Source: Jaapia argillacea MUCL 33604
Taxonomy: Eukaryota > Basidiomycota > Agaricomycetes > Jaapiales > Jaapiaceae
Assembly (NCBI GenBank): GCA_000697665.1
Contig: KL197737.1
Location: forward strand, 208,051 to 272,050
Direction of reading: 5' to 3'
DNA length: 64,000 bases
In this document: positions 1 through 64,000 of the stretch, one piece after another
Numbering within the stretch: the first letter of the stretch is position 1
Layout: every line of letters starts with the position of its first letter
Program-made: the position numbers and the translations under genes
Notes under the pieces: model-generated
Seen by the model: only the letters and a program-made list of their open reading frames with translations
The model's database searches: none
What the model was told of the DNA's origin: nothing

Positions 1-3000
1 TGAGGTCTATCTGTCAGCATCAGGTTCTGTGAAGTATCAGATTTCTTTGACAGAAATCTGGAAAGTGGGATTTTACTGCTTTATAGTCTTTGTCATCCTC
101 CCTTTGTTTGTTGTCATCCCTCCTATTTGTCTAAAATATTTGAGAGCTCTTCAACGGAAGATCAGAGAATTGTCCTATCCCTCGAACAATAGATATTTCG
201 CTGTTTGAAACACATTCTGTGAAACTCTAAGGAGATTCATTCACCCTAAGAACAATCTTCTGAATCGTCATCTGGAGCCCACCATGAGGGATAGGTTTCC
301 TGACTTCACTTGTTGAGAACCTCCTCACTTTATTTGGCCAAAACAGAGCTGTTCACAGCACTCATCGACTTGTTTGATCCCCCATTTCCAGTCTCAGAAG
401 AGAGATTATCCATCCAATCACCCATTTCATCAGAATCCTCACTCTCACTCTCACCCCCACCTACCCCATATTCAGAACCAGAATCCACTCTGTAAGAAAT
501 GCACATGCATACTCGAAGTATTGCAGACATGCCTGTAGGAGGCTCTAAAAAGGCACCTCGCACATTCAGAGGAAGTTCTAGTTATGTGAATGATTTCATA
601 GAGGAGTATGAGGCTCTATGTGTGCAGAATAGTGTAGCGGAAGGGCAAAAAAAATGTACCACCAGGAAGCCCTCACCAGTTATGCCACTCATAACTGGAC
701 TGCACTTCGCGAGGACATTCTTAAACTCTATGACTATGAGGAGCGAAACTTGAAATATAAGGAGAGAGACTTGCGGAAATTTTCCCAACATGTGAGGCAA
801 GAGCCAATCGGCTCGAAAAGAGCATTTCATGCATACCAAAGGAGGTTCATCAGAATTGCTGGATGGTTGAAGCAGAAAGAATTGATCACTGAGACTATCT
901 ACAACAAGTATTTTTGGAAAGGACTACCTTGAAACCTGCAGGACATTCTACATCTACATATCACCCAGGAAGCACCCACACACAACATAAAAACTCCCTT
1001 TAGTGTTGAGCAGGTAGTAAAGGCCACAGAATATATTTTTGATCCTGAGTGATTTGATGCCAATGACCCAGAAGCAGAGGAGGAAATCTTATTTGAAGAG
1101 TCAGACTCTTCTGGATACACATCTGACTCTGAAGACAATGACAAAGATATATTACCATGACGACAGAAGGTACAACGAATAAAACCATGGATGAAAGTAC
1201 AGGTAAAGATGGAGCGAGATGATGAGTGTAGAGACAGTAATATAAAGGAAAGGAGGAAAGGGAAAGAGAGAGTATGAGAGCAAGAGGAGGACACTAGGAA
1301 AAGGGATCAGCAAAATCATACCATCGAAAAAGAACTGACTCAAACCTTCAAACGTCCACAAAATTTGAGACAAACTCACAATGAGGTAAATCGATGTCAA
1401 CAGCGTGAAAGTATTATGCTTACCTAGGCTTAGCACAGGAGTGGCACCACCCCTGATCGCAAATGTGGGGCTAGTAACACCGCCATCTCGTTTTGTGCCT
1501 CCTTCTACACCCCTGAGACCACTTGGAGGTGAAATACAATGTTTTGCCTGTAATGAGAAAGGACATATGATGAATACATGCGGAAAGCTAAATGAGGTAC
1601 TCATGAAGGGACTTGCATATTGAGATGAGAATGGAAGGGTGGTTCTTGCAGATGGAAGTTGGATTCGTCGAGTAGAAGGTGAGAACCTAATTGTTGTGAT
1701 CGAAAGAAGCATTCCTGTGGCGAATTTCATGACTTATGGAATGGAAAGCCCAGAAATGCAGTTGGCTTCGACACATGCAGTTGAAATCAGAGAAAGGGAT
1801 GAGATGGAAGTATACCCTGTGATACGAACTGAACGGAAGTCAGCAAATTGTAGGCGAGAAGTAATGGATGGGGTTTACTTACCTCCAAAGCCAGAATGGG
1901 CTCGAAAGATTGATGAAAGGAAGGGGAAAGAAACAGAAATGAGGATAGCCCCCCCAAACTCTCCACCAGCCCCCCCTGCAGTCGTTATTAACACTCCTAT
2001 CAACATACACCCTCAGCCGGCATTCGACTCTGAGGACTTGGACTCGATTATGGAAGATCCCGTACCTAGCCGAATTCCGATCTCACCCAAAATTCGTGCA
2101 GCAGAGACGGACCTCATGAAACGAAGATCCCAGCCTCATAAGTGTGCTGCATCCAAGTCGGTCAAGGCTAGCGAGGTCTTGAAAAAATTATTGGATACAC
2201 CTTTGACGTTATCAGTCAGTGAGGTCGTAGGGTTGTCAAAAGAAGTCACAGGAAAGTTACAGGAAGTAATGTGAATTAGGAAGCCAGAGAAAGATGTCAA
2301 GGATGCAAAGGTAGCCTTTGTAGAGACCAGAGATAAAGCAGAACTGTTAAACTTGAGAGTAACGGTCCAGGGGAACGAGATTGATGTGTTCATCAACTCT
2401 GGATCAATGCTCAATATAGTAAGTTACAACACATGGGCCGAATGCATCAAACTCCAGATCAATTACTCTTGCCAACTCATCATGAACGACGCCAACAGCG
2501 GTCAAGGCGAGATTATCGGTCTTGTCTCGAACATCCCTCTCTCTATTGGTGGTCTTACTACATTCACATCACTCTGGGTTGCCAAGAACATCTCATTTCA
2601 GCTACTCTGCGGTTGACCTTGGTGCCAGGACAATTGGGTCATGCTCTGTGAGCAACTCAATGGCACCTAGGTTCGTTTCGAGGCACCCGACAAGCCAATC
2701 TACGAGCTTCGCGCTTGTGCTCATTGACCTCCCTCATCCCACAACAAAGAAAATATTCAACCTGCTCCTGTTCAAGTTCACATCATCATCATCTCTTCTG
2801 GTACCTCCTCTGACGAAAGCAGCCCTCTGAGCTCCATTAGCGATGACAATATGGATCTGGTCGAGGCCATGAAGAGCTTCCCAGCCTGTATGGTCAACGG
2901 CATCCCTATGCTTGACATTGGGCCTCTCAACGGCCATCTGAACTACTACACCTGAACCCGAACCCCAGAATTCCTCCCTTGCTCTCTCGAAGGGAGCGAC

Positions 3001-3560
3001 GCGATGGATATGGCCAACATTTACGACCTCTCATATGAACAAGCTCAATTGCAATATCCTCCACCCTCTTGCATCCCAACTCTCCTCATCCTTGACACTA
3101 ATCACTCGGCAGCTCCTTCAATCACTGGTACCCCTCCTCCTACTCGAGCACCAACTCCACCCACTATGACTACATTCTCACTTCCTCCTGGCGTCATCTT
3201 ACCTCCTGGATTCACTATCCCCTCCGACGCTACAATCCACATCCCTCCCAAGGATCTCAATATGTATACCGTTGTTCTTTCAGCTCCGGCAGCTTGACTC
3301 AAGCATGTTTTAGGATTTGGAGGGAAATTCCATGAGAAGTGGATGGTAGGAGGGGCTGAATTGCAGGTTAGTCCCCTCCATGGAGGTCCATATCCCCTCT
3401 GGACTACAATGCCTGGCATCGGCACTCTTATGTGGATGGTGGATCATCTGGAGGCTCGAGCACCACCAGACCTCCATAGTTGACAGGCGAATCAGCCCGT
3501 ATGGAACCCAACCCAGACTCTCACCTTGCCTCCCACCACCAACGCCACCAACACCAAGGC
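1..3560 (+). mobile_element. Ty3-type gag/protease fossil (LTR retroelement kin)
   Basis: An old, broken retroelement copy on the plus strand. Seen in the sequence: a gag-like stretch at about 500-930 with the motif YNKYFWKGLP, close to a gag family common in mushroom genomes; a CCHC zinc knuckle at about 1,540-1,585 (CFACNEKGHMMNTC); a retropepsin-like segment at about 2,340-2,700; and a Pro/Thr-rich stretch at 3,004-3,297. No reverse transcriptase or integrase is visible here, so it is either a gag-protease-only lineage or the front part of an element cut by the large transposon that begins near 3.58 kb. There are many breaks, so it is old. No terminal repeats were found within the window. 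The family call rests on motif order. Confidence 0.65.
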
Positions 3561-3585
3561 ATCCCTGTAGCAACAATTAAACATC

Positions 3586-3800
3586 AGTGATAACTACAAT
3601 CAGCCACGTTACAATTTCTACAGCAGCTACTGTATGATTATTATCACTAGTACTATAATTCAATCACATTGCAATTTGAGTGAGCCAATCTCGAGCAGGG
3701 TAAAACCAACCACCACAAAAAAACATACCACAAACCGGCCGCTGCAAAAAACATATGGAGAAACAAACATACGGAATGGCAAAAAAAACATATTCCTAGC
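3586..3800 (+). repeat. Left inverted terminal repeat of the KDZ element
   Basis: Read on the plus strand this runs from CAGTGATAACTACAATCAGC through ACGTTACAATTT to the near-palindrome ACAGCAGCTACTGT (3,620-3,633). It then passes a CATTGCAATTT block and an A-rich part with repeated AAACATA words. The same order of blocks occurs on the minus strand at the right end (27,478 downward). It lies downstream of the transposase stop codon at 4,057, as expected for an element end. Confidence 0.6.
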
Positions 3801-4056
3801 CTCAAAACGGTGATATTGGGGGTGAGGGGGCAGGAGTAGGGGGATGAAAATACATTTCAGAGGGAGCTTGAGACAGAAACCCAGCACCAAAAACCAGAAA
3901 TACGGCACTGGAAATGGGGATATTGAGCGGCTGAATATGACAATTTTCGATGAATGAAAGCCGGGACAAGCAATTGAAACAGATGTGAAGTTCTAAAACA
4001 AACACTTAGTTATTATTCATGAGCAGGCTAAAAAGATAGGACTCACCCACAGAAGG

Positions 4057-7000
4057 TTAGTTATCATCAACATACAGGCCGTTGTCGTCATCAAAATCAT
4101 CGCCCAACAAACTCACATCAGTGTTGGGGCCCAGATCCACCTCATCGAGCAAGTCAGACGAAGATAGAGTAGTGGTCGCAGTGTTTGCCCATTCTCGTGC
4201 TGTCTTCCACACAATCTCCCAGGCAAGGGCACGGTGATGTTCAAAGAAGGCCTGTTTGGAGGTGGAGGCACATAACCCTTCATAAAGTTCGAGTGAGAGA
4301 TCTTGATGGCGAGCTTTCTGACCCATCCTCCAGTGAGCCTTCCAGTTGCAGTACTTGATAGACTGATGCATCTCCTCATCAAGGAGTATGACCTCTTTGT
4401 GCCACCAAGCTGCCCTGGCCTTCGCCTTCACCCACTCAATTTGGAGGACTACAGGATCCAACAGATGAGTGATAGTATACAAGAAGATGAAAATGACTTA
4501 CCCTTGCACATCTTTGGATCATTTGACGATTCATCGGCTTCCACCTGTGTCCATAACCACGAGAGCTCACAACAACCTTCACCAACTTCCACAGTTCCTC
4601 CTCCTGTCCTATGTGCCTTCACTCGACCTCCAGTCCCAGCACCCGTCTGAACGCCTGTCCAGTCTGCCAACCTCTCAGCATCCAAAACCTCTGTATCCTG
4701 AATATCCTTCTCATTTGGCCCATGAACATCTCCAGGGTTGAGCACCTGCAAAGTGTTCTCCCATGACCCATGACCCTTGAGACTAAGATAGGATCCATGA
4801 GTATGGTTGTATTGGCGAACGGCAGAATCCACTTTTCCTTCAACTCGTCGAAGAATTGTTTGAAACCGGGTATTCGCAACCTGACTGGTAACATTCTTGA
4901 TCTTGAACCAATTTGTGTGTGTTTGCATGTGAAGGTGATGGCGGAGGGTGCAGAGGGCATCGGTGGCCTCAGCGAATTGAAGCCGTGCCTCCAGGTCAAC
5001 AAGGCCAGGGAGACAAACCTGACCTCTAAGATTTGATGAGAGTTTGAAGGGGAGATATAACTTGAGATTCTCGGGAAGGGAGAGTTGTTCGGATTGTCCA
5101 CTGGAATGAACATTGCGGATGGCGACAATGCTTGGCATGTGGATTGCTTGCAGCCCATGAAACCGCTCGATCTTCTGTTTGAGAATGTTTTGACGGTCTC
5201 GGAGCTCAGCTGCTTGTAGCGTGGTAGGGTTGCTGGTCGTTTGCACCTCCTTTTGGAGAATGCATCTGTTATCAAGGTTAGATACAGAAATCCAAACAAA
5301 AGGGGATGCTACATGCTGAGACTTCTTGATATCCATACCCAGTATGAGCAGTGCCAAAGGAGTTGACAACCTGTCCACAGGTATATCCTGCTCAGCATTG
5401 TCACCACCATTACCCTCCTCAGCCATCAACATCTTCCGAACTTCATTGAGAGTCATAGCTAAAGTTGAAGGTTTAGATTGGGAGGGAGCAAACAAAGAGG
5501 TGGCGTACATTCTTCCGACGACTCATAAGGACACGGCTTGTTGTCAGCCTCCCAAGCTGTTAACATCTTGTCCCAGGCTGCGACTTCCAACAGACTTTCT
5601 CTTTGGAGATTCTCATTGAAGGCTCTGAACGCGGCGCCATGCTGGATGGCCTCCCCGATGGCTTCCAGTAGGAGGCGATGAAATAGTTTAGCTAGATAGA
5701 TGGTCAGCGTTAAGAGAAATAAGTATGAGGCAAAACATACCAAGGCCGATTGTCTTCATCCAATTCATAAATCCACAGAAATCATTCACTGTGTCACGAC
5801 ACGCCCCCAGACCCATCTCCTTTGTACTGGGACCTGCACCATTCAACCACGCCCATAGTCTCTCCAGCCCTTTGCCATTAGATCGTCCGACGCCATGCTT
5901 GAAATTGAAAGAAAAGGGCGCTTGACACTTCTTGCCATGCCCAGCAAGGTGGAACTTGTTGACAAGGAAAGTGATGTTGTCATGGGGGATGGAAAGCTGC
6001 ATGTCCTCTGGAAGGCCAAGCATTCATGTCCAGAGGTTTATGTGCCAAACACAGACAATGTTGTAGGAATCCACCAGGCCGAGGTTGGGATGAACACCTC
6101 TCAGACTCGAGAAGAAAACATAATCAACATTGCAATATCTAAGAGCTAGCAGGTTAGATGTTGATGAACAGCCGAATATGGAGGAGAAAGGCTAACCGTT
6201 CACCAAGCTGCAAGTCACCAAACCCATTTGCCTGCCAGCAATCATGATGACAACTCACGCCGACTACACCAGTTGCACGAAGGCCCTGTGTTCGTTTGGT
6301 GGTTGCATTCAGAAGTGCGGCAAATCCAGTGCATCCCTTAACCTGGAATCAATAGACCAACAGTTAACCCATGATTAAGAGGCTGGCACAAAATCACTCA
6401 CGTCTTCCTCGTCCACATGGTTGAGGATATGGGTCGAGTAGCCTACGTTATCGACGTAGTAGGCCAGACTGTTGCTCAGCGTTGGGTCTTTGTCTTCACT
6501 TGACCGAAGACAGTTTTTCAAATGGAAATTACAGTCTTTCTGAATAAATAGTCGATACTTCCACCTATGATAAGTCAGTGGTGAGAGTCAGTGGGTAAGA
6601 AATAAGAACGTACGAAGTCTCCTTAGATACCGTGTCCCAACCAGGAGGAAGATTGATATCTGGGTGGGGACATGCTCGACATGGGGTTGAAAGACCACCC
6701 ATTGGCATACCCACAAGGCCCTCTGGATCGTGACCTCTCCCCACTCTTTTCGCCATTCGAACGTGCCGAAACTCCCTCACCATCAGAAAGAACGACAGCA
6801 TCCGATCCTGCAACAAATGTCAGAAACAAATCTTGAGGGACAGACAGTGTGGTTGGACTCACTGGCAACTTGAGTAAACCTGACCCATTGGTTTGTAGCT
6901 CTAGCGTGCAGTAGAAGTCGTATGCTGAAAGCTTGCCCTGCAAGTTGAGCGTCTGGAAGTGCCTGAGCACCTGGATTGTCGCACAAGTTTGAGGTTCAAG

Positions 7001-7857
7001 TGGGGTAGTGGGCCACCAACCTGCCCTGAGAAGTTAAATATGTTTGAGGGCTGGTTTCCTGCCGCAACTGCAGAACCAAACAGTGACTTGATGGATGCCA
7101 TTTGTATCAATGACGACAAAATCCTTGTGGCCAACATGAGTGTAACCGCATCGTTGACCTGGCGGGTGCCCAAGCTGAATGACCTGACCGAGGTTTTGAA
7201 GTGTTTCCCTTTGAAAGAAGTAGCCATTCCATCTCTTGAAAATGGTCAGCTTAGAGTTCGTATGAAAGTCATGAAACAACAAACCTGGATTTGATGAAGC
7301 GGAGCGCGACGATGGTAGTCCACAATACACTGGGCGCACTGCATATCACCGCCAAAACAATCCTGACAGCAGAAAAGTGCTTCGCCATGGCACTCAGGGC
7401 ACTTTGACTCCCTTGCCCTCCCTCAACCCTCCAAGTACAACATCTCATCAAGATACTCATCTCAAAGGGGAATCCACGTCTTCAGGGGCTCATCCTGAAT
7501 AAAGAGATACATATGCAGAAGATAAGCAAATATCACCCAAAGAAAGTGGCCATGAAAACGTACCAAGTTTGCATACCGTTTTGCTTGTCTTGGAGGTACC
7601 TCAACATTCTCATCTTCATCGGCAAGAGGGGTAGAATTGTCTATAATCACATCATCATTTGGCACAGTGGGGGTGTCCGCGGCTTGGGGAAGTATGGGTG
7701 CAGTTGGGACTGACAGAGTCGATGTGGCTTCAATAAGACAGCAGGAGTCATCAGATAGAACATATGACTGGGAGATGACATGCCCATCATCAGGAGCAAT
7801 GAGAGGGTGATGAGTAGGCCCCTTCTTCTTCGGTTTCCTCGTTGCAGTCGCGACCAT
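4057..7857 (-). pseudogene. KDZ (Kyakuja-Dileera-Zisupton) transposase with CxC2 cysteine cluster, decayed
   Basis: Transposase of a cut-and-paste DNA transposon, multi-exon with short introns. In order on the minus strand: a basic N-terminus (KKKG); a CxC2-like cluster at about 7,390-7,300 (KCPEC, CCQDC, CAQC, then DYHRRAPLH); the WNGYFFQRETLQNLG and TVWFCSC blocks; QKDCNFHLKN; YNIVCVWHINLW; then NKFHLAGHGKKCQAPFSFN and GLERLWAWLNG near 5,950-5,830; and a C-terminal EWVKAKARAAWWHKEV helix before the stop at 4,057. The family usually has YDI.C where this copy has YNIVC, so a likely catalytic Asp is lost. At least three in-frame TGA codons interrupt it, two flanking DEYLDEMLYLEG and one after HINLWT, places where I recall Arg in relatives. 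The start at 7,857 (MVATATRKPKKKG) is a choice; an upstream Met lies at 7,899. Confidence 0.85.
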
Positions 7858-7992
7858 CCAGGTGTGAGGTGAGGTGAATGGGAAGGAGGGAAAATTCAAA
7901 AATATGTGACATTTCCATCACGTGAGATATCACATGACCATTATAAGTTACTGTTCTGAGCACTGTTCTAAAAGACTATGGGCTGTGCATAA

Positions 7993-9517
7993 CTACAACA
8001 GTTTGTACTCATCCACGGTCGAAAACAGATTCAGCGATTTCGCCCAACAGGTGTCCCTCTCCATTTCCATCCTAGCAAACAGCTCTGGATCCTCTTCCAG
8101 AAGTCGTTGAGTTGACCAGAAGCCATAATCAAACCAACGGAAGATTGCACCTGATGCGTATTGAGTGAAAGAGTACCGATGCTCGTGGGGTTGTATGGTG
8201 GTATTCCTGTGGTGAAGGGTACTTGAGGGAAGGATGATGGTTGAACCAGGAGGGAATTCAATGATGAGTTTCAAATCCCAGAGAACCATATGACTGCCCT
8301 TCATTGGATCATAGCTCCCAAGCACTGTGATTGGGCAGGCACCGGCTGTATAGTTTCTGGTGTCAACATGCTCCTTTGTCACAGAATGAGGACCCAGGTT
8401 AAAGGTCACTGTGGGCCAAACACTTGATTTGAAAGGTCTCCTGAGGTTCGGGTGGTGGTTGAACACTGCGTTCACGGCAGTTTGGTATCAGTCATAAAGA
8501 CGGGGAGCATAAAGGGACAAAAGACCTGAAACAGTATCAATAACTACATGGTGGAAGACATAAAGTAAGCACTCACAATTATGATGGCCAGATACCCTTT
8601 GAAAACATTTCATTGACGCCAAGCAGTCAAAAGTCTTTGCACGATAAGCAGCGTTGATTAGGTTACCAGGAGTCTGAGTAATAAACCACTCAGCTGAAGA
8701 AGTCGGATCTGAAATGGCAACATACCAGTCGAATGAGAGGGTTGAACGGGCCTGCTCCATCGCTTCACTTGCTGCTCACGTTACCCCAGCATCCCAAGTA
8801 TCCTTCTCTGCACAACCAGGCAAATCGCACAGGGGCAGCCCAAGGATTACAAAGGCCCGAGAGCTACTGTCAACCACCACCCCCAGAGTTCTACATTTCT
8901 CAGATAGGCCGAAACACAGAAACAAGGTTTAATGCTTACTTTCCATCCCATGGCTGATACTGGAAGCCTCTGTCCAGTAGCTCATCCAGACTAAACAAAG
9001 ATCAACATAACTTTGAGCTCCACAGCCCCACATACCCCCCATTTGCTGGCTGAAGAGCATGCTGGAAGTCTACACTCATAAGGATGGCTGGCTTCCCATA
9101 CTTCTTTGTAGCTGATGAACGAAGCTTTGAGTGTGGGGGAAGGATGGCTGATGCAGCCTTGTGCATCGCTTTGAGTTCTCTCTTCTGTTTTCGATTTTGA
9201 GAAGAATTCCGTGTGACTTGACGCTTGTGTTGGGAGGTTAGGTTAAGGCGAGAGTTGGCAGGATTGGGGACAGGGGTAAGTGGAGGGATATCCAGCTGCA
9301 GATAAGGTTGAACCTGTGGGGGTAGCGAAGGGGAGCTTGGCGGAGAAGAGAGTGGGCTTGAACATGGCAATGAACTGAGGGAACTGAGCAGAGAAGAGTC
9401 AACCAAGCTTGCAGGTGCAAGAAGCGGTACAGCGTCACCGCCAACACCATCCTCAAGTGTGCCATCCTCAGGAGTGCCGTCTGTGAGAGCTCCTTCAGTA
9501 TCACCCTGTCCAGACAT
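7993..9517 (-). pseudogene. TET/JBP-type 2-oxoglutarate/Fe(II) dioxygenase, decayed
   Basis: Relatives oxidise 5-methylcytosine or thymine in DNA. Three exons fit with consistent phase: 9,517-8,940, 8,890-8,577 and 8,525-7,993 (475 codons). The N-terminal part is Ser/Pro-rich and then basic (KRELKAMHKAA), followed by SLDELLDRGFQYQPWDG and PGNLINAAYR. The core has the HxD iron ligands in KEHVDTRN, then GSYDPMKGSHMVLWDLKL, FPPGSTIILPSSTLHHRN, and the distal basic segment HRYSFTQY expected to hold the last His and the 2-oxoglutarate-binding Arg. Three in-frame TGA codons interrupt it (near 9,003, 8,774 and 8,491), with no frameshift needed. It lies about 135 bp upstream of the transposase on the same strand, matching the known KDZ-TET/JBP pairing. 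The active-site residues survive, so decay looks recent. Confidence 0.82.
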
Positions 9518-9792
9518 CTCTCAAAGAGCTGCTGCTGTGAATGAACCCTTGAGGAGAGGAGTGAGAGTGAACTGTGGTTGGGCAGCAATCACAAACGGTG
9601 AGAAGAGCCATCCAGAACGAGTCTAGTAAAGACCAGTTAAACATCTACAAGACTCAAAGGATGGGATGCTACAGACCTTTCTTGAATTCAGGGACATAAT
9701 GCAACCTGTGCAACATGGGTCAGCATAAGACCAAAACAGCAGCAACAATAAACAGATGGTTCCTCTGACCCAATGACTGCCAACACCACGCA

Positions 9793-9881
9793 GGTGATGC
9801 CTATGAAGACTTCTCACAGGCAGCATCAGGGAGTGGAGGGGGGGGAGGAAAGACAAATGACCACCGACGACACATAGGTGA
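9793..9881. repeat. 84-bp direct repeat interrupted by LTR element A
   Basis: The block GGTGATGCCTATGAAGACTT starts at 9,793. GGTGA starts again at 9,877, directly before LTR element A, and the second copy continues beyond the element at 20,769 as GGTGATGCCTATGATAACTT. The uninterrupted locus therefore held two copies with an 84-bp period. The stretch from 9,518 to 9,792 upstream of the TET/JBP gene shows no gene. Confidence 0.75.
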
Positions 9882-10414
9882 TGTAACGGGTATTTACTGG
9901 GGAATACTCTCCAGTATTGCCCTGGACTGAGTGTGGGAACTCGTGAGCGGAGTTTGAAATGACTTTGTGTATTCTCATAGCTTTCTCTTTTGAATACATC
10001 ATCTTCACTACCTATTCACGAATCAACCTCTTTATTGAGTGTGTCGATTGTGTGAACTAGGCGACTTATCTCACTTATAGCTGGTAGTTAGAACCACCGG
10101 CTCTACTCAGAACTCGACCTCTACAAGAGGGTCGAGTTACGAGACTTTATCTACTTCAAAATCAAGAGTGACCTTCAGTCACATTGTGGACTCCTCATCG
10201 ATGCAGGACGGCTGTGTAGACAGCCGTGCCAAGCTATTGAGTGGCTCAGGGAGCTACGAGAGTAGCACCTAAGGACGCAGTCTCCATGTATTTGATAGCG
10301 GGGCTCCCTGTGAGGGGTCTCACACCTCAGTACCGGCTCTGAGGCTCGCCAGCCCTCTGGACGACATCTGACTCCTAAGCCATTGTGACATGCAGGTCTA
10401 GCCTAGCCGTTACA
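9882..10414 (+). repeat. Left LTR of element A
   Basis: 533 bp, TGTAACGGG...GCCGTTACA, the same length as the right copy and about 96% identical. It ends directly before the AAGGTGGACACTGGG block that is also found on the minus strand near 29.2 kb. Confidence 0.93.
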
Positions 10415-12835
10415 AAGGTGGACACTGGGAGGAATCGTCGTTCAACCTGGCCGGCTCACGACAAGCTTAACAATTATTCAATTAGTACTTCAATACATCC
10501 TCATCCACCATTTTGCATAGCTTGCCCCTTCAGACACTTTCGCCTTCGTACTCAACAATTGTGTCCTTCCCAGCCTGTTACAGCTTCGTCGATCGTCCCC
10601 TTCATAGATTGTTCCTCGACTTCCTCGTCATCCACAGTCAAGTACTATCGAACCAAAGCCTCTCAATTCATATTTGCTTGTGTCATTTCACTTCCCTGGA
10701 CCCCTCAGAATCCAATCCAGACTGCCTTTGGATTGAACCTCGCATTCACAAACGAACAAGCAGCGAGACTTCTCTTGTGACTCTCTGTTGGAATTTGACA
10801 TCTCTGGTGATCACTCTGCACCTCTGTGCTACCCTCAAATATTGATCACAGCTCGCTCACAAATGATGACACATCCAATAGTTTTGTGCTACTGTGGTCG
10901 TATCACCCACCGTTCAATCGATGCTCATAGATTTCGTGAATGGCCACGTTCTGCAACTGTCTAATGTGACCTCGCAAGGGAGCAACTAACCATCGACTGC
11001 TCCTCATTCATCACTCAACCCATTTCTGGCCACCCGTCTGTTTATCCCATCACATTCACTTCCTCGTTGTCTCTTCCGTGGACCAGTGAATTAGCATTGC
11101 TAATACACCCTGTCGTAATTGTGAACGCTCGAGCTTGACAGTCGCCTTGCCTCGTTCCCCTTTGAATCCATCTCTCTGCTACGGCATGTCCACACCCTCA
11201 GGTGATTGAGTTCCTGTTCGCACACACTCTAGCCTCTTCCGCACTTCAAGTAAGGGTACTTGTCTGGTCGTCGCTCCTACGTCTGTAACATCCACAGACT
11301 CGCACTATCTGGGCCCTCGCTATTGGCGAATCTGGTCTCGCCGTCATCTTCTCGTGCATGCCTGGCTCAGGCGGACTTTCAAACTCCTGCGCTCCCATTT
11401 TGCGATCACGACATGTCAACCAGGCTCATCCACAGAATTGCCATTTGATTCATCGATCAAATATCTCACAAGTCTGTTGAAGTGGAATTTGCCTCCACAG
11501 GTGGCGCTATCACTTTTGCCCTCTATCCGGCCTCAACTCTTTGCTCTGACATCTCGCCTCTCAAATCCTCCCTTGTCTGGGCCACTGTTGCTCTCAGTTG
11601 AATTGTCTCTCTCTATTCGCCCACCCCCAGCTTGAATTTCGAGTAGTCGACATCTATTCCCTGATACCGGAATCGTCAACTGTCACTACACAATCGAGTA
11701 TTCGATTTGATTGATATCAACTTCTCGTCCTCGCATTCTGTTTACTGTTGCTGTATCGTGCACACAAGAGTCCAGTCAACTTGTGACATTCGTGTCCATC
11801 GGCGAATACCTCCTCCACTGAGCATTCGAATCTGCGGAAGTCTTGAACCTATATCATTACGGTCCAATCAACCTTCGAGCCTTTGGAATCAAATCATTCC
11901 CGTCGACCACTTCTCCTTGCAAAGACCCATAGTCTCATCCTGTTGCCTGCAATAACCCTTGCAACACTCTTCCTCACTCCCTCAACCACACCACATTCGC
12001 CTCGTGAACATTCACTTTCGACGAAATCTCTTTTCCTCCGCATTCGTGCTCCTTCATCCATGCCTATACGCTACCAGCCCCTCGGTGAGCATCTGTCGTT
12101 CATAGCATCTGCTGTCAGTCTATTGTATCTTCGCAGCACTTCCACTGGGTGTTGGTGTTTAGCTCGAGCTCCATATGTCAGGATTGCTCCAAGCCTCTGA
12201 ATCTCTCGTGCCTTGAATACCAACCACTAGCTGTTGGATCGGAACCCCAGTTACTCACACCTCTGCTATATTCAGCACTCATATTCCTTGCTGAACCTCT
12301 CCACCGTATGATCCAAGCCATCAACTTGCAGCTACGAGTGGCATCAAGGGTTTCTCATCAATGCAGGCCAGGCTACGATAGTAGCCAGACCCAACTAACT
12401 CAGTCCCTTCCTGGAGCTTCTTACAGGAAGCACAGGAGGGCACGTTCAGATGTGTGTACTGGCTGTGGGCGACTGCCGAGGTCACAACCCCAACAACAAG
12501 TTTGTGCCGTGAATGTTCACGTTCGGTTCACCTTTCTGGCTCTGCTACTTGTATAGTGTTGTGCAAGGCTGGGCTTTGAGCCCTGAGCCTGGCCTAACCA
12601 AGCCCTGTGGAGCCTGACCAAGCCCAGCCTCCATGAAGGCTTTAAGGGGCTGAGGGTTCAGGCTTGAGTTCCAGAGAGCCTGAGCCCTAGGCTTGAGCCT
12701 GGGCTATTTGATCATATGAGGAGGGGGAGGGGTGGGGAGGAGGGAGGAGGAAGGGGACAATGGGATGGTGGGATGGGGTGGGATGGGGTGGGATGGGGAT
12801 GGGGAGATGAAATGGGGATGAGGAGGTGGTATGAG

Positions 12836-12990
12836 GGTGGGGAGGTGGGATGAAGGTGGGGAGGTGAGATGAAGGTGGGAGGTGGGATGAAGGTGGGGAG
12901 GTGGGATGAAGGTGGGGAGGTGGGATCAGGGTGGGGAGGTGGGATCAGGGTGAGGCAGTGGGATCAGGGTGAGGGTGAGGGATGGGGATT
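12836..12990 (+). repeat. Purine-rich minisatellite
   Basis: About seven imperfect copies of a 19-20 bp unit, GGGATGAAGGTGGGGAGGT, drifting into GGGATCAGGGTGGGGAGGT. It belongs to the left arm of the hAT-like element. An open frame across it is a by-product of the repeat. Confidence 0.8.
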
Positions 12991-13252
12991 GGAATGGGGT
13001 GGGATAGGACAAGAGAGCAAGGGGAGAGGAGAGAGAGAGAGAGAGAAGGAAAGCTGGAAAGAAGGTGATGTGGTGGGAGTAGAACAGAGGGTAGTGAGAT
13101 AATGAAGGGGGGAAGAAGGAGAAAGTGGTATGTCTTGCCCTCCTTCTCTTTATGCCTTACAGTCCTTTTCATGACCCATCTCTGATTCTGTCCATTTCCC
13201 TTATAGATTTCTATTTTCCTTCAGTTATCTCACCCAACCCCTTCTCTCTTCT

Positions 13253-13781
13253 TGTTGTGAACACATTCGGACTTGTATATTTTCCTTTATATTGTTTGTA
13301 TTTTCATCGGACTTCATTCGTTTTCGTATCATTTCCCTTGTCTATGATACGTAGTATGATTCGTTCTTATCTTATCTTGGACTCTATTCTTAGCATCCAA
13401 TGACTCGTCTTGTACAGCCTCGTACAGCCTCGTCATTGTTCTGTTTCTCATTGTTCTTATTTCATTGTACTTTGTCATTGTCTCAGAACCTTAACTCGTT
13501 CGCCATTGTCTAAGTACATTGTCTCACTCGTTATTGTCTCTAGTACATTGTTTGACTCTTCATTGTTCCTGTAGTATATAAGGACGCCTAGCTACTTTGT
13601 ATTCAGTAGCTTGTCCACTTGAACAATACAGCGCTTTAGTTGTATCCTTCAACCGGTTCGCTCCTCCCTCGTCATCCTCTACTCTTCAACATCGTAGCCT
13701 GAGTACTAGTTAGCAAGAAGTATCCAAAAGACTTACAAGCCTTATTCACTACCTTACGCTAACGCTAAGGCGCTCCTAACA
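13253..13781 (+). repeat. Solo LTR related to chromovirus B
   Basis: 529 bp beginning TGTTGTGAACAC and ending CTCCTAACA, flanked by a perfect 5-bp duplication CTTCT (13,248-13,252 and 13,782-13,786). Its last 180 bp or so align closely with the LTRs at 47,478 and 55,954: CTTGTCCACTTGAACAATAC, a GTAGCCTGAGTACT block and CTAACGCTAAGGCGCTC are shared. The 5' half has diverged, so it is the same family but a different subfamily. The internal region is absent, as after recombination between two LTRs. Confidence 0.85.
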
Positions 13782-14578
13782 CTTCTCCCCTTTTCTCTAT
13801 CTCCTCCTCTCTCCTCCATCTCCTCTCCTCTTCCCTTGCTCTCCTGCCTCCCCCATCCCATCCTCATGGTCATCTCCATCCCCATCCCCATCCTATCCCT
13901 CTCCCTTCTCTCCATCTCCTCCCTTCTCCCTATCCCCTCATCATCATCCCTCTCCTCTCATCCTCTCACCTCTCCCACTTCAATCCCATTGTCATGTACA
14001 GTCTAGAACACCAATAAGTATAGGGTATTTTCCTTCATTACAGTGTCATTTGAATTTTATTTTCGCTTTTTTGTGAATATGGGCCTTCCAACACCCTCAG
14101 ACAGCCACAAACAAATTCAGAGTCTCCTAGTACTATATCTATTTATCTACATAATGGTCTAAAAAATACAACAATCTGGTGGAAACCCTTGGAGGTATAA
14201 AGCCAGGGCCCAAGCCCAAGCCTGACCCTCTTGAGCCCGAGCCCTGGCTGAGGGCTCAGGCTCATGATTTACCAAGCCTGAGCCCTCCAAAGCCAGGCCA
14301 AAGCCCAGGCTTTTGAGCCAAGCCCAGCCCTGCACAACACTATACTAGTATCATAGTGAAGCAATAAGCGATGGATTCATGTTCCATAGGCTTGCCATTC
14401 ATAGCGGTCTTGGAAACCCTGAAGGGTTATCGTGGATGGGTGAACGAGAATATTGAGATATTACAGTGGATAGAGAACTCACCAGAGTTGAAATGAAATT
14501 ATGCTTCTACTGGGGGGCGGAACTTTCATTCAGGTCATGCTGTCAGGACAGGGATACCCTCAGATGTCCATGAAGCAC

Positions 14579-17500
14579 TCAACTGTGTATTACAGACATA
14601 CCACGACATTGACCGGTACCTCGCAAAAGTTGATCCCAACTATTGGCATTGTCTTGACCTTGGGGTTCTAAGGAGTTTCTCAGATCTCCTCTCCAGGAGC
14701 TACAAAGCAGAAGTTGTCTGGCCGTCATTTTGTGCGACGGTGCTGGCCTTTCATGGAAAGATATGGGATTGTTACCACAACTCAGTGTGGGCTCTACAAT
14801 CACAAGTAGAGCTCCTGATGAGCCATGAACTCACCATATGGGAACTGGATCACCCAGAGGATATAACACCGTTTGTGAAGGGAATTGTCGAAGCACTCCA
14901 ATGCTTAGCGATTGACCGAGAACTTGAGAGAGACAAAATGACCTATGCCAGATTTGAGAGATCTGTAAGAAGACTATTGGAGGAGAGTCGCCTTTGCAAA
15001 CGAGTTCATATTGTCGGGAGGAGATTCGGACCTCAGAGCACACAACAAGTGCTCAAGAATATGTGGTCTCAGATGGTTGTGTCCATACGCACACTGTCTG
15101 GGTTTGTCTTTGAACACGCACCTCCAACTTTTACTCCTGCCAACCACTCCGATGGCCCACCTATCGAAGTCTCAGAACTCGCTGGTGGAGCTTCTCCTCT
15201 CTCGTCCATGTGCAAGCCAATGCTTGATAGTGCTTCAAATGTTCTACCACCTGAATCCTCCTCCACCCGTTCACTCCAAGCCTACACTTGTCCAACCGTC
15301 GATGACCAGTCAGGCAACACTCTGCTGTCATCCAAACCTTTGAATTCTCTATCTTTTGGCTCGAGGAAAGGGGCTATCAGCAAGTCAGATATCTTGGAGT
15401 TTCAGTTGATCCAACGGGGTGGTTCTGAGGATTGCGGTACACGGAGGGCCGGTACGGTGGCTGTCACTGCCAGAGGATATGATCATACTTCTGCTGACCT
15501 ATGGTGTGGTCTTAAATGGCATCCTTCCTCTCAACAAGAGCCCTCTTCAGTGGCATTCACTCAGAGGCTTGGCACCAAGGATTTGAACACTCCACAAGCA
15601 AACGATTGCTTGGAAGTCTCACTAATCCTGCCTTCGTCGATCAGGAATCATTTCCTAATGGACAGTAATCAATCCACTGCTTCTGAACTCCTTCCCAGAA
15701 ACTCGACAAACCTCAGAGATGTGGACGTGAATCTGGTGTCACTATCCCAAGCTCGGGAGTTGACTGGATCTGAGTGCACCACACTGCTCCCTCACTTCTC
15801 CTCCCCACTTCCATGGGGTACTCCTCGAAAGTTTATTGAGCCAGCTGAGGAATATTCAAATTGTTCCTTGGCCTTGCCAGACGATTGCCAGGTGAGGTGG
15901 ACATATCTGAACCCAGGAATCCGAGTCCTCTCAGATCGGCAACCAAGCTTGGTGAACTCGATCAACATGACTGAGAGTGAGGTGATTGGTCATCGGGCTT
16001 GATTCGAGGTTCGCAGGAAAGGCCCAGAGACTGATGGCATAGATGTTACTGCGAGAGTCAAGTGTAGGACGGAGTTGCTTCCAATATGTCCATCGACTAC
16101 TGCGCCACCGACTGCTCGCAGTTTGGAGGTTTTAGATGTATCCCTTCTGTCTCACAAACCTTCAGCAGTTAATGTCACTGGTTTACCTACACCCTCCTAC
16201 ATGGGTTTCTCCTCCGCATCATTATTGAGAAGTAATTCCCCAGCTTTGGGAGGCCTGGAGACGAAGATTCAAGTCACTTCAGGCACTTCGAGGATTGTTC
16301 AAATATGCGACTCTACCGAGAGCTCGCCGTCAAATCGATTGATTTGGGATACCCAACCTCACCACATTGGCCACTCTATCTCGGAGACTAATGGCAATGT
16401 CCCTGCTACCTCAAAGCTGACTCTAGTCCAACCCTCTACAACTTGTTATTCCTCGACTCTGACTCTTGACGGTACTCCTGCATGGAATCTCAGCAAACCT
16501 CGAGGGCGACACTGGCCAACACGATCTAGTTCGGAACAACGTTCACAGATCGATCCAGGACACAACACTCCAAATTGCGTTGATCCGAGTTCTATCAATG
16601 CATTATTGGCAGGATCAAATCTTCCACTTCTGCTAGCTGGCTTGGCTTCAAGCTGGTTGCAACGTCCCCTGTCAAGCTTGAGATTAGTGGTTTCTCATGC
16701 TTCCCTGGGTGATCAACTGAACCCCACTCTTAAGCCCCAGGCTGGTCATGCATCCATTCCATTAGAACGTTGGCCTGTCGAGCATATACCTGCCGAGGCC
16801 ATGCTGAAGGATCCAAACAAATCAAATTTCAACAGTCTTCGCATTCAGACTCAACACAGTTCGGAGGGTGGGATTCATAATCCCAAAGCTGTTTTGCTCT
16901 GTCGACAAGTTTCTCCCTCAAGTTTGAAACACTTGGTAGTGGAGTCTCTTTGTCTTAGGCTTGTTGGGTCACTCTGTCTAACAGGATCAGCAAGTGTAGG
17001 TGTCCCTCTTTCAGGAGCTGTGAAGGTAGCACTGCGAGACACGCTTTGCATGGGGACCTCCTACATCTTGGGAGCTACTTTTATGGTAGCACCTAGAAAC
17101 TTGCTCCGCATAGGGCGGCGAGCAAATAGCATCAATGAACCACTTACACAAGGACCAACCAGGATCGCAGCGAGCTTTGGTGACCCTCAGCGACTTGATG
17201 ATGTCCAGCCAGCCCTCCTCCGCTCATTTGATTGCGAAGAACATGACATATCAGGTAGCAGACCATCAATAAGCCTCCTGGAGAGACAGGAAGAGTTGAC
17301 ACCAGGGGGCTGGAACAAGGTTTTGAGAGGTGACGGATTGGATGGGGTAGGCTTAGTAACCCAGAACCACTACGAGATCTCCCATTCATCATTTCCCAAT
17401 GGCACTCCGACGCGACAGCCTCCATCCTCGTCTCCTACATTGTCAAGAGATTCTTCCCTTCGGTCCCTCAAACTCCCAAGATACAATACCTCAAGCTTAT

Positions 17501-19671
17501 GTCTACCTTCCTCTGTGCACCGCCTCCTTCCCCTCAAAATGACTGTCAATCTCAAGTTAGGCAGACCCCCACTTCGACCTAGGCAGTCGGATCTTGATGA
17601 TTGGGATAGTCGACCAGTTATACCAGTCGTAGAGTGCGAAGAAACCCAATCTGAGCTATGGCGTGGTTACTGGGAGGTGTGGGTTTCACAAGAAGTTTGG
17701 TCCTTCCATCCACTGGCCCCAGTAGCATATGGCAATACTGAGTTTACACCCACACATTTGAGTCACATTCTGGCACCGTTCAAGCTCTCGTCAGCGGTAT
17801 TGCCATCTACTGGATGTCATATATCCTTCCAACTGGTGCAGAGAACCAAGACCATCACTTGTACCTCTGAGGTTTCAGACGCTCTCTCCAAGCCTCTGAG
17901 CCTCACCACATATGTCTCAGAGGCCCAAGCACAACTTCAGCCGTCGTCGATGGCTCAGATGTCTGATGGACTCCCCAGTTCTTTATTGAACTTGGCACCT
18001 TCTATGTTAACCCATGCCCCGCCAAGTGCTTCCACTCTCTTTGTTCCAGCCTCGCAGGAGAGTCAATACGGCTCGTGGAGAGTCAATCCTCACAATCCAG
18101 CCTCCGAATCCAGCCTCAAATACCTGCAGTCCGTCGACAGAGAGCCTGCCAACCTCATTCCATCATGGATCTTGTCTATTCAAAGGATGCCATCACCGAG
18201 CATCAAACGAGAAGCTTTCTTTTGTGACCACAACACTGTCACGCAGACCTCTGGATATAGCAGAGACAAGCCACAATCCATGAATTCAACTCACGTCACA
18301 GAACGGTTTGGTTGTTCCGCGTGGAGCCGAGAACATTTCTCGCTGTGTGCGCCTGCCCACCTGAGCAATAACCATTTCAACAAGCTGGCAGTGCACCCTC
18401 TATCTGGGGGGACGATCAAACTGGCGAACTTGTGTCTGGAAGATGGCTACCCAGATGTTGATACTCTGGGATCTTTGCAAATAGGAGTCCAGTTGCAAAC
18501 TCTGGTCCATCGCTGGTTCCACGGCCATTCGGAAAGCTCGTTGTCACCTTGCTATGCGCTTACACTCCCGGTAATCGTAATCCATACTGAACTCCTTCTC
18601 ACGGACACCGACAATTCTCGTCTCCACCAGCACTCATGTGCCCAAGTCAATTTCGAAATGGACCTGCTTTCCGAACCACGCGTAGCGAGGCTCAGATCAA
18701 TTCTTTGCGGGACCCTGCCTGACATGGTATTGAAGGACATAAGTAAACATGTCTCCAAATGTTTTGACCTTCGAGGATGGGCAGGTACCACTGGGGCTAT
18801 TGTCTCCCGTCCACTTTTGACTAGTCATCTGGTTATTCTATGGAATTTTGGCCAGGTACAGACCCCGCTCTCAGGAGCCATTGCAATGGTGGCACGGGAG
18901 GACACACTTTGTGTGGGGGTTTCATTTGTCTCGGGAGCTCTTAACACAGCACCGAGACACTGGCTTCAGATTGGACTCACAGTGCCTGTAAGACTACAAT
19001 CAGTTGTTGACTCCACCCCTCAATGCGTGAGCAAGGATTACGGGGCCACCATAGCAACTTCTTCCGTGTTTTACGGGACCCTCAGAATGTCAGGATCTTG
19101 GCAAATCTTTAGTTCTCCACGACATGTGTCAGCTGCCACACCCATCTGTTTCTCAGTGGACTGTTATTGTCAAACTGGTACCCACTACAGATTACAGGAT
19201 CCTCACCTGCCGCCTCTTGTTGTCACTAGTTTTCGACGCCCTCACGCATTGCAAGCACCCAGCCTCCAAACTTCATTGGATCTCGTCAGCTCATCTCCCT
19301 CTGGATGCATCAGGACAGGATCTTCAAGTTCGCAATACACTGATGGACCTGCCTTCACCCTTGCCCTTACAAATACAACCTGCATTTGGGGAGAAATGCC
19401 CCCAAGAAGTTGTACCAGGAATTCTAGGACTCCAGATGAGGCCATACAAGCAAGAATTTGCTTAAATGAGTCCCCATCTCTCGATAAGAATACTCCCCAA
19501 GTCCCATTCTACTCCCCTCGCTTTGCTGCTCTGTATATCAGTTTCAGTACTCTCTGGAACTGCTGCTTCAGCTCAGGCTTTGCCGCAATCATCTCCCCGT
19601 GTGCTTTATGGCTTGTCTTTTGGACCCAAGGGGCCTACCTTGTCAAGTTGGCATGGTTATCAGATCTTTGA
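14579..19671 (+). other. Long, mostly open frame of unknown function inside LTR element A
   Basis: About 1,600 codons on the plus strand, open for most of their length, make up the 3' half of the element. The front part (14.6-15.1 kb) is charged, with YLAKVDPNYWHCLDL, FHGKIWDCYH and a Glu/Arg-rich helix-like stretch, and could be a divergent gag. The remainder is Ser/Pro/Thr/Leu-rich without a recognisable domain. A motif of about 35 residues occurs twice, near 17.01-17.11 kb (SGAVKVALRDTLCMGTSYI) and 18.87-18.97 kb (SGAIAMVAREDTLCVGVSF). It does not resemble pol. I do not know what it encodes. Confidence 0.5.
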
Positions 19672-20235
19672 AATCCAAAACCTGGCCTGCTCCTTCACGC
19701 CGCCTCCTTGTGTTGTAACTATCCCTACAAAAATGTGAACGGGCACATTGCAAACGGCAACTACACACTTCACTCCCATAATGTGAGGTGCTTCATGCAC
19801 TGTTGAACACAAAATTCTTCGAACTTCGCCAACCACAGGGGTTGATCTTGGGCGTGGGAACCTCTACAAAGCATCCATCATTTGTAGTCTAGGACAGATT
19901 AACCACCACACTACGGAGTCATTCCTCTAGCTTGCACTACAAAAGTGTAGATTGCTGTGCTCAACCACACTTTGCACATACAAATTCACTTGCATCTCTC
20001 CTGGATATTGCTTCACTGGTCACCTCAACTGCACATATCTATGCTCGTATGTGTCATTTTCCACTGTGACTTGGATCTTACAACAGGATTTCTCATTCTA
20101 ATTCGCCTCCATCTTTCAACTTGGATTATATTATACAACTTCACTATGGATATGAATGGGATCTGGATTAGTTGAGATGGGAAATTGAGAGGATGGGGGG
20201 CAGATTCAGTGCAGATGCTGGAGAGTGGGGGGCTA

Positions 20236-20768
20236 TGTAACGGGTATTTACTGGGGAATACTCTCCAGTATTGCCCTGGACTGAGTGTGGGAACTCATGA
20301 GCGGAGTTTGAAATGACTTTGTGTATTCTCATAGCTTTCTCTTTTGAATACATCATCTTCACTGCCTATTCACGAATCAACCTCTTTATTGAGTGTGTTG
20401 ATTGCGTGAACTAGGCGACTTATCTCACTTATAGCTGGTAGTTAGAACCACCAGCTCTACTCGGAACTCGACCTCTACAAGAGGGTCGAGTTACGAGACT
20501 TTATCTACTTCAAAATCAAGAGTGACCTTCAGTCGCATTGTGGACTCCTCGTCGACGCAGGACGGCTGTGTAAACAGCCGTGCCAAGCTATTGAGTGTCT
20601 CAGGGAGCTATGAGAGTAGCACCTGAGGACGCAGTCTCTGCGTATTTGATAGCGGGGCTCCCTGTGAGGGGTCTCACACCTCAGTACCAGCTCTGAGGCT
20701 CGCCAGCCCTCTGGACAACATCTGACTCCTAAGCCATTGTGACGTGCAGGTCTAGCCTAGCCATTACA
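20236..20768 (+). repeat. Right LTR of element A
   Basis: 533 bp, TGTAACGGG...GCCATTACA, preceded by a purine tract and followed by the target duplication GGTGA. About 19 of some 20 differences from the left LTR are transitions. Confidence 0.93.
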
Positions 20769-21520
20769 GGTGATGCCTATGATAACTTCTCACAAGTGCC
20801 ATCGGGGAGTATAGAGAAATGCACAATTCAAAGGAGAGGCACTCACATTGAGTTTGAAGGGTTTGATTCAGTATGTGAGGAGACGAGTATGAAAGATTAT
20901 GATATTCAAGACCGGTTAAACAAGCAGAGGATAATGAGGGTAGTAGACTAGGAAAGAATGATAGAGGTAAGATAAAGAGCAATGTGACGGATGAAGAATC
21001 AGGTTGAGCAAAGCACTACAGATCTAGCTGACACGCCATGGCGGGTAGCTGAGTCCAACTCCAAGCTCTGATGAAATCCTGACGAGCCTCGGTTTCAGGC
21101 GCTCACTGGTAGGTCTCAGATGGGTTTAAGGACAATATTACATGGAATGTTAACTTGGTTGAACACAGTAGTTAGAATCCAATGGCATTCCTTGTTAGCC
21201 ATAGGTGGATTCGGAGGATAAACAATTGATCAATAGCTACGAGATACAGTACATACCGGTGTGCATCCCCACCAAAGGCTCAATATCAATCCAAACTAAG
21301 ATACTTAATGTCCGAAACATTGACATCTCATTTCTCAAGCAGGCGAAGTGGGCTTAATACTTATGTAGTCATTTCTCAACGTTACTGGTACTCTAGATAA
21401 GTTTTCAAAGTTTCTGTGAGAAGACATCAATCAAATCAAGCAATGGGGATGCTGATGGAAAAGATAGCGAGGTTGACATATATACAAAGGGAACCCCACC
21501 CTACGTGTTCCTCACACGCA
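20769..21520. other. Non-coding interior of the KDZ element
   Basis: Resumes the KDZ element after LTR element A. It opens with the second copy of the 84-bp repeat. The remainder holds no frame or RNA gene that I can recognise. Confidence 0.5.
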
Positions 21521-23085
21521 CCTGACAGTCACAGAGTCCTCTTCGATACCCATTGATTGCGGCACCCTCTGACTTGTAAACCTCCCATTCCGTCCCCTGC
21601 ATCCTTGCTCCCTGCAATTCGACGTCTGCCCTAGAGTCACCACCTTGTTGTTAGGCATCAAAGAATGAAGAAAGACTCACCCCATACCTCGTTTGGAACA
21701 CCCCTGTCACATTATTGCCAATGAAAATGCAATACCAACATCGAGGGTTTTCAAGCAGCTGAGACGTGGGGTGCAGGACAGGCTTCCACACGTTGACGCC
21801 ACCTCTCCTTCAAACCAGATCGAATTCATCCTCTGCAGCTCGCCTTGTTGAAAACTTCTGGTGGGTAACCATTGCAACTTTTTTCACCCGAGCTCGGACC
21901 TCCAACCTAGCCTTCTTGTCAGCAAGACACTCTCAAGCAATCTGTGAATATCCCAACCTGAGTTCCCCTGCAGATAACATACCACTTGTTCAACTGAGCG
22001 CCGACATCCAGGAACACTGTCAGTCAGGGCCATCAGGAGGCTGAGGATTTGGTAGGGAGGTTATTTGGGGGAGCCACGACCACAGCACCTCCAATAGAAA
22101 CAGCATTTTGAACAGTCTCCACCGCCTCCCACTCTGTGGCAAACCCATTTTGGACTGCTCCCCGAACTCCTTGGGTGTGCAGAGCTGTTACACCCCTTAT
22201 CGCCCACATCAGGTGGCGGCGACAGAAGACGACATGACAACGACTCACCAAGACTTAGTTGCCCCAACCTGGCTGCCTCAAAATATCCCATATGAGCCTG
22301 GTGCCCTTGGAGGGCTTGCTTGGATTGACCGATAAAGTGGATGGGGGTGTCCCTCCACTGCGCACTGTACTTTGTTCCTACATCGACCAGCTCAGTCAAG
22401 CAACAGAAGAGTGGTGGTAGCGACTCTCGTACCACTGGTTTGTCACACCGGTTTCATGCCCACTACCAATGACATAGGTCTTTCCGTTTGATCCCTGGTG
22501 ACCTCCAGGTTGGTGGAAGGCAGGGGTGTAGGGTGATGGGATGGTAGAGGCGGTAGCTGGTGCTGATGTAGGAGCAGCGTGGGGTGGAGGAGGGTTCATC
22601 TCATTTGTGGGGGCTGCAATTGGATGTCTGGGCTGGACAGGTCAAGCAGAGTGGTAGGCTGAGTGAAGAACTAGTCCAGGAGGAGTTGGTACTGTCGAAG
22701 AGAATACGGTGACTGTATTGTGAGGGTTGGGCGCAGTGTTGGGCCAGCGTTTCTTTCCTTTTCGACAGGGAGTAGTTGGTTGGGTTGCAATTGGGTTAGA
22801 TGGTGGATCCAAAGGGTTGAGTATTGATGTAGAGTGAGGGAGGGAAGCAGGTGTAGAAGTTGGACAGCGAGAAATGCTGGGAGATAATGTTTGCCTTGGG
22901 CCTTCCTTGGAGCCATCCATCACAACATCTTCAAGCTTCAAGTCACCTATGGCCAAGAGATGCTCAATATCCCTCAGATTGGAGTCTTCTGCAGCCATGG
23001 ATAGATGTCCTAGGGTGAAGGAAGTGTATGGTTCCTGCTCTGGTCTCTCAGGCTCTTGGTTAATGGGCAGTCTCTTGGCAGGCAA
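21520..23085 (-). pseudogene. Protein with RNase H1 N-terminal/viroplasmin-like motifs, decayed cargo gene
   Basis: Starts at 23,085 (MPAKRLPINQEPE). The N-terminal motif FTLGHLSMAAED...IEHLLAIGDLKLEDV, then a Pro/Ser/Thr linker, then KTYVIGSGHETGVTNQWYE near 22,450 and a second similar motif WYCIFIGNNVTGVFQT near 21,740, match a multi-copy Agaricomycete family. Members of that family pair this N-terminus with two copies of a small fold resembling the RNase H1 N-terminal hybrid-binding (caulimovirus viroplasmin) domain. Its cellular role is unknown. The frame is interrupted by TGA codons near 22,640 and 22,390, and later parts lie in other frames and short introns, so it is not functional as it stands. 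It is divergent from the next gene across 145 bp. Confidence 0.55.
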
Positions 23086-23230
23086 TCAGTCTCTCTTCAA
23101 GTCCCTGACGCCACGTCGGCACCACCGCTCTAGTATAAAACCCCCATCCCCATGGTTTGAATTTCAGTTTCCCTCGTCCTGCTCAACCACCCTCATCACG
23201 TCCACTGGTGGTCATAGACTTGTCGCTGCC
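23086..23230. promoter_or_regulatory. Shared divergent promoter region with TATA box
   Basis: 145 bp between two ATG codons facing apart. TATAAAA at 23,134-23,140 on the plus strand suits the rightward gene, about 95 bp before its ATG. The leftward gene has no clear TATA in this space. Confidence 0.5.
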
Positions 23231-26200
23231 ATGCCTGCTCATGCCAAAACTGTCCCTCCCAAGGGCAGTGATGCTGAACAACCCTCAAAGCCTAAACGCG
23301 GCGCACCCTCCAAGGTCGTCGGTATCAAGCATGCATTCTTGTTGGCAAGGAACGACGAGTGGTTGGGTACTTGCAACAAAACAGGAACTGTCAAGATTGA
23401 AGTGTTCCTCAACAACATCACCAAGCTTTGGTTCCTCAAGTACGGGGACTTGCCCTTCGAGAAGGACCTTGACATCGACAAACCCGATCCCGATCTCTCT
23501 CTTCTTGACGCGCCTCAAGAACTCACAGATGCTGAATGCCATCGCTTCAAGGAGCATTGTAAGATAAGCAACCTGTCCTCAGCCTACTCTCAGTGAGCTA
23601 ATGGGTCGTCATCAGAGAATCAGTCAATGGTTTCGCAACCACAACAACAAACTCTTGAAGAACAACACTAATGAGGTGATTCTCAACCGCATCAATCACA
23701 CTCTTGGCGCTGAGTCTGTCGACGCTCCTCGCAAGAGACAAGCAGCCCAAATATTCTTGCGGGAGTACCAGACCAAAGTCTACGCCATCTTCACTGGTCG
23801 TTGGGAAGAAGAGTTGGCGAACGCCAAAGCTGCTTCCAAGAAGCCCCTGAAGAAAGTCACCATTCTCATGAAGGTGACTCAGGAGTTGTTAAACAAGCAA
23901 TCACCATCGTTTTGTGCAGAGATTGATCAGATGGTCCTCAACGACTATCTTGCTCACGTCGCAAAGTGGGAGAGTAAGGGAAAGGGTAGCTATGCTCGCC
24001 AGGGTGATTCCCCCAAGGCATATGACAGGTACATGTTCTCAATGTGTTGCTGTATGGACTCTATCTCACATTGCCTTAGTGCCCTGTTTAGGAGTGGTGA
24101 TTACATGCAACCAATGATCAGGTGTGCAGGGACCAATATGGGGATGAACATTATCATGATGTATGTTGGTCCTGTTGGCCGACGTCAGGGTAAAGTTGAA
24201 GTTCGGACGTAAGTCTTCCTCATCCTTCACATTGGCTTTCACTAATCTTTATGGTGTCAGGTTATATCATGGCAAGACCAGAGGTCTCCTGGGTCAAACA
24301 TGGCAGCAACTTGATCCTACAGGGTTCGATGCAGCCACCGCCTCAGCAGCAAGGTGGGGTAGGGTGTGTTTTTGTAAGTTGACACCGTTAATGCCTCTAT
24401 TGTCATTTGAGTTGACCACTTCCCTCAGCGGATGAAGAATGTCAGGTGTGTGTCCTCCCTGTTGAAGACGGTGTCAATACATCGCTGTCATCAAGCAACA
24501 CATCGTTGCCCAGCGTCCAGCAACCAGTCGACGTTGTTTCAGTGACAAATGGCTCACTGTCAGATGTGGCACCTCTCCAGGCTCCAAGCCACCCATCAAC
24601 GTTGACGCCATCTCCACAAGCTCCAACTCCAGGTAGTCCAAATCCTGTTCCAACGTTGGTGACTGGACAGAGTGTCCCGTCTCCTGCCTCATCCAGCTCT
24701 ACCACCCTCTCATCCAACTTTTCCACCTACTCATCCAGCACCGGCTCTCCCACCACCTTGTTCAGTGCTGGCTCTTCCACTGTCTCATCCAGCACCAACT
24801 CACCCACCACCCCAGCTGCTTTCTTCGTTGCCACGTCCGACATTGGCACTGACTTTGGCGTGGACATTGACTTCGACGGTACTCTGGATGATCTTTTTGA
24901 GCTTGCTGATGACTTTGAGGATGGCTTGGGGGATGGACTGGGGGCCTCCATGGGAGATCATGATGATCCAAGTGCCATCATCATCGACGATACACAGGCC
25001 GCCAGTATGCTTCTTCAGTCTACCTCATCCGGGATGGTGTCGTCCCCTCCTGTCACAGTCTCACCAGCTGGATCGCCTCTTGCTTCGGCCACACCTTTGA
25101 CTGCCAGCAGCGCCAAGCTCCCAGTTGCTGAACCTGACCTGATGACAATGATGTCAGCAGTTGATGGGTTCAGCTTTGGTTCATTGTTGAGCTTACCTGT
25201 AGTTCCCAAACCTACTACTGCGTTTGAGACTCCAGTTCGACGACCTCTGCTCACTCAAGTCCAAAACACACCTCTGTTCCTTCCACCACCAAGCTCCAGT
25301 CCTGCTCCACAACCGCCTTCATCCCAGAGCCATCATCAGTTTTTGTTGCAACTCAAGAAGGTCTCAAAGACGCACATGCCAAGTACCAGTCAGACAATCA
25401 ATCACGCATCCAATACCACATCGTCTCCTCCCCCTGCATCCAATCCTACATCCACTCCACCCACCACACACGACCTCGCATCCACTCCACCCACCACACC
25501 CAACCTTGCATCCACTCCACCCACCACACCTGACCTCGCATCCTCTCCCATCGCTCGTTTGCCTCCCAGTGAGTCAACCCCACCCCCACTGTTGGGTGAA
25601 GTCGCCCCTGGTGTTGGTGCTAGCAACACGCCCACTTCCAGTATGTCTGGGTCGACCACTGATGTTGCTGTCAATTTGTCTGATATGGATTTGTGGCCCA
25701 AGTAGTTGCAAGAGGGTTATCCGGCTATGATGGGGTTACATCTTGGTGATCAGTGGCAGTCTTGTGTCGCTCTCTTTGTGGAATTTGAAAGGTGTTTCAA
25801 TTTCTCGGTATGTTCTCTGGTCCGTATTCATCTGTCTTTCATAAGCTTAACATGCTCGCAACAGAATCCTAAAGGAGTTTCTCTCAAGTCCACCAGTATT
25901 CCTCTCGTCATTCAGCAGTGGAAGAAGAATTACTAATCATGGAGCTTGAACAAGCCACCGTTTACCAACATTACATGGAAGGTGTTCAACAACCATCTTG
26001 CTTCATGGAGCAAGTGGTGGTGGATGTTACAACCTTCTGAATGAAGCTCTCCAACTGGCAGCCTTCTTTGTCGATCTGGACTCAATTGGTCTTTGTTGAG
26101 GAAGTGTGGAGGCAATGGTTTTATCTCAGTCATGGTTTCGATTGTGTGGTGGGGTTATGCCATTCAGGGAGGCAGTGTTGATGTTGAAGACAGTGATCTC

Positions 26201-26536
26201 ATGAGTGTGATTGATGATGTCCAGTGGGTGTTGAGATCTATGCTTGAGTCAAATACAAGGTGAGTGGTATATTTTCAGATCCGAGTCATTCCCATGCTCA
26301 TTGGTAACAACTTGTGTAGTCGTCTTGTGGATGACAACAAGGTGGCTCCTTCTCCTGTGGTCTCCAAGGGGAATCGTAAACGTCGTTCGACATCTGAGGC
26401 TGGAGGAGAAGGTGTGGCTCCAAAGAAGAAGAGGTTTGTGCGGCTATCCTCTTCAAGTTGGATGGGATTACTGATGACCATTTCTTCAGAACTTAGTGGT
26501 TGTTGTAGGTTCACAACCTCAAAGCACCATTGAAGT
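23231..26536 (+). pseudogene. Large Ser/Pro-rich protein of an expanded Agaricomycete family, unknown function, decayed
   Basis: Start ATG at 23,231 (MPAHAKTVPPKG). Exons include 23,231 to about 23,558, about 23,583-24,208, 24,261-24,373 and 24,429-25,705; the last three join in phase. Conserved parts are KHAFLLARNDEWL, ISQWFRNHNNK, an RGTN-like block CAGTNMGMNIIMMYVGPVG, and LYHGKTRGLLGQTWQQLDPTGF. A Ser/Pro/Thr-rich stretch of more than 350 residues follows, with a short acidic part. Similarity to the family continues past the stop at 25,705 (LGDQWQSCVALFVEFER, SWSKWWWMLQP, NGFISVMVSIVWWGYA) to a basic tail KGNRKRR...PKKKR that looks like a nuclear signal. The gene is therefore interrupted by at least two stops, and the first exon junction does not stay in frame with the obvious splice sites. 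The function of the family is unknown to me. Confidence 0.6.
25449..25540 (+). repeat. 30-bp in-frame coding repeat
   Basis: Three copies with an exact 30-bp period encode STPPTTHDLA, STPPTTPNLA and STPPTTPDLA in the Ser/Pro-rich part of the large cargo gene. The sequence keeps the frame, as expected of a disordered linker that grows by slippage. Confidence 0.85.
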
Positions 26537-26539
26537 TGC

Positions 26540-27060
26540 CGACACAACTCGTCCTCTCTCCCCACCTTGAAGACACCAAACTCTCGTATATATATGCTCA
26601 TGGTTCAATTCATCATCTTCATTACTCCTCCACGTCCTGGAACTGCCACCTTGTCCTTCCTCTAATTCCCGTTCCTGTTTATTGTTATCTACTCTTCATT
26701 ATTTGATTGCTTGCACGTCCATGTCCTTTCTCGCCACTGTTATTGTTGCCCCTTGTTGTTGCTTGTCTTGGAGTTTCTTCCATCCCACTTTTGTGTTGCC
26801 TCATCCATTGCTGCTCTCTTTGTTTGCTTGGTATCTTGCTTATCGTGGTTGCCCTTGTCATTTTGGCTGGTTTCTTTCTTTCAATTGCCCTCCCCTTTCT
26901 CTGCGTTTGGCTCCTCATTCATTTTGACCTCTTCCACCTAATAGACTATTGTCCTTCAGCATCTATGATCTCTCTCATGTTGTAGTCAATCATCTATGTC
27001 AGGCTTTTACCTCAGTCCCCCCTCTGGGATGAAGATGGAACCGAGTGTACCCAAGATCAT
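26540..27060. other. Non-coding interval before the right terminal repeat
   Basis: Pyrimidine-rich plus strand with several overlapping short frames and no recognised product. It is probably the 3' flank of the large cargo gene inside the KDZ element. Confidence 0.4.
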
Positions 27061-27179
27061 GAAGGTGAGCACTTTTCACCCCTATTTGTTTTTTTGTTGT
27101 GTCTGTTTTGTTTCCACCCCATGTATTTTGTTCTGCCCAATGTAACCCTAACGGTGTGGTTTTTCCAACCATCTTTTTT

Positions 27180-27478
27180 GTTTTTCCACTGCATATGTTT
27201 TTTTCGGTCCAATATGTTTTTTTCCGCCCGGTTTGTTTTCTCCATATCTGGATATGTTTTTCTCTGCACGGTTTGTTTTCTCCATGTCTGGATATGTGTT
27301 TTCGTGGCTGGATATGTTTTTCCGAGTCATGTTTTTTGGTGAGGTTTGAGATCCTGGCTTTTGAGTCTGGCAGGTGACATTGTAATGCCATTGAATTGCA
27401 ATGTAGGTGGCCAGTAGCCTACAGTAGCTACTGTTGGAATTGTAATGTGATGGGCTGTAATGGTCATGTAACATTATA
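27180..27478 (-). repeat. Right inverted terminal repeat of the KDZ element
   Basis: Read on the minus strand from 27,478: CATGACCATTACAGCCCATC, ACATTACAATTCC, then the perfect 14-bp palindrome ACAGTAGCTACTGT (27,421-27,434), a CATTGCAATTC block and an A-rich part with repeated AACATATCC and GGAGAAAACAAACC words. The block order is the same as at 3,586-3,800 in inverse orientation. Within the terminal 65 bp identity is roughly 70% by eye. Confidence 0.6.
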
Positions 27479-27489
27479 ATCAAGGTACA

Positions 27490-29560
27490 GGGACTGGTGG
27501 CAGGTCCTCTTGGGCCAGAGGGACCTCGTGGTCCAGTTCCAGGGTTACCTCCTCCCGGAGGTCCTCCTCCTCCAGGTCCTCCTCCTCCAGGAGGAGGCCC
27601 ACCTCTCCCTTGATCATCGTCATCATCGTCGTCATCGGGAGGGTCGTCTCCTGGAGATTGCAGTTGAGGTCAACTATCCTCAGCCTCCTGAGGGACAGTA
27701 GGAGCTAAGCTCGCTTGTGGATCGTCCTGTCGATCTTCCAGAGTGGGATCTGCAGGGATGAAGAGGTTCTCCCCCGTTATCCAGGGGCGAGAGGTAGTTG
27801 GATGCATTGGAGTGGGCAGCCCTCCCATATGCTCAGGAGTGGGTAGCATAGTTTTGAGGAAAGGAGGAGGGTTTGATTTATATGCCATGGGGTACGAGGA
27901 TGAAATGCTAACTCCTGGTAGTATCGTTCATTTCCCTTTCTCCTCGTGAGGGTGGGATGCAGATGATGGACCGACCTCGAATGGACTCCCTCATGAAGGC
28001 TGATTCGGAGGCTACGCTGTGTATTACTGACATCCCCAAGCCCCCCATCTGACCAAAGGAGACTCTGGGTCCACATGCCTCGACATCCTCTGCGAATGTA
28101 AGGTTGGCCACTTCCTCTTTGGAACGGCGAGAGCTCTCCTCTTCGTCCACGTCTTCGACTGTTACAGACCTTCTTTGGTGGGGTTGAGTAGTAATGTTAC
28201 GGACAGCATCCACATTGGGAGACCACTGTTCATCAGCCTGTCAATAACTCGAGCTAGGGAGGGAGAACCCAGTGTAATGAATAAGGTTCCCACTTTGGTC
28301 ATAGGATCGACGGGCAGAGGTTTCGTCTGGTAGCGTGTAGTACACATCCAGAAGAGGTTGGGGAGCGACTATGACTTTGGCCAATGGAGCACCTCATCGT
28401 ATTTCGGCTTTAGTCTCTTCGTTCTGGCAATTAAGGAAGGAGGGAAAGTGGGCATAAGGTCGAAGCTTTGCCTCAGCATCTCCCTGAATGGATGCATAGA
28501 GGTCACTGGTAGTGGACGCGGGGGAGAAGATTCCAATTCCGTTCTTAAATTCTTTTAAATACGCTTCTGCTCACTCCCAAGCTTGTTGAAATCTCCCTAC
28601 TATCATGAGCCAGGCGTAGTTCAAGCTCTTGATAGTAGCAGATCCTCGTCGGGTTACTATCAATGAACTGTGAGGGTCGATCCTGAACTTCAAAGGCTTG
28701 TCTGGATGCAGTTTGGTGGACATCGCCTGAATGATCGACTCGAGAGTTGGAGCTACTGATTCAACCATAGACAATACTTTGCAAGTAAGGCAGTACCGAG
28801 GGGCGGGTGAGGACGTCGCTCCTCAATCAACTATTTCCCAAGGCTGCAACGGGCCTTTACTCATGATGAAATGAGCACTCTCCACAATCAAAAGCTCATC
28901 CTCGCCTACAAGATAGTCATCTATGAGTTGCTGAGGCAGGTGGCACCATTGAAAGCTGGTTCCCATCCAGGGGTATTATTCGCAAGAGAGTTACTATGTT
29001 CTGCTTCTACTCACATGCCTGTCGCAGTTGGTAGTGAGTGTGTAGGTTTAGGGTGCAGATGGGGATTGGTTAGAACTTTGGGTGCAGTGGGTTCGAGAAA
29101 TTTGTGAGTAAAGTTACTTCTTGCAAGAGGGGGGTTTGAAAATGATCTAGCCCGTCCTGCTCCCAGGGGAGGGTGGGGATTTTGGGGATGGTTAAGGCTG
29201 GCCAGGGTGAAGACACTCCTCCCAGTGTCCACCTTGGTAACAGCTGAGCTCTGACAGCTCACTACTGATACCAGAAGGTGTCCTCAGTCGACACTGACGA
29301 GCCTTGACGTTACACTGGTGTGAAGTCTTGAGTGGGGAACCTCATGATCAAACACACATAGAACGCGTCCCTAAGGGCTACCCGTAAGTAGCTCCTTAGG
29401 ATGCTCGAAGGTGAGGCACGGTTGAGTGTCGAAGAAGCACGGAAGATCTGTTGTTGCTGGTAAAAGGCGTATCACGTCCTTTGTGGGACGCGAGACGCGA
29501 GGTGAGTGGAAAGGCTAACCATAAGATATCAGAATTTAAGTAAGTCACTCGATTCACCAA
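27490..29560 (-). mobile_element. Fragment of an LTR element related to element A
   Basis: On the minus strand near 29,237 an LTR-like end (CAGCTGTTACC) is followed by AAGGTGGACACTGGGAGGA, the same block that follows the left LTR of element A at 10,415, and similarity continues for about 30 bp. The internal direction is leftward. Frames at 28,774-27,780 on the minus strand (for example IESIIQAMSTKLHPDKPLK-like text) have no recognisable domain. On the plus strand 27,495-27,600 encodes a Gly/Pro-rich stretch of the kind seen in gag N-termini. The copy is broken and truncated by the KDZ element end near 27.48 kb; the matching far end was not found. Confidence 0.4.
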
Positions 29561-31440
29561 TCGACCATCAGCTTAGGACGTCAAAAGTGGATAGTAATGA
29601 GCAGATAATTCTGAGTTTAAGTCTCGCGTATGATACATAGACGCGCACGCTGAGTTCTAATATATTACAAGTCCACTTTGGCTGTTTGCAAAGGCTACAC
29701 ATCGCATACCCATTACACCATTTCAACCATAACTCCATCAGATCAAGTATACGACATCCCCTCTCTTCAGATCGAATTGAACCCACTAGTTTCATACGAT
29801 TTCGGACTCGACATCCCATTCCCTCACTCCTGACAACCACACGACACTCAGTTCCATCTCAAATGAAACTCAACGTTCAGTAATTCGCTCCCTCGTCATT
29901 CCAAACCTGGAAATATCCAAATGTCCGAAGGCACGCCCAATCCTCCTAACAAATAGATCGTATTCCGGACAATGTCGGAATTTCCTATCCGCTCCAACTC
30001 CGAGATTCCTCCCGAGACTAGATGTCCACCATTTCGCCTCCACGTCGCTCAGTATCGGGAATTCCTATGTTATCAAGTTAGGGCCATATTCGACCCGACG
30101 ATACGACTCCGATGCACCCGATGCAAGCGTTCCTAGGAGTCCGAAACATCGGAATTCGACTCGAGACTAGTTGTTCACCATCTCACCTCCACCTCATTCA
30201 GTATCGGGAATTCCAACATTATCAAGTCAGGACCGTATTTGACCCGACAATACGACTCCGATGCACCCGATGCGAACGTCCCTAGGACTCCGAGACATCT
30301 GATTTGACTCGAAACTCCTCCTTCACCACCTTGGACCTACGACCTTGCACATCCTTGGAATCTCGACAATCTTATCAGGGAGCTTCTTATCTCGATGATC
30401 CGAGGCCCCGATACACTGCCACAACACATTCTGATGGTCTGATACTCTGGGAATTACAAAACACTTACATCACTCTCCTCACCCATTACTCCTTGACTTC
30501 CCCACCTCATGTCTGTGCTCTTGGACTGAGTCCTCAATCAGGAGGACACTCGATTTAGGTTTCCGAGATTGACTACTGTAGATCCTGCTCCTTCTGAAGC
30601 TTCTGTGCACTTCCCCTTTCGGTCCGATACACCTTCACCAGGACTTCACTCGCTTCCGAGGACACTCAGTATGTTTTACCTCAGTTACTTGACTTCCGAC
30701 TTGTCCCCCTCTTTCACTGTGCACTCTCTCACTTGAATCACCCTCATGTTGTCCTGAATTCACCTTTCCCTTTATCCTTTCCTATTCCATAGCTACCTCA
30801 TGTGCTTAGGTATAAAAACCTGTCTGTAGCTACTCAAAAAAAAACAACCTTTCATGATCTCTCTCGTCCTGAGTTACTCTCAGATGTTGTTCACCCTCAC
30901 GCTCTCAATCTAAGCTTGTCCTCATGTCGCTCTCTGGTGTCCCCTCGGAATCTAACTATCTCAAGCTTCAGACTTCTTTGTTTTCGGGATTTCCGACTTT
31001 TCTTACTTTCGACTTGTGTTGACGTTTCCCAACCTTCACGTTCTATCTCGACGCTTTCTTTTGATTTGTTCCGATCTTATTTCATTCCGATTAGTGTTTC
31101 TCTTTTGTTCCTATCCCGACATATTAGTTTCAGTTTGTTTCGATTTGATCTCTTTGTTTTCCTCTGTTTTTGTTAGTTTCCATCACACATCTTACAGTTA
31201 GTTTCGCCGTATCGCGTCCTTAGATTTCCGAGTAGTCCGACCCGATTCCCGATGTTTCAGATACACGCACAAGTACTTGCCATAGCACACCCTCCTCCTG
31301 GGATTACTCCTCCACTATTGCTGTGTCGAGTCGAGTTTCCCTTCGTGTTCCATTTACTGGACACATCACTATTGAACCCTACCTAGTCTGCCCTACACAT
31401 TCCTGCATCCTGAAACACTGATCCTCCCATTCTTTGATTT
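29561..31440. other. Pyrimidine-rich region without a gene
   Basis: No frame here looks like a real protein. It contains a two-copy tandem repeat (29,995-30,300) and a strongly T/C-rich part at 30.8-31.2 kb. It may be the remains of a retroelement end region, but I see no firm boundary. Confidence 0.45.
29995..30300 (+). repeat. 149-bp tandem repeat, two copies
   Basis: CAGTATCGGGAATTCC occurs at 30,050 and again at 30,199. The same spacing holds for TACGACTCCGATGCACCCGATG and GAGACTAG blocks. The two copies have drifted by several percent. Confidence 0.75.
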
Positions 31441-31479
31441 CTATTGGAGACAAACAACCTACCCTCACTCGGAACTTAC

Positions 31480-33061
31480 ACACCCCGAGTGCCCCACACT
31501 GCTTGTGAACTGGTGATGCCCCCACAACTCATTGTCATCGTTCTCGGAGAGGTGTGGTGAGTTGGGGTCAGCTGTTTCAAGTTGTTCGATGAATGCTGCA
31601 ACATCATCAGATGGGGCTGTACTGGGACCAAAGTCGGGAGTGAGCTTGATGGCTTTGAGAAGCTCTGTGGCGTCGTTGAGAGCAGGAAAGTTGACCGAAA
31701 ATACATCTGCAAAAGTAGTTAGTTTGACTTTCAGATTCATCAGGACAACAAAAATTGGAACTTACGAATGAGGTTGTCAATGTGGGCATCAACCTTGATG
31801 AAGCCGACATCGACATTGTCGGTTTTCAGAGGATTGTCAAGACCAATTTGAAGGCTGTTGGCAGGAGGATTTAGCGAGCTGGAAGGTTGTGACGTGAATG
31901 TCGGGAGTTTCATCTGAGGCACCTGCTGTGTTTGATGAGCTACTTGGTGTCAGCATCAACATCAAACCAATGGTGGGTGGAAGGTACTTACATGGTGCAA
32001 TATCAAATGGTGGAGAGCCACTAACGTCCCTGCCATCAGGTCCTGTTCCCTTGCTAGGCAGCGAGGCCTCGGTTTGTGCCTTCTTCTTCGATATGTGTTG
32101 CGAGTTCCCTTGCTGACGACGTTTGGGGTTTGGGGCAGCTGGAGGGAGGTCCGTGATGTTGCTGTCTTCAGGCTCAGAGTCTGAGGTGACAATTTTGTGG
32201 AGGACAGGAGGAGAGAGTGGAGGAGCTGGTTAGCTTTCCAGTGGTTCGCACACAGGGCAAGTTCTTTGTGAGTTTCTTCCAACTCCTCCAGTCCGTTGAG
32301 CCACTCCATGGGGAACAAGGACTTGAGGAGAATATAGGTGTTCTTCGCACCTCTAAACTTCTTTGGTACTTTCAGAGCAAGCAGCTTGTTCTTGACAGCC
32401 TTCCCTGTGGCTCGGATGGTCAGGTACTCCTCATCGCTGACGAAAGTCCCATCTGTGCGTCAAAGGCAGGTTACAATTGAAAGTCGCAAATCATTACCCT
32501 TTTTGGTCCCTGAAGTTGGATCCTTCTTCGCGTCACACTCGTTCCACAGAACTTCACGTGGAAGGTGGTCTGGGCAAATGGGTCCATTACCATAGCCATG
32601 GGTTAGGCCAGAAACATTGGAGCCTGACCTATTGTGATTGAAGGGGTAAGAAATCGAACAGAGAATGTTGCATGATTGATTGAATGGGCTGCGACACACC
32701 TTGAGTTCTTCGACACAGCCACTTCATTCATCAGACGCTGATTCTCCGAGAGGAGGTGACCATTTTGCGTCAAGAGACATGTCAGACTTTCTGACATCTT
32801 GATGATTTTGCTAGTGAGTAGTGAATTTTGCTTGAAGAGTTGGTCACAATCTTGTCTGAGTTGGTGGAGTTCAGAGGTTTCAGCACGAGCCTCGGATCCA
32901 TGGGAGGTCGGTAAAGTGAGATCAGAATAATTAAAAAGTGAATGATTAGAACTGGATGCTGGTAAATTAACAGAAGGATTTTGAAGGGAACTGTAGAAAT
33001 TAGGGGGCAGTGAGAGTAACATTGATGTGGCCAGCAACAGTAAGCTGGTGGCTGAACCCAT
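31480..33061 (-). pseudogene. Partial gene of an Agaricomycete family of unknown function
   Basis: The start at 33,061 (MGSATSLLLLATSMLLSLPP) has a hydrophobic N-terminus, followed by a Leu/Asn-rich coiled-coil-like stretch (KIIKMSESLTCLLTQNGHLL). Exons 33,061-32,700, 32,628-32,498, 32,452-31,992, 31,942-31,766 and 31,706-31,480 have good GT..AG borders. Motifs THGYGNGPICP, FPMEWLNGLEELEETHKEL.LCANHWKA and NDDNELWGHHQFTS resemble a widespread mushroom family whose role is unknown. Phase is consistent at every junction except inside exon 3 near 32.2 kb, where a one-base frame change is needed. The end of the gene is missing: past 31,480 only a weak WED-containing stretch remains before unrelated pyrimidine-rich DNA. 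Composition is close to its neighbours on the left, not to the AT-rich DNA on the right. Confidence 0.5.
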
Positions 33062-33156
33062 TCTCTTTAGGCAAATATTAGTCAGATTTCCCACACTCCT
33101 TTACTTGGAGTCTGTTATCGATTGCTCATCATCTTGATACCACCTTCCTCTCAACA

Positions 33157-36100
33157 ATGATGTACCAGTGCTATTGCTCACAATGCTACCCACAAAAGTC
33201 TTGGAACACCTCAAAGACTATCTGGAAGCATATGTTGCTGGATTTGGACCACTTGATGAAACTGCAGGGCAAAAGTAATGCAGAGCATGTCAAGCACTTG
33301 GAAAGATACATAAGACAGAATCAGGAGGCCCTTGAGGAGAGGGTACCCTTGGCCAGTCAATCAGGTATGGCTCTTTGCTTATGGGGACAACTGTGGAGAT
33401 GTAAAATAGAGACCTTGCAGTTGATCTGGAACATGATGTGAATATTAATGTTGGTGAAGGTGTGGTACATTTCTCCTGTTGATCAGAAATACTGATTAAA
33501 ACCCCTATTACTTCAACTTCAGAGGCACCTTCTCTTGGCAAGCTGATAATCTAGTTCTCTTTGAGTAAAATTCTAACTTTCTTTATAGACAGTCCTACTG
33601 CTGAAAGCTCAGGCAATGTACCAGCCTTTGAGGGACCTGAGGCTCAATACAGTGATAATCATAAGGTTGATACTTTAGATAAAGATGAAGATGAAGATGA
33701 AGATGAAGACTTGCTTTCTTTCCCTGCAGATGAAGGCCTTCATTTTCAGAACAATGTTGAACCTGAGGAGTTCATTGACGATGATCTGCCTTTATCCTCA
33801 GAGCACCACTCTTTTGCAGGTCATGATATGGATCCAAATGATGTTATTGTCTATCCAGAGGAGAGAAAAGCCCTTCAAACTCAGCTTCTTGGAGGATACA
33901 AACCTTCTGTTATACCTCCAGGAGATTTTTCTCCACCTCGTACTCTGACAGCTTCAGAGCTGGCCAGTCTTAAGCATTATCTTGTATGGCAGAAGACAAA
34001 TGGGACTGTTAAAGCATATAATGGACATGCTGACAATCTGAGAGATGAAAATATTGAAATTCTCTCTCTGTACTCTGTACACAAACTTGCTATTGAGCTA
34101 ACAGACTTGAGACCTGCACAAGTGGATATCTGTCCATGGAATTGTTTAGCATACACTGGAGAGTATGAAAATTTACAGTTCTGTCTATATATCCATGACA
34201 AGAAGCCCTGTGGTCTAGCTTGCTACTGCCCTAAACAGAGTCCATCAGATAAAAACCAACCTCAAGCCCAAATGACGTATATGCAGATTATGGCAATAAT
34301 TCGAGGACTCTATGCAAATATAGAATCATCAGTACTTATGCGAAGATGGGATCAACTTTTGCAACAAGCTTTGAAGCTAGTTGCAGAGGCAAAGGAAAGA
34401 AAGTACTCTGATTTTGGTGACTCAAATGTTCACCTACATCACTATAATGATATGAAACTCTTTCAGGAGAAGCGTGATATAGCATTTGCACTCTTGACTG
34501 ATGGTGCTCAACTAACTATGAAGAAAGAATCAGATACCTGGGTGTTAATTTTAATAATTCTCAATCTTCCACCAGAGATTCAGTATAAGACTTCTAATAC
34601 CATTATACCCTTGGCAATCCCAGGTCCCTATTCACCAGAAAATATTGAGTCTTTTTTGTATGAGCTATTTGAAGATATGGCAAAGGCTAGTGAAGGTATC
34701 TGGATGTGGGATGCTGTTGACTCTTCATACTTTCTGTGTCGAGCTTATCTTTGTATGGCTCTTGGAGATATGCTTGGATCTGCAAAATTGAATGGGATGG
34801 CAGGGCATTCTGCAATTTATGGTGATCGATTCAGTTATGTAAAAGGTGCCAGATCAAGTACACAGAAAGGGGCAAAATTTCAGTACTATCCAATCTCTCC
34901 TCCTGAAAATGAGACATATAGTCCAGGTCGCCCATCATCATATAATCTAGATAATCTTCCAAGACATACTGAAAAGGAGTACTGGGAAACCATCAACAAA
35001 TTATTGAAGGCAGTATCTAAGGCAGCATCTACTACTATTACAAAAGCAACAGGCATCTCCTGTATGCCTTTAGCTGCAGCTAGCCCTGCTTTTGTCCATC
35101 CATCATTCTTTCCTTTAGATCCTTTTCATCTCTTCTATAAGGATATCATTGCATTTCTCTGGGATTTGTGGACTATCTTCAGCTCAAAATCTGAAAGAAT
35201 TCATCTGAGTGCAGACAAAGCACGCAAATTGGGAGAGTTTCTTGTGAAGGCAATGGAAACTCTTTCTCCATGCTTTTGTGGCCCTGTTCATGATCCATTT
35301 TCAAAAAGGCAGAGTCAGTATAAAATCTATGAGTGGATGGCCTTAGCCCATTGGTATCTGATACCTCTAGGGATTGAGCTTCAGCTTGAGCCAACAGTAC
35401 TTGCAAATTTGGCAGAGGTTGTAGAAATAATTGAGTTTGCAATGACAATTGAGGCCAGAAATGAGGAGGATCTATATAAGCTTCACTGCTTAATCAAAAG
35501 TTTCTTGGAGGGATTTCAAGAGATATATATTGGAAATAACCCAGAAAATATCTCAAGATTTCGCCTGTGTGTTTTTCAGTTGATTCATGTTTCCCAGCAT
35601 ATCTTTTGGAATGGTTCAATTAGATTAGGCTCTCAAGCCACTGTTGAAAGGGCAATTGGAGAGATTGGGCATAAGATTCGTTCTAAAAAAGCACCCTTTC
35701 AGAATATGGCAAACTTGTTATATGAAAGAGAGCTTGCCAAGTTGCTGCTTTTGAAGTACCCAGAGCTTGAAAAAAGATGCCCTCTACAGATAAAAATAAC
35801 CTCAGGAAAGATACCTATACTAAAAAGAGAGTCTCAGGAGAGGCATGCTATGATCACTTACAAGAAATCTGCAAGTATCTTAAATGGACCTTTGATGCAA
35901 AGATGGATGTTATTAGATGGGGAAAACTTCACCTACCCATAGGAAATGTACTCAATAGTCAGTTAAGTGAGAAACAAAAGCCTCCAAAATGATCAAGTCA
36001 ATATTTTGAAGCATATGATGGAGCAAAATCATGCCCAATATTTGGTGAAGCAGTGACATTTTTTGAGATCAAGCATCATGGGCTCTACATGGTGTATCAT

Positions 36101-36334
36101 CCTTTTATTGAACTTGAGCAGACTCTGAGAAGGTGGAGAGGAAAGCGGTCAACAGTTTTACAGGTCCTTTCTATCTCAGCTATTCAAAATTTAATTGGGA
36201 TCTGGAGCTATGGAGAACCTGAAATCATTTATATATTGAGAAAACATCCTGGATTAGCCTGGCTGACTGCTGAAGAACTTGGCAAAGAGGAGGAGAATGG
36301 AAAAGAGGATGAGGAGGATGAGGAAGAAGAGTAG
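33157..36334 (+). pseudogene. Plavaka-type (CACTA/EnSpm) transposase, nearly intact
   Basis: Exon 1 (33,157-33,364) encodes a zinc-binding N-terminus with CYCSQCYPQKS...KHMLLDL. It joins in phase to exon 2 from 33,589 across a 224-bp intron (TCAG|GTATGG ... TTTATAG). Exon 2 has an acidic stretch, then the Plavaka/Tnp2-like core: ALLTDGAQLTMKKESDTWV, LNLPPEIQYK, IPGPYSPENIESFLYELFED, LNGMAGHSAIYGDRFSY, KFQYYPISPP and YKIYEWMALAHWYLIP. The C-terminal part (YFEAYDGAKSCPIFGEA ... YHPFIELEQTLRRW) lies in another frame with one TGA near 35,990, so the copy has one frame change around 35.86 kb and one stop. An acidic tail ends at 36,334. The DNA is clearly more AT-rich than the KDZ element or the F-box genes. 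The element ends were not found. Confidence 0.78.
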
Positions 36335-37131
36335 TATTAGTTTATGTATCTATATAGTATTGTACTAGAGTTTTGGCTATTCAATGACAATTTTTTATCC
36401 TTGTTGATTTTGGAAGATCTTGAGCAAGAAGTACATATCTAGATTTGATTGAAAGGTATTAAATTAGCCTCAGCACCAAGGCTTTTCTGGGATCTAATAA
36501 TGCACACTGAATTCTGTTTGTAATTACTAATCGTAACTATACCACCTTGTGATGATAGCTAACCATGCTGCAGAACTCAAGTGCTAGTTTAGAGGTCCAA
36601 AAGCAATACACAGAAATCCAGGATGGATCTGGATATCAACAGCGCTATATGATAGAATAGACAAATATAATCTTAGAGATGGGGAAATCCTCTATATTGG
36701 ATGCCAACTACCTATATAATAGAATAGACAAATATAATCTACAAGATGTTAGGCACTTGTAAGATAATTGGGCAACATAAAGGTATACTCACCTCAGAGA
36801 TGGGGAAATCATCTGAGGTGTACAGACAAAACTATGACAAGATAAGAGAAATGGAAAGAATGGTCTCAACTCCACAGTGACTCGTATGATAATACTTCAT
36901 AAGAAAAGTAGTCAAATAAAAGAGAGACGAGAGTCAAGAACAAACTAGACACATATGGGTATCAGAACTCCAAAGGTGATTGATAGCCTTGTGGCACTCC
37001 TTCTAACACTGGAAGCATTTGCATTTGCATTTGCTGCAATTGCAGTTTGGTAATGCTTTTGGTATCTGCTGATTTATTTCTCTAATGTTGCAGATGATAT
37101 TCTCATCTCCATTGTCTATCCCCCCCCTTTA
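36335..37131. other. AT-rich non-coding DNA downstream of the Plavaka transposase
   Basis: No gene recognised. A 43-bp stretch containing CTATATAATAGAATAGACAA is roughly repeated at 36.65-36.73 kb, and AGAGATGGGGAAATC occurs at 36.67 and 36.80 kb, minor direct repeats like those found near transposon ends. Splice-acceptor-like tracts begin at 37.1 kb and lead into the tandem array. Confidence 0.45.
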
Positions 37132-37910
37132 GATTTACCCTGATTTGATGCCCTGGCTGTCTAGACAACAGCAGTTGAGTGATATCAATGGCTTGCTGTA
37201 TGTTGAGCTTCCATTACTATTTGCTGGTGCTTCACTGGGTGAGTGCTTCTCTCACAACATCCTTACATCTCATGTACCACCATCATGTTACTTATGTCTT
37301 TCATTCTCATCTTAATTTTCTACTTTCTCTCTTAGGTTTACCCCTATTTGGTGCCTGGCAGTCTTGATAACAGTAGTTGAGCAATATCGATAGCCTGCTG
37401 TATATTGAGCTGTCATGATTATTTGCTGGTGCTTTACTGATAAAGTGCTTCTCTCACAACATCCTTACATCTTGTGTACCACCATCATGTTACTTATGTC
37501 TTGTATTCTCATCTCAAATTTCTACCTTCTCTCTCAGGTTCACCCCTATTTGGTACCCTGGCGGTCTCAAAAACAGTGGTTGAGTGACTTTGATGGCTTG
37601 CTGTATATTGAGCTGTCATCATTATCTGCTGGTGCTTCACTGATACAGTGCTTCTCTCACAACATCCTTATGTTTCGTGTACCACCATCATGTTACTCAT
37701 GTCTTGCATTCTCATCTCAATTTTCTACCTTCTGTCTCTCAGGTTTACCCCTATTTGATGCCCTGACAGTCTCAACAATAGCAGTTGAGTGATATTAATG
37801 GCTTGCTGTATGTTGGGCTGCAATTAATATTTGCTGGTGCTTCACTGGGTGAGTGCTTCTCTCATAACATCCTTACATCATGTGTACCACCATCATATTA
37901 CTTATGTCTT
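37132..37910 (+). repeat. Tandem array of ~203-bp units, left block
   Basis: Almost four units with a period of 202-206 bp; landmark GATATCAATGGCTTGCTGTA at 37,181 and diverged copies near 37,383, 37,585 and 37,791. Every unit has a pyrimidine tract ending in TTAG or TCAG, about 105 bp that can be read as protein (YPDLMPWLSRQQQLSDING in the first unit), and then GGTGAGTGC or a variant like a splice donor. The block breaks off at 37,910 where the LINE begins. Confidence 0.88.
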
Positions 37911-38100
37911 AATTTTTTATTTTATTTTATTTTAATTAATTAATTTAGACAAGTGATCTTTCATCAAGCAGTGCTAACAATTGGTCAAGCCCTACCTAAC
38001 TACTACACTATAGCAGAGCGGCGAGGTGCCACTCCAGTCCAAGGAAAAATGCACTGACGCACTCCCAGATCTCTGGGAAGTGTGAGACTCCAGTACCCCC

Positions 38101-41100
38101 TGTCATCCCAGTTGAGGGACCCTGGGGGGACTGATACTCACTAAAACCTCAAGGGCAGTCACCCAGTTTTCGGGTAGATCAGCTTCATTGGCCAGTGTGC
38201 CAGTCCAAGTCTTTTGCATGCTGTCTGGGACATCTTTCCCTTTCTTCCTTCTCTGTCTTGCAGCAATTATCCGATCAATCATTAGTCTCTTGTTTATGGC
38301 GTTCTCCCACCTCTTCGTGACATTCGTGGGCATGAGTTCAGCTCCCTGAATCACTCTCTGGCACCAGAAGGCCCAGATCAGGTGGGCCGATTCGGACACT
38401 AGGATCGGAGGAGGTGGGATGAGCCCCTGCGGGTACGGTCCTGGTTCATACCTTCCCCCTGGTGGTCTTCGGCGTGCAGGGTGGGTACTTTCAGCGAGCC
38501 ACACCCCAGAATGGTCCCGATTGATAGGTGTGGCCAGTCTCCCCAGGACGTGGGCCATAGGCTTCTCACAAGGTTCCATATCAGGGGACCTTCCATCGCC
38601 GAGCACTCCAGCAGGATGTGCTCCATTGATTCATCTATGTCCCCGCATGCCCTGCAGACTGCTCGCTCCTTGAAGTTCGGGATATTTCGCCAGAAAGACC
38701 CGATTATCTGGGTCTGGTGCATTGCCAGGAATAGGTACTGTGATATCTTCTGCTGGATGTCTGAGCTCTGAGATCCCATCCAAATCATCTGGTCAGTATC
38801 TAGGTTGCCGTTAGCGTCTTTAAGGGCGAGTCGTGTTCGCTCCAGGGAGATGGATGCCTTTGGCCAGGTTGTCTGTCTTGCCCTCTCCCAAATGCCTTTA
38901 TAGGCTATTGCTTGTGTTATCGCTGACAGTTTCGCGCCCTGTAGGTTGAAGCTGGGGGGGACTGTCAGATTGAGCATGTCAGCTTTGTCTTTTCCTGCAC
39001 CCTCGTTGGCTAGCTGATCAGCCTCTTCATTTCCTTGGACTCCACTATGTCCCTTGACCCATCAGAAGGTCGTTGTGGTGGAGCGGCAGCGTAGTTGGTA
39101 AGCTGCAGCCTGGAAGTACTCCCTGTTAGCTACTCCAATCCACCCCCTGTCTTCCCACTCTGATAGGTGTTTGATGAGCCCATCAATAACATATTGCAAG
39201 TCTGTGATGAAGGTCACTGGGGTGAAACTTCCAATGTTTTGGAGGGCGGTAATTATTGCCACGATCTTGCCGATCTGATTGGAGTGCCTCGCTCCAGGTA
39301 CCTTAATGGCTCTATTGTGTTCATGGCCTTTACCTACCCAGACTCCACTCCCACAGTAGGCATCTTCCATCCTGTTGTTTGTACATGAGCCATCAGTGTA
39401 TACCATCATGTGTTCGTGGGTCAGATTGATACCGCCCACTGGCACTCGCAGTTGTTCTGCCGGAGGGGTTGTCATGTTGTGGCTGGTTGTGAATATCTGG
39501 AAGCACTCTGCAAGGTCCGACTTAATCGTTACGGAGGGGTCAAAGATGATATCCCCACCTCGTTCTCTCTCCCGTTCATTCCACCTCAGTCGTCGGCGTG
39601 TCAGAGTGAGTCTGTCATTCTGGGTGGGTGTGTCCATACTGAACTTCAGGTTCAGCATTTTCAGTATTCTCTTGGCCCGTTGACAGCACTTGTTGGGTTG
39701 CATGCACTGTAGCACGTCCCTATCAGATCTGCACTCTGCACACGCACAGTTACTTCTATCCAGGTGGGCTCTCAGTTCTGCGATGTGTAGGCGTCTTGTT
39801 ACCAGGACTAGGTCCTTAACCGTCCTGACTCAATGGTTTTGTTTCAGGCAGGCGTCCCAGGTACCATTATACGTCCAGTTGGTTGCTCCAAGGTGGAGCC
39901 ATGCTGGCAGGGCTTCCTTGACCTCGGAGGCTATGTGCAGGGCCGCGAAGTTCACGCCATGCTTTTTGGCTGTTGTCAGCATTCTTTGTATGTCCTCAGG
40001 GAGTCGCTGTGCATTCCTGCCTCGTGTTGGAGTGTCCCATGACTGGAGGAAGCAGTTTAGCCTTGTCGTGCTATCGATGCCATTGGGGGCCAGGCAGTTG
40101 ATTATGATGTCCGTAACAAATGCCCAGGTGGGATGGTCTGGTCCCAGAGCAAGGTAGTCCCTCAGCCAGGTAAGCTCTATTGCTTTGTTCCTGGCTTCGA
40201 TGTCAAGCAGACCCAAACCTCCTTCTTCCTTTGGCCAGAACAGGTATTTGAGGGCAATCGGCAGGGTGTGTCTATCCCCCCACAGGAATTTACACACGAG
40301 GGAGCGAAGGGCCTTTTCTATCTGCTTGGGCATGCCCTGCACCTTGGCTAGGTATTGTGTCATCCCTTCGACAAGCATCTAGACTATCAGGTGTTTCCCG
40401 TCGAGGGTTGGGTGGCCTTTGCTCCACCTCGTCAGGCCGGCTGCCACCTTGTCGAGTACTGGCTCCCACAGGGTGGTATTGTTGACGCCATTTCCAATCC
40501 AGCAGCCTAGCAAGTGAACAGGTTCTCCATCCTTTGTGATGTGGACATTGGTGTCCAGGGGCTCATCATCAGGATGTAGCTTCTGTGTCATGTAGACTCT
40601 GTGTCTGTGTTCCAGTGAGCCTATTGGGACTATTTCAGTCTTACTGATGTTGAACTTTGCTCCTGATGTGTTGCACCATTTCAGCAGTATCTGATGGAGG
40701 TCATGGTATCTGTCTCAGATACTCAGGTAGACCATTGCGTCGTCGGCAAACAGGTTGACCAGGAGCTTCCTGGCTAGTCCAGGGATTTTGTATCCTTGGA
40801 GCTTATCCGAGTTTCGCAGCATACACGCCAGCGGTTTGATTGCTATGTTGAATAGGAGGCACGAGAGTGGGTCGCCCTGTCAGACGCCCCATGTCACACT
40901 GAAGGGCTCGCTCATTACCCCATTTATCATGACTCTCATCTTCACACCCGAGTACAGGGATTTGACGGTTTTTACAAACAGTTGGGGCAGTCCGAACCTC
41001 TCCAGAACGAGCCAGAGGTAGTTGTGTTCTATCTTGTCATAGGCCTTTTCTTGACCCAAACAGATTATTGCTCCGTTATCATCCATCGCTTCTGCATAGT

Positions 41101-42985
41101 TTATCATTGCTTTGGAGAGTCTCACCAGGTCGAATATCGATCGACCAGGCACAAAACCTGCCTGGTCCTTGTGAATCAGTGAGGGGGCTATCTTGGCTAG
41201 CTTGATAGTCAGTACTTTCATGAGCAGTTTATAGTCAGTGTTCAAGAGTGTGATTGGCCTATAGTTCACTATGTTGCTCTTGTCGTTTTTCTTGAAGATC
41301 AGGCACATCCAGCCCATAGTGAACCCTGTTTGTGTGTCCACCCCATGGGTCTGCATGTCATTGAAGACAGCTGACATAGTTTGCATCAACTCAAAGGATG
41401 GTTTATTTTGTTTGGCCGCAGTGGCGTCCATCTCATTCAGCTTTTTCCACAGTTCATATGGGATACCATCCACTCCCATTGCAGTTCCATTCTTAGACGC
41501 TTTCAGGGCTATGGATATGTCTCCCTTGCTTAGGTGATGGTCCAGTGCTGCAGTGGGTTGGTCTTCGCAGGCACGCTGATCTTCAGGGATCTCTCCCAAC
41601 ACCTTATCTTGTGCGTTCGGTGCATCATCCACAGCATCCCTGTCCTTCTGAACATTGTCGTGGTAGTCGCGGGCTAGTTTCACCATCTCGCTCATTTTCA
41701 CTGTGTACCGCCATGGGTTGGATCCTGGTATCTCTAGTCGGTGGATCAAATCCCTAGGTTTTTTGGTACTGTTCACTTTCAACCAGTATTTCCCCATCTT
41801 TCCACCCTTCGTTGCCAAGGTTGCTTGCCTGGCCTCACATGCCCCCTTTCACCACTTGTGCTTGAGGTGTTCTATACGGCTGTTTAGCGCGTCCTCCTGG
41901 GCTCTGGTCTCCTTGTTGGTGTCCATTTCCAGGTCATTAGCTGTTTCCCTAAGGTCATTCTTGAGCTTCTCTACCACATTGTTGATTTTGGCTAGGGTGG
42001 CTTTCGCAGTCTTCTTGGCTATTTTACGTATGTTGTTCTTGAGTTCTTCCCACACGACCTGTGGGTTTTGTTCTGCATTGTATTCAACCTGCTGGGCATC
42101 TATCTTTGCTTGGGCCACTCTCCCAAGGTTTATTACCTTTGACAGCAGGATGGGGTCGTTGACGAGTCCCAGCAGCCAGGTCCATCAGCCGGGGCCGATT
42201 TCCAGGGCGTTGAGGGGTGAGAACCATACTGAGACTATGGAGTGGTCAGTTGGGATGGGGGTTAGTCCACAGTCCCATTCATAGAGGTATTCCATGTGTG
42301 AGTGCTTCGCATAGATCCTGTCCAGCCTCGAATGAGTTACCACACTCAAGTGGCTTCTGTATGTGAACATTCTCGTGTCTGGGTGGTCGTGCTACCAGGC
42401 ATCAGTGATGCCGAAAGCCTGTTTCATATCTCTCACAGCCCTGCTGGCAGCACCGTTGTCAAGTCTCGCTGGAGACCTGTCTATTGCGTCTTCAACAATG
42501 TTGAAGTCGCCTACCATGAAGTCAGGGTCTGGGATTCCTGATGTTTTGTGTTCTGCCACGATGTTCGACCAAAACTGGGGATGGCTTGGGTAGTCATTTG
42601 GTGCATAAACATTTAGCAGTGTCATTGATTCTGTATTGTGCCATTGAGTCGTCATTGCTATCACTCTCCCAGGTATTAGCACTTTGAGGGTTATGTTTGA
42701 GGTGTCAGCTATTTCACGGTTGATGACAAAGGCCACCCCTGTGGAGCTACCAGCCTGTTCTGGGTCACTGGAGTTCATTATGAGCAGGCAGCGACCGAAG
42801 AGTGTGTGGATGTCAGCAACATTCTCTTCGGTGAGGTGGGTTTCCTGGACTGCCAGGATTCCAATGTGTTTTTCTTTCATCAGGCTGTGTATCTCCATCC
42901 ATTTTGAGACTGCTCCACTTCCCAGTGTTGCAGTTGTGCGACCTCTCATGTTTAGCGTTGCGATTAGTATATTCGCTCTGGTGTT
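38101..42985 (-). pseudogene. LINE ORF2: endonuclease, reverse transcriptase, RNase H
   Basis: In order on the minus strand: ATLNMRGRTTA at the start; endonuclease with AVQETHLTEE, NVYAPND, VGDFNIVEDAIDRSPAR and TDHSIVSVWF; reverse transcriptase with NYRPITLLNTDYK, KDQAGFVPGRSIFD, QGDPLSCLLFN and the catalytic LFADDAMVYL near 40.74 kb; RNase H with YTDGSCTN, SNQIGKIVAI and FITDLQYVIDGL near 39.4-39.1 kb; a CCHC finger CRACGDIDESMEHILLEC near 38.63 kb. From 42,949 to about 38.45 kb one single frame is kept, interrupted by eight stops (six TGA, two TAG, no TAA). One frame change near 38.45 kb leads to the C-terminus ending at 38,103. The RNase H Glu of the active site appears as Lys in NQIGKIVAI. 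The copy is inactive. Confidence 0.88.
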
Positions 42986-43899
42986 GCAGCTGATGTGCTG
43001 TCCATCCCTGGTGTGGGAGGACCAGTAGGTCCTGTTTGGGTTTTGTTCATTAGCATTGGGTCTGCCTCCATGTTCCCCAATAGAATCATTGAGGGGGGCC
43101 CTGGCAGTCGTGGGCGCACCCCTCTCATTATTGGAGATCTCCGTGCCAGTACCGAGTAAATCACCAGAAAAGACAAAACCAGAGTGGGGGTTTGAGATAG
43201 AAGCAGGTGAGTTACTTACCGCCCTTACAACTATTCAGGAGGCAGGGATCCACGATACCCCGTGAGTGGGGGGGACTATGTATGTGTGCTCCCAGGGGCT
43301 GCATGCCTGAACATCAGCCTTAGGTTGCACAGACTTCAGCCTCTCGGCACGGGACGTCCAGACCTGAATAGGTCCCCATTCTTTGGTACTCTACCAGTCA
43401 CCACCTGGGGATTGTGTGCTCTTCCCGCTTTCCTGTCCTGCAAGCGGTTAGTATATTTGGGCAGGTCACACCAAAGATGTCGGGACGCATCCCCTGACGT
43501 TCCCAACGCATTTTAGCTCCTTTGAGCAGGAGCATTCCTCAGCTTCCGTATTCCGTACCAGGGTGACTTTTGGTCTTCGTTGTTCTGCAGAATGTCAGGT
43601 TGTTTCATGGGGTGCTTTAACACAGATCCACTACTTGGAGCAACGAAAGTATATTTAAGGCCTGGGGGTATGGGCAGCATCTGCAAACCACTGTATGTAG
43701 CTATAGACCCTTACAGTAGTAGGATGGGGGGAGATTGGGGGGGGTGGGACTAGGGCAGAGAAGCAGTTGCGGAGTGGGGGTTGTAGGCTATGTAACAACA
43801 CGTAACGACAGGTGGGTGGTATATGTAGACTGGGGTCAGGCAAAGCGCCACGAGGGCAGAGAGCTAGGCTAGTGTTACCAGGGTACATGCAATGTAGTC

Positions 43900-45620
43900 T
43901 CATCGACGGCCTTGGGCCCAACCACGACTGTTCTTCATACCATGGTCTTGGCCTCCTTTATTGCAAGGGGGACCAACCTGTGCATTACCAGGGGGGGTTG
44001 GGTTATGCAGGGGGCCGTTCCAGCCAGGTAGGGATGGGAAGGGGCAGAGGCCACGGGGGTGGGTCATGCAGTGGCACAGTGAGCATAGCTTGAAGGGTGT
44101 GCTGTGAGCTGTCCTGTGCAGGAGATTGACATATGGGATGTCCCAAAGGTGGTCGCGAATATCAGCCCACACCGGGGTGTCGCCAAGCCTTGCAAACACA
44201 TTGTACCTCAGTCTATCAAAACCTTCCCGCATTCTGTTCTTGACCCGCTCAACTTCTATACTCATGAGGATCCCTTCCATCGTCTCCAAGCAGGCCATTG
44301 GGTCAGTGATCTGAAGCCCATCGAGGATGAACTGAGTGACAAGTGGCTGGGACCAGGTGTCACAAATGATCTTCTTGATGACCTCAGCGGTTGTGTCAAT
44401 CTCTGTGATGGGGAAGAGGAGGTAGGGGTTCGACATGTTGAGTAGGGGTAGGACCTTGAAGGTGATGACAGGGAGGGATAGAATGACTTTACTGAGGAGG
44501 AATTGCACCATGGCTGGGGTGAGCCCATGGGCCATGAAGGAGTTTGAGAACCTGGATGCGTCGGGGTCACGGAGTGGGGGGGAGATGGTGGGGGAGCTGT
44601 TTTGGGCACCTGGGATAAGGGCTTTTAGTGTTGCAAGAGCGGAGCAGAGTCGGGCAGCGTTGTCATCTACTCTCTCCTGGGTCGTCCCTGTCTCACCGAA
44701 GGGCTGGAGGATGAGGGCTGATGTCTCTTCAGAGGAGGTGGCCATTGCGATCCAGCTGGCAACCTGGACCTCTGGGGTATTGGCAAATTGTCGGGCTGGA
44801 AGCATCCCATGGAGCGTCATGAACTTGGGTTCATTTGGGATGTTGTGTAGGGAGGTGGGATGGCAGCAGCGGCCTTCACGCCTGACATGGAGTAGAGCGG
44901 CTTATTGGCAGTTTTTGCCTTCTTGTTCGCCTGGATGATTGCCGACATCTGCACTGCTGGAGAGGCATCAGACTGGGGCAGGGGGTGGACGATGGTTGGG
45001 GGGAGGTTGGTTGACTTGGTTTTTTTCTTGGGGATGGTGTATGTGGGGGGGTGGGCTGGGAGGTGGATGACGAAAGGTGACAGAGCAGGATGGATATGTC
45101 TTCTCTCGTGGACAGGGGTGACTGGGAGAGAGGCAGAGAGGGCTCTGCCATGACTGGCAATGCAGCTGCAGTCTTGTGTCAGTTCTGGCTTTAGAAGTAG
45201 GAGGTGGCTTAGGTGTCTTACCTTCATATGGAGCGACAGTGTCATTGTCAGGTATGATGGTGTCATCGTTCTCTTCTCTGCACCCATTGTCCAGCTCTTT
45301 CCCCTTCTCCTTGGGGGCACTGGGGGCCAGTTGGCCCTCTGTGTCTGGGCTGTTTGCAGGGGGAGGTGGGGGGAGTGAGCATTGTTCAGAGTGGACACTG
45401 GGAATGATGATTGTTGGCCTTTCGCTGGTGGTGTGGACTCGGTGATGGTCTTCTCAAGCTCCAAGAAGAAGTTTTCGATTGTAGCAGGGGTGATAAGTTC
45501 AGCCACAGCAGTGGCGTCAGAGTCTTTTTTTGCGGGGCAGCTGCCAGTGACATGGTTGACGGAGGAGACGCGGGCCTGGCTGATGCCGGTGACGACTTTG
45601 GTGTGGGTGGAGTTGCTCAT
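43900..45620 (-). pseudogene. LINE ORF1, gag-like with zinc knuckle
   Basis: Starts at 45,620 (MSNSTHTKVVTG). The N-terminal half is Pro/Ser/Lys-rich. The C-terminal half (from about 44,830, in another frame) contains HGLTPAMVQFLLSKV, FARLGDTPVWADIRDHLW and the CCHC knuckle CSLCHCMTHPRGLC at about 44,043-44,090. This matches ORF1 of Tad-like elements of basidiomycetes, an RNA-binding protein packaged with the LINE transcript. One frame change near 44.83 kb separates the halves. ORF1 and ORF2 lie on the same strand with about 0.9 kb between the knuckle and the start of ORF2. Confidence 0.75.
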
Positions 45621-47381
45621 TCTGTTGGCAGAGATAGTACTAGAAGGGGTGCGGTAGGGACTGTGAGGGGGATACTGGGTTGAAAGTCATCATGGTTGTG
45701 TCCCTTTATAAGTCAGGGATGTCTGGTCGATGTATCTATGTACAGTGTCATTCCCATGGGTGTTCCCGTGGCTTACTGCTCGTTTAGGCGCTTCACCGTT
45801 CTAGTGGCCTTGCACTCGAGTGTTTGTCATGTGTCCCATTCACCCATCTTCTATGATTTCCTAGGTGCTGGCCTGAGCAGGCTGGGGGGAGGCTGTGCCA
45901 GAGCCTCCAGCCAATCCGATGGCAGCTTCTTCAAGTGGTGGATGGTTGGAATGGGTGGTTATGGGGGGTGTGCTATCGTAAGAGGGGGGAGGGTTTCCTG
46001 GTGTGTACTGTGGCAGGTCTGAGGTGCTGTCACAAGCTCCTAGCCAGGCATCATTTAGGGATGATAACCAGGTGGGGGGGTCTTCTGGTGGGACATTGTC
46101 ATGGGGTGTGAGATTGATGGGTATGATTTGGCCATTCCCAAAGACTATTGGTGAGGGAGGATGGGTGGGGGTATTGGTGGGCAGCTGGGGGAGGATTGGG
46201 TGTGTGTCGCAGCCAGCAGTTCAAAAAGTGTGTGGTGAGTGGGTGGGGTGAAAGAGGGTGATACTTGTCTTAAAAGGAGGGAGTATATGTCAATAGTATG
46301 TAACCGGCGTTGTTTGAACAGGGGGGGATGTGTTGGGGCGGTACTGCCATTTATGCTGCATCTAGGGTTTTTGGCAGATCAGGCACAATGCAGTATTCAC
46401 TTCTTATATATTGGGGGGTAACTATGAGAACGCCGCTGGCAGGGTTCACTCTCTTGGGGTATAAAGTGGAGGAGTTTGGTAGGCATGATTACCTACCGCT
46501 CACCCCCTACAATGCGTTCAGTCAGGTTACATGAGGTGCAGGAGTTTCTATCCAGTCTTGTGCAGTGGTTAGTGGGCATCTCTTTCTTCCAGGCCATAGC
46601 TCTGATGGTTCTGGGGAGTCACAAGAGACGTCCGACAGGGGATCATCACTTGGAGGTGGTGGTGCGCATCAAGCAGACTAGTAGTGAGACTTTGGCTGGT
46701 TGCAGGGGGCGAATGGGCCCATTTGGGGCAGTCAGTCCTGAGGGGAGGCCCCAGGCAAGACCATCTCGCCTGTCCTTAGGTGCATTGTGGGGTTTTCTTT
46801 TGGGCACACCCAGTTACTCAGTTGCCTTCATTAGGTCAGGGAGGTTTGCAGGATTCATGTTAGTCACGGTTGTCGGTTTAGCAGTAGTGTCTCGGATGAG
46901 CCACGGTTGCTTCAATTGTGGCTGTTGAGAGAGGTGGTGTCATCTGGTGCCTGTTCCCACGGTTTTATTGGTTGTGGATCTGTTGTGGTTGCAGCAGGGT
47001 GCCTTTGTTGTGCTTGGCACCTTCAGCGTCATCGTGGTTTGTGGTGGCCAGGGTGTTCTGGTTGCATTCTCTCATCTTACTCTCTAGTGGGGCAGTGACA
47101 TTGGGTTGTGGTTGTGGTAGGCTCGCACTAGTACATGTGCTGGGTCTGTGTTTTGGGGGGCAGCAGGGGGGGAGTGCGTGTGCGTGGGGGAGTTTTCTCA
47201 GTCGTTGGGGTTGTTGGTTGCTCTTCTAGGGGTGGTGTGGTGGTTATCCCATTCCTTGTTGTTATTCAACATCTCTCGGGGGGGGCCAGGTTGCTACCTG
47301 AAGGCTGAGTAGCCAGTCCTTGCCCTGCTTCTAGGCGTGGGAAAATCCGACCATGGTCGTGGTACGAGATCAAGGAGCCCC
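45621..47381 (-). other. LINE 5' untranslated region
   Basis: About 1.76 kb upstream of ORF1 up to the exact 5' boundary set by the target duplication. It is C-rich on the LINE sense strand, so G-rich on the plus strand, with many GGGG runs. No convincing frame. LINE internal promoters lie in this part; none could be pinpointed. Confidence 0.6.
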
Positions 47382-47477
47382 ATGTCTTGCATTCTCATCT
47401 CAATGTTCTACCTTCCTTCACAGGTTTACCTCTATTTTGTGCCCTGGCAGTCTTGACAACAGTGGTTAAGTGATATC
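47382..47477 (+). repeat. Tandem array remnant between two retroelements
   Basis: 96 bp of array unit (ATGTCTTGCATTCTCATCTC ... GTGATATC) left between the LINE and chromovirus B. It shows that both elements landed in the same array, about 0.1 kb apart. Confidence 0.9.
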
Positions 47478-47967
47478 TGTTACGACTTTGTGTATCTGTT
47501 TCATTTTTATCTTATCTTATCTCAGACATATCTTATCTCGGACATCTTGTCTTATCGCCTCTCTCGGACTCGTTCTATTTATACCTCGCCATCCTATTAT
47601 TAGCTCAACCTTGTCTTATACCTCCTTCGGCTGGCTACCGACCCCTTGAACCTTCCACCTTATTCCCCGTCCTTCTATCACATTCTCCTGTATTCCCTGG
47701 ATGCTATTCTTAGCGCATTCTATACCATTCCACTACATTCTCCCTTCCTGGCCCTAGTATATAAGGCGCTCTCGCCCTCCTGTATTCCTTAAGCTTGTCC
47801 ACTTGAACAATACAGCTTCTTAGCCTGTACTCTTCAACTGGTTCGCTCTCACTCGTCATCCTCTACAGCCTCAACTTGTCGTAGCCTGAGTACTCGGTAA
47901 AGCGAAGTATCCAAAGGACTTACAAGTCTTACTCGCTACCTTCGCTAACGCTAAGGCGCTCATAACA
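47478..47967 (+). repeat. Left LTR of chromovirus B
   Basis: 490 bp, TGTTACGACTTTG ... CTCATAACA, with a TATA-like CTAGTATATAAGG about 200 bp before its end, the expected promoter of the element. Confidence 0.94.
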
Positions 47968-50900
47968 CTTGGACAAGCTTTCTACACCCTACTCACCCTA
48001 CGACACCGATGCAGTCAGGATCTGTGACATCCCCCACCCTGGAGTCATATCACGTTGTCATAAACAACGAACCCCGCCCCAGCATCGTCGACACCATCGA
48101 TATTCGACCCTTATTCCTAGTACAACGCCTCGACAATAAGCAGCTTGTGTTCGTCAAACGACGAGCCACACACACCCTTTACCCCATCAGTAGACCACAA
48201 CTAGAAACCCCCGCGGCATTATCCCCCGTCGCTACCCAATACCACACACCATTCCCCAAGAAACAACGAGTCAAGAAACACTCCAAACTCGCACGTATCT
48301 TAACCATACTTCAGGCCGTCAGCAGATCACAAAACTGGCAGAAGTCAGGATCCACATCGACGCATTTCTAAGCGTGTTCCTACTCATCACCCAAGAACTC
48401 GATCAACTATACCACCAACTCAACATCGTTTCCAATGACCTCATTGCCCTCCGCGCACGAATCAATAACATCATCGAAAGAGTATGTCAACAAGCGGAAG
48501 AAGTAGAACTACTCCGCCGGCAACACATCAAACTAGTCCCCCCGCCTTCACACACTTGCCAAAATTGATCCCAACTTCATATCCCAGTATGACCAACACC
48601 ACCTTCCAGAAAAAACACACGCACCTACCTTTGCAGAACTCAAATACAGCAGATACACCAACAACGTCAAATCAAAAATCTGTTTTGACCAAACCACTGG
48701 TCTCTTCTACTACAACCAACAACCCTTCATCCTCGACGAAAGCGGCAAATTCAACCTCTTCAAAACACCTACCAAATTCCCCTTTAACCCCAATCTTCCC
48801 TCTCTCAACAAATACCTTCAAATACACCCAGAATTACTACCAAACCCTCCTTCAGTCGTCCAAACCCCGACCAGCCCAGTATCACCCCCGATCGCCTCCC
48901 CCGCCCCGCTTATCGCATCATCATCCACTCAAACCCCATGGACTAACCCCTATCAAAGAGTACCTGGAGGAGGAACCCCTCGACCCAAACCACCGTCACG
49001 GCAACCCAGCCGGCAATCTGTTGGCAGCGATCGAGGGCTACAAGAACTACGAGAAGCTGTGTCTAGAGCTGCTTCTAGAACATCTTACCAAGCTCCAGAA
49101 GCATCAGACGATGACCACTCAACCACCGAGGAAGAAGCGGAAACCCAACTCACCAACGCCCCCATCACCGAAGAACCTGAGGATTCACACTCCCCAACAC
49201 AGAACCCTCCAACCCAGCAAACCTATTCTGAAGAAACAGCCCCCATCCACAACACACCCCCCCCCAATCCACCTAGCTACCCTGTATATACCCCAACTCC
49301 CCAACCCCAAGTCCCTCCTGTTCTGCCGCCACCTCCACCACCTCCATCGCTCCCACCTGGACCCCCCGTTAACGTCATGTCCGGCACTGCCAACAAGGGA
49401 CCTAAACTCGCCCCGCCATCAGTCTTCACCGGCGATCGCCGGCGAACTGACAAATTCGTTCAGGAAGTTAAACTTAACATCGGAGCCAACCCCAATGACT
49501 TCAAAAACGAATGGGCCAAGATTGCATACACCCTCTCCTTCATGAAGGAGGGCACTGCGGGCTCCTGGGCAATGAAATACATTGAGGACTACGAGAAACC
49601 CACCGGTCCCTATCCAAAGCCGACGGAAGCAAAGACTCATGGGATGAATTTATCACTCACATCAAGGACACGTTCAAGGAGCTGGACAAGGGAGGAACCA
49701 CCCGAATGCAAATCCAGAACTTACAACAGGGGAGATCCTCTGTCGACGATTATGTCGCCAAATTCGAGGATCTAGCCCGCTACACAGAGTTTAACGACGC
49801 CGCTCTACTTGAATACTTCAAGAAGGGACTCAATTGGGACATCCTCCGCGCCATCATCCACCTTCCCACCCCGCCATCCAATTACGCCAACTTTAAGGCT
49901 GCCACCATCCAAGAAGACCTACTCCGACAAAAAGCCACAGCGGAAAAATCCTGGAGATTCTGATCGGTCAAACCTATCTACCCTGATGACCCCACCCCTT
50001 GCTACCAACGCCCCTACCAATCGGAAGGCATCTCCATGGACATAGATGCCACCCGCTTCAGAAGAAATCGACGCACCGGACAGTTCAGGTGACTGGACGA
50101 TCAAGAACGCAAGAAGTTAAGGGACACTAACGCATGCTTCTACTGCAGGAAACCCAGACACTTCTCCCGCAACTTTCCTGACAAGCGAAAGAAACCCTTC
50201 AAAAAACACTTCCAAGCGAGAGTCGTCAAAGTAGGGGAAGAAACGGAAGAGGGACAAAGGGATGTGGGAAAAGAGATCAGGAATCTCTTACAGGACACGG
50301 CGGAGGATAACAGATGGGAAGTGGTACAAACAGTAAAAGAGGAGTTTGCTAAATTGGGTTTTTAAACCACCTTCCGCCTGTGGCGAATGAGAAGGTTAAA
50401 CGAGATTCCTTTAATTGATACCAAATCTTGGATACCCCTGAATCATTATCTGTTTCCACTCTTAAAAATTCGGGAACCCCATCCCTACGTATCCAGATCG
50501 AACTTATTGGAAGGAATTGAACCACCACCACCGAAGCCCTAATCGACAGTGGGGCCACTGGAAACTTAATCAGCTACGAATACGCTATCAACAAACAAAT
50601 GAACCTCCGGAAATTGCCAACCCAAATCCCAGTTCACAACGTCGACGATTCCGAAAACGCAAACAGAGAGATCTGCTACTACGTCGAGCTAGGAGTTCGA
50701 ATCCACGGACAAGACGAAGGGACCCACACGGAAGACAACCAATTCTACATGACCAACATAGGAAAAGAAAATGTCATACTCGGGAGCGATTGGTTACTAG
50801 AGTATAACCCTGAAATAGACTGGCAAACCTACACTCTCAATCTCAGCTGATGCCCAGACACGTGCTGAATCCAACAAGGACCCATCTCCGCGCGAGCCAA

Positions 50901-53900
50901 ACCGGTCCCGAAAACCCAAAACTGCGACACGGAACCCATCATGATCGAGAAAACTAGAACCCAAATACGGAAACATAAGAAACAGAAAACGCTCCCCACC
51001 AAGTCATGGACCACAGATGAAACCACAAACCCAGACCAGGAAATACGACCATGGACCTATCAAGGAATCAAAGTACATCAGGCACTAATGGGAAATCCAT
51101 TACCCGAAGACGATGAAGACCCGGAAGAAGAAGAACATCCCATCATCATTGCGGCAAGGGCCCACGGAAACAAATCCATCGAACTAGCAGAGAAAGCGGC
51201 TCGGGGACAGAAAGAAAAAACCCTAGAAGAAATGGTACCTAAGGAATACTGGAGATACAGGAAGGTCTTCGAGAAAAAGGCATCAGAACGCTTCCCGATA
51301 AAATGTCCATGGGATCACATGATAGAACTAAAGGAAGGATGGAAGCCCATCAACTGTAAAACCTATCCCCTATCCCTGGCCGAACAAAAGGAACTCAACG
51401 CATTCCTAGAAGAACAATTGGAAAAGAAGTACATTCGACCATCGAAATCCCAGCTTTCCTCCCCCTTCTTCTTGGTAAAGAAGAAAGACGGAAAACTCCG
51501 ACCAACCCAGGACTACAGGTACCTGAATTCAATGACCATCAAGAACACCTACCTGATACCTCTCATCTCCGAGCTCATTGACAAACTAAAAGGAGCCAAA
51601 ATCTACTCGAAGCTGGACCTACGATGGGGATATAACAACGTAAGGATCAAGGAAGGGGACGAATGGAAGGCAGCCTTCAAAACCAACCAAGGGCTATACG
51701 AACCACAAGTTATGTTCTTCGGGTTAACTAACTCACCGGCAACCTTCCAGACAATGATGAACAAACTATTCAAAGATCTGATCGACGAAGGACACGTCAT
51801 AGTATACTTGGACAACATCCTGATCTTCACCCGAGATATGACAAAACACCGGGAAGTACTCCATCGAGTAATGAAGGTTCTGGAAGAAAACGACCTCTTC
51901 TTAAAACCAGAGAAATGCACATTCAAAGTCCCCAAAATTGAATACCTAGGCCTAATGGTCTCCCACAACCTAGTGGAAATGGACCCAGTTAAAGTCGCTG
52001 GAATCATGGAGTGGCCCGAACCCAAAAAGGTCAAGGAAGTCCAGTCCTTCCTAGGATTCTGCAATTTCTACCAATGATTCATTCGCGACTTCTCAAAGAT
52101 AGCCAAACCGCTATTCGAGCTAATGAAGAAGGAACACGAATGGAGCTGGACCGCCAGGTGCCAAGAAGCGTTCGACAAACTAAAGGCAGCATTCACATCA
52201 TCCCCCACACTGGTAACACCGGACACCACGAAACCATTTCAAATCGAGTGCGACACATCCGATTACGCAACGGGCGCGGTTCTCACACAACTGGAGGACG
52301 ATGGGAAGTGGCACCCCATAGCATATTTGTCAAAATCCCTGTCAGATGCAGAAAGAAATTACGACATCTACAACAAGGAGCTACTTGCGATCATTCGCTC
52401 CTTGGAAGCATGGCGACACTACCTGGAAGGATGTACCCACCAGATCAAGATCTACACCAACCACAAAAATCTGGAATACTTCCAAAATGCCCAGAAGCTG
52501 AGCCAACGACAGGCAAGATGGGCCCAGTTCCTAATGCAATTTGACTTCAAACTAATACACAAACCAGGGAAATCAAACAAGTCCGACGGTCTTTCGAGAT
52601 GACAAGACCATAAGGAGGGGGTGGATGCCGACAATCAGGACAGAATACTATTAGGTCCGCAACTTTTCACAAAACGGATCAATATCACGGGACGAGGAAC
52701 CACGTCGACACACTCCCCCATCGTCGCACGACATATTCGACTAGCAATACGAAACGCAATAACAACAAGGCCTGAAGAACAGGTCCAGATAATAGGAGAT
52801 TCAGACCTAAAAAGAGAGATCGAAAAGAATAATGAACTGGACGAATCAGTAGCGGCTGCACTAAACTCCATTCGCACACAAGGACCACGGTCACTTGCCA
52901 AAGGACTAGAAGAATGGAACCAGGAAGATGGACTGATCCTCTACTGAGGAAAGATATACGTCCCCAAAAATACAGACCTATGACGAAAAGTCGTAAAACC
53001 GTGCCACGACCCCACCCTAATGGGACATCCGGGAAGGTACAAAACCCTAGAAATCGTACAATGAGACTACTGGTGGCCTGGCATGTCGGTATTTGTCAAG
53101 AACTATGTCGAAGGATGCACGACGTGCCAATCCATCAAACCAAACAACAAGCCGACACAAGAACTGTTACATCCAACAGAAATCCCAACGCGACCCTTCG
53201 AAATTGTGACACAGGATTTCATCACAGGCATCCCAGAAGTAGACGGGTTTGACGCCATCCACGTCCTCACCGACCATTTTACCAAAACAGTAATATTCAC
53301 ACCCTGCAACAAGACTATAGATGCCGATGGAACAGCAAAAATCCTCATTGAAGGCGCGTTCAGACAGTATGGACTACTGGACAAAATGATATCAGATAGG
53401 GGACCCCAATTCACGTCCCAAGTGCTCCGCACCATATTCAGTCGACTCGACATCAAATCGGCACTAAGCACGGGGTACCACCCAGAAACCGACGGAGCTA
53501 CTGAAAGAGTCAACCAGGAACTAGAAATATTCCTCTGAGCATATTGTAACCGGGCCCAAAACAATTGGCCCTCGCTCCTATTCGCCGCCGAACTGTCCCA
53601 CAATACACACATACACTCCGCAACCAAGAAAACACCATTCGAACTCATGCACAGATACCAAGCGAAGGTAAAACCTTCGTTCAAACCCACGCCCAACGTC
53701 CCAGCGGCCGAACAACAGCTGGAAGAACTCAAGAGGTCAAGAGAAGAAGCCAAAGCGTGCCTTAAATTGGCAGCCAAAGCAATGAAGAACCAACACGACA
53801 AATACAGAACGAAAGGACCCAACTTCAAAATCAGAGATTCGGTTTGGCTAGAAGGAAAGAACGTCAAAACAGAATATCCCAGTGCCAAACAATCCCCAAA

Positions 53901-54516
53901 CGACACGGTCCCTTCGAAATAGAAACCATCATCGGATCTGGAGCCTACCGACTTAAGTTACCTAAGACATGGAGGATACATCCAGTCTTCCATGCAGGAC
54001 TATTAACCCCATACAAAGAAACCACGGAGCACGGCATAAATTACCTGAGACCGGTACCAGACTTGATCACTGGAGAAGAGGAATTCGAAGTAGAGGAAGT
54101 CATCAAATCTAAGTACGCGGGAAGAGGGAAAAAAGCTGTCAAATATCTGGTGTGCTGGAAAGGATACCCAGACTCAGAAAATACCTGGGAAGACATGAAA
54201 AACCTCCGAAACTCATCAGAACTGGTGAAAGCCTTCCATCAGAAACACCCCAAATCCCCCAAACCGGTGAAACTAGCATTTGCATTACTCAAAATACCTG
54301 AAGAAGAATGGACCCAACTCTGGATAGACATTGCTGCTAGATGTGCAGCAACAGAAAGCCTCCCGAATCATCCAGAATATATGGCAAAAAGGCCTGATCC
54401 TACGAGTATAAAAGCACACCTCGCGAAACTACGAAAGTCCATCCCTCAGCGAATACTCCAACAACTCAAACCACCCCTCTCACCTAACCAGCACCAACCC
54501 TCTCCGCGTTATCAGA

Positions 54517-55940
54517 ATGATCACCGCCGCTATCCTCCACACTCTCACCGTCGTCATCACCCCCAGCATCCACCTCCCTTCCCCCCCGGCCTTCCACATC
54601 ACCACCGACAACAAGGTGATGATGCATGAGCACATCGAGTATTGCAAGTGCTGGCTCGTATCTAATATCCTCGCCCAGGCCAAGCTGGTCAACACCGAGA
54701 ACTGGATTCTCGAACAGAAACATGACCAGTTGGAAGAGATACGCGTGCGCATGGGATGCCCCTGCGCCCTGGATTTCTTCGAACTGGACAAACCTGTCCA
54801 AAAACAAACTCACCCCATGTTCCCCATCCCCATCATCACCATCAACCAGCCCCCCCATCCTCACCCCCCTCAACTACGTCAAAACCGACCCATACAGCCT
54901 GGGCGCGATCATCCCCCGCCTCCGGTCCAATGGCATGATATACAAGGTCCAGGACACGTTTGGTCCTGTCCACACCCCCATAAAAGAACCACTGCACAGC
55001 CCATCTTACCACCCCGAAACACCCAGACACTCCCCCCACCCGTCTGATTACCAACCACTCGACGCCATGGACGTCGACTGGGAACACCACACCGATTCCG
55101 CATCCCCGCCACCAATCCCCAGCAACACCTCCGATGACTCCCTCCCCTTGTTGCACCCCCTGTCCTCCACAATGTCATCCGAACCAGTATACACACCCCA
55201 TCGCCTTCATCTGCACCATCGTCGGACAGACGCCCCTCCCACCAAGTCCGCTACTCCACACCAAGCCTAAACAGCAGATGGAAACCCGAAGGGGGAGAGC
55301 ACGAGTGGCCCCCAGCTGGTTTAGCCGACTTGGAGGAAATTTGGCCCAACCTCGTCAGCGCCATTGAGGAGTGGGGATCCAGCTCCAGGACCTCCTTCCC
55401 ATCCCCCTCGACCAACAACCTTTGGGCCAACTGTCCCCCCCGCTATCTCACCACCGACGACTCCCACTACCACCATAAAACCAAGTGCTGGAATTGTCAC
55501 AAATGAGGACACCTTGCACACTCGTGCCCCGCCAATCGCCAACCTCGTAAGAAGCAATCTGTTTCCCGTCGTTTCCCCCCTGCTCATGATATTTCCAGCC
55601 CTCTACTCCCGACCCCTTGGCAAATACTCCCGGTTTCACCCATACCGTGGCCAACCCCAATCTCAGCACGAGCTGTCAACGAGGAGCTCCAACACCACAA
55701 CTATGTTGAGGGGAACATACGGAGATGCAAATTCGAATTGGACAGCGCTCGATGGGCATGGATCCATTGGTTGGAACAAGGAAAACAACTTGCTCTCGCT
55801 GCAACTCCCACATCCCCGTCCCCCGCATCACTTTACCCTGACGCCGTTGCATGGCAACAATTCCTAAACCAACAAATCCTCGAGACCGACTGGAACCATG
55901 GTAAGGGATTGGGCGAAGGTTTGGGACAAACCTCGGCGTA
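54517..55940 (+). other. Additional 3' coding-like part of chromovirus B
   Basis: Between the chromodomain and the right LTR lie about 1.4 kb with coding character. The front encodes a helix-like segment (NKVMMHEHIEYCKCWLVSNI, EQKHDQLEEIRVRMG), then Pro/Ser-rich stretches, then a second zinc-knuckle-like motif around 55,480-55,530 (KCWNCHK...GH). Standard Ty3 elements end with integrase, so this is an accessory part. It is broken; its role is unknown. Confidence 0.5.
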
Positions 55941-55953
55941 GAAGAGGGGATGG

Positions 55954-56443
55954 TGTTACGACTTTGTATATCTGTTTCATTTTTATCTTATCTTATCTCG
56001 GACATATCTTATCTCGGACATCTTGTCTTATCGCCTCTCTCAGACTCGTTCTATTTATACCTCGCCATCCTATTATTAGCTCAACCTTGTCTTATACCTC
56101 CTTTGGCTGGCTACCAACCCCTTGAACCTTCCACCTTATTCCCCGTCCTTCTATCACATTCTCCTGTATTCCCTGGATGCTATTCTTAGCGCATTCTATA
56201 CCATTCCACTACATTCTCCCTTCCTGGCCCTAGTATATAAGGTGCTCTCGCCCTCCTGTATTCCTTAAGCTTGTCCACTTGAACAATACAGCTTCTTAGC
56301 CTGTACCCTTCAACTGGTTCGCTCTCGCTCATCATCCTCTACAGCCTCAACTTGTCGTAGCCTGAGTACTCGGTAAAGTGAAGTATCCAAAGGACTTACA
56401 AGTCTTACTCGCTACCTTCGCTAACGCTAAGGCGCTCGTAACA
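55954..56443 (+). repeat. Right LTR of chromovirus B
   Basis: 490 bp, TGTTACGACTTTG ... CTCGTAACA, the same length as the left copy, followed by the target duplication ATATC and the resumed tandem array. Confidence 0.94.
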
Positions 56444-57490
56444 ATATCAATGGCTTGCTATACATTGAGCTGCCATTACTATTTGCTGGTGCTTCACTGG
56501 ATGAGTTCTTCTCTCACAACATCCTTACAACTTGTGTACCACCATCATATTACTTATATCTTGCATTCTCATCTCAACTTTCTATCTTCTCTCTTAGGTT
56601 TACCCCTATTTGGTGCCCTGGCAGTCTCGACAACAGTAGTTGAGCAATATTGATAGCTTGCTGTATGTTAAGCTGTCATTATTATCTGTGGGTGCTTCAC
56701 TGATAAAGTGCTTCTCTCACAACATCCTTACATCTTATGTATCACCATTATGTTGCTTATATCTTGTATTCTCATCTCAAATTTCTACCTTCTCTCTCAG
56801 GTTTACCCCTATTTGGTGCCCTGGCAGTCTCAACAACAGCAGTTGAGTGATATCAATGGCTTGCTGTACATTGAACTGCCATTACTATTTGCTGGTGCTT
56901 CCCTGGGTGAGTGCTTCTCTCACAACATCCTTACATTTTGTATACCACCATCATGTTACTTATGTCTTGCATTCTCATCTCAAATTTCTACCTTCCCTCT
57001 CGGATTTACCTCTATTTTGTGCCCTGGCAGTCTCAACAACAGTGATTGAGCGATATCAATGGCTTGCTGTATATTGAGCTGTCATTATTATTTGCTGGTG
57101 CTTCACTGGTACAGTGATTCTCTCACAACATCCTTACATCTTGTGTACCACCATCATGTCACTTATGTCTTGCATTCTCATCTCAAATTTCTACCTTCTC
57201 TCTCAGGTTTACCCTTATTTGGTGCCCTGGCAGTCCTGACAACAGCAGTTGAGTGATATCAATAGCTTGCTGTACATTAAGCTGCCATTATTATTTGTGG
57301 GTGCTTCACTGGGTCAGTGCTTCTCTCACAACATCCTTACATCTCGTGTACCACCATCATGTTACTTATGTCTTGCATTCTTATCTCAAATTTCTACTTT
57401 CCCTCTCAGGTTTACCCCTATTTGGTGCCCTGGCAGTCTCGACAATAGTAGTTGAGTGATATCAATGGCTCGCTGTATATTGAGCTGTTG
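56444..57490 (+). repeat. Tandem array of ~203-bp units, right block
   Basis: Five further units (landmarks near 56,446, 56,648, 56,848, 57,050, 57,254 and a final partial at 57,456) with the same exon-like core and flanking splice-like signals. One unit reads YPYLVPWQSQQQQLSDING and LLYIELPLLFAGASLG without a stop. The array ends at 57,490, where the sequence changes to unique AT-rich DNA. Confidence 0.88.
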
Positions 57491-58689
57491 TCTAAGCTTG
57501 CAAGCTCAACAAAACCCAGACCCTAACACAAGAGTTGCTTGGGATGAAATGTTTGGCCCTTTGTCTAGTACTGTATCATCACAACCAAAGCGGTGGTCAC
57601 ACATCACAGCCAATTTTTGCCTGTATGTGCAATAATATTTTCTCAAATTTTCGGATTTTCTGGATTTTCTGAAAGTCCAAAACTTTATGAAATCGTGCCA
57701 CTTTGGTCATGACAATACAGTACAGCTACCTACAAGACAAGCATAGTTCTTCACCTCAGCTGCAGGCTCCAGACTTGCCAGCTTCTCTGATGACATAGTG
57801 ACCTCCCATTGTCATGCAGCAAGTTGAAATACTAACAGCCTGGCAAGACTAATTTTGATAGCAAAGAAATTAGAAGCGAGGAAAAGGATAGGAAAAGTCA
57901 CTGAAAAGGTTCAGAAATTTGGCTATAGTTAATTCATTACTCAGAGCACCACAGTTTTAATCATTCACTGACTATTTTTGACTGAAAACACCCTAGATTA
58001 GCCTCACTGGAGGGGAGAATGGGAAAGTACCCTTGTTATGTGAGGGTTTCGACCATTCAATGACTATTTCTGACTGAAGCAGCAGTGGAAATCACCTGGA
58101 TTTGAAATTCTAATCAGGTGGCTGACTATTACCGACTTGCATTGACTATAAAAGACTTCCATCGACTTCCATTTTTACTGAGAGTCACGGCCCAAACATC
58201 CCAGCCGGTCTTCGACGCTTACGAGTTTACGAGTTTGTACGTCATTGAAGATCGGCTGGTCTCGAGCCTAGCACAACGCAAAGCAAGCGCCTGGCCGATT
58301 TCCCGATGGAAGGAAGTATTTGATCCCGTATTCTGTCGACACGTCTGACCCCTTGTAAGGGCGACCCTTGGAGCGGGGAAACACATACCGTCAACGATCA
58401 TTGATTCCGCCTGGTGCTTGACACCATACACGAACGGCAGCAACGTCCGCCTTGATAAATGACCATCACGGTAAATGGTTACATGACACAATGCAAGGAA
58501 TATCGAATGGGACTGGTAAAGATGCGAATACAATTGAATGCAAAGACCGAGACAACGGAATCCCCGACAACCACATTGCACGAGGGAACCAGCCATCACA
58601 TGAACAAGGGTCGAGTCTACGGAGTGAGTTGAGGGATAAATCAGATATTCTCAAGGAGTGGAGCGATCAAAATTGAACGAACCTCCTCC
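57491..58689. other. Unique AT-rich to host transition, no gene
   Basis: 57.5-58.1 kb is AT-rich like the Plavaka region. At 57,967, 58,054, 58,120 and 58,143 there are clustered TGACTATT-like words followed by GACT. From about 58.15 kb composition becomes balanced. Short minus-strand frames at 58.2-58.6 kb show no domain. Confidence 0.5.
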
Positions 58690-60298
58690 TCACAGAACTT
58701 TCACCACCCCACTCAAATGCACCAAACTCTGTTTCTCCCTCTCCCGTTCTTCTTCCCTAATAGCCTGAAACTCCAAAATGAAATCCCGAACTTCCTTTGG
58801 CACTTCCCTCAACTCTCCCAAAGACGGGAACACCCTATCCAAAACCCTAGCCAACACAAACGCGTTCCTCACAAAGGAACACCTGAACCCTAACTCCTTC
58901 AATCCGTGCTGCAGAACCGGTACATCTTGTAGAGTAGGTCTCTCGTAGACGTTGAGTGTGTCAATGTAGATGCGGGAGAGATGCGGGCAGTGACGGGCGA
59001 GAGTGGGGAGGGAGTGGACGGTTAGGCCTGTTGTGTGGAGGAGGTAGAGGGATATTAAGGAGGGGTAGGAGGATGCGAGGGTACGAGTGTCCGCGTCCAT
59101 TAGGCGAAGAGTGATGTGTTGGAATGAGAAGTGAAAGTGGGTGAGGGCAGAGAGGGAGAGTAGAGGGGTGATTAGGGATATTGGAATGTTCTTGTTTATG
59201 TCGGATGAAGGGGTAGCTTCCGTTGCTAGGGTGAGAGAACGGAGCGAGGGGGCGAATCTGGCGAGGCTCTCGAAAAGCGGTCCACAATCATCCCAGAAAC
59301 CGGGTTTGGAAGTTGACATTGAGAAGGATGATAGGGTGGTCGTGCTGAGGGAGTCGAGGAGACATGAAACGATGATGAATCGTCCGTCTGTGATCTCGAG
59401 AGACCGAAGAGCTGGAAACCCTTTCCAACCCGAAACGTCGTCGACCCTTAAACTTGTAACGTCGAGCGTGAGATGCGAGAGTAGCGGTCTAGTGGAGAGT
59501 TCTTGGAGGATGGGGCCGGTTAGTTGACATTCGCCCATGATGATGTTGCCTATGTGAAGGCTGGTGATGGCCTTGAATTCGGTGACGAAGTCGAGTGGGA
59601 CTTGAGGCATGTGTCCAATGAGGTTGAGGTTCTCCAGTGAGGGGGAACATCGGGGAAGAGCACCGAGGAAGTTGTGGAGGTCGTCGTCCTCGATAACCTC
59701 CGCGAGGGAATGGTCGGGGTGGCAACTTGTTAGAATATTGATGCGTCGGAGGGAGGGGGAGAGGAATGGCAACATTTCCTTTGCCATGTCTCCTGTGAAT
59801 GGCCTGTCGTCTCGTTCCCACTCGAGAATGCGCAACGAAGGAAGTAAGGAGCCGTCCTTATACTTGTGTAGGGTGGAGTAGACCACAGGATCGATATGCC
59901 GCGGAGGTTTAAAACGTAGTTTGTGTATCCGTCTGCTGTACTTGTCAAACACAGTCCAATGGACCACGTCGATCGGTTCCACGATCGTCTGCAGAGAAGG
60001 TGGCTGTTTGGGAATTCAAAGTTAACATTCATTGACGGGGCAACATATTCACATAAATGGTTTGTACCCGTCGTCTGGTTGGTTTCTGAACCTCTTGGTA
60101 AGAGGGCAGGAGTTTCAGTAGCGGTTCTATGGAATCTAACTCATCCCAGAGAACGTCCAACGCAGTGTTGGAGAGCAACCGATAGCAACGGGATAAATTG
60201 GCGAGATCTGCGCGCCACCGGTGGTGACCGCTATGCTTGATGTGTTTGCAGACTTCGCGACAGATTTCTGCAACGCCCAGTGCTCGATCGTGGAACAT
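58690..60298 (-). CDS. F-box protein with leucine-rich region
   Basis: Two exons, 60,298-60,053 and 60,003-58,690, joined in phase across a 49-bp intron (TAT|GTGAAT ... AACAG), give 519 residues and no internal stop. Residues 6-50 (ALGVAEICREVCKHI ... LSNTALDVLWDEL) fit the F-box of basidiomycete proteins, which binds Skp1 in SCF ubiquitin ligases. The remainder has irregular Leu-rich segments (SLRRINILT, SLENLNLIGH, LLSHLTLDV, LTHFHFSF), the usual substrate-recognition part. The start at 60,298 (MFHDRALG) was chosen because it directly precedes the F-box; an upstream exon is possible. The target is unknown. This is the first undamaged gene to the right of the transposon stack. Confidence 0.82.
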
Positions 60299-61730
60299 CT
60301 CGTGATTCGAAAGGTCGGGGCTGACGGGTCCTAGCCAGGGGGGGACGAAGAAAAAATAAAGCGGAGATTGGGTGGTGAACCTCGAAAGGCTCAGAGATAG
60401 GCGTGTTCGCTTCGTCGAGGAAGTCCCCGCTGAATGACGGAAGAAAGAAAGGGAGGGTTGGTGGACTCGACCACGGTTTTGAGGCCATTTGGAATTGTAG
60501 GGAATCGAACAGGAGGTCAAGGTGTGCATCTGTACCGGTAAGACGGAGAGTCCGATTTAGATGCCAGCTTCGACTAGACACGGTCTGGACTTTCGTGAGC
60601 TGTAACGTTGTACAGGGACAGACTGTGCTAGGCCATGACTCCGCAAGCCTTGTTGAGTCGTCGATGTAGCTGGCGAAGGCATAAGGTGGCTGTGCTCGGT
60701 CTAGACTCGGAAGCAGATCAGTATTGGGGGTGCACAGCCACAACGCCTTCCTTCAGTGGGATTGGTTCCAGCAGCTCGGCCAGCGTATTTATTGGCTTTC
60801 TTTCTTCGGCTGTTCATTAATATTATGGCTTTACGAGACAGAGCATTCAGTTGAGCAGCATATCCCTCCGTCTCATCATTGCGATCCCCGAACGCACCTG
60901 CTAATATCACTCTTGAATCAGAAGAGAGATGAATCTAGGCCTCCGGAGAGTTGCTGGCCAAGAGCATGAGAATTTCGGCGACACTGGATTAGTCGAGGTA
61001 TCACGGCTGCCATGTGTGGAGTGAGAAGAAACCAACAAACTCTGTGTGCTTTTGCACTTGTTTTGGACGTTGACGAAGGATCAGGGCGTATCTATTCCAT
61101 CCGTATGTTCTGCAGCCGTCGGCTGTACCCTGTTTATCGACCTTTGAGAACTGAACAATACCCCAGACTGACTGCAAAAGTAAAACACTCACATGCGTCT
61201 GACTTGGTTATCGAGCATCACTCGTACGTGTCTCGCATGCCTATCGGCCACACACTTTCGTAACGTCAGGGCCAGCCTGCGGGCGCCATCAGGTAAAAAC
61301 ACGATACGCAGCGTGTTTTTTCCAGTGTCCGGCCGTCAGGTAATCGCAGGTTAAGCACGGACTGGTATCGACCGTTCTCCTTGTCCGATCGACATCCGGG
61401 GCAACTGGCGGCTGGTGCCATGCATAGCCTTAAGGCTTTTCAGGGCAAGAGTAACATACACATCTGTACGGGATGCTGGGGGACGTGGTTCTCGGAACGA
61501 TCGTTCAGAATAAGGAGCTCAATCAAGGAGGGGACTAGTCCCAACAACCTAAACGCCACAGGCTCGTTGCGACAAGATCAGCAAGTTAACATTAACTTCC
61601 CCGATCAGCCCGGGCATATTAAGCCCCTGTAATATCCCCATCGCGCTACTCAACACACTGTATCCCCGCGGAAAAATCGATGAAACAGATCGATTTTCTC
61701 CCTATATTCGAAGGTTCCCAGTCAGTAACG
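60299..61730. other. Intergenic region between the two F-box genes
   Basis: 1.4 kb. Several overlapping frames occur at 60.3-60.75 kb, but none has a domain or a sensible exon structure. It should hold the promoter of the left F-box gene. No repeat or RNA gene was seen. Confidence 0.5.
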
Positions 61731-63920
61731 TCACCCAAAGGCAAAACAAGATGACAAACTTGTATCGTCGTCTTCCTGTCCGGCCCCACCTCTATCTAGC
61801 CTCGACCAACCTTGAAAGCGGTACCCAGGACCCCTCCAACCTTCAAGATCACAAGCAAAGTATACCCCACTCCGCGTCATTGTCATACAACTGATCCGGT
61901 CCAAGATACTGGAATTCGGAATCTGCAGCAATTCATAAACTTTGATAGTCGGGAGAGTCGATGTGCCTTCGTTTATCCGATGTGGTAGGCAGTTGAATTG
62001 GTGATAGTATGGGTCGAGGTCAATCACATACAGCCCTTTGACCAGGTGGGATGAATGGGTCAACTGGTCTCTACATCGCAAATTAGATATGGGCTCACAC
62101 TAATGACGCAAATCCTCCTCTCGTCTTCCCATCTAATCTGAGCACGCATACCAAAAGGTCCCAAGTCTAGCTTAACGGTAACATCCCTGAATGTGGCTTC
62201 TCCTCGTCCCACACGGTCAAAATCCCGAATGAGGAAGAGGAGGCCGTCGCCATTGACTGTTACGAGGTGTTTACCTGAGGGTGAAAAGTGTGCTGCAAGA
62301 CAAGCGTCAAGATCAGAAAAGAGGAGGGTTTCGAAGGGGATGTTTGGCTATACATGCAATAAAGATTTGCAACCTCCTCCTCCCCGCAGCCCCTCTCCAA
62401 ACAACAGCACGACTCCTACCCGATTGCGTAGTCGGACGCAGACAAAGTAGCATCTCCCTCAAACCCTCACTACCATTCACCACCACCATCCGAAGATTCC
62501 CTGATCTTCGGATCTTTGGGGACGGCGGCGTCGAAGTACGCGAAGGCGATTGGGGAGATAATCTTGACACTGAGAACGCACCGTCCTTCGCGAATTCTGG
62601 AATGTTGAGAGACATGTCGGGTGTTGGGAAGAACATTGGTGTTCGGGCGTTTAGATTGCTCGGGCTACCTGGTGTACCCTGGTTATTGTCGCTTTGGCGC
62701 TCTTCAAACTCCTCCCAACCAAGCAAGACAACTCCATCGATCATCGAAACAAGCACCAATCTCTTCTCCACTTGAACATCCACATACATCGTGATCCTCG
62801 GGCATCCATCCGCTCTTGCATCCCCATCCACATCCGCCATTACCGCTGCCAGATCCCACCACTTGATCAAGGTCCCAAACCTCACATCAAAGATGCAGAT
62901 GTAGGAATGGTTATTCCCTTTTTGTAGACTTACGACTAGTATGGGATACTGGAAACGAAAGGCGCGGGTGAATGGGATCGGTTCGGCGGCAGCGATATGC
63001 GCCGGAAGATATGAGTCAGAGAGTGGGTTAATGAAGGCGTGCGGTGTAAATGATCCCCGGAGGGATGAACCAGTGGACTGCGATTCGAGGTGTGGATCCG
63101 AAGTCGTAGGGTTGTTGAGATGGGAATGATCTCGAAAAGCCCTCTCTTCCGCTTCAAATTGGGGTGCCAACGCCTGTGCGGGGGAGGAAGATGAGAGAAG
63201 GGGAGAGTAGACTCCGTCTAGGTGGAGACGGGCGTCGGAGGTCCGGCGCCATACTTCCAGGGTTGAGGGGTCGCGTCTACCCCAGATCAGGTAACCATTC
63301 GAGAATTCCAGGTGCGCATAGGATGCCACGCAATCCTAACATCAGAAGAGGTCGTTAGTAACCCTATAAGAAAACGATGCCGCGACGAGGGAGAGGTGTC
63401 ACCTTGGGCAATCCCCATATCAACCTGTCGTCTTCCAAGGTGCTCACTGTCAGACCGTTATTCTCGTGAGTGGCGATAACAGTTCGTTGTTTCTCATCAA
63501 TTGTGAAACGATGGACGGCTTGGCCAGGAGAGGTGTAGGAACCTTCCGAGAGTAGATTCTGTCCCGACCAGGATTGGGACAGGATGGTGTGCCGTCTACC
63601 TTTCCGTAGGACCGTAACGTAACCAGGTCAGCAGATATTCACAAAGACACGAATCGAGATATCTGGCACCGACAAAGATCTTTCCAACTGTTTAACCCAT
63701 CCATCCACGAACCATTCTCGCTATCCCTGACTGTCTCCAGAGAAACGACATCGGGTGAGACGAATCTGTGGTAGATGGCTGCTTGACGATAGACGGTGTC
63801 TTGGTTGGCATTGAGGAAAGCTAACCAGGCCCGACTCAACAAAGTGATGGTGCTAATGTCGCCCAGAGGAAGGTAAGAGAGCAAGTGCAAAGTGAGTTCT
63901 GCTGGCAGGGATTTCAACAT
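61731..63920 (-). CDS. F-box protein with a long C-terminal region
   Basis: Five exons, 63,920-63,643, 63,595-63,403, 63,335-62,354, 62,292-62,101 and 62,035-61,731, all phases consistent, give 649 residues. Residues 4-48 form an F-box (LPAELTLHLLSYLPLGDIS, LSRAWLAFL). The long remainder has beta-rich segments (RFTIDEKQRTVIATHENNG, FQYPILVVSL, YICIFDVRFGTLIKWWDL, HFSPSGKHLVTVNGDGLLFL) of the kind that form a propeller-like substrate domain, with a Ser/Pro/Arg-rich insert. It probably acts as the adaptor of an SCF ubiquitin ligase; the substrate is unknown. The donor of exon 4 is GTGTGA, chosen because GTGAGC two bases on would break the frame. Same strand as the other F-box gene, 1.4 kb away. 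Confidence 0.85.
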
Positions 63921-64000
63921 GGTTCATCGTTACTCTCAATTAATATCGGTGAGTGGACTCGAGGATTGGTAAATGAGATATCCTGGCTAGTGTCGAATGG

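Follow-up and report, generated by a model that had tools for sequence, protein, structure and literature searches.

Transposons of the KDZ class that bear a TET/JBP gene are already known from mushrooms, namely the TET-bearing Kyakuja elements (Kojima 2025, PMC12730594). That paper states that, beyond TET, such transposons code for no other protein that would carry the modification further, and the terms 'viroplasmin' and 'other ORF' do not occur in its main text. Three KDZ elements of Cryptococcus neoformans, KDZ1-KDZ3, are described as about 9-11 kb long; their inverted repeats span 139-241 bp and their target duplications 4-8 bp (PMC12810828). A third system comes from Pleurotus ostreatus, where the long copy of helpo1.3 (strain PC15, scaffold 1, 3742549-3754728) holds an additional 10.7 kb with three genes: capD, which matches a herpesvirus UL36-type domain, capE, a viroplasmin (PF01693), and capF, an RNase-H-fold nuclease termed a putative transposase (PMC4289320). 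Inverted repeats flank capD and capF in this copy; the authors considered the cap genes to be captured by the Helitron, and their account reports no copies outside Helitrons (PMC4289320).

Here we analysed a 64,000-nt stretch of the Jaapia argillacea MUCL 33604 genome (GCA_000697665.1, contig KL197737.1, positions 208,051-272,050 of the forward strand; hereafter the window). Judged from its sequence, it very probably contains a 13-kb DNA transposon of the KDZ class, in which imperfect inverted ends of about 130 bp enclose four conserved genes (Table 1). Like Kyakuja, this element combines a KDZ transposase with a dioxygenase, here a putative TET/JBP-type one, and is associated with 7-bp target duplications; Kyakuja-1_LB and -2_LB, however, are described with CA..TG ends and without inverted repeats (PMC12730594), whereas the ends here are GA (AA in the window copy) on the left and CA on the right. 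It resembles KDZ1-KDZ3 in having inverted repeats and short duplications, but these carry the zinc cluster CxC1 instead of CxC2, and no dioxygenase, viroplasmin or large gene is named in their description (PMC12810828). The capD, capE and capF set resembles the large gene, the viroplasmin-like gene and the transposase of our element as far as their descriptions go, and the account of the long helpo1.3 copy names no dioxygenase (PMC4289320). Zisupton elements differ by an 8-bp target duplication, compared with 7 bp at the copy C30 of the present element. The pairing of KDZ and TET/JBP is thus known, and the four-gene unit is new.

Table 1. Features of the KDZ element and its surroundings, in window positions.
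Feature	Position	Strand	Remarks
KDZ element	3556-27499		boundaries set against other genomic copies
7-bp target-duplication half CAACACC	3549..3555	+	matching half at C36's right end
Left end, imperfect inverted terminal repeat	3556..3695	+	AAGGCATCCCTGTAG in the window
KDZ transposase gene, several exons	4057..7917	-	limits inferred from open frames
TET/JBP-like 2-oxoglutarate Fe(II) dioxygenase gene	7993..9520	-	limits inferred from open frames
LTR retrotransposon	9882..20768	+	inserted inside the element, no part of it
Viroplasmin-like gene (RNase H1 N-terminal domain)	21501..23001	-	PF01693; limits inferred
Large gene	23231..26260	+	limits inferred
Right end, imperfect inverted terminal repeat	27360..27499	-	starts CACCAGTCCCTGTAC
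7-bp target-duplication half GCAGGTC	27500..27506	+	matching half at C36's left end

A first-pass annotation of the window had noted inverted similarity between the two termini. When the region from about 2.5 to 29.5 kb was compared with itself by BLAST, 3730-3788 matched 27177-27236 in inverted orientation (79% identity, E 2.8e-5). The two outer 145-bp ends aligned with a score of 36, versus 22 for the best of 500 single-base shuffles, and those of C30 likewise aligned above all 500 shuffles. The similarity is therefore real, but the ends lie slightly further out than first placed, at 3556 and 27499 and not at 3580 and 27485. In the copies C24, C30 and C36 the left end reads GAGGCGTCCCTGTAG. 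We also searched the window for closer partners of the terminal repeats; with up to two mismatches, either end pattern matched the element's own two ends and nothing else, and matches with three mismatches were at chance level. Across the whole genome, one mismatch being allowed, the left-end pattern gave 21 matches versus 16 for its reversed control and is thus partly noise, and the less noisy right-end pattern gave 15 versus 3.

Between the two left-hand and the two right-hand genes lies an LTR retrotransposon, whose LTRs (9882-10414 and 20236-20768) are 96% identical. Its insertion into the element, as first suggested, is borne out by the 5-bp duplication GGTGA at 9877-9881 and 20769-20773 and by the C36 copy, which retains the empty site. 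Without this insertion the element measures 13,052 bp, in agreement with the roughly 13 kb proposed. Its class is evident from the transposase, encoded on the minus strand, in which two exon pieces matched the KDZ catalytic domain (PF18758, E 9e-22 and 1.6e-8) and two the N-terminal zinc cluster CxC2 (PF18803, E 5.7e-16 and 2.8e-17). The catalytic stretch of the window gene contains one in-frame TGA; the same stretch is open in C24 and C30.

The dioxygenase of the window retains the HxD motif, the distal histidine and the arginine of 2-oxoglutarate Fe(II) enzymes (His40, Asp42, His93 and Arg104 in alignment A3, five members). Four of the five members have HxD and the C30 copy has HxN; the arginine is absent from the C24 and C23 proteins. 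This motif is not specific to TET/JBP among 2-oxoglutarate Fe(II) dioxygenases. The Tet_JBP profile (PF12851) was matched below its cut-off by three of the five members (best E 0.01) and, also below cut-off, by a longer C50 piece (best E 0.0047), and there was no match for the window protein itself. Nothing in Pfam scored above cut-off; sequence and profile searches of the PDB returned no TET, with one unrelated match at E 0.95, and a scan of viral contigs gave no relative. A single-sequence fold of the window protein reached a mean pLDDT of 41.6, and its Foldseek matches were discarded as meaningless. For the TET/JBP label first given to this gene, the support is a weak profile match among its relatives. 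Counted by position, and not by alignment to CcTET, the protein matches neither of the TET types reported in mushroom transposons: the glycine or serine (+5) and the aspartate (+11 from the first metal-binding histidine) of the AG type are asparagine and cysteine in all five members of A3, and the PE type has HxE at the place of the HxD or HxN seen here (PMC12730594).

On the right-hand side, the predicted viroplasmin-like gene was confirmed by a PF01693 match of 26.9 bits (cut-off 21, E 5.7e-6), obtained with two exon pieces of the window joined by X. Related stretches are present in C30, C23, C24 and C28. The large gene consists of a conserved N-terminal core, a Ser/Pro-rich middle and a conserved C-terminal domain, and no Pfam domain was found in the pieces scanned. 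Its window copy has two in-frame stops within the C-terminal domain, one of which, at 26042, is shared with C36. We found the core at six places in the genome and the C-terminal domain in nine matches at eight loci.

All four genes also occur together elsewhere. The diverged copy C30 (12,744 bp) agrees with the window element in gene content, order and orientation, has both ends and is flanked by an exact 7-bp duplication, CCCTTCG; the next base differs or is part of the end. No other place combines the full gene set with the two ends and a matching duplication. In C24 the two ends are separated by 39 kb, which include inserted DNA and at least some part of each of the four genes; the left and right flanks of this copy are unlike. 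C36 retains the two ends and has internal deletions, C23 has a left end beside parts of both right-hand genes, and C28 a right end with parts of both; a search of the examined stretches for the missing partners, a right end in C23 and a left end in C28, gave nothing. C34 (215550-223877 examined) comprises a left end and a truncated transposase, with nothing more of the element, and a 1.55-kb unit at C3:1584127-1585680 has both ends with flanks agreeing at six of seven positions, probably a genuine pair of one unit.

These copies bear on whether the window shows a transposon at all, or a chance neighbourhood in a repeat-rich region, where a KDZ/dioxygenase transposon happens to sit to the left of multicopy host genes unrelated to it. 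Such a neighbourhood would fit the stretches examined of C23, C28 and C36, in which right-hand copies lack the left-hand genes, and the unlike flanks of the window copy. We regard it as very improbable, as the entire gene order recurs in C30 between two element ends inside an exact duplication, the two halves are directly continuous in C36, which lacks the LTR retrotransposon and is about 97% identical to the window there, and C23 places the left end next to both right-hand genes. Within this genome, the right-hand families mostly do ride on this transposon class, as had been conjectured, and are not consistently found away from KDZ elements: at least one element end is present at seven of the nine large-gene loci found and at five of the six viroplasmin loci found, the loci without such a tie being C1:465803 and C28:423415 for the large gene and C65 for viroplasmin. 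KDZ domains gave 71 exon-level matches, far above the counts of the right-hand families, so most KDZ genes here are not shown to bear the module.

The flanks of the window copy do not duplicate each other and match those of C36 crosswise. Exact 7-mers were shared by three of 182 left/right flank pairs (0.011 expected): C30 with itself and both crosswise window/C36 pairs. This comparison used 14 of 20 left ends (the C4, C8, C20, C44 and both C14 ends were dropped because their inner sequence is unlike the element; a further one, C54, is not among the 20) and 12 of 15 right ends (all except C17:204546, C32 and C39) plus the right end of C28. Two pairs agreeing at six of seven positions, C24-C28 and C29:171789-C14:886863, were treated as chance. 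Collagen-like Gly-Pro coding sequence adjoins the element's right end in the window and its left end in C36, one on each side of the joint, which would fit the splitting of a single gene, putatively gag-like; Pfam gave no match for the window-side flank. Two histories would account for this pattern: a recombinational swap of ends between the two copies, or a chimeric assembly. A chimera of two similar copies, with no real chromosomal exchange, would be compatible with a four-gene transposon and is a sizeable possibility, if short of an even chance: the copies are 94-97% identical across up to 2.7 kb, and swapping the flank pieces yields complete duplications, but long reads normally separate copies that differ by 3-6%.

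We next consider whether the genes are maintained. In-frame dN/dS was lower than in both other frames in 36 of the 42 defined comparisons, covering all four genes, and 105 of 117 other-frame values were at least 0.6; no ratio could be computed for 17 of the 59 comparisons, in most cases owing to saturation, and CpG decay is still included in the compared sequences. By exon piece, dN/dS versus C24 was 0.08-0.46 for the transposase and 0.23 for the dioxygenase. Versus C23 and C28 it was 0.07-0.42 for viroplasmin and 0.05-0.26 for the core and C-terminal pieces of the large gene, its middle excluded, at a synonymous divergence of about 0.5-0.8. In the close pair of window and C36, constraint on the large gene is weaker (0.31-0.58, with one exon at 2.77). 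At the level of sequence comparison, all four genes thus carry a signal of coding constraint between diverged copies. This suggests that all four are kept by selection and that the extra genes help the transposon and are not random baggage.

Alternatively, the right-hand genes, or all three genes other than the transposase, might be passive hitch-hikers, caught once and amplified without function for the element. Copies with one or more genes deleted exist (C36, C24 and C23), and the stop shared by the window and C36 would fit the movement of an already broken copy. Yet the low in-frame ratios of both right-hand genes at considerable synonymous divergence, with other frames mostly at 0.6 or above, and their recognition in C30 at 30-50% protein identity make this explanation unlikely.

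Window and C36 differ by 155 transitions and 8 transversions, and 92 of the transitions are at CpG, an excess that is the pattern of deaminated 5-methylcytosine. CpG depletion in the near flanks (0.46-0.47) is similar to that of the element, and C30 stands at 0.60, so the element appears neither visibly protected nor specially hit.

For the accessory genes we infer roles within the following scheme. The transposase would move the element by cut-and-paste, and copies without a transposase would be moved in trans. The dioxygenase may oxidise the element's methylcytosine and thereby counter host silencing. The RNase-H1-N-like protein is a candidate binder of RNA/DNA hybrids or of DNA, and the large protein may act on the chromatin, expression or targeting of the element. 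The window copy is probably old, bears mutations and was later split by the LTR retrotransposon, and its ends would have been exchanged with C36 by recombination unless the assembly is chimeric. More tentatively still, and with the odds against it, the four genes could form a self-contained counter-silencing module, in which a dioxygenase from a TET/JBP branch not yet described in transposons would work together with a hybrid-binding protein and a large partner on methylated or R-loop-bearing DNA of the element; the multicopy partner families of mushrooms, including the published Helitron captures, could then be remains of such transposons.

Two further gene families thus belong to such an element and carry a signal of constraint across its copies. 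They are candidate partners in the transposon's fight against DNA methylation, and their place in the element gives a testable origin for mushroom multicopy gene families of unknown function.

The first-pass annotation had placed a KDZ transposon of about 13 kb here and proposed that it carries a TET/JBP gene and two further families as cargo. The window is C29:208051-272050 of the Jaapia argillacea genome (43.7 Mb, 95 contigs, numbered C1, C24 and so on). We searched this genome, and within it the main inference holds, that is, one transposon carries four genes: a KDZ transposase, a TET/JBP-like dioxygenase, a viroplasmin-like gene and a large gene. BLAST of the region against itself confirmed the inverted terminal similarity already noticed, pairing 3730-3788 in inverted orientation with 27177-27236, and returned two LTRs (534 aligned bp, 96.3% identity). 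With the left 301 bp as genome query, two further places were found, on C24 and C36. The outer sequences common to the copies, read in C24, C36 and C30, are GAGGCGTCCCTGTAG on the left and CACCAGTCCCTGTAC on the right, and the window ends lie at 3556 (two mismatches to the common sequence) and 27499. Allowing up to two mismatches, no match to either end pattern was found in the window besides these two. The outer 145 bp of both ends form imperfect inverted repeats; their alignment scored 36 for the window and 42 for C30, versus 22 and 18.5 for the best of 500 single-base shuffles.

The C36 copy runs on directly from about 9881 to 20769 (window positions), that is, without the LTR unit. Its empty site reads ATAGGTGATGCC, and in the window GGTGA stands on either side of the TG..CA LTR unit. 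Therefore, the LTR insertion had rightly been subtracted, which gives an element length of 13,052 bp. Neither abutting frame of the nested unit matched a Pfam model at E 0.1, and no further open frame of more than 155 codons was found in 9882-20768. This LTR element, with its giant unassigned frame, is probably non-autonomous.

Further features of the window and open frames of the nested LTR element
Feature	Position	Strand	Details
Open frame, left flank	1624-2271		sub-threshold DUF4100 match, E 1.5e-4
Nested LTR element, open frame	14497-16002	+	501 codons; abuts the next frame
Nested LTR element, open frame	16003-19671	+	1222 codons
149-bp tandem repeat	29996-30316		about two copies
Tandem repeats of ~203 bp	37099-37910, 56442-57488		further pieces at about 47.4 kb; similarity roughly 81-90%

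The annotation had proposed looking for other loci with the four families between the same ends. Such a locus exists at C30:190608-203351, a diverged copy of 12,744 bp with both ends and the 7-bp target duplication CCCTTCG. Translated comparison gave the gene order of the window (transposase, dioxygenase and viroplasmin-like gene, all three on the minus strand, then the large gene on the plus strand). Protein identity over the best stretches was ~50-70% (transposase), 50% (dioxygenase) and 30-50% (viroplasmin-like and large genes).

The copy at C24:129834-168957 has both ends plus portions of the viroplasmin-like gene and of the large gene; its transposase and dioxygenase exons share 88% protein identity with the window, and about 28 kb separates two pieces that adjoin in the window. 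In the C36 copy the transposase is missing, as are nearly the whole dioxygenase gene and the greater part of the viroplasmin gene. On C23, a left end is accompanied by stretches of the two right-hand genes (viroplasmin-like and large) with the left-hand genes absent, and no right end was found up to 462700. C28 combines a right end with stretches of these two genes; searching back as far as 389700 showed no left end. At C1:352210, the C-terminal domain of the large gene (38%) lies 0.9 kb inside a right end. As lower bounds, the genome searches scoring best candidates only, we counted at least nine large-gene loci (C29, the window contig; C36, C24, C30, C23, two on C28, two on C1) and at least six viroplasmin loci (C29, C24, C23, C28, C30, C65). 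One element end or more stands in the expected place at 7 of the 9 large-gene loci (exceptions: C1:465803 and C28:423415). Five of the six viroplasmin loci lie in end-bearing copies; at C65 no element end was found in the 3.3 kb examined. The KDZ domain gave 71 exon-level matches in the genome, and the module was therefore seen at only a minority of the KDZ genes here. Related transposases at C34 (61%) and C1:3246050 (59%) were unaccompanied by the remaining genes over the sequence examined.

Two short units, C3:1584127-1585680 and C1:466384-469156, have both element ends and too little space for four genes, and are probable non-autonomous derivatives; their flanks match in 6/7 bases at C3 and show no match at C1. 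In the copies at C23:451323 and C36:350123, which differ in divergence and both lack transposase and dioxygenase, similarity to the left end stops after ~115-122 bp (at window positions 3671 and 3678). These breakpoints would suggest that an end requires its outer 120 bp; the one in C23 is the edge of a 76% alignment.

The window element is flanked by CAACACC on the left and GCAGGTC on the right; in the C36 copy (330234-350123) the two 7-mers stand the other way round, with GCAGGTC bordering the left end and CAACACC the right. We compared 14 left with 13 right flanks, some ends having been dropped beforehand; of the 182 pairs, 3 were exact 7-mer matches versus 0.011 expected, and 6 matched in at least 6/7 bases versus 0.24. 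The right end in the window borders a collagen-like Gly-Pro coding stretch, for which Pfam gave no match, and the left end in C36 borders a collagen-like stretch leading into more coding sequence; we take these to be a gag gene split in two, the frames of its halves being offset by one base. The most economical explanation is recombination between two inserted copies, in which the ends were swapped; a chimeric assembly could also have produced the crosswise flanks.

Selection on the four genes was estimated as dN/dS from ungapped codon comparisons, by piece. Between window and C24, seven transposase pieces ranged over 0.08-0.46, and the dioxygenase value was 0.23. For viroplasmin pieces, ratios of 0.07-0.42 were obtained with C23 and C28, versus 0.34-0.65 with the closer C24. 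In the large gene, ratios were 0.05-0.26 for core and C-terminal pieces compared with C23 and C28, and 0.51 for the Ser/Pro-rich middle compared with C28; comparison with C24 gave 0.16-0.71, both extremes coming from alignments that were short or doubtful. Relative to C36, the large gene seems less constrained (0.31-0.58, one exon at 2.77 and one without synonymous change), and against C30 synonymous sites were mostly saturated. A ratio was obtained in 42 of 59 comparisons, which are not independent (the window sequence is common to them) and are uncorrected for CpG decay; the coding frame was lower than both other frames in 36/42 and below 0.5 in 34/42. Values in the other frames were at least 0.6 in 105 of 117 cases and at least 1 in 74.

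The window transposase has clear KDZ and CxC2 domains and one in-frame TGA in a catalytic stretch that is open in C24 and C30. The viroplasmin domain PF01693 (Pfam name: Ribonuclease H1 N-terminal domain) scored above cut-off. The large protein consists of a conserved core, a Ser/Pro-rich middle and a conserved C-terminal domain, with no Pfam match in the pieces scanned. In the window its C-terminal domain is interrupted by two in-frame stops; that at 26042 also occurs in C36, and the other falls outside the C36 bases compared.

The window dioxygenase retains H-V-D, the distal His and Arg; in C30 the first motif reads H-V-N, and the Arg is missing from C24 and from one other member. Pfam Tet_JBP matched three of five members (best E 0.01) and a longer C50 piece (E 0.0047), all below cut-off, and the generic 2OG-FeII_Oxy_3 model ranked next (0.02-0.03). 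TET/JBP proteins of the AG type have Gly/Ser at +5 and Asp at +11 of the first His, and the PE type has HxE (Kojima 2025, PMC12730594); the element dioxygenase instead has Asn and Cys at the former positions and mostly HxD. Thus, the protein is TET/JBP-like and may represent another branch. A second dioxygenase clade occurs at C50:84402, C23:499754, C56:13525, C80:54430 and C17:157427 (76-87% identical to the C50 member). Two of these, on C23 and C80, have other KDZ genes at a distance of about 5-8 kb, and the right-hand families were not found beside members of this clade.

CpG observed/expected was 0.45-0.46 in the element halves and 0.46-0.47 in the flanks close to it. The LTR unit gave 0.51 and the region at 40-64 kb 0.64; the corresponding values were 0.60 for C30 and 0.36 for C24. 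TpG/CpA was 1.35-1.38 in the element versus 1.18-1.24 in the remaining window. An excess of transitions at CpG is the expected signature of deaminated 5mC. Window and C36 differ by 155 transitions (92 at CpG) and 8 transversions, window and C24 by 465 (179 at CpG) and 83, and the LTR pair by 19 (14 at CpG) and 1. Substitution pattern and CpG depletion would be consistent with an element in a methylated neighbourhood. The CpG ratios and substitution counts gave no sign that present copies are protected by their own dioxygenase.

Kyakuja elements of Laccaria have TET, 7-bp duplications and CA..TG ends, and lack inverted repeats; the main text of that study has zero occurrences of viroplasmin (Kojima 2025, PMC12730594). 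In Cryptococcus, by contrast with Kyakuja, KDZ1-3 end in inverted repeats, which are 139-241 bp long (PMC12810828). In the open-access literature, none of the matches listed for viroplasmin with transposon, KDZ or TET, or for KDZ, Kyakuja or TET, had the module in title or abstract. A Helitron of Pleurotus ostreatus holds a 10.7-kb stretch whose genes include one with a UL36-type match, one with a viroplasmin domain and one for a putative transposase, and in which capD and capF are flanked by inverted repeats (PMC4289320). The authors of that study proposed gene capture and reported that they had seen the genes nowhere but in Helitrons (PMC4289320). We suggest that this stretch may be a nested element of the four-gene KDZ kind. 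We infer the roles of the three accessory proteins. KDZ elements with TET/JBP were already known; what is new is the four-gene unit.
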